This document shows positions 1 through 64,000 of a DNA stretch of 64,000 nt, piece after piece. The stretch is taken from the NCBI GenBank assembly GCA_031213475.1, contig JARUPZ010000005.1:8304988-8368987 (forward strand). The letters are read 5' to 3'. The notes below the pieces were generated by a model that saw only the letters and a program-made list of their open reading frames with translations, was not told where the DNA came from and did no database searches. Origin of the DNA: Nereocystis luetkeana. Lineage: Eukaryota > Sar > Phaeophyceae > Laminariales > Laminariaceae. A program made the translations under genes and the position numbers. Within the stretch, counting starts at the first letter, position 1. Each line of letters starts with the position of its first letter.

Positions 1-3000
1 TGTCTGAGCCAGTGGTGATCCCGGGCGCTGAGGACGGGAATGTTGTCGACGATGTGGTGGACAGTGACACCACTGCTAGGGTTGTGCAGGGCGCAGAGCG
101 TGAGGAGGAGGAGGTGATCGTGGTTGAATCGCTGACTGCTGTGGAGGAGCCTGCTCCGACCGATCAGGCTGCTTCTGGTGATGACGCAAAGGAGGCCCCT
201 GAGATTGATAATGAACCAGTGGTCTCCGTGATTGTGTCTAAGCCAGCGGAACTCCACGGGGTTGAGGACATGACCGTTGTCGACGATGTTGTGGGTAGTG
301 CCGGCACAGCCGAGGTTGTGCAGGACGTACAGCGTGAGAAGGAGGTGGCCGCGGTTGAATCGCTGACTGCTGTGGAGGAGCCTGCTCCGACCGATCAGGC
401 TGCTTCTGATGACGACGCAAAGGAGATCCAAGTGGTTGAAGATGAACCTGTGGTCTCCGTTATTGTGTCTGAGCTAGTGGAGATCCAGGGTGCTGAGGAC
501 GTGACCATTGTCAATGATGTGGTTGGCAGTGACGCCACGGCCGAGGTTGTCAAGGACACAGAGCGTGAGGAGGAGGTGCCCGCGGTTGAATCGCTGACTG
601 CTTCGGAGGAGCCTGCTCCGACCGATCAGGCTGTATCTGATGACGACGCAAAGGAGATCCAAGTGGTTGAAGATGAACCTGTGGTCTCCGTGATTGTGTC
701 TGAGCTAGTGGAGATCCAGGGTGCTGAGGACGTGACCATTGTCAACGATGTGGTTGGCAGTGACGCCACGGCCGAGGTTGTGCAGGACACAGAGCGTGAG
801 GAGGAGGTGCCCGCGGTTGAATCGCTGACTGCTGTTGAGGAGCCTGCTCCGACCGATCAGGCTGCTTCTGATGATGACTTGAAACAGACGCAAGTGGTTG
901 AGGATGAACTAGTGGTCTCCGTGAATGTGTCTGAGCCAGTGGTGATCCCGGGCGCTGAGGACGGGAATGTTGTCGACGATGTGGTGGACAGTGACACCAC
1001 TGCTAGGGTTGTGCAGGGCGCAGAGCGTGAGGAGGAGGAGGTGATCGTGGTTGAATCGCTGACTGCTGTTGAGGAGCCTGCTCCGACCGATCAGGCTGCT
1101 TCTGGTGATGACGCAAAGGAGGCCCCTGAGATTGATACTGAACCAGTGGTCTTCGTGATTGTGTCTGAGCCAGCGGAACTCCACGGGGTTGAGGACATGA
1201 CCGTTGTCGACGATGTGGTGGGTAGTGCCGGCACAGCCGAGGTTGTGCAGGACGTACAGCGTGAGAAGGAGGTGGCCGCGGTTGAATCGCTGACTGCTGT
1301 GGAGGAGCCTGCTCCGACCGATCAGGCTGCTTCTGATGACGACGCAAAGGAGATCCAAGTGGTTGAAGATGAACCTGTGGTCTCCGTTATTGTGTCTGAG
1401 CTAGTGGAGATCCAGGGTGCTGAGGACGTGACCATTGTCAATGATGTGGTTGGCAGTGACGCCACGGCCGAGGTTGTCAAGGACACAGAGCGTGAGGAGG
1501 AGGTGCCCGCGGTTGAATCGCTGACTGCTTCGGAGGAGCCTGCTCCGACCGATCAGGCTGTATCTGATGACGACGCAAAGGAGATCCAAGTGGTTGAAGA
1601 TGAACCTGTGGTCTCCGTGATTGTGTCTGAGCTAGTGGAGATCCAGGGTGCTGAGGACGTGACCATTGTCAACGATGTGGTTGGCAGTGACGCCACGGCC
1701 GAGGTTGTGCAGGACACAGAGCGTGAGGAGGAGGTGCCCGCGGTTGAATCGCTGACTGCTGTTGAGGAGCCTGCTCCGACCGATCAGGCTGCTTCTGATG
1801 ATGACTTGAAACAGACGCAAGTGGTTGAGGATGAACTAGTGGTCTCCGTGAATGTGTCTGAGCCAGTGGTGATCCCGGGCGCTGAGGACGGGAATGTTGT
1901 CGACGATGTGGTGGACAGTGACACCACTGCTAGGGTTGTGCAGGGCGCAGAGCGTGAGGAGGAGGAGGTGATCGTGGTTGAATCGCTGACTGCTGTTGAG
2001 GAGCCTGCTCCGACCGATCAGGCTGCTTCTGGTGATGACGCAAAGGAGGCCCCTGAGATTGATACTGAACCAGTGGTCTTCGTGATTGTGTCTGAGCCAG
2101 CGGAACTCCACGGGGTTGAGGACATGACCGTTGTCGACGATGTGGTGGGTAGTGACGGCACAGCCGAGGTTGTGCAGGACGTAGAGCGTGAGAAGGAGGT
2201 GGCCGCGGTTGAATCGCTGACTGCTGTGGAGGAGCCTGCTCCGACCGATCAGGCTGCTTCTGATGACGACGCAAAGGAGATCCAAGTGGTTGAAGATGAA
2301 CCTGTGGTCTCCGTGATTGTGTCTGAGCTAGTGGAGATCCAGGGTGCTGAGGACGTGACCATTGTCAATGATGTGGTTGGCAGTGACGCCACGGCCGAGG
2401 TTGTCAAGGACACAGAGCGTGAGGAGGAGGTGCCCGCGGTTGAATCGCTGACTGCTTCGGAGGAGCGTGCTCCGACCGATCAGGCTGTATCTGATGACGA
2501 CGCAAAGGAGATCCAAGTGGTTGAAGATGAACCTGTGGTCTCCGTGATTGTGTCTGAGCTAGTGGAGATCCAGGGTGCTGAGGACGTGACCATTGTCGAC
2601 GATGTGGTTGGCAGTGACGCCACGGCCGAGGTTGTGCAGGACACAGAGCGTGAGGAGGAGGTGCCCGCGGTTGAATCGCTGACTGCTGTTGAGGAGCCTG
2701 CTCCGACCGATGAGGCTGCTTCTGATGATGACTTGAAACAGACGCAAGTGGTTGAGGATGAACTAGTGGTCTCCGTGAATGTGTCTGAGCCAGTGGTGAT
2801 CCCGGGCGCTGAGGACGGGAATGTTGTCGACGATGTGGTGGACAGTGACACCACTGCTAGGGTTGTGCAGGGCGCAGAGCGTGAGGAGGAGGAGGTGATC
2901 GTGGTTGAATCGCTGACTGCTGTTGAGGAGCCTGCTCCGACCGATCAGGCTGCTTCTGGTGATGACGCAAAGGAGGCCCCTGAGATTGATGATGAACCAG

Positions 3001-6000
3001 TGGTCTCCGTGATTGTGTCTAAGCCAGCGGAACTCCACGGGGTTGAGGACATGACCGTTGTCGACGATGTGGTGGGTAGTGACGGCACTGCCGAGGTTGT
3101 GCAGGACGTACAGCGTGAGAAGGAGGTGGCCGCGGTTGAATCGCTGACTGCTGTGGAGGAGCCTGCTCCGACCGATCAGGCTGCTTCTGATGACGACGCA
3201 AAGGAGATCCAAGTGGTTGAAGATGAACCTGTGGTCTCCGTGATTGTGTCTGAGCTAGTGGAGATCCGGGGTGCTGAGGACGTGACCATTGTCAATGATG
3301 TGGTTGGCAGTGACGCCACGGCCGAGGTTGTCAAGGACACAGAGCGTGAGGAGGAGGTGCCCGCGGTTGAATCGCTGACTGCTTCGGAGGAGCGTGCTCC
3401 GACCGATCAGGCTGTATCTGATGACGACGCAAAGGAGATCCAAGTGGTTGAAGATGAACCTGTGGTCTCCGTGATTGTGTCTGAGCTAGTGGAGATCCAG
3501 GGTGCTGAGGATGTGACCATTGTCAACGATGTGGTTGGCAGTGATGCCATGGCCGAGGTTGTGCAGGACACAGAGCGTGAGGAGGAGGTGCCCGCGGTTG
3601 AATCGCTGACTGCTGTTGAGGAGCCTGCTCCGACCGATGAGGCTGCTTCTGATGATGACTTGAAACAGACGCAAGTGGTTGAGGATGAACTAGTGGTCTC
3701 CGTGAATGTGTCTGAGCCAGTGGTGATCCAGGGCGCTGAGGACGGGAATGTTGTCGACGATGTGGTGGACAGTGACACCACTGCTAGGGTTGTGCAGGGC
3801 GCAGAGCGTGAGGAGGAGGAGGTGATCGTGGTTGAATCGCTGACTGCTGTTGAGGAGCCTGCTCCGACCGATCAGGCTGCTTCTGGTGATGACGCAAAGG
3901 AGGCCCCTGAGATTGATAATGAACCAGTGGTCTCCGTGATTGTGTCGGAGCCAGCGGAACTCCACGGGGGTGAGGACATGACCGTTGTCGACGATGTGGT
4001 GGGTAGTGACGGCACAGCCGAGGTTGTGCAGGACGTAGAGCGTGAGAAGGAGGTGGCCGCGGTTGAATCGCTGACTGCTGTGGAGGAGCCTGCTCCGACC
4101 GATCAGGCTGCTTCTGATGACGACGCAAAGGAGATCCAAGTGGTTGAAGATGAACCTGTGGTCTCCGTGATTGTGTCTGAGCTAGTGGAGATCCAGGGTG
4201 CTGAGGACGTGACCATTGTCAATGATGTGGTTGGCAGTGACGCCACGGCCGAGGTTGTCAAGGACACAGAGCGTGAGGAGGAGGTGCCCGCGGTTGAATC
4301 GCTGACTGCTTCGGAGGAGCGTGCTCCGACCGATCAGGCTGTATCTGATGACGACGCAAAGGAGATCCAAGTGGTTGAAGATGAACCTGTGGTCTCCGTG
4401 ATTGTGTCTGAGCTAGTGGAGATCCAGGGTGCTGAGGATGTGACCATTGTCAACGATGTGGTTGGCAGTGATGCCACGGCCGAGGTTGTGCAGGACACAG
4501 AGCGTGAGGAGGAGGTGCCCGCGGTTGAATCGCTGACTGCTGTTGAGGAGCCTGCTCCGACCGATGAGGCTGCTTCTGATGATGACTTGAAACAGACGCA
4601 AGTGGTTGAGGATGAACTAGTGGTCTCCGTGAATGTGTCTGAGCCAGTGGTGATCCCGGGCGCTGAGGACGGGAATGTTGTCGACGATGTGGTGGACAGT
4701 GACACCACTGCTAGGGTTGTGCAGGGCGCAGAGCGTAAGGAGGAGGAGGTGATCGTGGTTGAATCGCTGACTGCTGTTGAGGAGCCTGCTCCGACCGATC
4801 AGGCTGCTTCTGGTGATGACGCAAAGGAGGCCCCTGAGATTGATAATGAACCAGTGGTCTCCGTGATTGTGTCTGAGCCAGCGGAACTCCACGGGGGTGA
4901 GGACATGACCGTTGTCGACGATGTGGTGGGTAGTGACGGCACAGCCGAGGTTGTGCAGGACGTAGAGCGTGAGAAGGAGGTGGCCGCGGTTGAATCGCTG
5001 ACTGCTGTGGAGGAGCCTGCTCCGACCGATCAGGCTGCTTCTGATGACGACGCAAAGGAGATCCAAGTGGTTGAAGATGAACCTGTGGTCTCCGTGATTG
5101 TGTCTGAGCTAGTGGAGATCCGGGGTGCTGAGGACGTGACCATTGTCAATGATGTGGTTGGCAGTGACGCCACGGCCGAGGTTGTCAAGGACACAGAGCG
5201 TGAGGAGGAGGTGCCCGCGGTTGAATCGCTGACTGCTTCGGAGGAGCGTGCTCCGACCGATCAGGCTGTATCTGATGACGACGCAAAGGAGATCCAAGTG
5301 GTTGAAGATGAACCTGTGGTCTCCGTGATTGTGTCTGAGCTAGTGGAGATCCAGGGTGCTGAGGATGTGACCATTGTCAACGATGTGGTTGGCAGTGATG
5401 CCATGGCCGAGGTTGTGCAGGACACAGAGCGTGAGGAGGAGGTGCCCGCGGTTGAATCGCTGACTGCTGTTGAGGAGCCTGCTCCGACCGATGAGGCTGC
5501 TTCTGATGATGACTTGAAACAGACGCAAGTGGTTGAGGATGAACTAGTGGTCTCCGTGAATGTGTCTGAGCCAGTGGTGATCCAGGGCGCTGAGGACGGG
5601 AATGTTGTCGACGATGTGGTGGACAGTGACACCACTGCTAGGGTTGTGCAGGGCGCAGAGCGTGAGGAGGAGGAGGTGATCGTGGTTGAATCGCTGACTG
5701 CTGTTGAGGAGCCTGCTCCGACCGATCAGGCTGCTTCTGGTGATGACGCAAAGGAGGCCCCTGAGATTGATAATGAACCAGTGGTCTCCGTGATTGTGTC
5801 TGAGCCAGCGGAACTCCACGGGGGTGAGGACATGACCGTTGTCGACGATGTGGTGGGTAGTGACGGCACAGCCGAGGTTGTGCAGGACGTAGAGCGTGAG
5901 AAGGAGGTGGCCGCGGTTGAATCGCTGACTGCTGTGGAGGAGCCTGCTCCGACCGATCAGGCTGCTTCTGATGACGACGCAAAGGAGATCCAAGTGGTTG

Positions 6001-9000
6001 AAGATGAACCTGTGGTCTCCGTGATTGTGTCTGAGCTAGTGGAGATCCAGGGTGCTGAGGACGTGACCATTGTCAATGATGTGGTTGGCAGTGACGCCAC
6101 GGCCGAGGTTGTCAAGGACACAGAGCGTGAGGAGGAGGTGCCCGCGGTTGAATCGCTGACTGCTTCGGAGGAGCGTGCTCCGACCGATCAGGCTGTATCT
6201 GATGACGACGCAAAGGAGATCCAAGTGGTTGAAGATGAACCTGTGGTCTCCGTGATTGTGTCTGAGCTAGTGGAGATCCAGGGTGCTGAGGATGTGACCA
6301 TTGTCAACGATGTGGTTGGCAGTGATGCCACGGCCGAGGTTGTGCAGGACACAGAGCGTGAGGAGGAGGTGCCCGCGGTTGAATCGCTGACTGCTGTTGA
6401 GGAGCCTGCTCCGACCGATGAGGCTGCTTCTGATGATGACTTGAAACAGACGCAAGTGGTTGAGGATGAACTAGTGGTCTCCGTGAATGTGTCTGAGCCA
6501 GTGGTGATCCCGGGCGCTGAGGACGGGAATGTTGTCGACGATGTGGTGGACAGTGACACCACTGCTAGGGTTGTGCAGGGCGCAGAGCGTAAGGAGGAGG
6601 AGGTGATCGTGGTTGAATCGCTGACTGCTGTTGAGGAGCCTGCTCCGACCGATCAGGCTGCTTCTGGTGATGACGCAAAGGAGGCCCCTGAGATTGATAA
6701 TGAACCAGTGGTCTCCGTGATTGTGTCTGAGCCAGCGGAACTCCACGGGGGTGAGGACATGACCGTTGTCGACGATGTGGTGGGTAGTGACGGCACAGCC
6801 GAGGTTGTGCAGGACGTAGAGCGTGAGAAGGAGGTGGCCGCGGTTGAATCGCTGACTGCTGTGGAGGAGCCTGCTCCGACCGATCAGGCTGCTTCTGATG
6901 ACGACGCAAAGGAGATCCAAGTGGTTGAAGATGAACCTGTGGTCTCCGTGATTGTGTCTGAGCTAGTGGAGATCCGGGGTGCTGAGGACGTGACCATTGT
7001 CAATGATGTGGTTGGCAGTGACGCCACGGCCGAGGTTGTCAAGGACACAGAGCGTGAGGAGGAGGTGCCCGCGGTTGAATCGCTGACTGCTTCGGAGGAG
7101 CGTGCTCCGACCGATCAGGCTGTATCTGATGACGACGCAAAGGAGATCCAAGTGGTTGAAGATGAACCTGTGGTCTCCGTGATTGTGTCTGAGCTAGTGG
7201 AGATCCAGGGTGCTGAGGATGTGACCATTGTCAACGATGTGGTTGGCAGTGATGCCATGGCCGAGGTTGTGCAGGACACAGAGCGTGAGGAGGAGGTGCC
7301 CGCGGTTGAATCGCTGACTGCTGTTGAGGAGCCTGCTCCGACCGATGAGGCTGCTTCTGATGATGACTTGAAACAGACGCAAGTGGTTGAGGATGAACTA
7401 GTGGTCTCCGTGAATGTGTCTGAGCCAGTGGTGATCCAGGGCGCTGAGGACGGGAATGTTGTCGACGATGTGGTGGACAGTGACACCACTGCTAGGGTTG
7501 TGCAGGGCGCAGAGCGTGAGGAGGAGGAGGTGATCGTGGTTGAATCGCTGACTGCTGTTGAGGAGCCTGCTCCGACCGATCAGGCTGCTTCTGGTGATGA
7601 CGCAAAGGAGGCCCCTGAGATTGATAATGAACCAGTGGTCTCCGTGATTGTGTCTGAGCCAGCGGAACTCCACGGGGGTGAGGACATGACCGTTGTCGAC
7701 GATGTGGTGGGTAGTGACGGCACAGCCGAGGTTGTGCAGGACGTAGAGCGTGAGAAGGAGGTGGCCGCGGTTGAATCGCTGACTGCTGTGGAGGAGCCTG
7801 CTCCGACCGATCAGGCTGCTTCTGATGACGACGCAAAGGAGATCCAAGTGGTTGAAGATGAACCTGTGGTCTCCGTGATTGTGTCTGAGCTAGTGGAGAT
7901 CCAGGGTGCTGAGGACGTGACCATTGTCAATGATGTGGTTGGCAGTGACGCCACGGCCGAGGTTGTCAAGGACACAGAGCGTGAGGAGGAGGTGCCCGCG
8001 GTTGAATCGCTGACTGCTTCGGAGGAGCGTGCTCCGACCGATCAGGCTGTATCTGATGACGACGCAAAGGAGATCCAAGTGGTTGAAGATGAACCTGTGG
8101 TCTCCGTGATTGTGTCTGAGCTAGTGGAGATCCAGGGTGCTGAGGATGTGACCATTGTCAACGATGTGGTTGGCAGTGATGCCACGGCCGAGGTTGTGCA
8201 GGACACAGAGCGTGAGGAGGAGGTGCCCGCGGTTGAATCGCTGACTGCTGTTGAGGAGCCTGCTCCGACCGATGAGGCTGCTTCTGATGATGACTTGAAA
8301 CAGACGCAAGTGGTTGAGGATGAACTAGTGGTCTCCGTGAATGTGTCTGAGCCAGTGGTGATCCCGGGCGCTGAGGACGGGAATGTTGTCGACGATGTGG
8401 TGGACAGTGACACCACTGCTAGGGTTGTGCAGGGCGCAGAGCGTAAGGAGGAGGAGGTGATCGTGGTTGAATCGCTGACTGCTGTTGAGGAGCCTGCTCC
8501 GACCGATCAGGCTGCTTCTGGTGATGACGCAAAGGAGGCCCCTGAGATTGATAATGAACCAGTGGTCTCCGTGATTGTGTCTGAGCCAGCGGAACTCCAC
8601 GGGGGTGAGGACATGACCGTTGTCGACGATGTGGTGGGTAGTGACGGCACAGCCGAGGTTGTGCAGGACGTAGAGCGTGAGAAGGAGGTGGCCGCGGTTG
8701 AATCGCTGACTGCTGTGGAGGAGCCTGCTCCGACCGATCAGGCTGCTTCTGATGACGACGCAAAGGAGATCCAAGTGGTTGAAGATGAACCTGTGGTCTC
8801 CGTGATTGTGTCTGAGCTAGTGGAGATCCAGGGTGCTGAGGACGTGACCATTGTCAATGATGTGGTTGGCAGTGACGCCACGGCCGAGGTTGTCAAGGAC
8901 ACAGAGCGTGAGGAGGAGGTGCCCGCGGTTGAATCGCTGACTGCTTCGGAGGAGCGTGCTCCGACCGATCAGGCTGTATCTGATGACGACGCAAAGGAGA

Positions 9001-12000
9001 TCCAAGTGGTTGAAGATGAACCTGTGGTCTCCGTGATTGTGTCTGAGCTAGTGGAGATCCAGGGTGCTGAGGATGTGACCATTGTCAACGATGTGGTTGG
9101 CAGTGATGCCACGGCCGAGGTTGTGCAGGACACAGAGCGTGAGGAGGAGGTGCCCGCGGTTGAATCGCTGACTGCTGTTGAGGAGCCTGCTCCGACCGAT
9201 GAGGCTGCTTCTGATGATGACTTGAAACAGACGCAAGTGGTTGAGGATGAACTAGTGGTCTCCGTGAATGTGTCTGAGCCAGTGGTGATCCCGGGCGCTG
9301 AGGACGGGAATGTTGTCGACGATGTGGTGGACAGTGACACCACTGCTAGGGTTGTGCAGGGCGCAGAGCGTAAGGAGGAGGAGGTGATCGTGGTTGAATC
9401 GCTGACTGCTGTTGAGGAGCCTGCTCCGACCGATCAGGCTGCTTCTGGTGATGACGCAAAGGAGGCCCCTGAGATTGATAATGAACCAGTGGTCTCCGTG
9501 ATTGTGTCTGAGCCAGCGGAACTCCACGGGGGTGAGGACATGACCGTTGTCGACGATGTGGTGGGTAGTGACGGCACAGCCGAGGTTGTGCAGGACGTAG
9601 AGCGTGAGAAGGAGGTGGCCGCGGTTGAATCGCTGACTGCTGTGGAGGAGCCTGCTCCGACCGATCAGGCTGCTTCTGATGACGACGCAAAGGAGATCCA
9701 AGTGGTTGAAGATGAACCTGTGGTCTCCGTGATTGTGTCTGAGCTAGTGGAGATCCGGGGTGCTGAGGACGTGACCATTGTCAATGATGTGGTTGGCAGT
9801 GACGCCACGGCCGAGGTTGTCAAGGACACAGAGCGTGAGGAGGAGGTGCCCGCGGTTGAATCGCTGACTGCTTCGGAGGAGCGTGCTCCGACCGATCAGG
9901 CTGTATCTGATGACGACGCAAAGGAGATCCAAGTGGTTGAAGATGAACCTGTGGTCTCCGTGATTGTGTCTGAGCTAGTGGAGATCCAGGGTGCTGAGGA
10001 TGTGACCATTGTCAACGATGTGGTTGGCAGTGATGCCATGGCCGAGGTTGTGCAGGACACAGAGCGTGAGGAGGAGGTGCCCGCGGTTGAATCGCTGACT
10101 GCTGTTGAGGAGCCTGCTCCGACCGATGAGGCTGCTTCTGATGATGACTTGAAACAGACGCAAGTGGTTGAGGATGAACTAGTGGTCTCCGTGAATGTGT
10201 CTGAGCCAGTGGTGATCCAGGGCGCTGAGGACGGGAATGTTGTCGACGATGTGGTGGACAGTGACACCACTGCTAGGGTTGTGCAGGGCGCAGAGCGTGA
10301 GGAGGAGGAGGTGATCGTGGTTGAATCGCTGACTGCTGTTGAGGAGCCTGCTCCGACCGATCAGGCTGCTTCTGGTGATGACGCAAAGGAGGCCCCTGAG
10401 ATTGATAATGAACCAGTGGTCTCCGTGATTGTGTCTGAGCCAGCGGAACTCCACGGGGGTGAGGACATGACCGTTGTCGACGATGTGGTGGGTAGTGACG
10501 GCACAGCCGAGGTTGTGCAGGACGTAGAGCGTGAGAAGGAGGTGGCCGCGGTTGAATCGCTGACTGCTGTGGAGGAGCCTGCTCCGACCGATCAGGCTGC
10601 TTCTGATGACGACGCAAAGGAGATCCAAGTGGTTGAAGATGAACCTGTGGTCTCCGTGATTGTGTCTGAGCTAGTGGAGATCCAGGGTGCTGAGGACGTG
10701 ACCATTGTCAATGATGTGGTTGGCAGTGACGCCACGGCCGAGGTTGTCAAGGACACAGAGCGTGAGGAGGAGGTGCCCGCGGTTGAATCGCTGACTGCTT
10801 CGGAGGAGCGTGCTCCGACCGATCAGGCTGTATCTGATGACGACGCAAAGGAGATCCAAGTGGTTGAAGATGAACCTGTGGTCTCCGTGATTGTGTCTGA
10901 GCTAGTGGAGATCCAGGGTGCTGAGGATGTGACCATTGTCAACGATGTGGTTGGCAGTGATGCCACGGCCGAGGTTGTGCAGGACACAGAGCGTGAGGAG
11001 GAGGTGCCCGCGGTTGAATCGCTGACTGCTGTTGAGGAGCCTGCTCCGACCGATGAGGCTGCTTCTGATGATGACTTGAAACAGACGCAAGTGGTTGAGG
11101 ATGAACTAGTGGTCTCCGTGAATGTGTCTGAGCCAGTGGTGATCCCGGGCGCTGAGGACGGGAATGTTGTCGACGATGTGGTGGACAGTGACACCACTGC
11201 TAGGGTTGTGCAGGGCGCAGAGCGTAAGGAGGAGGAGGTGATCGTGGTTGAATCGCTGACTGCTGTTGAGGAGCCTGCTCCGACCGATCAGGCTGCTTCT
11301 GGTGATGACGCAAAGGAGGCCCCTGAGATTGATAATGAACCAGTGGTCTCCGTGATTGTGTCTGAGCCAGCGGAACTCCACGGGGGTGAGGACATGACCG
11401 TTGTCGACGATGTGGTGGGTAGTGACGGCACAGCCGAGGTTGTGCAGGACGTAGAGCGTGAGAAGGAGGTGGCCGCGGTTGAATCGCTGACTGCTGTGGA
11501 GGAGCCTGCTCCGACCGATCAGGCTGCTTCTGATGACGACGCAAAGGAGATCCAAGTGGTTGAAGATGAACCTGTGGTCTCCGTGATTGTGTCTGAGCTA
11601 GTGGAGATCCAGGGTGCTGAGGACGTGACCATTGTCAATGATGTGGTTGGCAGTGACGCCACGGCCGAGGTTGTCAAGGACACAGAGCGTGAGGAGGAGG
11701 TGCCCGCGGTTGAATCGCTGACTGCTTCGGAGGAGCGTGCTCCGACCGATCAGGCTGTATCTGATGACGACGCAAAGGAGATCCAAGTGGTTGAAGATGA
11801 ACCTGTGGTCTCCGTGATTGTGTCTGAGCTAGTGGAGATCCAGGGTGCTGAGGACGTGACCATTGTCAATGATGTGGTTGGCAGTGACGCCACGGCCGAG
11901 GTTGTCAAGGACACAGAGCGTGAGGAGGAGGTGCCCGCGGTTGAATCGCTGACTGCTTCGGAGGAGCGTGCTCCGACCGATCAGGCTGTATCTGATGACG

Positions 12001-13911
12001 ACGCAAAGGAGATCCAAGTGGTTGAAGATGAACCTGTGGTCTCCGTGATTGTGTCTGAGCTAGTGGAAATCCAGGGTGCTGAGGACGTGACCATTGTCGA
12101 CGATGTGGTTGGCAGTGACGCCACGGCCGAGGTTGTGCAGGACACAGAGCGTGAGGAGGAGGTGCCCGCGGTTGAATCGCTGACTGCTGTTGAGGAGCCT
12201 GCTCCGACCGATGAGGCTGCTTCTGATGATGACTTGAAACAGACGCAAGTGGTTGAGGATGAACTAGTGGTCTCCGTGAATGTGTCTGAGCCAGTGGTGA
12301 TCCCGGGCGCTGAGGACGGGAATGTTGTCGACGATGTGGTGGACAGTGACACCACTGCTAGGGTTGTGCAGGGCGCAGAGCGTGAGGAGGAGGAGGTGAT
12401 CGTGGTTGAATCGCTGACTGCTGTTGAGGAGCCTGCTCCGACCGATCAGGCTGCTTCTGGTGATGACGCAAAGGAGGCCCCTGAGATTGATAATGAACCA
12501 GTGGTCTCCGTGATTGTGTCTGAGCCAGCGGAACTCCACGGGGGTGAGGATATGACCGTTGTCGACGATGTGGTGGGTAGTGACGGCACAGCCGAGGTTG
12601 TGCAGGACGTACAGCGTGAGAAGGAGGTGGCCGCGGTTGAATCGCTGACTGCTGTGGAGGAGCCTGCTCCGACCGATCAGGCTGCTTCTGATGACGACGC
12701 AAAGGAGATCCAAGTGGTTGAAGATGAACCTGTGGTCTCCGTGATTGTGTCTGAGCTAGTGGAGATCCGGGGTGCTGAGGACGTGACCATTGTCAATGAT
12801 GTGGTTGGCAGTGACGCCACGGCCGAGGTTGTCAAGGACACAGAGCGTGAGGAGGAGGTGCCCGCGGTTGAATCGCTGACTGCTTCGGAGGAGCGTGCTC
12901 CGACCGATCAGGCTGTATCTGATGACGACGCAAAGGAGATCCAAGTGGTTGAAGATGAACCTGTGGTCTCCGTGATTGTGTCTGAGCTAGTGGAGATCCA
13001 GGGTGCTGAGAACGTGACCATTGTCAACGATGTGGTTGGCAGTGACGCCACGGCCGAGGTTGTGCAGGTCACAGAGCGTGAGGAGGAGGTGCCCGCGGTT
13101 GAATCGCTGACTGCTGTTGAGGAGCCTGCTCCGACCGATGAGGCTGCTTCTGATGATGACTTGAAACAGACGCAAGTGGTTGAGGATGAACTAGTGGTCT
13201 CCGTGAATGTGTCTGAGCCAGTGGTGATCCCGGGCGCTGAGGACGGGAATGTTGTCGACGATGTGGTGGACAGTGACACCACTGCTAGGGTTGTGCAGGG
13301 CGCAGAGCGTGAGGAGGAGGAGGTGATCGTGGTTGAATCGCTGACTGCTGTTGAGGAGCCTGCTCCGACCGATCAGGCTGCTTCTGGTGATGACGCAAAG
13401 GAGGCCCCTGAGATTGATAATGAACCAGTGGTCTCCGTGATTGTGTCTGAGCCAGCGGAACTCCACGGGGGTGAGGACATGACCGTTGTCGACGATGTGG
13501 TGGGTAGTGACGCCACGGCCGAGGTTGTGCAGGACGTAGGGCGTGAGAAGGAGGTGGCCGCGGTTGAATCGCTGACTGCTGTGGAGGAGCCTGCTCCGAC
13601 CGATCAGGCTGCTTCTGATGACGACGCAAAGGAGATCCAAGTGGTTGAAGATGAACCTGTGGTCTCCGTGATTGTGTCTGAGCTAGTGGAGATCCAGGGT
13701 GCTAAGGACATGACCATTGTCAACGATGTGGTTGGCAGTGACGCCACGGCCGAGGTTGTTAAGGACACAGAGCGTGAGGAGGAGGTGCCCGCGGTTGAAT
13801 CGCTGACTGCTGTTGAGGAGCCTGCTCCGACCGATGAGGCTGCTTCTGATGATGCCTCAACACAGACGCAAGTGGTTGAGGATGAACTAGCGGTCTCCGT
13901 GATTGTGTCTG
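1..13911 (+). repeat. Coding higher-order tandem array, 927-bp unit of four ~77-aa modules
   Basis: The Ser-Glu-Pro-type module boundary recurs at 3, 237, 468, 699 and 930, giving spacings of 234, 231, 231 and 231 bp, so a four-module unit of 927 bp (309 aa). Units begin at about 3, 930, 1857, 2784, 3711, 4638, 5565, 6492, 7419, 8346, 9273, 10200, 11127, 12285 and 13212. The unit at 11127 carries one extra 231-bp module (near 11.6-11.83 kb). The last unit, from 13212, lacks one module. Each module ends in an acidic AVEEPAPTDQAASDDD-like core. Copies differ by only a few bases, often as shared variants, which points to recent unequal exchange or gene conversion. Every length change seen is a multiple of three, so frame is kept. 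Confidence 0.92.
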
Positions 13912-16900
13912 AGGCCGTGGTGATCCCGGGGGCTGAGGACGGGAACGTTGTCGACGATGTGGTTGGCAGTGACACCACTGCTAGGGTTATGCAGGGCGCA
14001 GAGCGTGAGGAGGAGGAGGTGATCGTGGTTGAATCGCCGACTGCTCTTGAGGAGCCTGCTCCGACCGATCAGGCTGCTTCTGATGATGACGCAAAGGAGG
14101 CCCCTGAGATTGATAATGAACCAGTGGTCTCCGTGGTCGTGTCTGAGCCAGCGGAACTCCACGAGGTTGAGGACGTGACCGTTGTCGACGATGTGGTGGG
14201 TAGTGACGCCACGGCCGAGGTTGTGCATGACGCAGAGCGTGAGAAGGAGGTGGCCGCGGTTGAATCGCTGACTGCTGTGGAGGAGCCTGCTCCGACCGAT
14301 CAGGCTGCTTCTGATGACGACGCAAAGGAGATCCAAGTGGTTGAAGATGAACCTGTGGTCTCCGTGATTGTGTCTGAGCCAGCGGAGATCCAGGGTGCTG
14401 AGGACGTGACCGTTGTCAACGATGTGGTTGGCAATGACGCCACGGCCGAGGTTGTGCAGGACACAGAGCGTGAGGAAGAGGTGCCCGCGGTTGAATCGCT
14501 GACTGCTGTTGAGGAGCCTACTCCGACCGATGAGGCTGCTTCTGATGATGCCTCAAACCAGACGCAAGTGGTTGAGGATGAACTAGTGGTCTCCGTGATT
14601 GTGTCTGAGCCAGTGGTGATCCAGGGGGCTGAAGACGTGACCGTTGTCGACGATGTGGTGGACAGTGACACCACGTCCAGGGTTGTGCAGGGCGCAGAGC
14701 GTGAGGAGGAGGAGGTGATCGTGGTTGAATCGCTGACTGCTCTTGGGGGGCCTGCTCCGACCGATCAGGCTGCTTCTGATGATGACGCAAAGGAGGCCCC
14801 TGAGATTGATAATGAACCAGTGGTCTCCGTGATTGTGTCTGAGCCAGCGGAACTCCACGGGGTTGACGACGTGACCGTTGTCGACGATGTGGTGGGTAGG
14901 GACGCCACGGCCGAGGTTGTGCATGACGCAGAGCGTGAGAAGGAGGTGGCCGCGGTTGAATCGCTGACTGCTGTGGAGGAGCCTGCTCCGACCGATCAGG
15001 CTGCTTCTGATGACGACGCAAAGGAGATCCAAGTGGTTGAAGATGACCCCGTGGTTGTCGACGCTGTGGCCGTCATGGTGGAGACGGACAACCTGCCGGT
15101 CACGGACACTGTCGATGTCGGGGCCAGTTGCGAGATGGAGACCGCTGTTTTGGACGACACTGAGCCCGATGAGCAGGGTGATTTGGACGTCGGTGCCCCG
15201 ATTCCGGTGGAGGATGTTACTCCAGCCGGGCCTACCACGGTGTCGGACGTCTCGATTGAGGCGACCACAAACGAGGCAGACCCAACAGCCGTCAAGGAGC
15301 TATCAAGTCCGGTGGAGGCTGAACAACCTGTGGCCGTGAACGATATCAACGCTGTGACTACCAGGGATATCGAAACAGAGAATGTGGAAAAGGGCCTGCC
15401 GCAGGTGGACACGTTGGTGGCGGACATGTCGACCTCGACCGAGGAATCTGCTCCAATCGAGACAGTGCCTGCTGCCGCTGAATCCCAACAGACACCTGAG
15501 ATTGATAATGAACAAGCGGTTGTCTCGGACGAGACTGACCCAGTGGAGATCCAGGGTACTGAGGACAGGAACGTTGTCGACGATGTGGTGGACAGTGACA
15601 CCACTGCTAGGGTTCTACAAGGCGCAGAGCGTGAGGAAGAGGAGGTGATCGTGGTTGAATCGCCGACTGCTGTTGAGGAGCCTGCTCCGACCGATCAGGC
15701 TGCTTCTGATGATGACGCAAAGGAGGCCCCTGAGATTGATAATGAACCAGTGGTCTCCGTGAATGTGTCTGAGCCAGTGGAGATCCACGGGGTTGAGGAC
15801 GTGACCGTTGTCGACGATGTGATTGGCAGTGACGCCACGGCCGAGGTTGTGCAGGACGCAGAGCGTGAGAAGGAGGTGGCCGCGGTTGAATCGCTGACTG
15901 CTGCGGAGGAGCGTGCTCCGACCGATCAGGCTGCTTCTGATGACGACGCAAAGGAGATCCAAGTGGTTGAAGATGAATCAGTGGTCTCCGTGATTGTGTC
16001 TGAGCCAGTGGAGATCCAGGGAGCTGAGGACGTGACCGTTGTCAACGGTGTGGTTGGCAGTGACGCTACGGCCGAGGTTGTGCAGGACACAGAGCGTGAG
16101 GAGGAGGGGCCCGCGGTTGAATCGCTGACTGCTGTTGAGGAGCCTGCTCCGACCGATAAGGCTGCTTCTGATGATGACTTGAAACAGACGCAAGTGGTTG
16201 AGGATGAACCCGTGGTTGTCGACGCTGTGGCCGTCCTAGTGGAGACGGACAACCTGCCGGTCACGGACACTGTCGACGTCGGGGCCATTTGCGAGATGGA
16301 GACCGCTGTTTTGGACGACACTGAGCCCGATGAGCAGGGTGATTTGGACGTCGGTGCCCCGATTCCGGTGGAGGATGTTACTCCAGCCGGGCCTACCACG
16401 GTGTCGGACGTCTCGATTGAGGCGACCACAAACGAGGCAGACCCAACAGCCGTCGAGGAGCTATCAAGTCCGGTGGAGGCTGAACAACCTGTGGCCGTGA
16501 ACGATATCAACGCTGTGACTACCAGGGATATCGAAACAGATAATGTGGAAAAGGGCCTGCCGCAGGTGGACACGTTGGTGGCGGACATGTCGACCTCGAC
16601 CGAGGAATCTGCTCCAATCGAGACAGTGCCTGCTGCCGCTGAATCCCAACAGACACCTGAGATTGATAATGAACAAGCGGTTGTCTCGGACGAGACTGAC
16701 CCAGTGGAGATCCAGGGTACTGAGGACAGGAACGTTGTCGACGATGTGGTGGACAGTGACTCCACTGCTAGGGTTCTACAAGGCGCAGAGCGTGAGGAAG
16801 AGGAGGTGATCGTGGTTGAATCGCCGACTGCTCTTGAGGAGCCTGCTCCGACCGATCAGGCTGCTTCTGATGATGACGCAAAGGAGGCCCCTGAGATTGA

Positions 16901-19900
16901 TAATGAACCAGTGGTCTCCGTTATTGTGTCTGAGCCAGTGGAGATCCACGGGGTTGAGGACGTGACCGTTGTCGACGATGTGATTGGCAGTGACGCCACG
17001 GCCGAGGTTGTGCAGGACGCAGAGCGTGAGAAGGAGGTGGCCGCGGTTGAACCGCTGACTGCTGCGGAGGAGCGTGCTCCGACCGATCAGGCTGCTTCTG
17101 ATGACGACGCAAAGGAGATCCAAGTGGTTGAAGATGAATCAGTGGTCTCCGTGATTGTGTCTGAGCCAGTGGAGATCCAGGGAGCTAAGGACGTGACCGT
17201 TGTCAACGGTGTGGTTGGCAGTGACGCTACGGCCGAGGTTGTGCAGGACACAGAGCGTGAGGAGGAGGTGCCCGCGGTTGAATCGCTGACTGCTGTTGAG
17301 GAGCCTGCTCCGACCGATAAGGCTGCTTCTGATGATGACTTGAAACAGACGCAAGTGGTTGAGGATGAACCCGTGGTTGTCGACGCTGTGGCCGTCCTAG
17401 TGGAGACGGACAACCTGCCGGTCACGGACACTGTCGACGTCGGGGCCATTTGCGAGATGGAGACCGCTGTTTTGGACGACACTGAGCCCGATGAGCAGGG
17501 TGATTTGGACGTCGGTGCCCCGATTCCGGTGGAGGATGTTACTCCAGCCGGGCCTACCACGGTGTCGGACGTCTCGATTGAGGCGACCACAAACGAGGCA
17601 GACCCAACAGCCGTCGAGGAGCTATCAAGTCCGGTGGAGGCTGAACAACCTGTGGCCGTGAACGATATCAACGCTGTGACTACCAGGGATATCGAAACAG
17701 AGAATGTGGAAAAGGGCCTGCCGCAGGTGGACACGTTGGTGGCGGACATGTCGACCTCGACCGAGGAATCTGCTCCAATCGAGACAGTGCCTGCTGCCGC
17801 TGAATCCCAACAGACACCTGAGATTGATAATGAACAAGCGGTTGTCTCGGACGAGACTGACCCAGTGGAGATCCAGGGTACTGAGGACAGGAACGTTGTC
17901 GACGATGTGGTGGACAGTGACACCACTGCTAGGGTTCTACAAGGCGCAGATCGTGAGGAAGAGGAGGTGATCGTGGTTGAATCGCCGACGGCTCTTGAGG
18001 AGCCTGCTCCGACCGATCAGGCTGCTTCTGATGATGACGCAAAGGAGGCCCCTGAGATTGATAATGAACCAGTGGTCTCCGTGAATGTGTCTGAGCCAGC
18101 GGAAATCCAGGGGGCTGAGGACGTGACCGTTGTCGACAATGTGGTGGGCAGTGACGCCACGGCCGAGGTTGTGCAGGACGCAGAGCGTGAGAAGGAGGCG
18201 GCCGCGGTTGAATCGCCGACTGCTCTTGAGGAGCCTGCTCTGACCGATCAGGTTGCTTCTGATGATGACGTTAAGGAGTCCCCTGAGATTGAGGATGAAC
18301 CAGTGGTCTCCGTGATTGTGTCTGAGCCAGTGGAGATGCAGGGCGCTGAGGACGTGACCGTTGTCGACGATGTGGTGAGCAGTGACGCCACGGCCGAGGT
18401 TGTGCAGGACGCAGAGCGTGAGGAAGAGGAGGTGATCGTGGTTGAATCGCCGACTTCTCTTGAGGATCCTGCTCCGACCAATCAGGCTGCAAAGGAGGCC
18501 CCTGAGATCGCTAATGAACGAGTGGTCTCCGTGATTGTGTCTGAGCCAGTGGAGATGCAGGGCGCTGAGGACGTGACCGTTGCCGACGATGTGGTGGGCA
18601 GTGACGCCCCGGCCGAGGTTGTGCAGGACGCAAAGCGTGAGGAGGAGGAGGAGGTGACAGTGGGTGAATCGCTGACTGCTGTTGAGGAGCCTGCTCCGAC
18701 CGATCATGCTTCGTGTGATGATGACTCAAACCATACGAAAGTGGTTGAGGATAAACCAGTGGTCTCCGTGATTGTGACTGAGCCAGTGGGGATCCAGGGT
18801 GCTGAGGAAGTGAACGTTGTCGACGATGTGGTGGACAGTGACACCACTGCCAAGGTTGTGCAGGACGCAGAGCGTGAGGAGGAGGAGGTGACCGTGGTTG
18901 AATCACCGACTGCTGTTAAGGAGCCTGCTCCGACCGATCGAGCTACGTCTGAGGATGACGCAAAGGAGACCCAAGTGGTTGAGGATGAACCTGTGGTCTC
19001 CGTGATTGTGACTGAGCCAGTGGAGATGCAGGGCGCTGAGGACGGGAACGTGGTCGACGATGTGGTGGACAGTGACATCACTGCCAAGGTCGTGCCGAAC
19101 GCAGTGCGTGAGGAGGAGGGGGTGACCGTGGTTGAATCGCCGACTGCAGTGGAGGAGCCTGCTTCGGCCGATCAGGCTTCTTATGATGATGACGCAAACG
19201 AAACCCAAGTGGTTGAGGATGAACCAGTGGCCTCTGCGATTGTGACTGAGCCAGTGGAGATCCACGTCGCAGAGGACGCGAACGTTGTCGACGATGTGGT
19301 GGACAAGGAAGTGGCCGCATCTGTACCACCAGCCGGAGTGAAGCAGGCTGCTCCGACCGATCAAGCTTCTTGTGAAGACGATTCGAACGAGACACCCGCG
19401 GTTAAAGATGACCTAGAGGTCGACGATGCTGTAGCTGATCCAGTGGACACGGAAGGGATGCCAGTCGTGCAAAATGTCGACGCTATCATGAGTAGAGAGA
19501 TGGTGACCGTGGTTGTGGAAGAGACCGAACCTGAAGAGGAGGACCAGGTGGTGGTGGCTGCGACGATCTCGGTGGAGGATGCCGCTCCAGCCGAGCCAAC
19601 TACAATGGCGGCTGTCTCAATTATAGCGGCAATGGGCGAGGATGACCCCGCGGTCGTCACGGCCGTGAATAAGCCTGTGGCGGCCGAATATCCAGTCGGT
19701 ATGGATGACGTCGAACCTGCTGCAACCAGGGAAATCGAAGCCGAGGTTGTGGAAGACGACGAGCCCGAGGCGGACACGTTAGCCGTTGACGTTCGTACCC
19801 CGACCAAGGATGCTACTTCACCCAAGCCGACGTCTGCTCCCCTTGCTATCGCTGAACCCCCAGAGACATGCGCTATTAAAGTCCAACGAGCGGTCGTACT

Positions 19901-22900
19901 GCCTGTGACGGAGCCAGGGGAGATACACGCCTTTGAGGATGTGAGCATTCTGGACGATATGGTGGCCAATGGAATCAAGACCGAGGCTGCGCAGTATGCA
20001 GAGCGTCAAGAGGAGCTGGTCGTGGTTGTATCGCCGACCGCAGTCGAGGAGGCCGCTCCAACTGATCAAGCTGTTTCCGCCGATGGTTCAAACCAGACGC
20101 CCGCGGTTGAGGATGAGTCAGTGCTCATTGATATTGGAGCTGACCCAGTGGAGACCGAAGAGCTGTCGGGCAATGTCGACGCTGTCGTGAGTGTCTCAGT
20201 TGAGGTACCCACGGGCGAGGATGAGCCCGTGGTCGTTGGGGCTAAGGCTCAAAAAGCGGAGGCCGAGGAGCCAGTCGCCGTTGACGACGTCGACGTTGCG
20301 GAAGACGCCGAGGTTGAGAAGCACAATTTGGATATTGAAGCGCCAACTATGACCGAGGGTGCTCATCCTACCGCATCAGGCTCTGCTGCCGATAATTCAC
20401 CGCATACACCGGTGATTGAAGATAAACCCGCCGTCGTTAGGGCTGTGACTGGTCCAGTAGATATTGCGGAGCCAGCGGCTTTGGACGTCAATGACCTTGG
20501 CGTAGCAAAGAAGACCAAGGCCCAGATTGTGGAAGGTATGGAGCTTGAGGCAGACGATGCTGTGGTCGTACCGGCCGAGAATGCTACTCCGATCGAGCCA
20601 GCTGCTGTGGCTGCGAGCCCCAAGCCACCTGCCGTTGAGGACGAACTTGTGGTCGTCGAGGCTGTGGTGGAGCCGATGGAGACTGCAGAACCGGTGATCA
20701 TGGACGTTGTCGACGCCATGGTAACCAAGGGGTTCAAGCCCGTCGTTTCCCACGATGCAGAGCCTTTGCAAGGGTTGGCTGTGGTATTTCGATCAACCTC
20801 AGTTGACGTTCGTGTTCCGACCGACCAAGCTGCTACAGGTGTCAACTTGGTTGAGGCGCCTGCGATTGATGGTGAACCCGTGGTCACCGGGGCTGTGGTT
20901 GGTGCAATCGAACCTGAAGAGCTTCCGGGGATGGGTGACGTTGAATATATGGTGACCGGTGAGATTGAGGGCGAAGGTGTAGAAGACATTGAGTCTGGGG
21001 AGCAGGAAAAGGTGATCGATGCCCCGATGCGGCCGGAGATGATTGCTCCGGGCGAACCCCCTGCAGTGGCGGGTGTGCCAGTTGGCGATCCTACGAGTGA
21101 GAGTGAGTCCGTGCTCATTAAGGCTCTGGCCGAGCCTGTGGAAGCTGGAGGGTCAATAGCTACGAACGACGTCGATGCTGGGGTGGCCAACGAGGTGGAG
21201 GCCGAGGTTGTGAAAGACAACCACCCTGGGGCGGACGAATCGATAGATGAAGCGTCAAATATGAACAAGGAAGCCGCTCCGTTCGAGCTACCTTGTGCTG
21301 CCGCTGATTCACCAGAGAGACCTGCAAGCGAAGATAAACCCACGCCCATCGAGGTTCTGAGTGCCTCAGTGGACACAGAAGTATCTGAGGAAGTGGATGG
21401 CATCGTCACTGTAGTGACCAGGGATATCGAGGCGGTGATTGTCGAAGACGCCGACCCTGAGGAGAAGGAGGAGGTGTTGGTCGCTGCCACGATCCCGGCC
21501 GATGATGCTGCTCCAGTCGAACCAACTACGGTGACGGATGCTCCAGTTGAGCTGGCCGCAGGCGAGGATATGTTCGCTGTCATTGAGGCTATGGCTGGAT
21601 CTGTGCATGCCGAACAGGCAGTGGCCATGGACAATGCTGATGCTGCGGTGGTCAAAGATCTCGGGTGCGGCGTTGTAGAAGAAATTGAAGCAGAAGCGAA
21701 CATAGTCGTAGTTGAAGCACCAACCACGACCGAGGGCTCTGCTCTAACCGAGCCCGTTTCTGCTCCTGATAATTCATCGGAGACACTCGCGGCCAAGAGT
21801 GAAAAGGCTGTTGTCGAGGCTGTGGTGGAGCTAACGGAGACAGAAGCTGCCGAGGACGTAGGCGCTGTTTACGACCTGGTGACAAGGGACACCAAGGCCG
21901 CGGTTGTGGCGTGCACAGAGCATAAAGAGAAGGTAGCAGCGGTTTTCCCGCCGACCCCGGTCAAGGCTTCTGCTCCGACGGACCAAGCTGCTGCGCCCGA
22001 CAACTTACCCGAGACGCCCGCGGTTGAGGGCGAACCCATGGATATCGAGGCTGTGGCTGACCCACTGGAGACTGAAGAGTCAACAGTAGCGCTGAACGTC
22101 GACGATGTGATCACCAGGGAGATCGAGGTCGCGGTTTTGAGAGACGACGATCCTGAGGAGGAAGAAGTGCTGATCGCTGCCATGGTCCCGGCCGAGGATA
22201 TTGATCCTACTGTTGCAGAGGCGGATGCCTCAGTTAAGACGTCCCCGGTCGAGGATAAGTATACAGTCGTCGAGGCCATGGATGAGCCTGTGGAGGTTGA
22301 CGAGCCACGCGCCGTGGGCTATGTCGATTATGCGGCCACCAACGAGATCAAGGCCAAGGCTGTGGAAGAGGCCAAGCCTGAGGCGGAGAAGTTGATGTTT
22401 GAGGCACCGACCACGACAGAGGGTGCTGCTCCAACCGAGTACATCGCTACGGACGATATCTCACCAACGATGTCTGCGGCTGAAGATGAACCTGCGGTCG
22501 CCAAGGATGTTGTTGATCCACTGGAGACTAAACAGCCGGCGGTGATGGACGATGTCGACGCTTTGGTGACCAGGGATATCAAAACCGAGGTTGTAGACAA
22601 CGCGGAGTCTATGGAAGATGTGGGGGTGGTTGTACCGCCAACCCCTTATGTCGCTCCGACCTATCAACTAGCTACTGCATACGTCGAGGCTGTGGCGGAG
22701 CTAGTGGAAACTAGAGATCTTGCGACCATAGACGATGTTCAAGCTGAAGTGACCAGGGAGATCGAGACTGAGGTTATGGAAGACGCCGAACCTGAGGTGG
22801 ACGAGTCGGTGACCGAAGCACCGACCCTGGCTGAAGATGTTTCTCCGACCGAGCCAGCTCGTGGTGCAGATGACTTTAAACAGACGACTCCGGTTGAAGA

Positions 22901-25900
22901 CCCAATAACAGCTGTGGAGGCTGTGGTAAACCTGGTGGAAACTATAGAGCCGGGGACCGTAGACGATGTCGATGCTTCAGTAGCGGCCAAGGATATCGAG
23001 GCCGAGGCTTTGGATGGTGCGGATCCTGAGGCGGAAGTGGCGTTGGTCGACGATCCGACGCCGGCGGAAGATTCCGCTCGGTCCGAATCAGCTACCACGG
23101 CCGCCAACACGCTTGAAATGCCCGCATGCGAGAAAGAGTCTGCGGTCATCCAGGCAGTGATCGAGCCAGTGGGGGCTAGAGAAACGGCGGACGTAGAAAG
23201 TTCGGATGCCATGGAGACCAAGGAGATCGAGACTAATGCCGTAGAAGGTGCAGAGACTGGCACAAACGTGCCGGTGGTCGCTGCGCCGGCTCCGGTCGAA
23301 GGTGTTACTCTGACGGCCCCAGCTGCTTTGGCCGACGACAACCCTATTGTTTCAGCAGGCGAGATAGGACTGGCGACCATGGGGGATGTGTCTGAGTCAG
23401 TAACAGCTGAAGAGATGGTGATCTTTGGCCGTCCCGACACCGTCCTCACCAGGGAGATGGATGCGAAGGCTGTGGCAGGGGCTCTGTCCGAAGAAGAGGT
23501 GGTGGTGACCGCCCAGAAAGTGGAAACTGCTAGTTTCGGTGAGAGGTTATGAGGAGTTTGGGTGGAGATTTGGTTTGGTTCTTGCGGTTACGTTGGGGTG
23601 GGTGGCTCAAGGAAAACTACAGTTTTCAAGGCAAGCCAGTTGAGAGTCGGGTTGAATGGCTTGACGAGGAGCAGATAGGTAAGATCACTTTGGCAGCTGG
23701 TTCGATTCAATCGAGCATCAAGGTTACCTCCAATCAGAACAGTATGGACTCTACCTTACAATGCATCGAAACTCATCCTCGTTACCCACTAAAATAATAT
23801 TGCTGCATTGCTCCAAAATGATTGTAGTGTACTTACTAAAGTAGTATCGGCGTGGGACCTCAAACTATGGGACACCTAAAGTGATGGGGCACCTAAAGTT
23901 CTGCTATCATTTAAAGTCACTGCCCAACCGATCTTCCATTGACCGCGCTCGCCTTTCAGTGCCTGCGGCGGAAAGGAGCGAGGTCGAGAAACAACCTATT
24001 CCTGCAGCAAACGCCCTCTCTGGGCCGAGGTCTGTTGCCGTACCTGTAGGGCCAGCTACTGACTCTCCAGCAATTGTTCCAGACGATACGACGGGTCCGA
24101 TCGGAAGTGTATCCATGGAAATCACAACGGAGTCAGAAGCAGAAGCTCATGCAGCAAGCGCTCTCTCTGAGCCGAGGTCTGTTGCCATATCTGGAGGATC
24201 AGATACCGAATCTCCACCAATTGTTCCAGACGATGCGACGGGTCCAATCGGAGATGTATCCATGGAGATCGCAGCAAAGTCGGAAGAAGAAACTCCGATG
24301 TCCAGGACACCTCTGCTGGAACCAGCTGCTGCGGCTGATGACTCGCTGCAGACGTCCTTCGTCAAGGAGGAGTTGATGGCGGTCCAGGTTGTGGGCGAAA
24401 TGGCGGAGGTGGAAGAGCTGGCGTTAGTCGAAATGGTTCCCAACGAAGTAGCTGTTGAAACTGTGGGCCCTGCTTTGGCTGTTGACGAGGAGGCCACGGT
24501 CCAAGCTTGCTCGAAGCCTAAAAAGGAGGTCGCAAGAAACATCGGGGAGAGTGAGATTGCTCGTATTGGTGAGAGGCTGGGGTATGATGCTACTGGTTTG
24601 CTGTGATAGGTCTGCTGGTGCTGAACGGCGGTTGTTTTCGAGTGGCTGCGTAGAAAACTGATACGAAATATAACGAGAAATGATTGTGCCTTCCGGGTCT
24701 GGGGGGTGTTGCTGGGGATCTATGGCAAACACATGGGGATAAATAGACTCGTTGGTGCGGGCAGGCCTCGAGTTATGCCCATATGCCCTACGCCTCGATC
24801 ATGGCACCCCACATCAGGTGGTACTGCACATTACACGCACGCAAACTGGCTACGTAGATTGCACCGTTACATCCTAAGCTGATAATGGGCATCTGAAAAA
24901 CAAATATCAACAAGTCCGTCGCGTGCTCACACTGACCCGCTGCCCGTACGTCTTGGACTTCTGCTCTGCCCGATGCCTCATGCTGGTCAAATCAGCGAAC
25001 ATCCCCGGTTTTGATGACAGTGACTCAGATGGTGTAGACGAGGAGCCTGGAGCGAGAGAAACTGTGGTCGCTGATGGGGCCCCTACTGCCGGTAAGAGCT
25101 ATTTTGTGGCGTAAACTTCTGCTTTGTTCCGTCGAGGAGTAATGGCCTGTACTTACACTCGATGTACGGTGTTGAACATGTGCCGTAGCCGTTGAAGAAA
25201 CTGAAAAGCTGACGGTATCACGCCGTGGGCTACGGTTTGCACTCCAAGAAAAACTTGCTGGAGATAGGTAAAAGATGCTTAGAAGGCGCTTACAGAACGT
25301 CGGTTGTTCTGAGTCTGAGATGCCGATTGGAACCGAATGTGACTTCTAGTATCGTTTTGTGGGCTACCTATATCTACGTACCTATGTTTGATTTTGCGGG
25401 CGTTATTGGTTGTTTAGTCAGCGCTCTTTAATGGTAATTGTCCTGCACAATTTGCAATAGTGCTTAAATGTTTTACCCTACAACGATCTGGCATTCCCCG
25501 CGCCCCCACAAGACTTTCAACGCATTTTCTGCACGTTCTATCTACCTCATTTCTTTGAGTTCGCTGAAGCCATGTGACGAACGGTGAGGTCTCGATCATG
25601 GCACCTAAACTCAGAGAACGCCGTTTATAATCATAATTCGACTATTGCGCCTGCAGCCGATATGGAAGCCGGCCCCCGAGCAGCGATATTGGAGGAAAAG
25701 GTTGACTTCGGCAACACGGCCGCTCCCGAGGAAAAGGAGGTATCGCAGGAGACTTGCATTCATGCAGGTACTGATATGGAGGTGGCGGCGGTCGCAGACG
25801 AAACTACAAGTACGACTACCGGTGAGCAGTGTGACGGAGAGGTTTTAACCGAATACCCTACAATAGACAGGTTTTGTTTCGGGACTGTTTGTCGCTGATT

Positions 25901-27424
25901 TTTTGTTACTACCGTGTTGGATGCTACCTGGTACAAGAATCTTGAAACGGGATAAGGGGTCACAACTAGTGGGGCTAGAGGTTGCAACCGGTTTAACGTA
26001 ATGCAACGGAGCACTGTTCGGTAGCGTCTGTTGCCTTGCCGCATGAAAACGCGGGGTTGCTATATTACTGCTTGCTGCTTTGCCGGGTACACCGCATAGT
26101 CAAGAGCAATGCATTGATCTATTATGTAGTTTTTAAAATGTGATGAATATTCCACGCGCTCACTCGGCTTCCTCGATGATCTGCTGTAAGCCCGTGCCCG
26201 TCTATCATCCCGACTTTCTTGATTTCCGCAGTGCCCGCAGGAGAAGAGGGAATGGCCAACGAGATGCCTGCCGCCAGAAGAATCGGTTATTCGGCGCCAG
26301 CAAGAGCTACAAGGCCCGGACGACCGTCGGATGCTGCATTTGCCCACTTTGCGGCTGACAATGTGGCGGGAATCCCGACAAAAATGGCATTTCAAGACAA
26401 ACATGTGGGGAAGGAGGACCAGATCGTTCCAAAGTCCGATGAGCCCGGCGTCATGAACGTTTTGAACGTCACGGGCGCCGAGGGCTGTGCCATTGGCGCG
26501 ACACCTGTAGCGGTGGCCGCCCAGGTTAACGACCAGGCTGCTGAAACACCGACGGGCAATTACATACCAGGGGTAGCGGACAAGCATCAAGTTGTCATAG
26601 GCGGAGTGGAGGAGGAAAAGGCTGTGCAGCCGGAAATCAAGAATTTTGTCGTTCAACCAATTGTGGACGCCGCTACCTGCGAATTGACGGAAGTGGCAAC
26701 GGTGGAGGGTACTAACCCCACAGCCGCCCTCCAGGGAGTCTACAAGTCCGAGGAGCACTCGGCGGCGGAGACGAGCGATGAAGCCGTCGCAATCGATGCC
26801 GCAGGGAATATGACGCCTGCCGAGGCCGCTGGAGGCGCGAAGGCGGCGCCCGAGTCCTCTCCGACGCAAGGGCTTGCCGCTGTGGAGTCCGTCGTGAAGG
26901 ATACGACCAGCATCGCCGACACGGTCGATTCAGGCACCGGAAACGCGTCGGCAGGTGCGGTGTCTGCTAGCGAGTCCGACGAGTCGTCAACCGCAAGCAC
27001 GGACGACAGGAACGAAGAACCTGCATCAGGCGACACCACCGCTCGCACGAGAACAGAGTTGAGCTTGATCCAAAAGATTTTCAAGAAGATTTTCAGGAAG
27101 AAGGGAAAACGCAGACGCGCGTCAAAGAAGAAAAAGGCAACAGCTTTGAAGGACGAGACCCTGGCGGAGGAGAAAAACGATGGCGAAGAGAGTCTTGGGG
27201 CAAGAGCGCGAGGCGAAGAGAGCTTCCTCGTAAGGATCGCAAGAGAACCGGAGGCTGAAATTGAGACTGGCGCAGAGACCAAGGACGGAGAAGATTCTTC
27301 CAGCTGCGATGAACGGAAACCAGCAGCAATCGAAAGGCCGCCAGCACTGCGGGCAGTTGGAGCTTCTACCGCGATGATAGACCAGTTGGACATCATGGAG
27401 TTTAGTACAATGGACACTGAATAG
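1..27424 (+). CDS. Giant acidic tandem-repeat protein (5' partial, five exons in window)
   Basis: The frame is open from base 3 to a stop at 23550-23552, but an exon end at 23538 fits better. GTGAGAG at 23539 is a good donor, and an acceptor (CCTTTCAG) ends at 23959. Proposed exons are <1-23538, 23960-24568, 24996-25091, 25657-25821 (or from 25615) and 26232-27424, ending in TAG. All four introns (421, 427, 565 and 410 bp) are phase 1, and every join keeps frame. The product inside the window is about 8532 residues: ~7845 acidic, Val/Glu/Asp/Ala/Pro-rich repeat residues, a duplicated ~49-residue unit, then a tail with a dense Lys/Arg cluster. No signal peptide or membrane segment is visible, but the N-terminus lies outside the window. 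I recognise no family; a structural or scaffold polyelectrolyte role is only inference. The GTG at base 12 is not a plausible start. Confidence 0.8.
3711..12284 (+). repeat. Second-order dimeric repeat, 1854 bp
   Basis: Within the 927-bp array, neighbouring units alternate between two types. One has VVIQG, AEREEEE, VEIQG and SDATAE; the other has VVIPG, AERKEEE, VEIRG and SDAMAE. The alternation gives near-identical 1854-bp dimers at 3711, 5565 and 7419. It breaks at 8346/9273, where two VVIPG-type units are adjacent, then resumes at 10200. The break is what an out-of-register exchange would leave. This layout resembles the higher-order repeats of satellite DNA, but here the array is coding. 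Confidence 0.8.
13912..19300 (+). repeat. Diverged repeat zone with a 1161-bp (387-aa) compound unit
   Basis: Downstream of the homogeneous array the modules differ more from each other. Between about 15.05 and 17.95 kb a new compound unit appears: ~77-aa modules plus a ~165-aa insert running from VVVDAVAV through DTEPDEQGDLDVG to PEIDNEQAVVSDE. The insert starts near 15.05, 16.21 and 17.37 kb, a period of 1161 bp, in three nearly identical copies. Frame is unbroken. The insert resembles the older, diverged repeats found further 3', so it probably came from that pool and was amplified with the flanking modules. Confidence 0.8.
19301..23538 (+). repeat. Degenerate ancestral repeats, 3' end of the giant exon
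   Basis: The protein here still follows the same rhythm: an acidic VEDEPVV-like start, a PVETEE-like step, a DDVDA block, TRDIEAEVVED, then an Ala/Pro/Thr stretch. Copies are strongly diverged and vary in length. No premature stop occurs. The gradient from near-identical copies at the 5' side to barely recognisable ones here suggests that expansion acted on the upstream part, leaving this as the older edge of the array. Third codon positions remain G/C-biased. Confidence 0.7.
24012..24305 (+). repeat. 147-bp tandem duplication inside exon 2 of the giant gene
   Basis: Two copies of a ~49-residue unit follow each other. Each starts ALS(G/E)PRSVA, contains IVPDD(T/A)TGPIG and ends SMEI plus an acidic stretch. 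The matching base positions (for example CCGAGGTCTGTTGCC at about 24025 and 24172) are 147 bp apart. The unit is unlike the main 77-aa module, so a second, independent in-frame duplication happened in this gene. Confidence 0.8.
27049..27150 (+). other. Polybasic cluster in the C-terminal exon of the giant protein
   Basis: After thousands of acidic residues the last exon encodes a short segment with alternating Ile/Phe and Lys (IQKIFKKIF) followed by RKKGKRRRASKKKK. It could be a nuclear-localisation signal, a nucleic-acid or membrane-binding patch, or an intramolecular partner for the acidic repeats. The sequence does not decide between these. The remaining C-terminal ~90 residues are again acidic and Ala/Glu-rich, and the protein ends in MEFSTMDTE. 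Confidence 0.75.
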
Positions 27425-30400
27425 GCAAGCCTCGCTACTAGGGGCTAGCAGCTATGGTATCCGGTGAGAAGTCATCACTATGCGTACATTCTCCTTAAAA
27501 ATTGACTGGAGTGAGCAGATTTCGATCGCTTACTACTATTCGTATGGAGAGATGGAGAACCGGCTTCGACTACATCAACACTTTGTTGATCATAGCAGTA
27601 TTCGCAGCTGAAGCGCATTTTTCGTACTATATACCTGGTATTTAATATGGCCTATCACTTGCAGCAGTTTTGGTCTGCTCAGCTAGCCTCGGTCTCGTCG
27701 CATTGCCGTTGTTCGTCAGCCGAATGGATATGCGGTGCCCTTCACTCTGCGCGACAGGTTCGTGATCGCAGAGCGTTTCGGCCTGAAATCACACGTGACC
27801 TGGTAGCTGCGACTTGGATTAAGTACTCCTGCCCTTCGGGTTACCACCGCACTGCTCTCAGCTCTTTTCGCGATAGCAAAGTCCGTCCAAGACGGGTGGT
27901 CGCGGGAGAATGGGGCGGAGGCGTGTGAATGTCGTACCAAGTGGGCAATATTTTGAAGCGGCCACCTCGCAGTTTTGAACTTCCACTTGGGAGTCGTGCA
28001 ATCGAGGGCAACCGTCGTGATGTTTTTTCTGCGGGGTGGGAGTGGTACATTCAATTTTAGGGTCTTCAGTAGTATTACATAATTTTGCGTGGACACGTCA
28101 CGGGTACTGAATGAGTACCATGCGTATGGAGTCGATGTTTGTGGTTGGCGCATCTTGCCGCCTGCGTGACCATTTCATGCGCCATGGCTCGTGTTTGTTT
28201 TGGTCAAGTCACTATGACGGCTGCCTTTTGCTTTTGACCGCGCAAAGAGTAGGACTTGGCTTAGGTTTTGGACGTATTGGATGGGACCGGACGCGTGCTA
28301 CGATAGGAGTGGTACTTTTTCAGCCAAAAAATGGTTGTGACCGATCGGGCTCCTCATGTGAGGAACTACACCATAGCGTAGGAATCCAATTTGTGTTGTA
28401 CAATATTATTCGTCGTATACCTATAGGCAGTGAGATTTCTCATCGGGTTAAGCAAGCAGTTTTTCTCAGAGTCAGCTAGCTGTTTGGGCGAGGTATAGGG
28501 CTTCTCGGGTGAAAAGCCCAAGACACGTTAGGGGCACCTCGACCGTAGCATGCGTCGCCGTTTTGTGCTGTGCATGGTTCCGCGAACACTGGCCGTTGTT
28601 CTGGCGAAGCAGTGGTTCAAGCAAGCAGGCCTTAGTCGGGTGCAGGTGTCCGTTACCACTATGGTAGGTGGGCGTTTGTTGCCCCTTATTCGTTTTCAGC
28701 TGTTGTTTTGTATCGTCGGCTTTTAACTTCGCCAATCGTCGTTCGACTCAGCGCCTTCTCCCCTTAGCTTGGGAGAGGTGCTGACCGTAAGCAATGTGTG
28801 GGCCGTAGTTAAATTCGGGCTACTCCCCCCTCGCTATATTCTCAAGGCATTTTTCCACACCATACTTGGGGTGCGTCATACGCGAATTGGAGGTATCGAG
28901 AAGCCGTGGTTGCGTTGGGGGGAGAAAACCGTTTAGAAACTATTTTAAGTTAGGCGGGAGGGGGAGGGGCGTAATATCAATGTTGAGAAGTATTTTACCC
29001 GGCATTGTTAGTGTTAAGTATCGCAAAGGGTGTGTTGTCCTCGTACTTTAGTTTGAGTTTCGTTCACGAGCTGTCGTTTTACGCGCGGAAAGGTCCTGAG
29101 CATTCGGGATGAGGGGGTTGAAGTTAGTTATCCTTTTGGCGTTATTTCGGGCTGGACTCTATATGTAGGTGCTCTCCTCTGCGTATCCTTGTCCTATGTT
29201 GTTTGTTACGGCTGGTGTCAAAGTGCACGGGCAATAGAACCGTGAAGCCGCGAAACGTGGCTGTTGTTTCCTAAATATGGAATTTTTCGGGGTTTCTGTG
29301 TTTGATCACCGGATCATCCCCCCCCCTGCTTACGTGCGTTACGCATAGGGTTTTCGAAATGGTGGTGGGTGGTATCATGCGTCGCGCCCCGCACTGGGTA
29401 TTCTCCGTGAAGAGGCTAGATAGGGGTAGTGGTGGAAGCAGTAAGAAAGGTTGGCGTAGAGTGACGAGTGTTTCAGCGGTTATATTGTGTTTCGTGCATT
29501 GGCGGTTGTCGCGTGCAGTTGATGTTCCGGTAGGCTGTAGGTACTGAAACCCCACGCTCGTGGAGTTCAGTCTGTTGGCAGGATCATTTGTTTGTGTGTT
29601 TGGAGTTCAAGATAATATCGGGCGGTTTCACTTACGTATTGCAGAATTCCCACTGCATGCTATTTCGATCCTGCTAAGAAAGTCCCTAATATCTTACTAG
29701 TACTGCATACCGAGTGCAGTGTAACCTTGCATGTGCCGCGGAATCACTTGCTTGCGGTGATATACATTTTGATGATAAACCACCAGAATATTTCAAGGGG
29801 GAATCCAGGGGCTTCTTCGTATTGGTGTTAAATTGTCGGTCGGTAATTTGTGCAGGCGAGGCACGTGAGGAGCTGATATTTTTTTGGTCGTTCGGCGGGC
29901 TTCTCAGCTTCTTCTCCATGACCAAACTTCGGTTGTGGCTGCTGCCGTCCGTACTCCTTATGTTCTATTGATACCACGTATGGTCGGTGCAAGTATTTGT
30001 TGCTCACTTTTATCTAGGTATGTTTCGATTCACCTCCTCTTGTGTCACTGCGCTGGATACTCAAGGCAGCCCGATACTCCCAAAGCCTCACCTAACCCCG
30101 CTTTGCGTGAGAAACAGCGTTGTTGGCACTAAAAGCTCCCGGGGGCACAAATTGGCACCACGAACAGAATTGCCGCAGCGACGGCCAACTGTGGCACGCG
30201 ACAAAACATGATGACCAAACTTAATCGATCACATGGTCACAGAGGCGCGTGCTTACGACAGGAGTAGCATTTCTCGGCCGTAATATTCCTGGCTGGCGGA
30301 GCTCCTTCAGGACCCTGAGGACCTACCCAGCGTCGTAATGTGTTCAAACAAATATGTCAAGGTTAAATTCTTGGTCGGGCATCGAGCTCCTCAAACGGAG

Positions 30401-30590
30401 AGCCTCAGAAACTTTTATGTGCCCCCCTCCGGTAGCATGTTTTCATACTCTGCAAACCTACGTAAGCCACCGATGATATCACCGCAGTAGAAGAAAAACA
30501 AACAGGGGCTTGTTTTGTTGAGGCCTGCATTTTGGTCTACCGCGCCCCCTCCACCTCCTACACGACGGCGACTGCGGCGAAAAACAAAGC
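27425..30590. other. Gene-poor interval between two converging genes
   Basis: I see no ORF with coding character and splice support here. From about 27.6 to 30.0 kb the + strand is T/G-rich, and from about 30.06 to 30.59 kb it becomes A/C-rich. The + strand gene ends at 27424 and the - strand gene ends at 30591, so the two halves are best read as long 3' untranslated regions facing each other. One TACCTGGTA motif lies at 27632. No polyadenylation signal could be assigned. Confidence 0.5.
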
Positions 30591-33500
30591 TCATTGCTTT
30601 CCCTTTTCCAACACCCCGCCCTCGCTGATTGCTCTCTCAACCACTACGTTTACATTTGGACCATGCAAACCGCCACCACCGTTTTTACTGTTCTCGACAT
30701 TTAATCGCTTTCCTAGGTCCGTAAACCCGTACGGAAGATCGGGATACGGTTGGGTGGGGGGCTTCTCCAACCATTGCGCGCGTTCCAGCACGTTGGCCGC
30801 GCTCAGCTTGCTGCTCACAAAGTTGTGGTCGGACAGTAGCATGCTCGCGAGACCTTCCCCTGGGAGCTTTTCCAGACGATGTGACGGATGTTTGAACGCT
30901 AGCGGGTTCTGCGATTCATCTTTCCCGGGGGCCCCTTTTCTTCCCCCCACGGTAATTCCATCCACTTCCTCTGTCAACGCTGATGAAGAGCTCACCCACG
31001 CCGACGGCCACGCTGAATTTTGAAGGGTCAAAGACATTAGATTGGCAGATTCTCTGTCGCGCATATCTGTACTATTGTTCGAGTTTGGTCGATGCGGAGA
31101 TCCGGCAAGACTCGCCCGCCAGATGCGTTCGTGGTTGTCCTCCCGTCGTCCACGGCGCCGTTTGAGCCCATTCGCCACGCGTACCGACGACGGCAAATTG
31201 GCTCGGGGCTCACGACCAACTCCCGAATTTTGCCTTCGATCCTCTATTTCGGCTTTGGTTTTCCCTTGACTCCAGCTGATATCATCCGACCGTTGTTGGC
31301 AGATTCCCGTATTAGTATCGGGGCTTCTCGGTGGTAGCTTGGACGTGACGGTCGCACCTGTGCTAAATAATTCGTCGTCCGTGCTAGTCGCCAGAGTGAA
31401 AGTGTCTCTTTTTGCGGATGGAATGGTGGTAGTAGTGGTCGGGCACAAGACACGGGCACCTTCATGATCGCTGCTGATGTTGTTGCGACATCGGGTTTCG
31501 GGGCCAATTCGGTCTCCACGTATGGGAATGTCGGTACTTGGTGTCAGGCCTCCACAAGGTACCCCCAAATCCAACGATGTGTGACCGGCAAGCCGTTGCA
31601 GATAGCAGGTGTCTCGAGGCTGACCTGCAAAAGTTTCTTCCATGGTACTGTCCCGCTCTCGGCATTGTTCTTGCTGCCTGCCTTCACCGGTGGTGGTGCT
31701 GTCTTCGGAAGCTTCACGCACGCGACGCAAGGTTTCCGTGTCGATAGAGGTGTTGCCTTCTGCTCGGCTGGCCTTGAAGGAGGCCATAGTGGAGGCTGTG
31801 AGAGCCGCCAGTCGTTGACGCTTAAGCTCTTTCTCGAGGGCCGCGGGTCCCTATGGCAGTGTGGCCGTAGCAAGCCGAACGCGCAAAGACGCACATCGAG
31901 AGAAATACATGTTTTTTGTCGGTTGGACGAATAGCTGGTACTCGACATGGTGGCACGTTTGGCGTGTGCCTTTGATGATTGACAGTAGTTGTTGGGCATA
32001 TGCCCCAAGTAAGAGGGGCGCTATGATATCGATTTTTGGACAGAATTAGAAGGAATGTGCGTAGGGCTTAATGAAATCACGAAGATGTTCAGGAAAGCAA
32101 CATACCCGAATGGTAGTCTGCCTCCGACCGTTTTCCACGGACAGGAAGAGTCCTAGTCCCTACCAGAGTCACACGTATCCACTCTAACTACCACCCTCGA
32201 GCGGCACTGATCCCGTGTCGTTAACCCGGACGAGAAGCGTCGACATCCCGCATTTCCCTCTATTCGTTACCTTTTTGGCGAGAGTCAGCGCCCATGTTTT
32301 CGCGCGAGAATATTCCTTGTGTATCCTGGAAGATCTGGAACAACCAAGTGCCAGCGACGACAAGCAGTGGCACGTCCACGGTGCAGAAGAAAAGGGTAGT
32401 GCATTGTGAGGAGGAAGGGAGGACGGGGGAGGGGGTACATACCTTAAGGACAATTTGTTCGAGTAGCACTATATTGACCTGGTGTCTAAGCACATTTAGT
32501 TCCCATCTGAGTAACGGCTAAACGTTAAGTTACGGAAATGGGGGCGGTATAGGGGACGCGTAGTACGACCGAAACTACTCGGGACTGCCTTCATCCGGAA
32601 CCTCGTCAGTGTGTGCGGGCTGAGCATTCTCAAGGCAGACTGCGGGAATGAGATACCGCCAAGACCCGAAGACCACTCTGATCGACGAGCGTATTCAAAG
32701 CGGCAGGTGAAGCAGCGTATCGAACCCGAAGGAACAAAAGCCCCGATTCGAGATGGGCATCACTTACTCTGCTCGGGCTTGTTGGAGCTCCGTCGCCGCC
32801 GCCCTCAGCTCGCCAGCCCCATCTTGAAACGCCTCTAGCTTTTTCCCTGTCACACAGAAAGAACATGCGATGTGAGTAGTTGTTCAACCACCAAGAAAAC
32901 ATAGGAGTGATGCGATTCAGAAAATAGAGAATGCTAAACGGGGTAGGGACCGGGAGGACTCAACGACAGTTCGTACAGGGGTCGCCGGGGAGACGTCTCA
33001 CTCTAAAAACGACGACGCACGAGAAGAATCTTTGTGTTTCTCAACAGCCTGTCCGTCACTTCACTAACAACTACGGTGTAGCTCGGAAACCCCACTGCTG
33101 TAGATCACGCAACCCGGCCCGGGGTGCGCCTATCCGCCCGTGGATTTCGACTACGCGAGATATGCCCTTCACCTAGATCCTTCATCTCCGTTTGTTCTCG
33201 TGCGACAGCCTGCCTCTGCCTCACGAGCGCTCTCTGAATTGTTCTCCCTCTTTTCGCCTGGTTTGTTCGTCGGGGGATGTTCGAGCAAGGGGATCACTTT
33301 CTGGGTACATACAGTAGTGGTTGGAGAGCGGTCTGCGACAAAAACGTACAGCCAGTGGGGGGCTAAGGGGGCGGGGATATGAGGGCTGGGTGGGGGGCGG
33401 TACTCATGCCATGCATGACCGTAGTCATATGATCATAGAATCTCGCATCCCTACAATGTCGGGATGGGGCACGTCGGACGTTCACCGACCAGGCAGACGT

Positions 33501-35634
33501 TGCTTACACCAAGCGCGAAAGGCCGCGAGGTGTTTGGCGAGTCACACGAAGGGTGAGCGGCATCCTACTCACAGCCGTTTTTAAGAAGGGCTTATCAGGG
33601 GGGAGGTGATTTCAGGCGTGGTACGCGATGCGAATCCGTTGCGCGAGTTAGGTAAAGAAACATGAACAATACCTGTAGCTCGACGAAGTCTTTCCTCATA
33701 TCGCGCTCGGCCTTTGCACGTCCTGCGCCTTCAAAACTCCGGCATTGCGTAGATATCACACGGTTTACATTACGAGTCTTGACGCACAGATCCCGCCTCA
33801 GGGATGGGAGTTCGCATTTTGCCCTTGTCGGTTCAATCAGCGGCGGGCGGGAAGAGGCACAATTGTCACCTGGTCAATCAAAGCTGTGTTTATCGTTTCT
33901 AGCTGGCATTTCAACCATGGGGATATCGGCGAGGTAGGCCAGAGGATATGTGGAGGCGGTGTATACAGAGACTAAGGGCGCCGTCTCTTCGGGTCTAGGT
34001 CTCACCTTCTGCTGATCAAAGTGCCTAAGCGTCGCTAGGTACTACAAAGCAATCAATTTGCGCCTATCAATAATCAGAAACGAAGGAGATCGCAACAAAC
34101 TACGTTGCTGCTCTGGTTCAGCATGTGAGTGGCAAAGCAAGGACCATGTGGGCACGCACCCCCAGACGCCCATTGGCCTAGGCGCCTTGAACATTTATTA
34201 CCAGAGATAGGTCGCTCTAGAACAATGCTTAGATACAGAGGCCTCAAAATGGTCAGGACAATATGTTTGGTCCATAAAAGCCCATCGCCTTTTAGGAATA
34301 CGTTAGACTCCCTTCGACATAGGCTGGGACTCACTTATTAGCTTCTTCGACCATTGCATCGAATGCTTGATCTTGATAGGCGACGTTAAGGTCGTGCAGC
34401 GTTGTCCGGAAGGTTTTCTCGAGATCGTTGCGGACATTGAAAAGTTTTCGCTTGAGTGCGTCCATCTCTCGAGCATTCTCCATTTCCTATATAATACCAG
34501 GCACATATTGCGGTGGCAGGGCTCCTCAGTTTTCGGCGTATTAGCCAGATCATAAAGCAGGACGACACGAACGGTAAAAAATCTCCTCGCGTGCGGCTCG
34601 AATGCTATTTCAAAGCTGACTATCAACCACTCAATCGGTCGGACCCATGGCTGGCGCATCTGCAACAATTAATAAACAAGAGGAACAAATCAGGCATTTG
34701 CATGCGCCACCTTACGCTGGCACATGTGTTGGGAGGGGTCGTCAAAGACGGGCAAAAACCCCTGGCGGCGAGTACGGTTGTTGAATAAGATAAGGAATCA
34801 TAGTACGCCCATGGTGACACTCCTGTCTATAAACCCCTTTCGAGATAGAAGCAAGGGGAAGCATGTGCTACACCCGTACCTCCTTCTCGTCATCCGTACG
34901 GAGAGCCGCGAGCCTCACGGACAGGATTTTCTGCTCTCTCTCTGAAAGAAAAAGCGGGCGTATGATGTGCAGCGGTTTGATGTAAGCGAGGGATGAACAC
35001 TACCATAGCACAGCAATATGTAGACGGAAAGGCAGCCACCGCGATATTAGATCGCCTTGTGTTATCATAGAGTTGCTGAGGAGAGACTGCCGAGCTGGCG
35101 GATGAGTTGCGCTAAAGGTACCTACATTTTCTTCAATACGAGGGAGGTCACGTTTGCCGCTAATTATTTTTGATGAAAGAATCTTGACATCACCCGTCGA
35201 CGCAAAGTCAATTAACGGAGGGTTTCTCTTTTTTGGGCCGTCTGCTGAATGCTTCGGAGAAAAAACATGATGTTGTGCCTGAAACGAGAGTGCTATGAAA
35301 TGGCGAAGGCAGTGCCATAGGTTCTACATCAGCTGTTCCGGATTCTACTGCGATTTAACCTTTCTGCGCCCTGCGGTCTAAGCGACCCGTGAATCTAATG
35401 AGGTGTTCCCAGAACGATAAATCAACACCAGGCAGGGTTGACCCATCGAATATGATAGCATGTTTGCGTGCGAACGAGAGTTTCTAATTTATAGAACGCA
35501 GGCGAAAGTCACGGTATCGCCCGACGAGGAGTCGGAGAGACAGCATAGCGTACCGACGATATCCGAGGATGCAAGCACGCGTTCCAGCTCCGCACGCTCT
35601 TCCCCGCGCTGGAGAACCTCGCACCTGTCGGAGG
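30591..35634 (-). CDS. Coiled-coil protein with disordered C-terminal half (multi-exon)
   Basis: Exons read on the - strand are 35634/35624-35554, 34941-34880, 34486-34335, 34024-34006, 33902-33870, 33711-33673, 33233-33173, 32846-32768, 32334-32271 and 31850-30591 (TGA). Each has AG before it and GT after it, and successive phases match (1, 0, 2, 0, 0, 0, 1, 2, 0). An optional 24-nt exon at 35111-35088 also fits phase 1. The joined ~200-residue front half is heptad-like and rich in Glu, Arg, Leu, Gln and Ala (for example EMENAREMDALKRKLF and KKLEAFQDGAGELRAA). The ~420-residue last exon is Ser/Thr/Arg/Asp-rich and probably disordered. No enzyme motif or signal peptide is visible. A cytoskeletal or flagellar role is possible but unproven. 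The 5' end is uncertain; see the separate candidate exons. Confidence 0.72.
33413..33583 (+). repeat. Dispersed repeat D (copy 1), ORF-bearing
   Basis: From ATGCATGACCGTAGTCATAT to about GGATGCC-like sequence, this ~170-bp segment matches, in reverse orientation, the segment at 63069-63253. The + strand translation (MHDRSHMIIESRIPTMSGWG and onward) aligns without gaps over ~57 residues with the - strand translation of the other copy. It lies in an intron of the coiled-coil gene. Confidence 0.75.
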
Positions 35635-35921
35635 CTGTGGAGTACGTAAAATCCTCTTTCTGGGTGGTTAATATTTCCTGTTAACAGAGAGAACGGCGAG
35701 CGAATGGGTGTCCCATAAATATATTAAAATGTCCGAAGTTGTAAACCAAGCACTTCTGCGCTCTGTTGTCTTTTGCATTGCGTTATTATACCAACGCATC
35801 GCACCGAATAATCAATAGTAACACGAACTACTGTACTGTTGTACTAAATCTGCGCCTGCACCGATCTTTTTAAGTAGTGGAGTTAGTTGAGGTCTCCTTG
35901 CCCGACGCAGGAGGGCCTCAC

Positions 35922-35934
35922 CCGGGCTAACCAT
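35922..35934 (-). CDS. Alternative first coding exon of the coiled-coil gene
   Basis: On the - strand an ATG at 35934 gives M-V-S-P plus one base before a GTGAGG donor. This phase-1 end fits the acceptor at 35634 and would make a complete N-terminus (MVSPASDRCEVLQ). It competes with the longer 5' model that uses exons near 37 kb. Upstream of this ATG the frame stays open to about 36072. That stretch contains a GGGT simple repeat and does not look coding. Confidence 0.3.
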
Positions 35935-36299
35935 AATCGCGCTGGGCACGTGCTCGACGCGGTGGCGATCCCGGCCGTAAAGGTTGAAAGCGCAGAAACT
36001 AACGAAAACAACCCAAGCTGGGTGGGTGGGTGGGTGGATTAGATGGTCCAGGATATTGCCCCGAACGCCCACGAGGCCTTTTATCTCGATCCGCGAATCC
36101 GGCCCGTGGGTCGACGCTATGAAAGAAATCTATATTAGTTTCCGTACCCCACAGCGATATGTCGCCAGACTGTAGTGGATTTAGATGGATATAGACATGC
36201 GTGTATGGATTTTGTGGTGTTTTAATGTTTGAGTATGATGCCAAAAGAGAATTACTCAATGTTGGTACGAGAGAAGCCTTTGGGCAGCAAGCGAAAAAA

Positions 36300-36415
36300 C
36301 TATGGTCCGACCCGCGGGTCAGCAGAAAACAACTCGTGGGTCATCCTGGTCCGACCCACGAGTAACCCGTGATATTTTGAGCACTTCATGACCCGACCCA
36401 CGGGTCGGGCCCTAA
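36300..36415. repeat. Clustered GACCC(A/G)CGGGTC-type inverted repeats
   Basis: Three nearby blocks contain dyad-symmetric words built on GACCCGCGGGTC or GACCCACGGGTC, with CTCGTGGGTC and GACCCACGAG in inverse orientation between them. The segment can fold into several GC-rich hairpins. A related block (CCCGGGTCGG followed by CGACCCGG) occurs near 62965. It may be a small foldback element or a protein-binding cluster in the intergenic or intronic space. Confidence 0.5.
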
Positions 36416-36486
36416 AAAACTCGATGGCTGTCGCGTAGTCCCTTTCATGCGTCCGCTTGGAAGCACCATCGTGTTTTCGCATTAGA

Positions 36487-36862
36487 TGCCACCGCCGGGG
36501 CATTTATCGTGTCCACCCCACAAGAGTACCGTGCCACCTGTTCCGTCTTCCAAATTCCGATCTCGGTGACCTCGTCTACCGCTGTTCTCGCTGGAGGCTT
36601 GCTAAATGGCCACCCTACTCGGAAAGAGTGCGTCGTAGTCGCATCTCCGGCCGTCCCGGGTGGATACTCGGGGCATCTCGCATACGCTGGCTGCCTACAG
36701 GTTTCCGTCCGTCATGCGCGAAAGTTCCGAAAACGGAGTCGTGGGCAACAGCAGCGACGTCTTAGGAGCCAAAATCTAGCTGAGGAGGAGGCGGTGCCGT
36801 ACCGGCCGGCTGAACCGGCCCCGTGTCGCCGTCGAAGCCGGCGTAGGCCTCGCTGCTGAGTA
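36487..36862 (+). CDS. Orphan ORF fragment, unknown
   Basis: After TTTTCGCATTAG the + strand frame stays open for about 124 codons to a TGA. It has G/C-biased third positions and a sensible composition (VSTPQEYRATCSVF, then a basic Arg-rich tail). It has no ATG at the acceptor and no recognisable domain. It may be a terminal exon, a transposable-element remnant, or chance. It lies close to candidate - strand exons, so both cannot easily belong to dense genes. Confidence 0.25.
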
Positions 36863-36883
36863 CCCTACTGGATTATGTCTCAC

Positions 36884-37314
36884 TTCAGGGGCAGTGAGCG
36901 CCCTCCCCCACGACCGTGTCGTTCGAGACGAGTCGACCTCTTCGTCTTCCAAACATCCCCGTTGTACAGTGGCGTTTCCCCCAAAACCTCGATGCTGTGG
37001 CTTTTGGGGTGCATTGAACGGCAATGATCCAAGGGGCGCCTCTTGCCACTTGAAGCCTACAGCAAAACTGTAGCCAATGGAACATACTATTAATATTAAG
37101 ATGTTGGAGCCACCTGTGTACCGTTTCTGGCTCCATTTGATTGACTCCCGGTTTTACGCCGTCCTTACTCCTCACTCGTACAGCGGAGCAGCAATTGATC
37201 TACGTAGCGTACAGTCCGCACCTCATGCCGAGCCTTGAGTTGTTTGAGGGCCGACTTGGCAGAGGCGATTTGGAGCAGGGTGTCAGCGCATTCGCGACTC
37301 AGTCGCTCACGCAC
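36884..37314 (-). CDS. Candidate upstream exons of the coiled-coil gene
   Basis: Two further - strand segments look exonic. Bases 37314-37222 (31 codons, preceded by CGGGCAG and followed by GTGCGG) encode a clear coiled-coil piece, RERLSRECADTLLQIASAKS and onward. Bases 36994-36884 (111 nt, after CCACAG, before GTGAGA) are open in phase 0 and also in phase 2 (containing EVLGETPLYNGDVW). The phase-0 reading joins the first segment, and the phase-2 reading joins the acceptor at 35624. I cannot tell which is right, or whether a small exon lies between them. Confidence 0.45.
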
Positions 37315-39962
37315 CTGCCCGTAGGACAGACAACAGATAACAAGCAGCACCATATATTGGTATAGGTCAGCACCGACAGGCTACTCGTAGATGCGCGCGT
37401 AGTTTTAGGCTTTCCTCGAGGATACTTATGAAGTAACGGTACCGGTACTTCAGCACCATGGGTATTGTGTTACACGTACGCGCACGTCTTTTTGGGCGAC
37501 CTCTTACAATCGCGCGACGTCACTTCTAACTGCTCAGGTCGATTACGTACTTGATGTTGTGCTCTGTACTCTGCAGTACACTTCTGCGCTGATATTTCAT
37601 GCGTATAGCTGAGAGATGTTGGTATACTGGGAGACTATGCGACCGATATCCAACTGCAGTAGTCACGAGACCTCCGTGGTTGCAATGTCTTCGTGGTTTC
37701 AAAACGGTGAAGGGCTTTGATCAAGCGAGACAAATATCAGAATTGACAGCGCTGGTGCGAGAGCAAAATCATGCGTAAAACGAGCATCCCGCTCTGTGCA
37801 CCACGTACTGCTTGCTGTACAAGCTACAGTATGTATGATACCGCACAAACAGTATATATACCTGGTACGCACAAGGTGAATTATCCGACGTCGTATGGGC
37901 ATCTATTCCATGCCGTCTCGACTGGCAAATCGGGGCTAACTGGTCCGAGCTCGAAAATCGGCAGTAGGGCCTACCTGGTACCATTTATTCGAGATTTAGT
38001 CTTATTGGCTTGGGGTCAGGGTAATGGTTGGTCTAATAGGCTCAGGATTAGGGTTAGAGTCGGGTTATTGTAGTTCTATTCACATCGTGCACAACAACGT
38101 TTGTCAGCCATTTTCTCGAATGAGTGGTGAGCTAACCTATTAATAGAGCCGTACCCTAATATCTGGTGCCTGGTACTTGTACTGAATACCGATTAAGACG
38201 GAAATATAGTGACCGTTTAGTTCGCGTATGGACCCTTAAACGTTCCTTATATTTCCATTCAGCGCGGTACTGTCTGTGTATGAGCGCATCTTGGGTGGCG
38301 AAGAAGTAGCGTCTACGAGTACTGATGTACGTATCGTGTACTCGTATACAACAGAAGTATCTACATCGTTCACGCGGGATGCAAAGTTAAAGTTTCATGA
38401 TCGATTTTACCTTTCGTTGCTCTCGAACCTGGACTCGTTTCTCGTCGAGCTTGCGCCTAATGCCATGCTTATCGGTGTCGCCTGTCTGATCCCGCTTCAT
38501 GCCCTCCATCGTTTACATTGGATTGTCCGATCCAGGCATCTCCGCTTAGGGTGGTGGTTAGGCAGTACCCAGTACGCACTAAGCACAGCACCCGGCAGAC
38601 AGTAGACCAGAACCCGGTAGACAGTAGACCACTCGTAGCCACATTACGGCAGGCAGTTGTATTTCGAGGCAGTGAACAAGGAAAAAACTTCACCGCTGGT
38701 TGTCGATTGTCAATGTCAAATCGGTCGAATCGGCACAAACCTAAAAAGAAACGGCTCCTTTAGCACTTTTTCGGGCCCAAAAATGTCTCGGGACAATTGA
38801 CCAATCAACGGTCACCAAAACGTCCTCATCCCTCATCGAGGTCGGGCTCATTCGCGTTGACCCCGAGCAGGCTGGGCTTGGGGTAGTGGCGACAAGCAAG
38901 CGCGTACTCCAGATCCCAGTCCGTTGTCCACGTCACCCCTTTGTATTGCAGAGTGTGACCCTTGGCTCTGCCCCGGGCTTGCCGTTGAAGCCCGTCGATA
39001 CTTGGAGACGTGGGTGGTTCGATCGTGGTCGGCGAAAGAAAAAGTCGAAACGCTTGCCAGCTGGTGTTCCGTGTGTGAGAGGGATCAAAAAAAAAAGGGG
39101 GCCCGCTCTTGGCTGTACCCCCCAAGCAAGAAAGGGGACAGGCGGGGACTGCTGCACCAAAATGATGCCGCCAGGATATGCCTCGCAACCGGAAATGTCT
39201 ACGAGGCAGCCGGCATCGAACTGGTCTGCGAGGGTGAGTGCGGCTTCGCGTCTGCCGACGAGTGCAACAGAATTTTCGTCGAGCTGCGCGAGAGATGCTT
39301 TACACGAATGATCACGAATCAACATCCACCTGTTTTGGTAAACTCGTCCCGTCCCGGCATTGGCCTTTCCGCCCTATAGGGCGGGCTGGGTGTTAAACAC
39401 CCGTTGTGTTTGCTACCAAGGAGAGTGCTCATGGGTAACGATGGACTGCGTGCACGCATTGCCGGGAGCCGAGACGCGGCGAAAACTTGATTTTGCTGTT
39501 ACAAAAATCTACACCTTTGTTCGCGTAGTTTTCAAGTTTTCAACGAGCCTTGAATATTGAAACTACTGCTGCTGTAGCTGTGCAAGTCGAGACTCGAAAC
39601 CCACCGCCTTCTCCATATTTTCGGCCTGCCGGGGCAAGCGCGGTCAAGAGGCACCGACTGGCATCACAGCAGTAGCGCCGCATCCCCTCTGTTCGGTTCC
39701 GAGTGCAACGGTCAGACTAACAAGATCCCGCCCGCAGCAGCTCCTCCTCACAAGGTTTGCTTTTGTGCACCCTCAGCAGCACGGCCGACTCGACTGCTGT
39801 ACAACTATAGTAAAATCAAGAGATGTAGATATGAGCTCTCTTTCGTCGGCCTACGAGTACCTTTTCCTCTCTGGTTTCTTTATTTTTTCCCCGTTTCGCG
39901 CGGCGTTTTTTCGTTTTACTTTATTTTTTTTTCTCCTTTTTTTGTCGAACCGTGTGCTCGAG
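37315..39962. other. Interval without a confirmed gene, 5' of the SANT gene
   Basis: The 5' exon(s) and promoter of the SANT gene should lie here, but I could not find a phase-compatible first exon. The interval holds TACCTGGTA motifs at 37859 and 37972. It also holds a hairpin near 38203-38260, where AAACGTTCCTTATATTTCC faces a near-inverse copy. A short direct repeat (GACAGTAGACC) lies near 38600-38632. The 39140-39330 segment is open and protein-like on both strands, without a recognisable family. Poly-T tracts precede the first SANT exon. Confidence 0.4.
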
Positions 39963-42900
39963 CGAAGCCTTTTAGCCATGAGGAGCACTCTGCGTTTCTT
40001 GACGCCATGGAGCGGTACGGGCAGGAGAGCACGGGCAACGAGTGGGAGAAGATCGCCCAGGTGAGAGTCGCACGGCGGCTGAAATAATCAACGTAATGCG
40101 AAGTGCCTTGATCATTGAAGTACTACTGTACCAGGTACCTGGTATGCTGATTGGTATGATTGATTATCGTATACGCATCGCTGGGGAACCGACCAATTTT
40201 GACTTCTTACGAATATACGTGGAGCCGAGTACCATTACCCGCACTCCTCCTGCGATTACTGGCACGATACCTTGGTATGTGTTCACTTGATTCATACCAG
40301 GTATTGCGCCTCTGGCCTAAAATGATACCAGGTACCATTGGAGCCAGCAGTGGAGTACTATAATTACGGGGGTCTATTAAATAGGACCTACGGTTCATAT
40401 AAAAACCACTACCAGGTATATTTTGCTATTTTTACTATTATATTAATACACAATATTTGGTCCTATTTACTATGGTCCCCGGTAATAGTAGTACTCCTTC
40501 ATGCGTGCGGCTCGTATACATGTATACTCGTATACTCGTGCGAGTTTTACGTTACACCAGAATAAGGAAGATGTTTACAGACAAAATACGACGTATTCAT
40601 CACAGCAGAAGTGCTGGATAAACCTCCTGCGATATTCACGAAGGCGTCTACGCACGTAGCGGGGAGCGGGGGGGGCACCTCGGATCTGAGTTGCCCCGCA
40701 AGAGTGGCAACGATCACAGCCAAGGGCTGGGTATGGTCCTCGCAGATACGACACTATTGTTGGTGTGCTTCCTACGAGTATATGAAGAACGAGACGAAAA
40801 GCAAACGACCGACGATATTATCGAGCGATCGTAACTGCTGTACAGCAGCAGTACGAGCAGCTCGAAAGCCGTGAACTCTCGCTGCAGTATAGACATAAAG
40901 GCTACCTCTCCACAAAATCAACACTACGCCAGGAGTAGGAAGCAACCGTGCGCTCGCCCTCACACGGTTTACCAGCATCTGACCTCGCGTACTCCGCGCT
41001 TTGTTTCGTCTGAGATGCGGCTGAATGGGGAACAATTGTGCCGTACCAGGTACCTGGCATACGTTCGAAGTATTTACGTACTTCTGCTGTTAGAGACATT
41101 GCTCTTATGGGTCCTTCCTTGAGAGCGATGCGGTCTTGCTACGAGTACGTACGGATCTTGTTTATCAGGGGATAGAAGGGATAGATGGCGTGGCGGTGTT
41201 TGGCAAGTTTTGGTCGATAAGATTTCGGTGCATTAGACACTAAATACGCTTCTGGCTTATGCGAGTATACGGGCCTGTCTCTGGACCGCGGACCTTGCGC
41301 CACTGCTGTGCGTGCGGAGCACCTGCGGCCCGTTTGAACGCGGTGTGCGCGGAGGCATGCATAGACCCAAACAGGCGCGGAAAGCCGGGAATATATTATA
41401 TGTGCCGCGTGTAACCCGGACAAGGGGGGGCGCTCTAGCCGCGAGCAAACTGAAGTGGATTCGATGAGGAGGGTGGAGAGGAGATCGGTCACCCGTCAGC
41501 AGCCGGGATGCGGCATTGCGGTTTTTGGTGGCTGGACCCTCCCCGCGCTGGTTTTTGCTGTTGTTTTAGACCCTTCTCGGACTCCGCCCACACATAATGT
41601 GATACCTGGTATTGCTGCTGTAGTCTACTGTAGAGTAGAATCAGTTTATCAGCAGTGAAAAGGTTAGTAACCCTTTTAGGACCCCAGTCCCGTTTTGGGG
41701 ACAAACTACTTATAATTTGAGTGCTTTGTCCCCACATATGGGGCTGCGGTGCTAAAAGGGTTAAGGCCGGGACGAGGGACATGGCAGAGTAAGTGTTGCT
41801 GCGAAGGAGGTTAGCTTGTTTAGGGGCTTAGAAGAGGCGGCGATAGAATATGCGAGAGCTGGAGCGAGTTGAGTAGGGTCAGGCGCTGCGGGACAAATAT
41901 GCTGTCATACCGCCGTATCATGGGAGACCGGTCTTTTTGGGGCGCGTCAAGGACTCATTTCTTCTTTCCTACACCTCGGACAGATTATCGATTCCCACTT
42001 CTTGGCCTACAGTAGTAAATAGTTCAGGGCAAATATAGTGCCGATGTTGTATGCACGATCTCACTCGTGTTGCCCGGTGCGACCTGTATAATCTGGATGA
42101 TCTACTGCTGTAAGCACATGGTCTCTTGGTGGGTTGGGTCTGTAGTATGCGCCAGATCCTGCACAACGGCAGGTGAAGAACTAGATGATCTACAGTAGAT
42201 AGATATATATATATATTCATAGATAGATCGTGATCTATCTGTCCGAGATGTGTACCAGTAGGCTTTTAGAACTGCAACGACATTCCGCGGCCATCGCCGG
42301 CGCCGATAAGTCCCAGAGAAAGAAAATGGGGCCGCTCGGGGATAGTGCTACCCCATGCGAAACCTGCACTCTCTGACCAAAACTCCACACAGCCGACGCG
42401 TAGAGGAAATCCAGCTCCCGTCTTGCCGCGTTGGATGTTGTTCGCCGCCACGATGCACTTCGCACCCGAGGACCAAATTATACATGACCTTATATTTCCG
42501 GGGGGGTTCTCTTGCTTTTGTCAGGCTGTCGGCAGCGGGCGGTCGGCGACGGAGGTGCGCTTGCACGCGCACGACTACTTCGTCAACTTGCAGATGGTCA
42601 CTCAGGTATGTGTGGTTGGCTGAGATTGATGATTGCACGGCAGCACTCCAGATGGTCCATCCACAGAGCAGCTTATTAGATGACCCTTCGCGTGCCTCCG
42701 TTGGGCTTACCTCGGTATAATCAGGCGTTTTTTTCTTTCCATGTCCCCGGTACTCCTGAGTCGTGCCCGTAGCACTCATGTCTGGCGTGTACTCGTCTAC
42801 CTGGAAGTTGCTTGAGGATTGCGATGCGCAGCGAGTCTCTGAATACACGTATGTATGTACAAGCAGTAGTTTGGTACATGGTCTATTATCTGAAGTTGTG

Positions 42901-45900
42901 CTCGTAGGGCACAACTTCAGGCGGTGGGGGGGGGGGGGGGGGGGGGGGTCTTGTGGCGAGGGGGTGTCCCAACGTGTTTGAGGTGATGGAGGGTAAGACT
43001 GAGTTGCGTTACATTCGCGTTGAAGACACTGCCACCCGCAACTGTGTTGGGAAACCGGTCTCTGAGCGCGTCAAGGCCTCTGCTGGCCTTAGGATACTAG
43101 TTTTAGTGTGGTAAGGTTGCCCGGCGTGGTGGCTTGACGCGTCGGCTCGGCGGTGATTTCACCGTGTTCCGGGTCCGAACTTTTCCGAGTTGCTTGAAAT
43201 AACGCGATGGACCTGTCGCGGCGCTTGTGCGCCGACTGCGAGTACGCGTTGACATGGGGTGGGGCGTCGTCTATTTTGGAGCGATGAGAAAAAGCCATGC
43301 ACGTGTGGAAGGTACGCGTATAGACGTGAGATTTTGATTTTTGGGGAGCGATGGAAAGAACGTACCGCATGCTTCATGCGGTTGTTGGCTCCACCTGCCC
43401 CAGCTGCATGTGGTTGTCGTAGGGTTTGCTCCCTATGGCAGGACGAGAGGCCTGACGCTATTGTTAGTGGCAGTCGTTCCTCTTTCGCCACGAGCGAAAC
43501 CCCTAAAGTTGAGAGTAACAACAGTTTATATGTGTCGGGAACCCATGCGCAGATGAACATGTAAGAGCGCACACACACAACCTCGGCCGTCGTTTCGCTT
43601 GACTTCCTTTTTCTACGTCTGCCAAAGCGTGCCGCTCGAGGGTATGCCATCAGACCTTACAATGCCGAATCCTCAGCTGTCAAGCGCGCGCGGTGGCACG
43701 CCTACGGTATTGTGTGTATATAACAGCTGTGCTCAACGCCTGCATTATGCCGCTGTTGGGTTCCTGATTGCTCCGCTGTATTGGAACGCCTGCTGTTTTG
43801 CTGCCTTTGGGTTCTTGATTGTTCCGCAGATGGAACCCGACACCCGCGTGCTGGGCAGCAAAGTCAAGCGTGAGGACTGGACGTTCGAGCAGGACATGGT
43901 GTTCGAGCACGCCATGGCGGAGTTCGACGAAACGGTGAGTAAGGCATGTTTTTGCGGCGGCCTCAGGCTAGGATTGTACCTCGTATTTGTTGGAACCCGG
44001 CCTTTTTGAGGCGCGTCAAGGCCTCCTTTGCTCTGTCGGCCTTCGCCAAGGCCTCGGTAGGCCTTAACCCCCCTAACCGGGAATGAACTCCTGTTTCGAG
44101 GTCAAATTCTCTGTACAAAACTAGTGCCGGTTCTACAACGTGTACTCGTAACCCCATTTAGGACTGCACTGCCGTTGTGTGGACTAAACACTTGGAATTA
44201 GAGTCAGATTGAGTTTTCTGGACACTGCAGTACTAAAAGGGTTATCATAGTGATTTTAGTGCATAAGAAGGGGGCGGTCAGTCGAAAGGGGTCAAACCGC
44301 GGTATCCTGTCGTCTACCTGGTATTATTTTTTGAGTATGTACACTCTACGTAGCGTTTTGCTTCTTGTCGGAAGCGGAGCGGGCAAGATACGGGAGACGT
44401 CCGAGCTTTGGGCGCGCCGTCTCGGTGTGCGTGCGTGCGCTCGGTGCGTGCGCGCCGTGCGCGAGGTTCAGTTTCCAGGGGGCTCCCGCTGTTTTTTGCG
44501 GATGGATGCGCCGTGTAGAGTAGCGGTTGTCGTTGCTCGTGGTGCAACCTTGTCTTCCGGTGTGTGGCGTTGTTGTTCCTAAGCTGCGCTGGTTTTTTTT
44601 CGCTACACACGCGATACCGGCGTGCGTACCCGCGCGGTCGCAAAGTTCACGATCCCATCGTAACGTTCTCCTTGCTCAACCATCGCTTCGCTCACACCCA
44701 CCCGTGCTGCCACAGCTGCTGTATCATAAAAGGCACTCATAGCTGCCTCGGAGATGTGGCATCAAGCTTTTGTGTGTCGCCAAGCTATGCGTAGCGTTTG
44801 ACCGATATCCTGTCTTTTTTTTGTGTCGCTGTGTCGTGCGCAGGATCCATTGAGGTGGCTGAAGGTGGCGTCGCTGCTCCCGGGAAAAAACCACGAGGAC
44901 GTACGGCATCGTTACCAGCGCCTCATCTACGACGTGCATAAGATAGAGAACGCCATGCCGGTATGAATTCTGCTTCGCGTGAGCCTATGCCCGCCCTAGG
45001 CAACTCACACAGCCAGCGAGCCTATGCCTATGCCGACGATTTTGGTTTACGTGAGCCTGTGCCTCTGCCGATATGATTTCGTCCGCGAGGGCCTGTGCCT
45101 CTGCCGATATGGTTATTTTTCTCGTTAGCCTCTTCCTGCGCCGATGTGATTTGGTTCGCGATGGCCTGTGCATGGCTGCCTGGGGAGTTCGAACCGTGGA
45201 CTCTTGTAACAAGTCTCTCCAAGTCTCTCGGCTCTACTTTGGCGTATCGGTTTTCGACGCTCATGTGGCGTGTTTGTTGTGCTCCTCCTACGCCAGTAGT
45301 GTCTGACGTTGTTAGCGCGGGTGTATGGCTCTTTGCAGGCAGAGCTACCCGTATCGAGCGCGTGCGGGGATACCAAGAGAGCCCTGGTAACGTCAACGGT
45401 AGTGTGCAAGGTTTGCTTTTTTAGTGTTCATGAAGATTCGGCTGCAGAGTGTCTAATACCTACCTTCGCACCCCCACCCCCCCCCCTCATGTCGTCGATG
45501 TGTTCCCATTCCCCCTCCTCTGCCCCCTTTGCCCCCCCACGCCGTGCACTACCCTCGCCGAAACTAACGAAAGATGGAGATCAAGTATAAGGCACCGAAA
45601 GCGGGAAAGTCGTTACTGGCCAAGGTGGCGGCGAAGAGCGCTTCCGCCTCGGGCAGGGGTCGGGGCGGGTTGAACAAAGGGAGTTCTAGTTCTATCAGTG
45701 GCGGCAGTGGAGGCGGGGGTGGCGGGGGTGCTGGTGCTGGTGATGGCGGAGGCGGTGGGAGAGAGGAGGGCGCTGTAAAGGCCCCTCGGACGAAGGGGCC
45801 AGGGAAGGGGAAGGTGATGCACAAAACGGAGCCGCTTGAGAAAGAAGGTGAGCTATAAGCATCAATGGCCACGTGCAAGTTTTTTTTTTAATTATTGCGG

Positions 45901-48900
45901 GAAACGTAACATCCACTGCCGACGTAAAACAAACGAAGTACGTATATGATTTTCCAGACATAAATATACTTCGTGTGTGCCTTCACCAACATGTAGCAGG
46001 CTATTTCTTCCGCTCGCGCTCAAGAAAGTCGCCACGAGAGACTGCTGTAGTAATCCCATTGGGTTGGGACTGTAGAGGGGGGATTGTCGATCATGAATGA
46101 CGATTGCAGCATCGGCTAGAAGAAAGGAGGCATCTCGGAGTGCTGAGGTAGGGCATGTGCTTTCGAGGCTGTGTGTACCTTCCCACCGTATAGCACGTGT
46201 GATAAGATAACACACACCCTCGAACAAACTTCGAGACTGCTTTTCTAGGCAATGGGGTCGGTTATAACGCCGAGCGACGCGTCTTTAACGCCAAGCGACG
46301 CGTCTTTAGATGAGTTATCGTCGAGGTCTTCCTAACGCCACCGTTGTGGTTGTGTGCGCCCCCCTTGCCTTGGAAGAATTCGGCTCAGAACTTCGTTCGA
46401 GAGGGCGTGGTATCGCTAGCGTGTTGTACGGCACACCCATCCTCGTAGGACGACAGAAATCGTGGGGACACACGCGCGCACGCGCACACCGGAGCACCGT
46501 CCGTGGTCGTGACGAAGGGAAACGCTTGATGTTCGACTCATGTCGTACACTGGCTCTGCAAAGTAGAGAGAGCTTGAGAGCTAGAGGGACGGTGTGATAC
46601 AGCAGCAGCAGCAGCGGAGCGAATACTCGTAGCTGCATAAAAGGATGTAAACTGGCGGATTGTCGTGTTAAAGTCTGTGTCCTACAGATGATCTAATACC
46701 GGTACACAAACAAGAATGTGTGTTGGGCGTAAGCTTTTGTTACCCAGATCTCCAAGGAAGATGAAAAAATAAATAAGGGGACCCTGGTACGTATGGAGAA
46801 TGATGGTTGACGAACGGAGATGGTCGTATGGATGCAGTACGAGCAGCTCCATTCAGGAATCTGTTTTTTTGGTAGTTTGTGAATGTCTATGGCGCTAGGA
46901 GCCAGGGAAAAGGCGCGCTGACCGGGTGGCCGCGTGCTTCCTGCTTGTTTCGCGGTCCCAACTGACTCTTTAGGCTCCAACGCCACTCCAGCCATGACCG
47001 CAGGAAGAGCTACTGCACTCCGCTGCCCACCCTTCAGCTACGTGTGACTACAGACAGAGTCCAACTCCTCTCCTATTAATAGTATTTTATCTGGTGCACT
47101 CTTCTCTACTCTATAATCTTCATCGTTTTCCCATCACCTTTTCTCAGCATGCGTCACGTACCGTAGTAGATCTCCCGTGAAACGCTGCTTGATGTTGGTC
47201 TACTGCTGTGCTGGTCCTCTCGCTTACGGTATGATGCTACATCTCGCATCCCTCTCACCTACCTGGTAACCTGTAATACTCTTGGCTGCACGACACTGAC
47301 CCATTTAAGAACTACAGTCCCGTTTTGGGGACAAAGCACTCAATTTTTCATGTAGGTTGCTCCCAAAACGGGAGTGCAGTTTGCCCTAAGAGACTTAAAA
47401 CCTCGCTAATACGGGGGGCCATAGTTAATAGAACCAAATATTGTTATTAATAGTAGAAATGGTTAAATATGTACTTTTTTATGTATACCACAGGTCCTAT
47501 TAACTATGGTTCCCCGTAATAGGAAGCGTCTCCAAAGGGCTCCTGTTCAGACAAAATGTGCGAGTTCCCCTGATGAAAAAAAATGAAGTACTTCCGATCG
47601 AAACCCTCGTTCGTTCACTAGTTCCCACTGAATCCAGTCTATTCTGAACTTGGTTTCTATAGTCCTACCCAACCTCATCACTCACTCGAACATGATTGAT
47701 GGGGTTTCTTTCCCTGGTCCTGGACGGCTCGGCGTCGAGTAAGTCAATCTCGAGCCAATCCGCTTGACTTTGAACGCCCAGAGCACGCACCCCCCCCCCC
47801 CCCCCTTGCGTGCTCCGCAGAGTGCGCGAGAAGAGACCCGCGGCCGGGAGACAAATCGCCGTTGCATTTTCAAGCATACACGTATATATGTTTTCTGTTT
47901 TAGACGAGACTGACCTCTGGGGGCTGTGACGGTTTGTCAGGGGCAGCGTATGCTTGTTGATTAGACCGCCGTTCTTGTTTCCGTCTTTCAAGTATACGAG
48001 ACTCCTCCGCTGGGGCGATTGGCGATTAATTGATGGCACAGCCCTGCCGGTGCAATCCGAAAAAAGGCAAGCCCTGGCCCATCGCGGTGCAGAGTATGTG
48101 GAGTATAGTAGTACCCTCTGTTCGCTGCTTCTGTTTTACCGCCACAAGCCACGAACTCTCTTGTAATTTTTTTGTCGCGTTTTACTCACCCTCCGGCGGA
48201 CGGGTAAATATATAAAAATGATCATTGCGCTCCCATTTCGGAGACAAATTACTTGGAAGTAGAGTCAGATGTATGTTTAAAAACAGCGGTTCAGTACCTG
48301 AAAGGACCAAGCTCGCCACAATTCCGCGCCTGTGTCGTGGGCCAATTGTACCTCGGTTGTAGAAAAGAAGAATACGGCAGTCTTCCTGTCGCAAGAAGAG
48401 CCTTCATACAGTAGCCCCTCAAGTCGCGAAGTTCGTTTGTCATGCCGGCACATTTTTGGGGGCAAACAACTGAGCGCTCCCCCCCTTTCGTACGAGTGCA
48501 GTGTTACATACCCACCCACCCACCCACCCCGCGAAATGGGTTGCGTGCTCGTTTGTTTGTTTGTTCCCCCCCCCTTCCTTTCTCCGTGCGCAGGGCGCTT
48601 TGGTGCTTCGTCGAAACCAACCAAGGGACCGGTGAAGACGAAAGTGAAGGGAAAAGGAGGAGGGTACCTCTTGAGGTAAGCCAGCCAAGCCAACCCCTCG
48701 CCAACAAGCACCAACACGCCTTTTCATCACGCTCACGTCATTGCCTGTAGGTTTCGCTTCGCGTCGGGTCCACCTTGTCGAGGTTTCCTTGTATAACTCC
48801 GTCCATGCCTCCTTGTTGGCGTGGTGCTAGTATTTATTTAAAAAAAAAAAAAAAACACATGCAGCTGTGAGATCGAGCATTCGTCAAAACTGATATTTGC

Positions 48901-51570
48901 AAGCTGTGTGTCATTTCGGGTTCCTCCTCGTCGGCGTCGTCCGATTCCGGAACGCTCGTGTGTTGATTTCCTCGATTTTTGGTTGCGGTGGCGCTCTCCC
49001 GTGACAGACCTGAATCAGCGTGTGTTTTTGTTTTGTTTTGTTTTCCGGAGGGGGGTGGTCTACAGTCCCATGTCCAGTGGTTCATGGTGCCCGAATCGAA
49101 CCCCGTTGTCGTGCTCTTTGCGTTGCTTCGTGGGAACCGACCGATCTAATTACCACAACCGACTGTGTACCCCCACCCTGGTGCAATCAGCAACAAGTCC
49201 TCGTCGCCGAGGGGTTCGGCGAGAGGGGGCAACCTCAGCAGCGGTCCCAGAGGAAGCCCCGCGACAAGCGGCCCCCGGGGATCCGGCGGCGGCGCGAGCG
49301 CGGGGAAAGGGGGCGCGGCAGCAGCCAGTGGCCCAAGAGGAGGTGGGGCTGCGGTCGGCCCTCGCGGAAGCGTGATAACCAGTGGAACCAGAGCGGGCGG
49401 TGGATCAAGTGGGGGCAAGATAGGCGGGCTTTCCAGTGGGGCCAAAATTGGCGGGCTTTCCAGCGCAGCCAGAGGAGGTGGGGTTTCGAGCGGGGCCAGA
49501 GGGGGCGGGACAGCACGCGGGTCTAAGGCAAGCGCGGTGACCGGTGGGGCGAGAGGGGGAGGCGCGGCGGCGAGCGGGCTGAAGGGGAAGGGGGTGACGA
49601 GTGGGTCGGCTTTGAAGCGGAGCGCGGTGGCGCATTTGGCCAACCTTAAGCGCGCGAGAGTGGATGATGACTCGCTGAGAAGGCCTGCCAACGAGGCAAG
49701 TTCCGTGTGTGATTTTCCCGTTTAGTTCACCAGGAATTTTTGGTCGGTTGTATGTTTCTGTTGTTGTTCTCCAGTGTTTGCTACTACCACCAGTTATAGG
49801 AGAAGACGTCCAGTTGCTTCTTGCTGGCATAGAACCGTGTTTTTCTTAGGGCCATGAGTCTACATGTTACGTTTATATGTGGTGCGGTCCGGTGCCCTCA
49901 TCGAAATATTGATGTACTGTGGTACGGCACACGCGCGCGACCTCATACCTCACCGCACGAAGTGCTTGGCCCGAGAAGGCTGCTTTGCTGGACATCCTTC
50001 CCGCTAGCCACCCCACAACGAAGTGCCTCGTGTGTTGTGGTATGTCTGGCATGGTAGCCTTCCCAGGCTAACAGCAGCCAAGACATCAGCGAAGATGCCG
50101 TGTACCAGGTAGTGAAACATACCTCCATGGATGTAAACGTAAGTACCGTTTGGATCTCCATATACGCACGATCGAAGTGTCACACACAGCCTGCAAAGAT
50201 AAATTCCGACGAAATATTTTCTCTCACAGCTGTTGCTTTTTCAATTTTATAATTATTGCTACCCCCACGATCCTTACGTTTCGTGTGTTATTTGGGGGGA
50301 CAGAGTTGAGTACATATCGCATTTCGTGCGGTGCGGTGCGGTAATAGATCCTCCCTCGTGTGGCTTTTAACAGTATTTTAATATTTCGATGCGTCCACCG
50401 GAGCGACCACGAACGTAACAAGCAGAGTCACATTTTGTTCGTCAACGGAACTCACTATCGCGCAGCCGACATGCGGTGTTTCGGAGTAGTTGCAAGCAGC
50501 ACTGTTGCACGAAAGGCCTTGAGGTCATGAAGTATACCAGCTATTTATTGTCTTCCTCATATGCGGACTGTATACCCCGCATGAGGCCATACAAAACCCG
50601 TGGTACGCGCGATCGAATTATTGCACACAGCCCGCGAAGATGAGCTTCGACGAAATCCTCGACCTCACAGCTGTTGTTTTATGTTTTTATAAATATATGT
50701 ACTTCGTGTGCATATATTATATCATTCCATACTTTGTACGAGACATGAGGTATACATGATGTTTTTCGCGGGAAATAACGGGTCTGTGTGAACCGGTTGG
50801 GAGCAATATGCTACAATAAGCAGACCGCGGTTTGACCCCTTACCTGACCGCCTCTTGCCGCCGCCGCCTTACATTTGACCTAGTATATTAACCCTTTTCA
50901 CAGCTGCAAAAATGATCCCATACCAATTTTAAGTATTTCCCCCAAAAAAATGTGGATGCAGTTAGTCCTACAAGGGGTTAAGGTCAAAGCAAGACTTGCA
51001 CGACACGCCCAAAAATACTGGTCTTCTTCGTAGCGTATTTGCTCCGGAGCATGCCGTGTGGCCCCATCTTTGTCCCGCCTCTAACCTGCTCGCCCGGAAG
51101 CGGTTCGCGCGGTTGTTCTACCTCTCTGCCCCTGTAACCGTGTGCATCATCCGACCACCGTTGTCCTGGGTGCGTCGCGGTGTGCGCGGTGATAGTTGTC
51201 GTGCACCGGGTACATTTGGTGCCCACCTTTCGTACAGTATATCAGACCTCCCCTTCGAGGCACCCACCCCCCTTCGTAGGTGTCTCAGGGTTTAGTTGGT
51301 CTCTCAAACCATCTTCAATCTTGCCCACGGGGCGAAAGTTAACCGCTCAGATCTGGTCGCATTTTTCATTTGGGCCGTTTTTCGTTTCTCTGCAGAGAGG
51401 GGCGGGCTCGGCAGGAGGCGGGGGCGGGGGCAGGGGGGGGAAGAGCGCCGCAGGTGGAGCGGGGGGAGGCGTTGCCGAGTGCAATCGGCGAAAGAGTGGG
51501 CGCGCTCGGAAGCGAAAAGTGCTGGACGGCCAGGCAGGCGACGAGGACGACTTGGACGACGAATACCAAA
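39963..51570 (+). CDS. Two-SANT/Myb-domain protein with Gly/Arg/Lys-rich tail
   Basis: Exons are about 39963 (or 39976)-40060, 42525-42605, 43830-43934, 44844-44960, 45574-45847, 48594-48675, 49191-49695 and 51396-51570. Phases at the joins are 0, 0, 0, 0, 1, 2 and 0, all matching. Exons 1-2 encode a SANT repeat (FSHEEHSAFLDAMERYG, NEWEKIAQ, then VRLHAHDYF, the SHAQKYF-like third helix). Exons 3-4 encode a second repeat (DWTFEQDMVFEHAMAEFDE, then PLRWLKVASLLPGK and RHRYQRL), close to the first SANT repeat of plant DIVARICATA/ZRF1-type proteins. The tail is low-complexity Gly/Ser/Arg with RGG-like steps, then a basic RRKSGRARKRK and an acidic DEDDLDDEY. A nuclear DNA- or chromatin-binding role is inferred from the family. 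The 5' exon and the 3' end are missing. Confidence 0.82.
40363..40486. mobile_element. Foldback MITE, family A (copy 1)
   Basis: The element begins ATTACGGGGGTC and ends GGTCCCCGGTAAT, so the ends are inverted repeats of the family-A terminus ATTACGGGGGACCATAGTTA. The inner part is A/T-rich and includes AATATTTGGTCC, the inverse of the GGACCAAATATT word seen in the other copies. It has no coding capacity, at about 124 bp. It sits in the first intron of the SANT gene, surrounded by several TACCAGGTA motifs. Confidence 0.75.
41669..41763. mobile_element. Foldback repeat, family B (copy 1)
   Basis: About 95 bp with ends AACCCTTTTAGGACC and GTGCTAAAAGGGTTAA and an inner inverted pair, GTCCCGTTTTGGGGACAAA facing TTTGTCCCCACATATGGGG. 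It can fold almost end to end. It has no coding capacity. Related copies lie at 44150, 47299, 48222 and 50890. Confidence 0.75.
42926..42948 (+). repeat. Poly-G run, 23 bases
   Basis: An uninterrupted G run lies in a SANT-gene intron. Similar C runs occur at 47790-47805 and 63282-63299. Exact lengths of such runs are often unreliable in assemblies. Confidence 0.95.
44150..44243. mobile_element. Foldback repeat, family B (copy 2)
   Basis: The ends are AACCCCATTTAGGACTGCA and CTGCAGTACTAAAAGGGTT. The interior carries GGACTAAACACTTGGAATTAGAG, close to the copies at 48.2 kb. It is in the SANT-gene intron between the two exons of the second SANT domain. Confidence 0.7.
47299..47400. mobile_element. 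Foldback repeat, family B (copy 3)
   Basis: It contains CCCATTTAAGAACTACAGTCC, CCCGTTTTGGGGACAAAGCACT and the opposing CCAAAACGGGAGTGCAGTTTG. The ends are more eroded than in copies 1 and 2. It ends 8 bp before family-A copy 2, so two small elements sit side by side. Confidence 0.65.
47408..47520. mobile_element. Foldback MITE, family A (copy 2)
   Basis: About 113 bp, starting AATACGGGGGGCCATAGTTA and ending TTAACTATGGTTCCCCGTAAT. The inside contains ACCAAATATTGTT and ATGTATACCACAGGTCC, words also found in copies 4 and 5. It lies in a SANT-gene intron, immediately downstream of a family-B foldback repeat. Confidence 0.85.
48222..48307. mobile_element. Foldback repeat, family B (copy 4, degenerate)
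   Basis: It shares TGCGCTCCCATTTCGGAGACAAAT and ACTTGGAAGTAGAGTCAGAT with the other copies. The terminal AACCCTTTTAG words are mostly lost (CAGTACCTGAAAGG remains on the right). It is an old copy in an intron of the SANT gene. Confidence 0.5.
49696..51395 (+). other. Probable GC-AG intron of the SANT gene
   Basis: No GT donor fits the end of the 49191-49695 exon, but GAG followed by GCAAGT at 49696 matches the usual GC-donor consensus. The next exon begins at 51396 after TTTCTCTGCAG. Phase 0 to phase 0 joining keeps the Gly/Arg-rich frame. The intron contains an imperfect ~85-bp direct repeat (about 50165-50250 and 50608-50690) and a copy of the AACCCTTTT foldback repeat at 50890-50981. Confidence 0.55.
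50890..50981. mobile_element. Foldback repeat, family B (copy 5)
   Basis: The ends AACCCTTTTCACAGCTGCA and TGCAGTTAGTCCTACAAGGGGTTAA form an imperfect inverted pair over about 92 bp. The interior is A/T-rich and diverged. It lies in the probable GC-AG intron. Confidence 0.6.
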
Positions 51571-51577
51571 GTGAGAG

Positions 51578-51870
51578 AGCAAGTGCTTGTCGGAGGTTTG
51601 TTTTTCGGAGACTTGTTTGCCGGAGGCTTATTTGGCGGAGGATAGGTTGGCTCGTCGGAGACTTGTCGAGACGTGCTGGGAGACTTGGTCGCAGAGTTTC
51701 TCCGAGAATGGTCGGACACTTGATCGAAAACTTGGTCAGAGGCATCGGTCGGAGACTTGGTTTGAGACTTGATCTTGCTCGGAGGCTCGGAAAGAGAGTT
51801 TGCTCGGAGATTGGTCGGAAGCGTGACCGGAGACTTGATGCGGGGATTGCCGGAGACTCGGTCGGAGGCT
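51578..51870 (+). repeat. Degenerate ~12-bp minisatellite (TCGGAGACTTGG-like)
   Basis: Directly after the last confident SANT exon, the words TCGGAGACTTG, TCGGAGGCT and GTCGGACACTTG recur about every 10-14 bases for nearly 300 bp. Because the array contains no stops in one frame, it produces a long spurious Arg-rich reading frame continuing the exon. I read it as intronic or 3' non-coding DNA. Confidence 0.65.
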
Positions 51871-52443
51871 GTTGCAGGCGGGGGCAAGGCAGTATGTCCA
51901 TGATCTGCGGGCAACTTACACTTTGTTTAGTTCCCGTGTGTTGGTGCTGTAGGCTACCAAGACTCCGATCGTTCCATGCTGGCTCTGTCTCTCGCCGGTG
52001 CGGCGTTTGCTGTCCAAGCTGAGTGGAGGGCCACAGGCTGTTCTTCTCGCTTCGCCAGACGAGCAACACTGCGTTTGAGTTGACGCGGTTAATACCTCTT
52101 CGAAAGTACGGGTTTGAGGTTTCGTCGTCATTTGTGATAGTTGGCACCGTTATGCCATTTCCATCCGGCAGTGAAAGTTAGGCCAGAGTTCGGCGGCGTT
52201 CGATAAGATAAGGTTGCATGCGACCGTTGTGTGTTGTGTGTGTATACTCCGTAGGGCAATTATATTGTTTGTCCGGGACGCCTTGCTGCATGCATCCCGT
52301 AAGACGCCACGGTAGAATACAAAATAGAGGCCTCCACCCTCCACCATGCAAGAAACGGAAGGAACCGGTACACCGCCCGGGCCGTGTTGCGGTTGGTAAT
52401 GGATTTTTTTTTTCTTTACCGAAAGATGTTGATACCTCGACAG

Positions 52444-52466
52444 GTCGTGGTCTAGACCATCTGTGA
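52444..52466 (+). CDS. Possible terminal exon of the SANT gene
   Basis: The exon ending at 51570 stops in phase 1 before GTGAGAG. A phase-1 acceptor (ACCTCGACAG) at 52443 would add S-R-G-L-D-H-L and a TGA. A competing acceptor (GTGCCCCGCAG) sits just before a 54.27-54.41 kb segment that is open in phase 2 (PPPVPPPEVEAAPSHTRKR) and closes quickly in phase 1. I cannot choose between them. Confidence 0.25.
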
Positions 52467-52837
52467 TACTTCCTCACCTGCCGTTTGTGAGAGGTTGTGC
52501 AGGGCCTGAGAAGTACATATCCAACCCTGGAAACATCCGCGAGACCGTGCGGACTATTCGAGTGCCAGCCGGCAACATGAGCTACTGCTGTAGAGATCGT
52601 GCAAGATTCGGGAGTAGATGATCTATCTGCCTTGAAATACCTAGATCGTGAAGTGGGTTTAATGCTCTGGGTGGAGATACAGTGACAGTTGAGTCTTCAT
52701 ATTGATGTGTAAACGTTCCTTATATTTCCGGCCAGATTTGTATACCTCATTCGGTAAATACGCAGCCCATGGGGCTTAGCTTTGTTTTGTTTCTTCTCAA
52801 TTCGGTAGTTGGGTGCTACCTAGCTATATGGTCGGCT

Positions 52838-53172
52838 TCGCCGGTGGCTTGGTAGGTAGTCCGCGTGCCTATTGTCTTGAGTTAATTTCGTGGGCTTGAG
52901 TCTCGCCGAGTGCATGCTCGTAGGCATTTTTTCTGGCGTACAAATTGATCAGCGGAAAGCGCGAGAGCGTGAGTTAGCAAAGTTCGATGGGAATCGACGA
53001 GCAGTTGGAATGCTGAACCCTGTGCGCGATAAAAATGAAGGCAAGTGCCTGGGAGGAGAAGGGCAGGGACGACACCTGCGACCACGGCTTGTCCAGAAGA
53101 TCGGTGAGGGTAAAACCTCCTACGGGTTAAGAACGATAGCAAATGTGATGCCCAAGAAAAAAGAAAAAAGAT
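52838..53172 (+). mobile_element. tRNA-derived SINE-like element, subfamily 2 (copy 1)
   Basis: The head resembles a tRNA promoter, with an A-box-like TGGCTTGGTAGG followed by a B-box-like GGGCTTGAGTCTC. The body includes TCGACGAGCAGTTGGAATGC, GCGCGATAAAAATGAAGGCA, CCACGGCTTGTCCAGAAG and GAGGGTAAAACCTCC. These body words recur in order at 59.3 kb. It ends in an A-rich stretch (CCCAAGAAAAAAGAAAAAAG). No ORF is conserved. Confidence 0.65.
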
Positions 53173-56100
53173 GCTGCAGGTCGATTGAGGAGGAGCGTCT
53201 GAAACTTTGGGTGCTACCCCTCTGCCCAAGCACGCATCGAAACGTCCGTCTCGATCAAAAATAGACGCCTGTAAATACGTTTTGGTGGTGTGCTAGCTAT
53301 GGTCTTGACTCAGCAGTTTGCATGCTTGATGCTTTGGGCGGCCCTTCGTTGTGGAGTGGCCAGTGTCTCCGGCGGGTGCCGTAGGTATATCTCGAGCGTC
53401 AGCAGCGAGCCCGCCGTCGATCCTGACGGCAACTGCCGTCCGCCCACCCGTCTGGCGGTTTTCAGTCGCCAGGCTTCCAGAAGTTTTGCGATTAGCGTCG
53501 TGCCACTCACGCCGGCCAATATGATATACATATATACCCTCAGCATCGTCCGTGCCTCAAGCCCGGATGACTCCCGGGGGGCAAAGGTCGCCCGGACTGT
53601 GACAGCTTACTGAGCTGGGTGTGGCGGTCCAACTATTGGTTGACCATAGGTCGAGGGGCCCTCGATTAGTTTGGTGCCTTGCCCAAGCCTTGGCCCTCTC
53701 AAGCGATTCCCCTTTTTAATTGGGGTCGCCCCCGTGGATTGCGGTTGTGCACCATGGAAGCATGCATGGGCTACAGTAGGAGGATAGTTGTCCCTCTTTG
53801 AAGAGATTGCTGTCACAAAAATGCCTGCCGTTTCAATGGTGCTGAAGTCCCCCTAGCCTCAAAGAGCGATACGTCGGTGCCTTCCGTGGGTCCTCTCCGA
53901 CCGCCATACCGGAGGCTGTGTAACCCTTGGCCGGGGTTCTTCGAAAATGGTTGGAATACAGTCGGCTGTAAGCCCTATCCCTTAACCTAGTTCCGACCGC
54001 CTGGGAAAAATCTCGGAATGAAGACGTAATGAGTTGTTACCACCTATCAACCGTCTCGTCGAAGCTAGACCAAGTCGCTACTGGCCGTTCGGGTGCTTGT
54101 TGCGTGTCTTCCCCACGCCTCTCTCCCCCCCCCCGAGCCAGCTTTCTCCCGTAAATACGCGTGTTTGCCCTCATATTATCTCACCATAGGTCACTCACTG
54201 GCATCCCCTTCCCTCACCCTCGCCGTTGCTCGCTCGCGTTGGCGAAACGTAATATTTTTCGTGCCCCGCAGGCGGTCCCCACCACCAGTACCACCACCGG
54301 AGGTAGAGGCAGCTCCTAGTCACACGCGCAAGCGATGTACGATTCTACCCGTTGATTGCTTAAGCGCTGGCACCAGAGGGCCGTCGCACGTCTCTGGCGG
54401 TGTGGACTGATCACGACCGTGGCCCTCATTCTTCGTATGGCTCTCGTCCTTGCCCCCTTTTTCGTGCCCTGCTGCAAATATCGTGTTCTACACGAAATCC
54501 AAGTAGTTTGTCCCCGATAGCACGGGCGCAGTTCTGAAGGGATGAAATATGCCTGGTATGGGAAAGTGGTACCTGGTACTTCAGCGATAGAAAGTGCCAG
54601 TTACAGCGACAGCAAGGACAAGAGAGAAGGGGGTGAGGATAAAGAGCGGCCAGTTTGGCGGGCAAACAGGCATCTCTCCGCCGATTCGTTTCGTTCGCCC
54701 GTTTGCCCCGTCAGCCCTAAGTTTGTTGCGATCAGTGGAGCTGCCGTTAGAGAATTCCGCGTGTTTTATGTTGTTGTGTGTTTCTCTGTATCTTTGCCTT
54801 CCCCTACCCCTCCCCCCTTTTCCCCTCTCCGTCTAGTCTGTCCTTTTGCGGGGGCTCGCGGTATATCTTTAGCGTCGTCGACGTGGAATGGAACGCAACT
54901 AGCGCTGGGAGGTCGCGTGTAGAGTATTCGTGATGTGAATGAAGACTTCGTGAGGGAGGGGGTACTAGAAGATCGTTTCCTCGTGAATGTATCCCACGGG
55001 AACAAATCAAGGTACACTAACTCCTTCTTCGTGCTGTGCTGCTGTAGTGTAATACGATGTCAGGCTGGCTGGCCACACAGAAGGCCTGAGTACCATTTAG
55101 GCGCTGATAAGCAGAATCTCTTACATACACGTGTACATTTTCGAGGGACCACCCGCAGATCTCGCTTGCGTAGGCTCTAGGCTCGCCTGTTGAGCGTAGC
55201 TGTCGGTCGGAGTTGCCTACTGTATGCCTTTTACCGCCGCCGGCGTGCGGTTTGGGTTCCGGCCGGTCAGTTGACTGATGTCTCATCGGTCCGTGCCAAG
55301 TGCCTCCGCGGGGGTTGCCGGAGTCGTATCCCTCTTAGAGGGATGCTGACGAGACCAAGACGTAAAAATTGGACCATCTTTGTACTAAGTTTGTGGGATG
55401 CAGGTTCGAGGTCCAAGCTGCTACGTGTACAATATTAGCAAAAAGTGTACGGCGTCTTCCTAGCAGTTAGCGAGACGTAGGGGTGTGACGTAGAGAAGCC
55501 TTTATCGGTTTTCGACTCCCATTTTTTTTTGTTCCTCCCATCTGTGTCGGTTATTGGGCGCCGTGGCTTTGTTTCCTCCACTATTTGTTTCGCGCACGGG
55601 AGAGCTCAAACTCTCTTTTTCCTCTGGTGGTTTGTGTGAACCCCGCTCACGCCGAAGGAAGATTAGGGTCAATTCGCCTTGCTGGTGGATGAGTGGAGGA
55701 TGATTCGGTCACTCTGCCGGGGATATGTGTAGCTGATAGTGTGCTGCTAGCAATGCAACGCAGCAGCATTTGCCGAGCCCCTCGAGCGCAACACACGATC
55801 GTGGGCTACATCTTATTCCAGGTAATAAAGTAGCTACAAAGTTGAACCCCATTTGGGCGAAGGGGTTAGTTGGTGAGGTCTCTACCGTTTTTTTTCGATG
55901 GAGGCGCGAAAGAGGATACTATGGGGGGCGATATCCCAAAAATTATTATACCATGAACATAACATACAGAGCGGCAGCATGGCTTGTTGTGCTGTCACAG
56001 CTTCCGTCTGGTGTGTTCGGCCTGGCGAAGTGGGCGCGCTGACATCAAATCCTTGGTGATGAAGGCATTCCTAGTATGTGTCAAATATTACTACCAGGTA

Positions 56101-57097
56101 AGTATTAAGTAGCGTCAATAACGATACTTTGTATCACCTTAGTTTGGGCTTTACTGATGACGCGCTCCAATACTGCGATCTGCTTCGGAGTACAAATTGA
56201 CATCAGAGCTGCATGATATATGATATGCAAGGCGCCTCGCTCAGCGGGCGGCAGATATATGTATGTGCAGTGGGCAGATGTCCATGGTGGCAGGTGCAAA
56301 CTAGCGACTTACATGCAAATACCAAGAGCCCCGCCGGCGTGCTCCAGGAAAACAACCCGGACGCCACATGCATGAGTAGGTGTAGACTTGAATACTTACT
56401 TACAGTAAGCCCTCCCTCTCAGAGAGCTCCGTCGGTAAATTCTCCCACCTTTCGCACCCCTTCAAGCTGCGTGATGGTTCTATTTAATACCTGGTAGAGT
56501 ATAAAATTCCTGCCAGTACAAGTTTTCACAATGAATTTCGAAGTTTGACGCGGAACAACAATAACTACGGCTTATTCTTATCGGAGAGCGCTTTTTCCAA
56601 AATTTCCAATTTTTGGAAATAATTGGAGATATCGATAAACGGAGGCGTTCTGTCACTATTCGTGAAATTCTCCAGAAGCAAAAATATCAAGTTCGTTAAC
56701 ATTCCAATATTTGGGGGGAAAAAACAGGAAAACATGGAAGATTAAAAAACTGCCCGAAACAGATGTCGAAAATTTGGAAAAAAAGCTCTCCGATAAGAAT
56801 GGCCCTAATAAGAAAAGAGGAAAATATAAGAAACTCATCCTACGGTCAAAATATGATAAGCAATCGGTACAAATAACCGGATAACAAAGAGGAAAAATAT
56901 ACATACACACGTGGAAGAAGCATACTCGTCGTACATGGTGGCTCTCGGCAGCACCTACTCATGTCTGCTTGCTGGCGTTGTCGCACTCTGATAGGCACGA
57001 ACGTATTGCATGCATTTTGCTGCTCTACTAGATAGAGCGTTCTCAGCCCGGCGCCCATCCATGGGATTGAAATAATCTTGCAGAAAAAGACTGCACT

Positions 57098-57203
57098 ATT
57101 ACAGGGGACCATAGTAAATAGGACCAAATATTGTTAGTAAAAATAGAGAAATATGTAGGTTTTTGTATCTAACGTAGGCCCTATTTAATAAGGTCCCCTG
57201 TAA
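57098..57203. mobile_element. Foldback MITE, family A (copy 3)
   Basis: About 106 bp with ends ATTACAGGGGACCATAGTAA and AGGTCCCCTGTAA. The inside has GGACCAAATATTGTTAG and a TAGGCCCTATTTA half. A change in the end (CAGGGG for CGGGGG) is mirrored in the opposite end, as expected if the two arms came from one foldback progenitor. Confidence 0.85.
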
Positions 57204-57312
57204 AAGGCTGTAGGGTGGCTGGTAAGGTCTGTATTTTTTCCTGTGCCTATTGCCCTGTTCTGGCAGGGGAGCTAGCCTTCAAGAAAGTGGTCGACTCGGG
57301 CGTTAATTTTCT

Positions 57313-57777
57313 TATTACGGGGGACCAAAGCCGGTCGCCCCGGTGGGTCAAGTGGTTAACCTCGAATGCTGCTTGTGTTTGAGTCGTGGGTTCAAGCCCC
57401 AGGTGGGTCGGACATTTGACTTTATTTGCAAAAACAAAAATAAAAAAGGATTCAATTGTTGAGAGCGTCTTGCAGCGTGGGTAGGCACAATTCGATGCGA
57501 GTCGACGAGGGGAGAAAAGGCTGAAATCTTCTCGCGATAAAAATGAAGGCACGTACCGTAGCGGAAAGGGGGAAGAAGAACCTGCTATGTGACCCCGGAT
57601 CTGAGTTACGAGTTGGAAGGAGCAGAGAGAGAAGATGTGCGATTATAATAAATGGGATGAGCAAAAAAAAAAAAAAAAAGTTAATAGTAGTACCAAATAT
57701 ATGGTCAGTAAAAATAGTAAAATATACTGCTGTATAGGTTTTATCTATACCACAGGTCCTATTAACTATGGTCCCCA
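57313..57777. mobile_element. Foldback MITE, family A (copy 4), split by a SINE
   Basis: The left end ATTACGGGGGACCAAAG lies at 57313-57329. The family sequence then stops and resumes right after a poly-A run at 57680 with TTAATAGTAGTACCAAATAT, ending ATTAACTATGGTCCCC near 57776. Removing the intervening ~350 bp restores a normal ~115-bp family-A element. AAAG flanks both sides and may be the target-site duplication. Confidence 0.8.
57330..57679 (+). mobile_element. tRNA-derived SINE-like element, subfamily 1, with poly-A tail
   Basis: The head holds an A box (GGGTCAAGTGGTTAA) and a B box (GTGGGTTCAAGCCCC) in tRNA-like spacing. The arms do not form a good acceptor stem, so it is not a working tRNA. 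The body has GAGTCGACGAGGGGAG, CTCGCGATAAAAATGAAGGC and GGATCTGAGTTACGA. A run of 17 A closes it at 57663-57679. It is inserted into family-A MITE copy 4. Confidence 0.75.
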
Positions 57778-58935
57778 TTTATAGTTGATCTCATCAAACC
57801 CTGACTCCTCATTTTGTGCCAAATTTGAGTCATCTTATTGGGTGACGTTTTTGCTATGTTGTTGTATGTATTGTTAGTAGTATAAATCACTCGTGTTGTT
57901 GGTGGTCCTTCCAGTGCTTCAGCGACGCTGCGGCCTTTTGGGTTGACCGTATAGTCACCCGGCCCGTCCCATTATCTTGGACGCACTGATGAGGGAGAGT
58001 CTGCTGGTTCGATTTTCATCTCGAAATAGCTCCAACATCTCTATTCAGTACATGCAAGTATGATGCTCATGTATGGACCTGGTATGTTTTTTACGTACGT
58101 ACGTGATCGATCACATTTTCTACGAAACAAGGCACGTCCTACAGTTAGTAGTAGTACTACTACTCATCAAGAAGGTACGACGAGTTTACCTGCGCGTCCT
58201 ACAGACAAGTATTATACCGACTCGTATCTCGAGGGGAGGTCATAATATATGAGCCGGTGTTGCGACCTCGGGGGGGAGGGGGGGTGGGGGGGGCAAAAGA
58301 AGATTTGTGACCCTTTAAAATCAGAAAAATAAAACGAGAGTCAATCATGGAGGAGCAGTGAGAAAAAGGGGGGGAAACAAGAAAGACCACAATAATTTCT
58401 GTGACAGAAAGAAATCGCTTTTTTTACTTTCTTTCTGTTGGATCAATGTCGATGGCTCTCTAACAAACGGAAGCCACCGCTGTCGATATCTTGCCCGGCT
58501 TTCGTTCGTGTGCTTCACAGGTTCGCAAGCACACACACACATCAGGTTTGATCTGCTCGAGTCAAGACACGGAAGAAGAGAAGATCTGAGGCACACCCTG
58601 CGGCTGAGGAAATCTTTGAAAATCCGAAAAATCTTCGGGGTTGAATTCCTTGTCACCCCGCGCCATACATTCCATAAAATTACTACATGAAACCCATGCG
58701 TGACTCTGGTGTGGCCATTTGGGCTTCTGGCAGTTGGCTGTAGCTCTCTGGCCCAAACATCTACGAGTTCTGAAGCTCGGGAAAGATGGGCCTCCTTTCC
58801 TACGCGATGACGATATGCACGATAGGAGTCGGTCTGGCTGCATTGGTGAGGAGGTGGTGATTTGTGTTGGTACAGGTGCTTTTCGTTTGTTCTCGGAGTT
58901 GAGACAACTGCTGCTACTATAATACTGCTACTGAT

Positions 58936-58965
58936 TCAGCTGCTGAAGCTGCTGCTGCTGCTGCT

Positions 58966-59030
<65 letters not shown>

Positions 59031-59037
59031 TGCTGCT

Positions 59038-59100
<63 letters not shown>

Positions 59101-59110
59101 CTGCTGCTTG
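58936..59110 (+). repeat. CTG/CAG trinucleotide tract, about 170 bp
   Basis: Nearly 60 triplets of GCT/CTG are interrupted by TTG and TTC triplets. It reads as poly-Leu or, on the other strand, poly-Ala in frames that cannot be linked to a gene. It lies between SINE-like elements in a gene-poor stretch. Confidence 0.95.
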
Positions 59111-59200
59111 CTGGATTACGGATTCCCTCTATAGAAGTCGTTATGTGCCTACCAGATACCTTTGAGCTGGGATACCATCCAGCATATGCCATCGTACCCC

Positions 59201-59500
59201 GCGTGCCTATCAATATAAATTTCGTGGGTTCAAGTCTCACCGAGTGTACCTGTGGGTATGCCCCTATGAGTAGGGGCTTTTTCTTGCGTAACAAAAAAGA
59301 AAGTGCGAGAGCGTGAGTTATTAATACCGGTGGCTACATTCGATGAAAATCGACGAGCAGTTGGAATGCTGAACCCTATGCGCGACTAAAAATAAAGGCA
59401 CGTACCAGGGGGCAGAAGGGTAGACACCTGTGACCACGGCTTGTCCAGAAGCTCGTTGAGGGTAAAACGTAAAACCTCCCACGAGTTAGGCTGGAAAGTA
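59201..59500 (+). mobile_element. tRNA-derived SINE-like element, subfamily 2 (copy 2)
   Basis: It carries a B box (GTGGGTTCAAGTCTCACC) and the same body as the 52.8-kb copy: TCGACGAGCAGTTGGAATGC, GCGCGACTAAAAATAAAGGC, CCACGGCTTGTCCAGAAG, GAGGGTAAAAC and ACCTCCCACGAGTTAGG. The part of the head with the A box is not recognisable. A short internal duplication (GTAAAACGTAAAAC) distinguishes it from the other copy. Confidence 0.65.
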
Positions 59501-61025
59501 GTACCAGGTAGTAATGATTTAATAAAAAACTAAAAAAGTACGTCAGCTGTGAGTTCAACCGATCGGCAGATCGATCGATACTCAACTTTGCAAGCTGCGT
59601 GAACCGTCTAGCGATTGACTACTGGGCGGTGACTCCCTTGGATGCTACCAGGGTCGACGAGACGATAATACTTTTACCATTTCGTACACTGGAACAGCAG
59701 ATCGACACGCGAAGGTCGGGGTACACAAGACAATCGAAAGTTGGTTTACAACACTGTTTAAACGTCACGAGCACACCAACACCATGAAAAATGTTCAATA
59801 TACTCCCTGTAAATGTTGCAGCAGATCTTGACGTACCATACATGAGTACGTACGTGTTTGTTGGTGAGTCTCACTATCGTACATGTTCTTGGCCTCTTCT
59901 GCTCTTGATATATGAAAAACACAGTATGCACACACCTGTGAGATTGCGGAGGGTGGTCCAATAGCGCAGGAGGTGATGTTCGTGATTTCTGTAGGCAGGC
60001 TAGCGAGTGGCGCATTCTGATCCTACAGCTCTTTGTTCCGTCTAAAGCGTCCTACCAGGCAATTCGATCACTAGAGCTGGATCCCAAAGCTCGCCCTGCA
60101 CACGATGTCAAGAAGATAGAAACAAAAGCTAAAATTGAAAAAAAAATGAAACCATGAAACCGCCTACCAGGTATTTGGCATGCCCTTGCGTCTTGTGTGA
60201 TGTACCGGTTATACGAGCCACAATACGGCCCAAACATAGCCTGGCACAATGTGATACTGCTGTACCAGGTACTATTAATAGTGTACCCTGTTACGTTATT
60301 ATCTTCCCACAACATCCCTGAGTCCGGCGGCTCTTCCGGAACTCTGCGAGGCTGGAGCGGGCCCCAATTTGAATCGACAACTGCTGCCCGCAACCCGGAA
60401 ACGGATTGACGCTACGCTGTGCTACTGCTACTGCTGCTGTGCGTATATATGTGCAGCAGTACCGTATCACACGGGTGATAAGATAGCACACCCCTCAGGG
60501 ACGAATATCAGACCCGAGCTTCTCCAACATATTGGGGGGTATATCCACGCAACGAAAATGGTGGCTTTGTAAATCTCTCGTGGAGATCTTTCAACTGACG
60601 CGTCGCTCGGCGTTTTCATTCACACCATCCCCGCTGTCGAGAAAAACAGCTTCGAAATTGGTCCGAGGGGGTGTGTCTACTTGCGCGTTATTCGTACGTA
60701 TCTGTAGTGCGCACCAGGCACAGCAGTACCAGACACCAAGGCACCTACCTGACGTACTGCTTTGATAAGAAACAGAAGAGCTGGCCCAGGCTGGACTTTT
60801 TTGCTTGAGAATTGGCGCGCTCTTCACTAAATTCAGTATAAATAACTCCTTAATTGCTTATTTTAGTGCAAATGTCCAGCCTGCCTTGTTTATCGTTTTA
60901 TTTGTACGCTGTTGTATACGTGGTACCAGTACTCGTGTGTATCACACGCATATGTAGATATTACCGGTAGAGGTCTATGAATATCCTTGTGAATTACAAT
61001 GTACCTTGAATATCCTTGGGAAGTA

Positions 61026-61225
61026 ACTGGGTAGGCGCAGTTCGACCCGAGTCGACGAGAAAAGAAAGGGCTGAAGTATTCTCGCGATAAAAAAATGGAG
61101 GCACGAGCCGTAGTGGGGAAGGAAGGGGGAGGTTAGCCTGTTGTGTGACCGCGGATCTTAGTTACGAACTATTGATAGGAGGGAGAGAGAAAAAGACGGG
61201 CGGATGTGATGTATGGGATGGGAGG
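61026..61225 (+). mobile_element. SINE-like element, subfamily 1 (5' truncated)
   Basis: From GGGTAGGCGCAGTTCGACCC onward it matches the 57.45-57.65 kb body: GAGTCGACGAGAAAAG, CTCGCGATAAAAAAATGGAGGC, GTGTGACCGCGGATCT and TAGTTACGAACT. The tRNA-like head is absent. No clear poly-A tail remains. Confidence 0.65.
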
Positions 61226-61649
61226 AAGAAAAGGGCCCTTGATCTGCCTCTACTGCTGTATGATGTATACGTGTCCGCAGTGGGGTATAACATAACCAAG
61301 ATTGACCGTAACCCTGTTCGTTTCGTAGGGGTGTGAGTTGGCCGACTATAGGTCCCCAACTGATTGTTAGTTAGCTTTCAATAGTAAGGGATACTGCTAT
61401 TAGTTCTTGGGACTGTAGTAGTTCCTTGACGCAGTTTGCGGAGCTCTGCGCAATTGTATCTGGCTGGTGCGTTTGTGGATAGAAAATGTATTGATATATC
61501 GAGAAAGGCTGAACCAAAACGTCAGCTGGTTGGCTTTTAATTCGGCACTCAACTATAACTAATATCTACCAGGTGTAGACTGTGTCTGGTGTGTACCCGT
61601 CCAGTCCGACCACCTCACAGCGCCAATGTTTGTGTTCTTGTGCGCCCAG

Positions 61650-64000
61650 GCGAGGTCCAACCACGAGCGCGCAGTCACGTCCCGCGAAGAGGAGTTCGTC
61701 CGATACAAGACCTACGGAGACGAGTCGAAACAGCCGCTGGTGATCGTGCCCGGCCTTGACGGCGTAACAGCCTTCTTCTCAGATGTGCTTCCCGAGCTGA
61801 CGTTGAACGTGAGATGGCCAGCGCTCGAGGCCGGCGAATTCAACAAATCGTGGAAATGAATGGGGGGATCCTTTGTGCGCCTCTCAAGCTTTGGCCATGT
61901 TGTATGGTGTAGCTATTCATCTCTTGGGCGGTATATATGGATGATGGCTGCGAAGGATAGTGTCACAAGTACCATACATAGCTGCAAAAAGGTAAAATGG
62001 AGATTTCCGTAGCGTGTATGAAGTGACTTTCCGGTATGTGCAGCAGCATGCTCTTCGTACGGGATGGAGTATATAAATGCTGTTATTATTTTACGCCTTC
62101 ACCGACTAATTGAGGTAAGTATTACGGGGGACCATAGTTAATATCACCAAATATTGTTCATAAAAATGGTTGAATATATAGGTTTTTATGTATACCATAG
62201 GTCCTACCAGGGTATTAACTATGGTCCCCCGTAATATTTGATTGGATGAGGCCTCCTGCCCCGGCAGTATGGCGTATACAACTACGGTCTGTTTTCGTAT
62301 GATGTCTTCCCCGTGACGCCGGAATATTGTTTTCTTGACGTTCTGCCTCGCCCTGTACTGCTGTGCACACGCTTGCAGCTTCGAGCTGTGCTGTGCGTGC
62401 CGGGGCGAATCTCGGCCCCCGAGAAGAACGGACAGTGAGCAAGGCGCAAAAGTACGTACACGCACCGCAGCGATACGAACATGGTGCCGTGCTGACAGGC
62501 AACTGCAATGGGACGGTTCCCACATCGACTTGTCCGTGACGTAACCCACGAACACATTTTCTGTTCATGTTGCTTTCGTACTCACTGCTACTGCTCTCAG
62601 ACAGAAACATAAATACTTGGTCAACGCTCGTTTGGTGGCGCTAGTTTGGTGTCCTCCTTTCGTTTCGAGGACTGCTCTTGCTCTTGCACTACCTCCTTAC
62701 CACGGCCATTCCCCACAGCAATTTTATATTTGAGCTGCCTCCATTTCCCGCGTTCACTACAGTACGATAGGGGTATTTGTACATATTCTGGTATTCTTCC
62801 CGCCGGCACGCTAGGTAGTGCAGGTTGCGGTGCTGTAGCACTTGACCGCTAAGGATTAGCCGCTCTCTTGCCCGCCGAACTATGATACTATGATATTTAG
62901 CTTATTTTTGGGTGGCGAGCGTGACTTGTATCACCCATGCTGAAAACAAAGGTCGTTGGTTATACCCGGGTCGGCCACGGCCACGACCCGGCCCACCCCC
63001 ACCCCCCCGGCACCCACGTGGCTATACCGGAAATTAAATTAACTCATTGAAGCTGTCATCCATGTGCAAGTCCGCCTCACACGCGATTCTTAGTAGGATG
63101 CAGCTCACCCTTCATGCGACTCGCCCTCCACCTCACGGCGCTTTGCGCTTGGTGCAAGCAATGTCTGCCTGGTTGGTGAAAAGCCGACATGCTCCGTCCC
63201 GGCATTGTAGGGATGCGAGTGTCTATAGTCATACGACTACGGCCATGCATGAGATCGAGCACATCTCTCCTATCTAGTACACCCCCCCCCCCCCCCCCCA
63301 GCACCCACCGCCCCCTCCACCATATCAGGGGCTGCCACCCCCCACCTCCCTCCCTTACACGGCCTCCGCCGATTCCAGCGTAGTGCGAACGGCCAAAACC
63401 ACAGGTTTACAGACTATTTTGCAGAAGCTCACCCTTCAGTCCTAACTGTTGTTGTACCCTGCTCTCTACGTATTTCATGGGTGTACCTGATCAAGTGTAT
63501 ACTCGTAAACGCCTTCTCTGTTTTGTCGCCCGATTATTTTATGTATACAATAATAGTTTCACGTGGTGATGTTCAACTTGCCGCTGGTAATGCCTCCTCT
63601 GAGCCAAGCAGCGGCCGATGCGGAGGTGTACGACATGCCCTACATCGCTCGGCGCTTGGCGGAGGTCATGGACGAGGTGAGCGCCAAGCATATGTGTTCC
63701 CTGCTTGACGTAGACTGTTGTATAGCAGTTGATTGGCATTGTATGCACATTGTGACAGTGCGATAGACGTTGGACGACGTTGGGTTGACGTTGTGGGACG
63801 GTCGATTTGTCGTTACGTGGCAGTTGGTTCATGTTGTATGACAGTTGACGACGTTGGGTTGACGTTGTGGGACGGTTGATTTGTCGTTACGTGGCAGTTG
63901 ATTCATGTTGTGTGACAGTTGGTTGACGTTGGAGGACAGGTTGGTGACGTTGACGGCAGCAAACAACTCCTCGTAAATCTCGGCAGGAAGGAGCTTGTCC
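61650..64000 (+). CDS. Alpha/beta-hydrolase-fold protein (partial at both ends)
   Basis: Two phase-0 exons join cleanly: 61650-61808 (53 codons, after GTGCGCCCAG, before GTGAGAT) and 63557-63676 (40 codons, after AATAATAG, before GTGAGC). The joined text reads FVRYKTYGDESKQPLVIVPG, then LDGVTAFFSDVLPELTLN, then FHVVMFNLPLVMPPL and YDMPYIARRLAEVMDE. This is the early part of the alpha/beta-hydrolase fold: strand b3, the PGLDG oxyanion loop, strand b4 and the helix before the nucleophile elbow. The G-x-S-x-G serine motif should be in the next exon, beyond the window. A further acceptor (CTCGGCAG at 63978-63985) may start that exon. Substrate unknown. Upstream exons are not found. The 1748-bp intron carries a MITE and repeat D. 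Confidence 0.72.
62121..62235. mobile_element. Foldback MITE, family A (copy 5)
   Basis: About 115 bp, from ATTACGGGGGACCATAGTTA to TTAACTATGGTCCCCCGTAAT, the most perfect pair of ends in the window. It lies in the hydrolase-gene intron between 61808 and 63557. A CCAGGGTA insertion interrupts the right arm. Confidence 0.88.
63069..63253 (-). repeat. Dispersed repeat D (copy 2), ORF-bearing
   Basis: It is the inverted partner of the 33.4-kb copy. The - strand translation reads MHGRSRMTIDTRIPTMPGRS and continues with HQPGRHCLHQAQSAVRW. An 18-base C run (63282-63299) borders it, matching the G-rich border of copy 1. It lies in the hydrolase-gene intron. Confidence 0.75.
63773..63955 (+). repeat. 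~74-bp tandem repeat in the last hydrolase intron
   Basis: GACGACGTTGGGTTGACG recurs at 63773 and 63847, each time followed by TTGTGGGACGG, ATTTGTCGTTACGTGGCAG and CATGTTGT(A/G)TGACAG. A partial third unit follows to about 63955. Shorter TTGACGTTG-like steps inside it suggest an older, smaller unit. Confidence 0.85.

What the first reader, a model, noticed from the sequence alone, without database searches (positions are those of the whole stretch)
1..23538. Satellite-like higher-order repeat hierarchy inside a single 23.5-kb coding exon
Three nested periods are visible in frame: ~231 bp (77 aa), 927 bp (four modules) and 1854 bp (a dimer of two alternating 927-bp types), plus a separate 1161-bp compound unit in three copies. 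Homogeneous copies lie 5' and increasingly diverged copies 3'. This is the organisation known for centromeric higher-order repeats, but here it is protein-coding with every change a multiple of three. I recognise no described protein family with this architecture.
Basis: partly seen in the sequence, partly recalled or inferred. Interest (0 to 1): 0.88.

Follow-up and report, generated by a model that had tools for sequence, protein, structure and literature searches.

The report
Giant in-frame repeat exon, brown alga
A genome that is probably a brown seaweed's carries two neighbouring genes whose giant exons are built almost wholly of many copies of one acidic unit of about 77 amino acids, multiplied in blocks like satellite DNA yet kept in reading frame; this way of growing is known from silk and mucin genes, but the protein family seems undescribed.

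Summary
The open frame runs 29 kb further upstream: one inferred exon of 52,737 nt (w -29198..23538; 17,579 codons, no stop), followed by four inferred exons in frame to a conserved stop at 27424, about 18,270 residues in all, 1.9 MDa, pI 4. A second gene just upstream has the same layout and a 25.5-kb giant exon. One ~77-aa module, 341 copies, covers 99.1% and 97.7% of the two giant open frames. Higher-order units are clear (4 modules = 927 nt, 5 = 1161 nt, 3 in the upstream gene); the middle of each array is homogeneous and both edges are diverged, as unequal exchange or gene conversion would give. The 1854-nt dimer exists but rests on 4 differing bases per 927. First and last exons are conserved in relatives. 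No Pfam, NCBIfam or PDB relative was found for the parts scanned. Best reading: a giant, polyanionic, probably disordered protein, selected for frame and acidity more than for exact sequence. Spider silk and mucin exons are the known parallels in mode of growth, not relatives. Transcription, copy number and function are untested.

The parts
1..23538 (+). 3' 45% of the giant exon of gene B (whole inferred exon w -29198..23538, 52,737 nt, symmetric phase 1, donor TTTCG|gtgagagg)
   Evidence: stop-free frame w -29508..23549; boundaries by sequence; spliced frame stays open. Inferred, no transcripts.
3..13445 (+). 4-module (ADBC, 927 nt) higher-order block; 13 ADBC units in the module string, one with an extra D module
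15069..18089 (+). 5-module (LGCAB, 1161 nt) higher-order block, two full units and an LGC remainder
18090..23538 (+). diverged 3' edge of the array, single modules outside any cluster
   Evidence: nearest-copy identity falls to 0.81 (w 18-20 kb bin) and 0.61-0.62 (w 20-24 kb bins); unclustered
23960..24568 (+). inferred first 3' exon of gene B; holds a module fragment and a 147-nt internal duplication
   Evidence: module profile 14.6 bits against at most 3.3 in 50 shuffles
24996..25091 (+). inferred short exon (FDDSDSDG...ETVVADGAPTA), with a counterpart in gene A at w -36083..-35982
   Evidence: likeness to A judged by eye
25657..25821 (+). inferred short acidic exon of gene B
26241..27424 (+). 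terminal exon of gene B with basic stretch and stop codon
   Evidence: 10 database relatives besides the window's own, alignment, tree; found in this genome at A and B only

Best explanation
Shown: the stretch is the 3' part of one of two neighbouring, anciently duplicated genes whose central exons consist almost wholly of a ~77-aa acidic module, amplified in local higher-order blocks, with the reading frame kept and the last exon conserved in relatives. Inferred: the array grows and homogenises by unequal exchange and gene conversion inside a single phase-symmetric exon, so that its length can change in steps of the module without disturbing splicing or frame. The product is an intracellular, mostly disordered polyanion of megadalton size (net charge about -4,158 over the giant open frame of B) with a conserved head (seen for gene A, no obvious signal peptide) and a conserved basic tail that probably anchors it by charge to a membrane, nucleic acid or the cytoskeleton. 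It works as a bulk charged brush or multivalent scaffold, in which length and acidity matter and exact sequence matters little.
For: 341 modules over 97.7% and 99.1% of the two open frames (profile trained on the same sequences). Different higher-order units in A and B, homogeneous middle, diverged edges on both sides. No stop in 17,579 and 8,528 codons where a crude lower bound expects about 46 and 33; indels of three in 21 of 21; the joined model is open over 18,264 codons with one terminal stop. Terminal exon conserved in 10 database proteins, first exon of A in 3 relatives plus one near-identical entry, with the match of exon 1 ending at the donor. pN/pS 0.69-0.86 in all identity bins: weak constraint on residues. 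Composition V 19.2, E 15.9, A 12.0, D 11.6% for B. AlphaFold2 of one module: mean pLDDT 45.5, pTM 0.14.
Against: No transcript, peptide or raw reads were available. The charge-hydropathy rule puts the B giant exon and exon 1 of A on the disordered side but the A giant exon and the B terminal exon on the folded side. Low pLDDT with only 33 rows may mean too little information. A search with the diverged 3' array found no relative among 7,997 scored candidates, so conservation of the array itself is not shown. The start of gene B is not established: nothing like exon 1 of A lies near it and exon 1 is single-copy. Candidate exons were chosen partly by phase, so uniform phase 1 is partly built in. 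Location and anchoring are guesses from sequence.
Confidence: 0.6

Rival explanations
1. Gene B has no start of its own: its giant exon and tail are an alternative 3' cassette of the upstream gene, spliced to that gene's single conserved exon 1, so one locus of about 104 kb makes two megadalton products.
For: Exon 1 occurs once in the genome and none of six 5' exon segments of A has a match near B, while the tails of A and B are both kept in relatives. Inferred junctions share phase 1.
Against: A short in-frame start (MFDLPPLPPLHDDDQ) with a phase-1 donor just 5' of the B exon is possible (judged by eye). The phase was partly a selection criterion. Splicing would have to skip the A giant exon and read past the A stop.
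Confidence: 0.2
2. The number of homogeneous 927-nt units is an assembly error: copies were multiplied or collapsed.
For: Several units are identical over 927 nt. The assembly holds many near-identical plastid copies (131 RuBisCO matches), so it is not cleaned. FAZ10 of trypanosomes shows how a repeat gene can be mis-sized: predicted 502 kDa, about 2,000 kDa on blots (passages of PMC5358337).
Against: The edges, the 5-module blocks and the whole array of A are diverged and in frame, so at most the count of the homogeneous units is in doubt. The contig is 13.6 Mb.
Confidence: 0.12
3. Non-coding satellite-like array that happens to be open in one frame.
For: Organisation like centromeric satellites; pN/pS not far below 1; long antisense open frames in A (up to 1,840 codons) show that codon use alone thins out stops.
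Against: No stop in 17,579 codons though modules at the edges are only 0.54-0.7 identical to their nearest copy; indels of three only; flanking exons conserved in relatives. A DNA search with the 927-nt unit scored matches at this locus only (12 matches; few candidates scored, so a lower bound).
Confidence: 0.03
4. A recently silenced gene: the frame is intact but no longer expressed.
For: No expression data were available.
Against: The tail is conserved as two types, A and B, in several relatives, and a fast-changing array would lose its frame soon without selection (expected stops).
Confidence: 0.06

Closest known systems
Spider dragline silk genes MaSp1 and MaSp2 (PMC1885213, passages seen)
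   Same: One huge coding exon made of repeats with higher-order units of about 70 to over 2,000 bp, homogenised by recombination, ends less homogenised
   Different: 9.4 and 11.3 kb single-exon genes; glycine- and alanine-rich, for spun fibres. Here 52.7 and 25.5 kb inferred exons in multi-exon genes, acidic and valine-rich, nearly no glycine-type silk motifs seen
Mucin repeat exons, above all MUC12 (PMC13345508, a preprint, passages seen)
   Same: A single repeat exon of tens of kb, degenerate array boundaries, predicted protein up to 23,080 aa
   Different: Mucin repeats are O-glycosylated on secreted or membrane proteins (recalled); here the residues are mostly V, E, A, D and no signal peptide was apparent in exon 1 of A
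Giant repeat proteins of trypanosomes such as FAZ10 (PMC5358337, passages seen)
   Same: Megadalton-class protein with near-identical repeats (52 copies of 35 aa) whose size was underestimated from the assembly
   Different: Coiled coils of the flagellum attachment zone; here no coiled coil was tested and the module is acidic, ~77 aa
Pf332 of the malaria parasite (PMC2680261, passages seen)
   Same: Giant intracellular repetitive tail (over 600 kDa); acidic repeats recalled from memory
   Different: Has a DBL domain and a membrane anchor; no sequence relation was tested beyond Pfam and NCBIfam scans of parts
Centromeric alpha-satellite higher-order repeats (recalled)
   Same: Monomers in local multimers, homogeneous middle, diverged edges
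   Different: Non-coding and far larger; here coding, frame kept, under 60 kb

Membership tests
Coding exon with higher-order tandem repeats (the kind seen in silk and mucin genes) | Monomers grouped in repeated multimers inside one open frame | tested here: met
Coding exon with higher-order tandem repeats (the kind seen in silk and mucin genes) | Homogenised middle, diverged edges | tested here: met
   both giant exons
Coding exon with higher-order tandem repeats (the kind seen in silk and mucin genes) | Transcribed and translated | not testable with these tools
   no RNA or peptide data on hand
Coding exon with higher-order tandem repeats (the kind seen in silk and mucin genes) | Length differs between individuals | not testable with these tools
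   no second haplotype of the array; only flanking exons have near-identical database entries (P0010, P0014)
Spidroin or silk fibroin | Glycine- and alanine-rich repeat motifs | tested here: not met
   G 3.5% in B and 3.2% in A; V, E, A, D dominate
Mucin | Repeat domain dominated by proline, threonine and serine (recalled definition) | tested here: not met
   P+T+S about 20% in B and 19% in A, against D+E 27.5% and 25.7%
Mucin | Secreted or membrane-tethered, O-glycosylated | not tested
   exon 1 of A shows no obvious signal peptide by eye; no predictor was run
Any Pfam or NCBIfam family | Score over the curated cut-off | tested here: not met
   on parts only: w 3-6002, w 18003-23549, first 2,000 codons of the B frame, the 3' exons and exon 1 of A; the A giant exon and w 6003-18002 were not scanned

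The most novel reading that the evidence does not exclude
One brown-algal locus of about 104 kb with a single conserved first exon makes two alternative megadalton polyanions by splicing it to one of two giant repeat cassettes. The invariant EWV.V motif after acidic residues in that exon, which resembles Atg8-binding (LIR) motifs as I recall them and was not tested, would tie the charged brush to membranes or autophagy.
Probability: 0.12. Interest if true: 0.78.

Novelty: new variant of a known kind. Interest (0 to 1): 0.56.

Why it matters
It carries the silk and mucin mode of evolution, higher-order amplification inside one coding exon, to a probable brown alga and to an acidic protein without apparent secretion signal, and gives two neighbouring copies that evolved different higher-order units from one module. 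That makes the turnover of coding arrays measurable between strains and raises a plain question: what does a cell do with a 1.9-MDa polyanion? Genes of this kind are easily split or missed by standard annotation.

Tried and rejected
Rejected: a tandem family of separate genes (no stop between modules); a non-coding satellite (see rivals); membership in silk or mucin families; a Pfam, NCBIfam or PDB relative for the parts scanned. The weak matches of array pieces (Pfam E 0.006-0.22, NCBIfam E 0.0025-0.013) have no passing stretch and lie far below the cut-offs; weak matches of exon 1 of A (E 0.018 and 0.36) and of the A terminal exon (E 0.34) have one stretch each and are also below the cut-offs; two PDB matches of the terminal-exon profile have E 0.45 and 0.74. 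Rfam: nothing at gathering score in the window.

Led nowhere: a protein search with the diverged 3' array (none at E 0.001 among 7,997 scored); a triple-module alignment too gappy to use, replaced by single modules; paper searches for such a gene in brown algae or stramenopiles, whose listings showed none; I judged listings only, and most subscription papers are not held. Of 13 exon segments scored with the module profile, three clearly exceed all 50 of their shuffles (A exon 5, A exon 6, first 3' exon of B), A exon 3 just does (4.3 against 4.0) and nine do not; origin of the array from a short exon is suggested, not shown. AlphaFold of the terminal exon was never run.
Full report
SETTING. The window is contig C5:8304988-8368987 of a 465-Mb assembly in 1987 contigs; w stands for C5 position minus 8304987. 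The genome has a RuBisCO large subunit gene (locus L033) whose sequence I recognise from memory as red-type, and 150 scored EsV-1-7 motifs out of 1,718 candidates, against none in 14 control genomes. A passage of PMC7457493 says that EsV-1-7 genes have expanded in brown algae and are patchy elsewhere. A brown alga is therefore likely. The five control genomes named are prokaryotes, so that control says little about other eukaryotes.

THE ARRAY IS LONGER THAN THE WINDOW. Upstream DNA shows one stop-free frame from w -29508 to 23549, 17,686 codons. A likely acceptor puts the exon at -29198..23538, 52,737 nt. A second giant stop-free frame lies at w -62733..-37000, 8,578 codons; the inferred exon is -62612..-37080, 25,533 nt.

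GENE LAYOUT (inferred; no transcripts). After the giant exon of B come exons 23960-24568, 24996-25091, 25657-25821 and 26241-27424. Joined, they give 18,264 codons with one stop, at the end. Gene A shows matching 3' exons in the same order, judged by eye, with an extra acidic stretch before its terminal exon; 5' of its giant exon it has a first exon at w -76417 and acidic exons of 135-150 aa, of which I resolved four and left one candidate unresolved. Junctions are phase 1, usually G|GTGAG. I chose candidates partly by this phase, so the independent support is conservation: exon 1 of A matches three relatives at 65-78% identity and one near-identical entry, and the match ends at the residues read from the donor. 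Exon 1 occurs once in the genome. The terminal exon matches 10 database proteins besides the window's own (only the 8,000 best candidates were scored); one, P0010, is nearly identical to gene A. The tree has a fully supported A clade (six rows, 100/100); the other six rows are B, P0003-P0006 and P0012, the last on a long branch whose place the program calls unsure. In this genome the terminal exon is found at A and B only. The duplication is thus older than the split of several relatives, which the database does not name.

MODULE AND HIGHER-ORDER UNITS. An iterated profile of the ~77-aa module finds 341 copies, 111 in A and 230 in B, covering 97.7% and 99.1% of the two open frames; 326 of 341 match at least 70 profile steps. 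The profile was trained on these sequences, so coverage is no independent test. Clustering gives, along B, 20 single modules, then MEGCA, NEFIA and HEFCA pentamers, mixed AB and ABC stretches, 13 ADBC tetramers (927 nt), three LGC(AB) units (1161 nt) and 26 singles; along A, 36 singles, short D, E, F, G blocks, 13 ABC trimers with two H insertions, and 7 singles. Letters of A and B were assigned apart and do not correspond. Nearest-copy identity rises from 0.55-0.7 at the edges to 1.0 in the middle of both exons. Units 6, 8, 11 and units 7, 9, 12 of the 927-nt block are identical within each set and 4 nt apart between sets; unit 10 is 2 nt from each, like a recombinant. I infer unequal exchange and gene conversion from this pattern.

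CODING STATUS. There is no stop in 17,579 codons of B and 8,528 of A. Half of the summed differences to nearest copies, a crude lower bound of substitutions, would give about 46 and 33 stops without selection. Indels between near copies are multiples of three in 21 of 21 cases. pN/pS between modules is 0.81 for B and 0.71 for A over 1,500 pairs each, and 0.69-0.86 in identity bins (the highest bin of A has 5 pairs). Pairs are not independent and counts are uncorrected. The frame is guarded, the residues drift with weak constraint.

PROTEIN. The open frame of B is V 19.2, E 15.9, A 12.0, D 11.6%, net charge -4,158. With a tentative start the model protein has 18,278 residues, 1.91 MDa, pI 4.05. 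AlphaFold2 of one module with a 33-row alignment gives mean pLDDT 45.5 and pTM 0.14, as for disorder or for too little information. The charge-hydropathy rule is split: B giant exon and A exon 1 on the disordered side, A giant exon and B terminal exon on the folded side. The terminal exon has a conserved basic stretch (KKIFKKIFRKKGKRRRASKKKK in B) and ends in MDTE in 11 of 12 aligned rows, VGTE in P0012. Exon 1 of A holds E-W-V-x-V after acidic residues, invariant in the 5 aligned rows, two of which are this species or nearly so; its likeness to an Atg8-binding motif is recalled, not tested.

WHAT IT WORKS LIKE, AND WHAT IT IS. It grows like spidroin and mucin exons (passages), and by the composition tested it belongs to neither. 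The parts scanned match nothing over the cut-offs in Pfam or NCBIfam, and no PDB sequence convincingly. I therefore call it a new variant of a known kind: a giant in-frame higher-order repeat exon in a protein family for which I found no name. I do not claim a record size.

UNCERTAIN. Expression, unit number in the living alga, the start of B, fold, location and function. Commitment: a megadalton polyanionic brush or scaffold held by its basic tail, with length free to vary.

Noticed in passing
window 58939-59113: Run of about 58 GCT triplets.
   Followed up: no
window 63773-63952: Tandem repeats of 74 nt (about 2 copies) and 21 nt at the end of the window.
   Followed up: no
window 39965-40063: Partial Myb-like DNA-binding match on the + strand, E 0.00073, below the Pfam cut-off.
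   Followed up: partly
w -58600..-49391 (L010-L011), - strand: Two antisense open frames of 1,840 and 1,229 codons inside the A giant exon, put down to codon use of the sense strand.
   Followed up: no
G000, many contigs: 131 RuBisCO large-subunit matches, many full-length and equal in score on separate contigs: the assembly seems to hold many plastid copies, some broken by stops.
   Followed up: no
L012 7700-7983 (terminal exon of gene A) against P0010: A near-identical database entry lacks part of an alanine run present here and differs at a few residues: length variants exist outside the giant exon too.
   Followed up: no
window 30591-31787, - strand: Open frame of 398 codons with no Pfam match over the cut-off.
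   Followed up: partly
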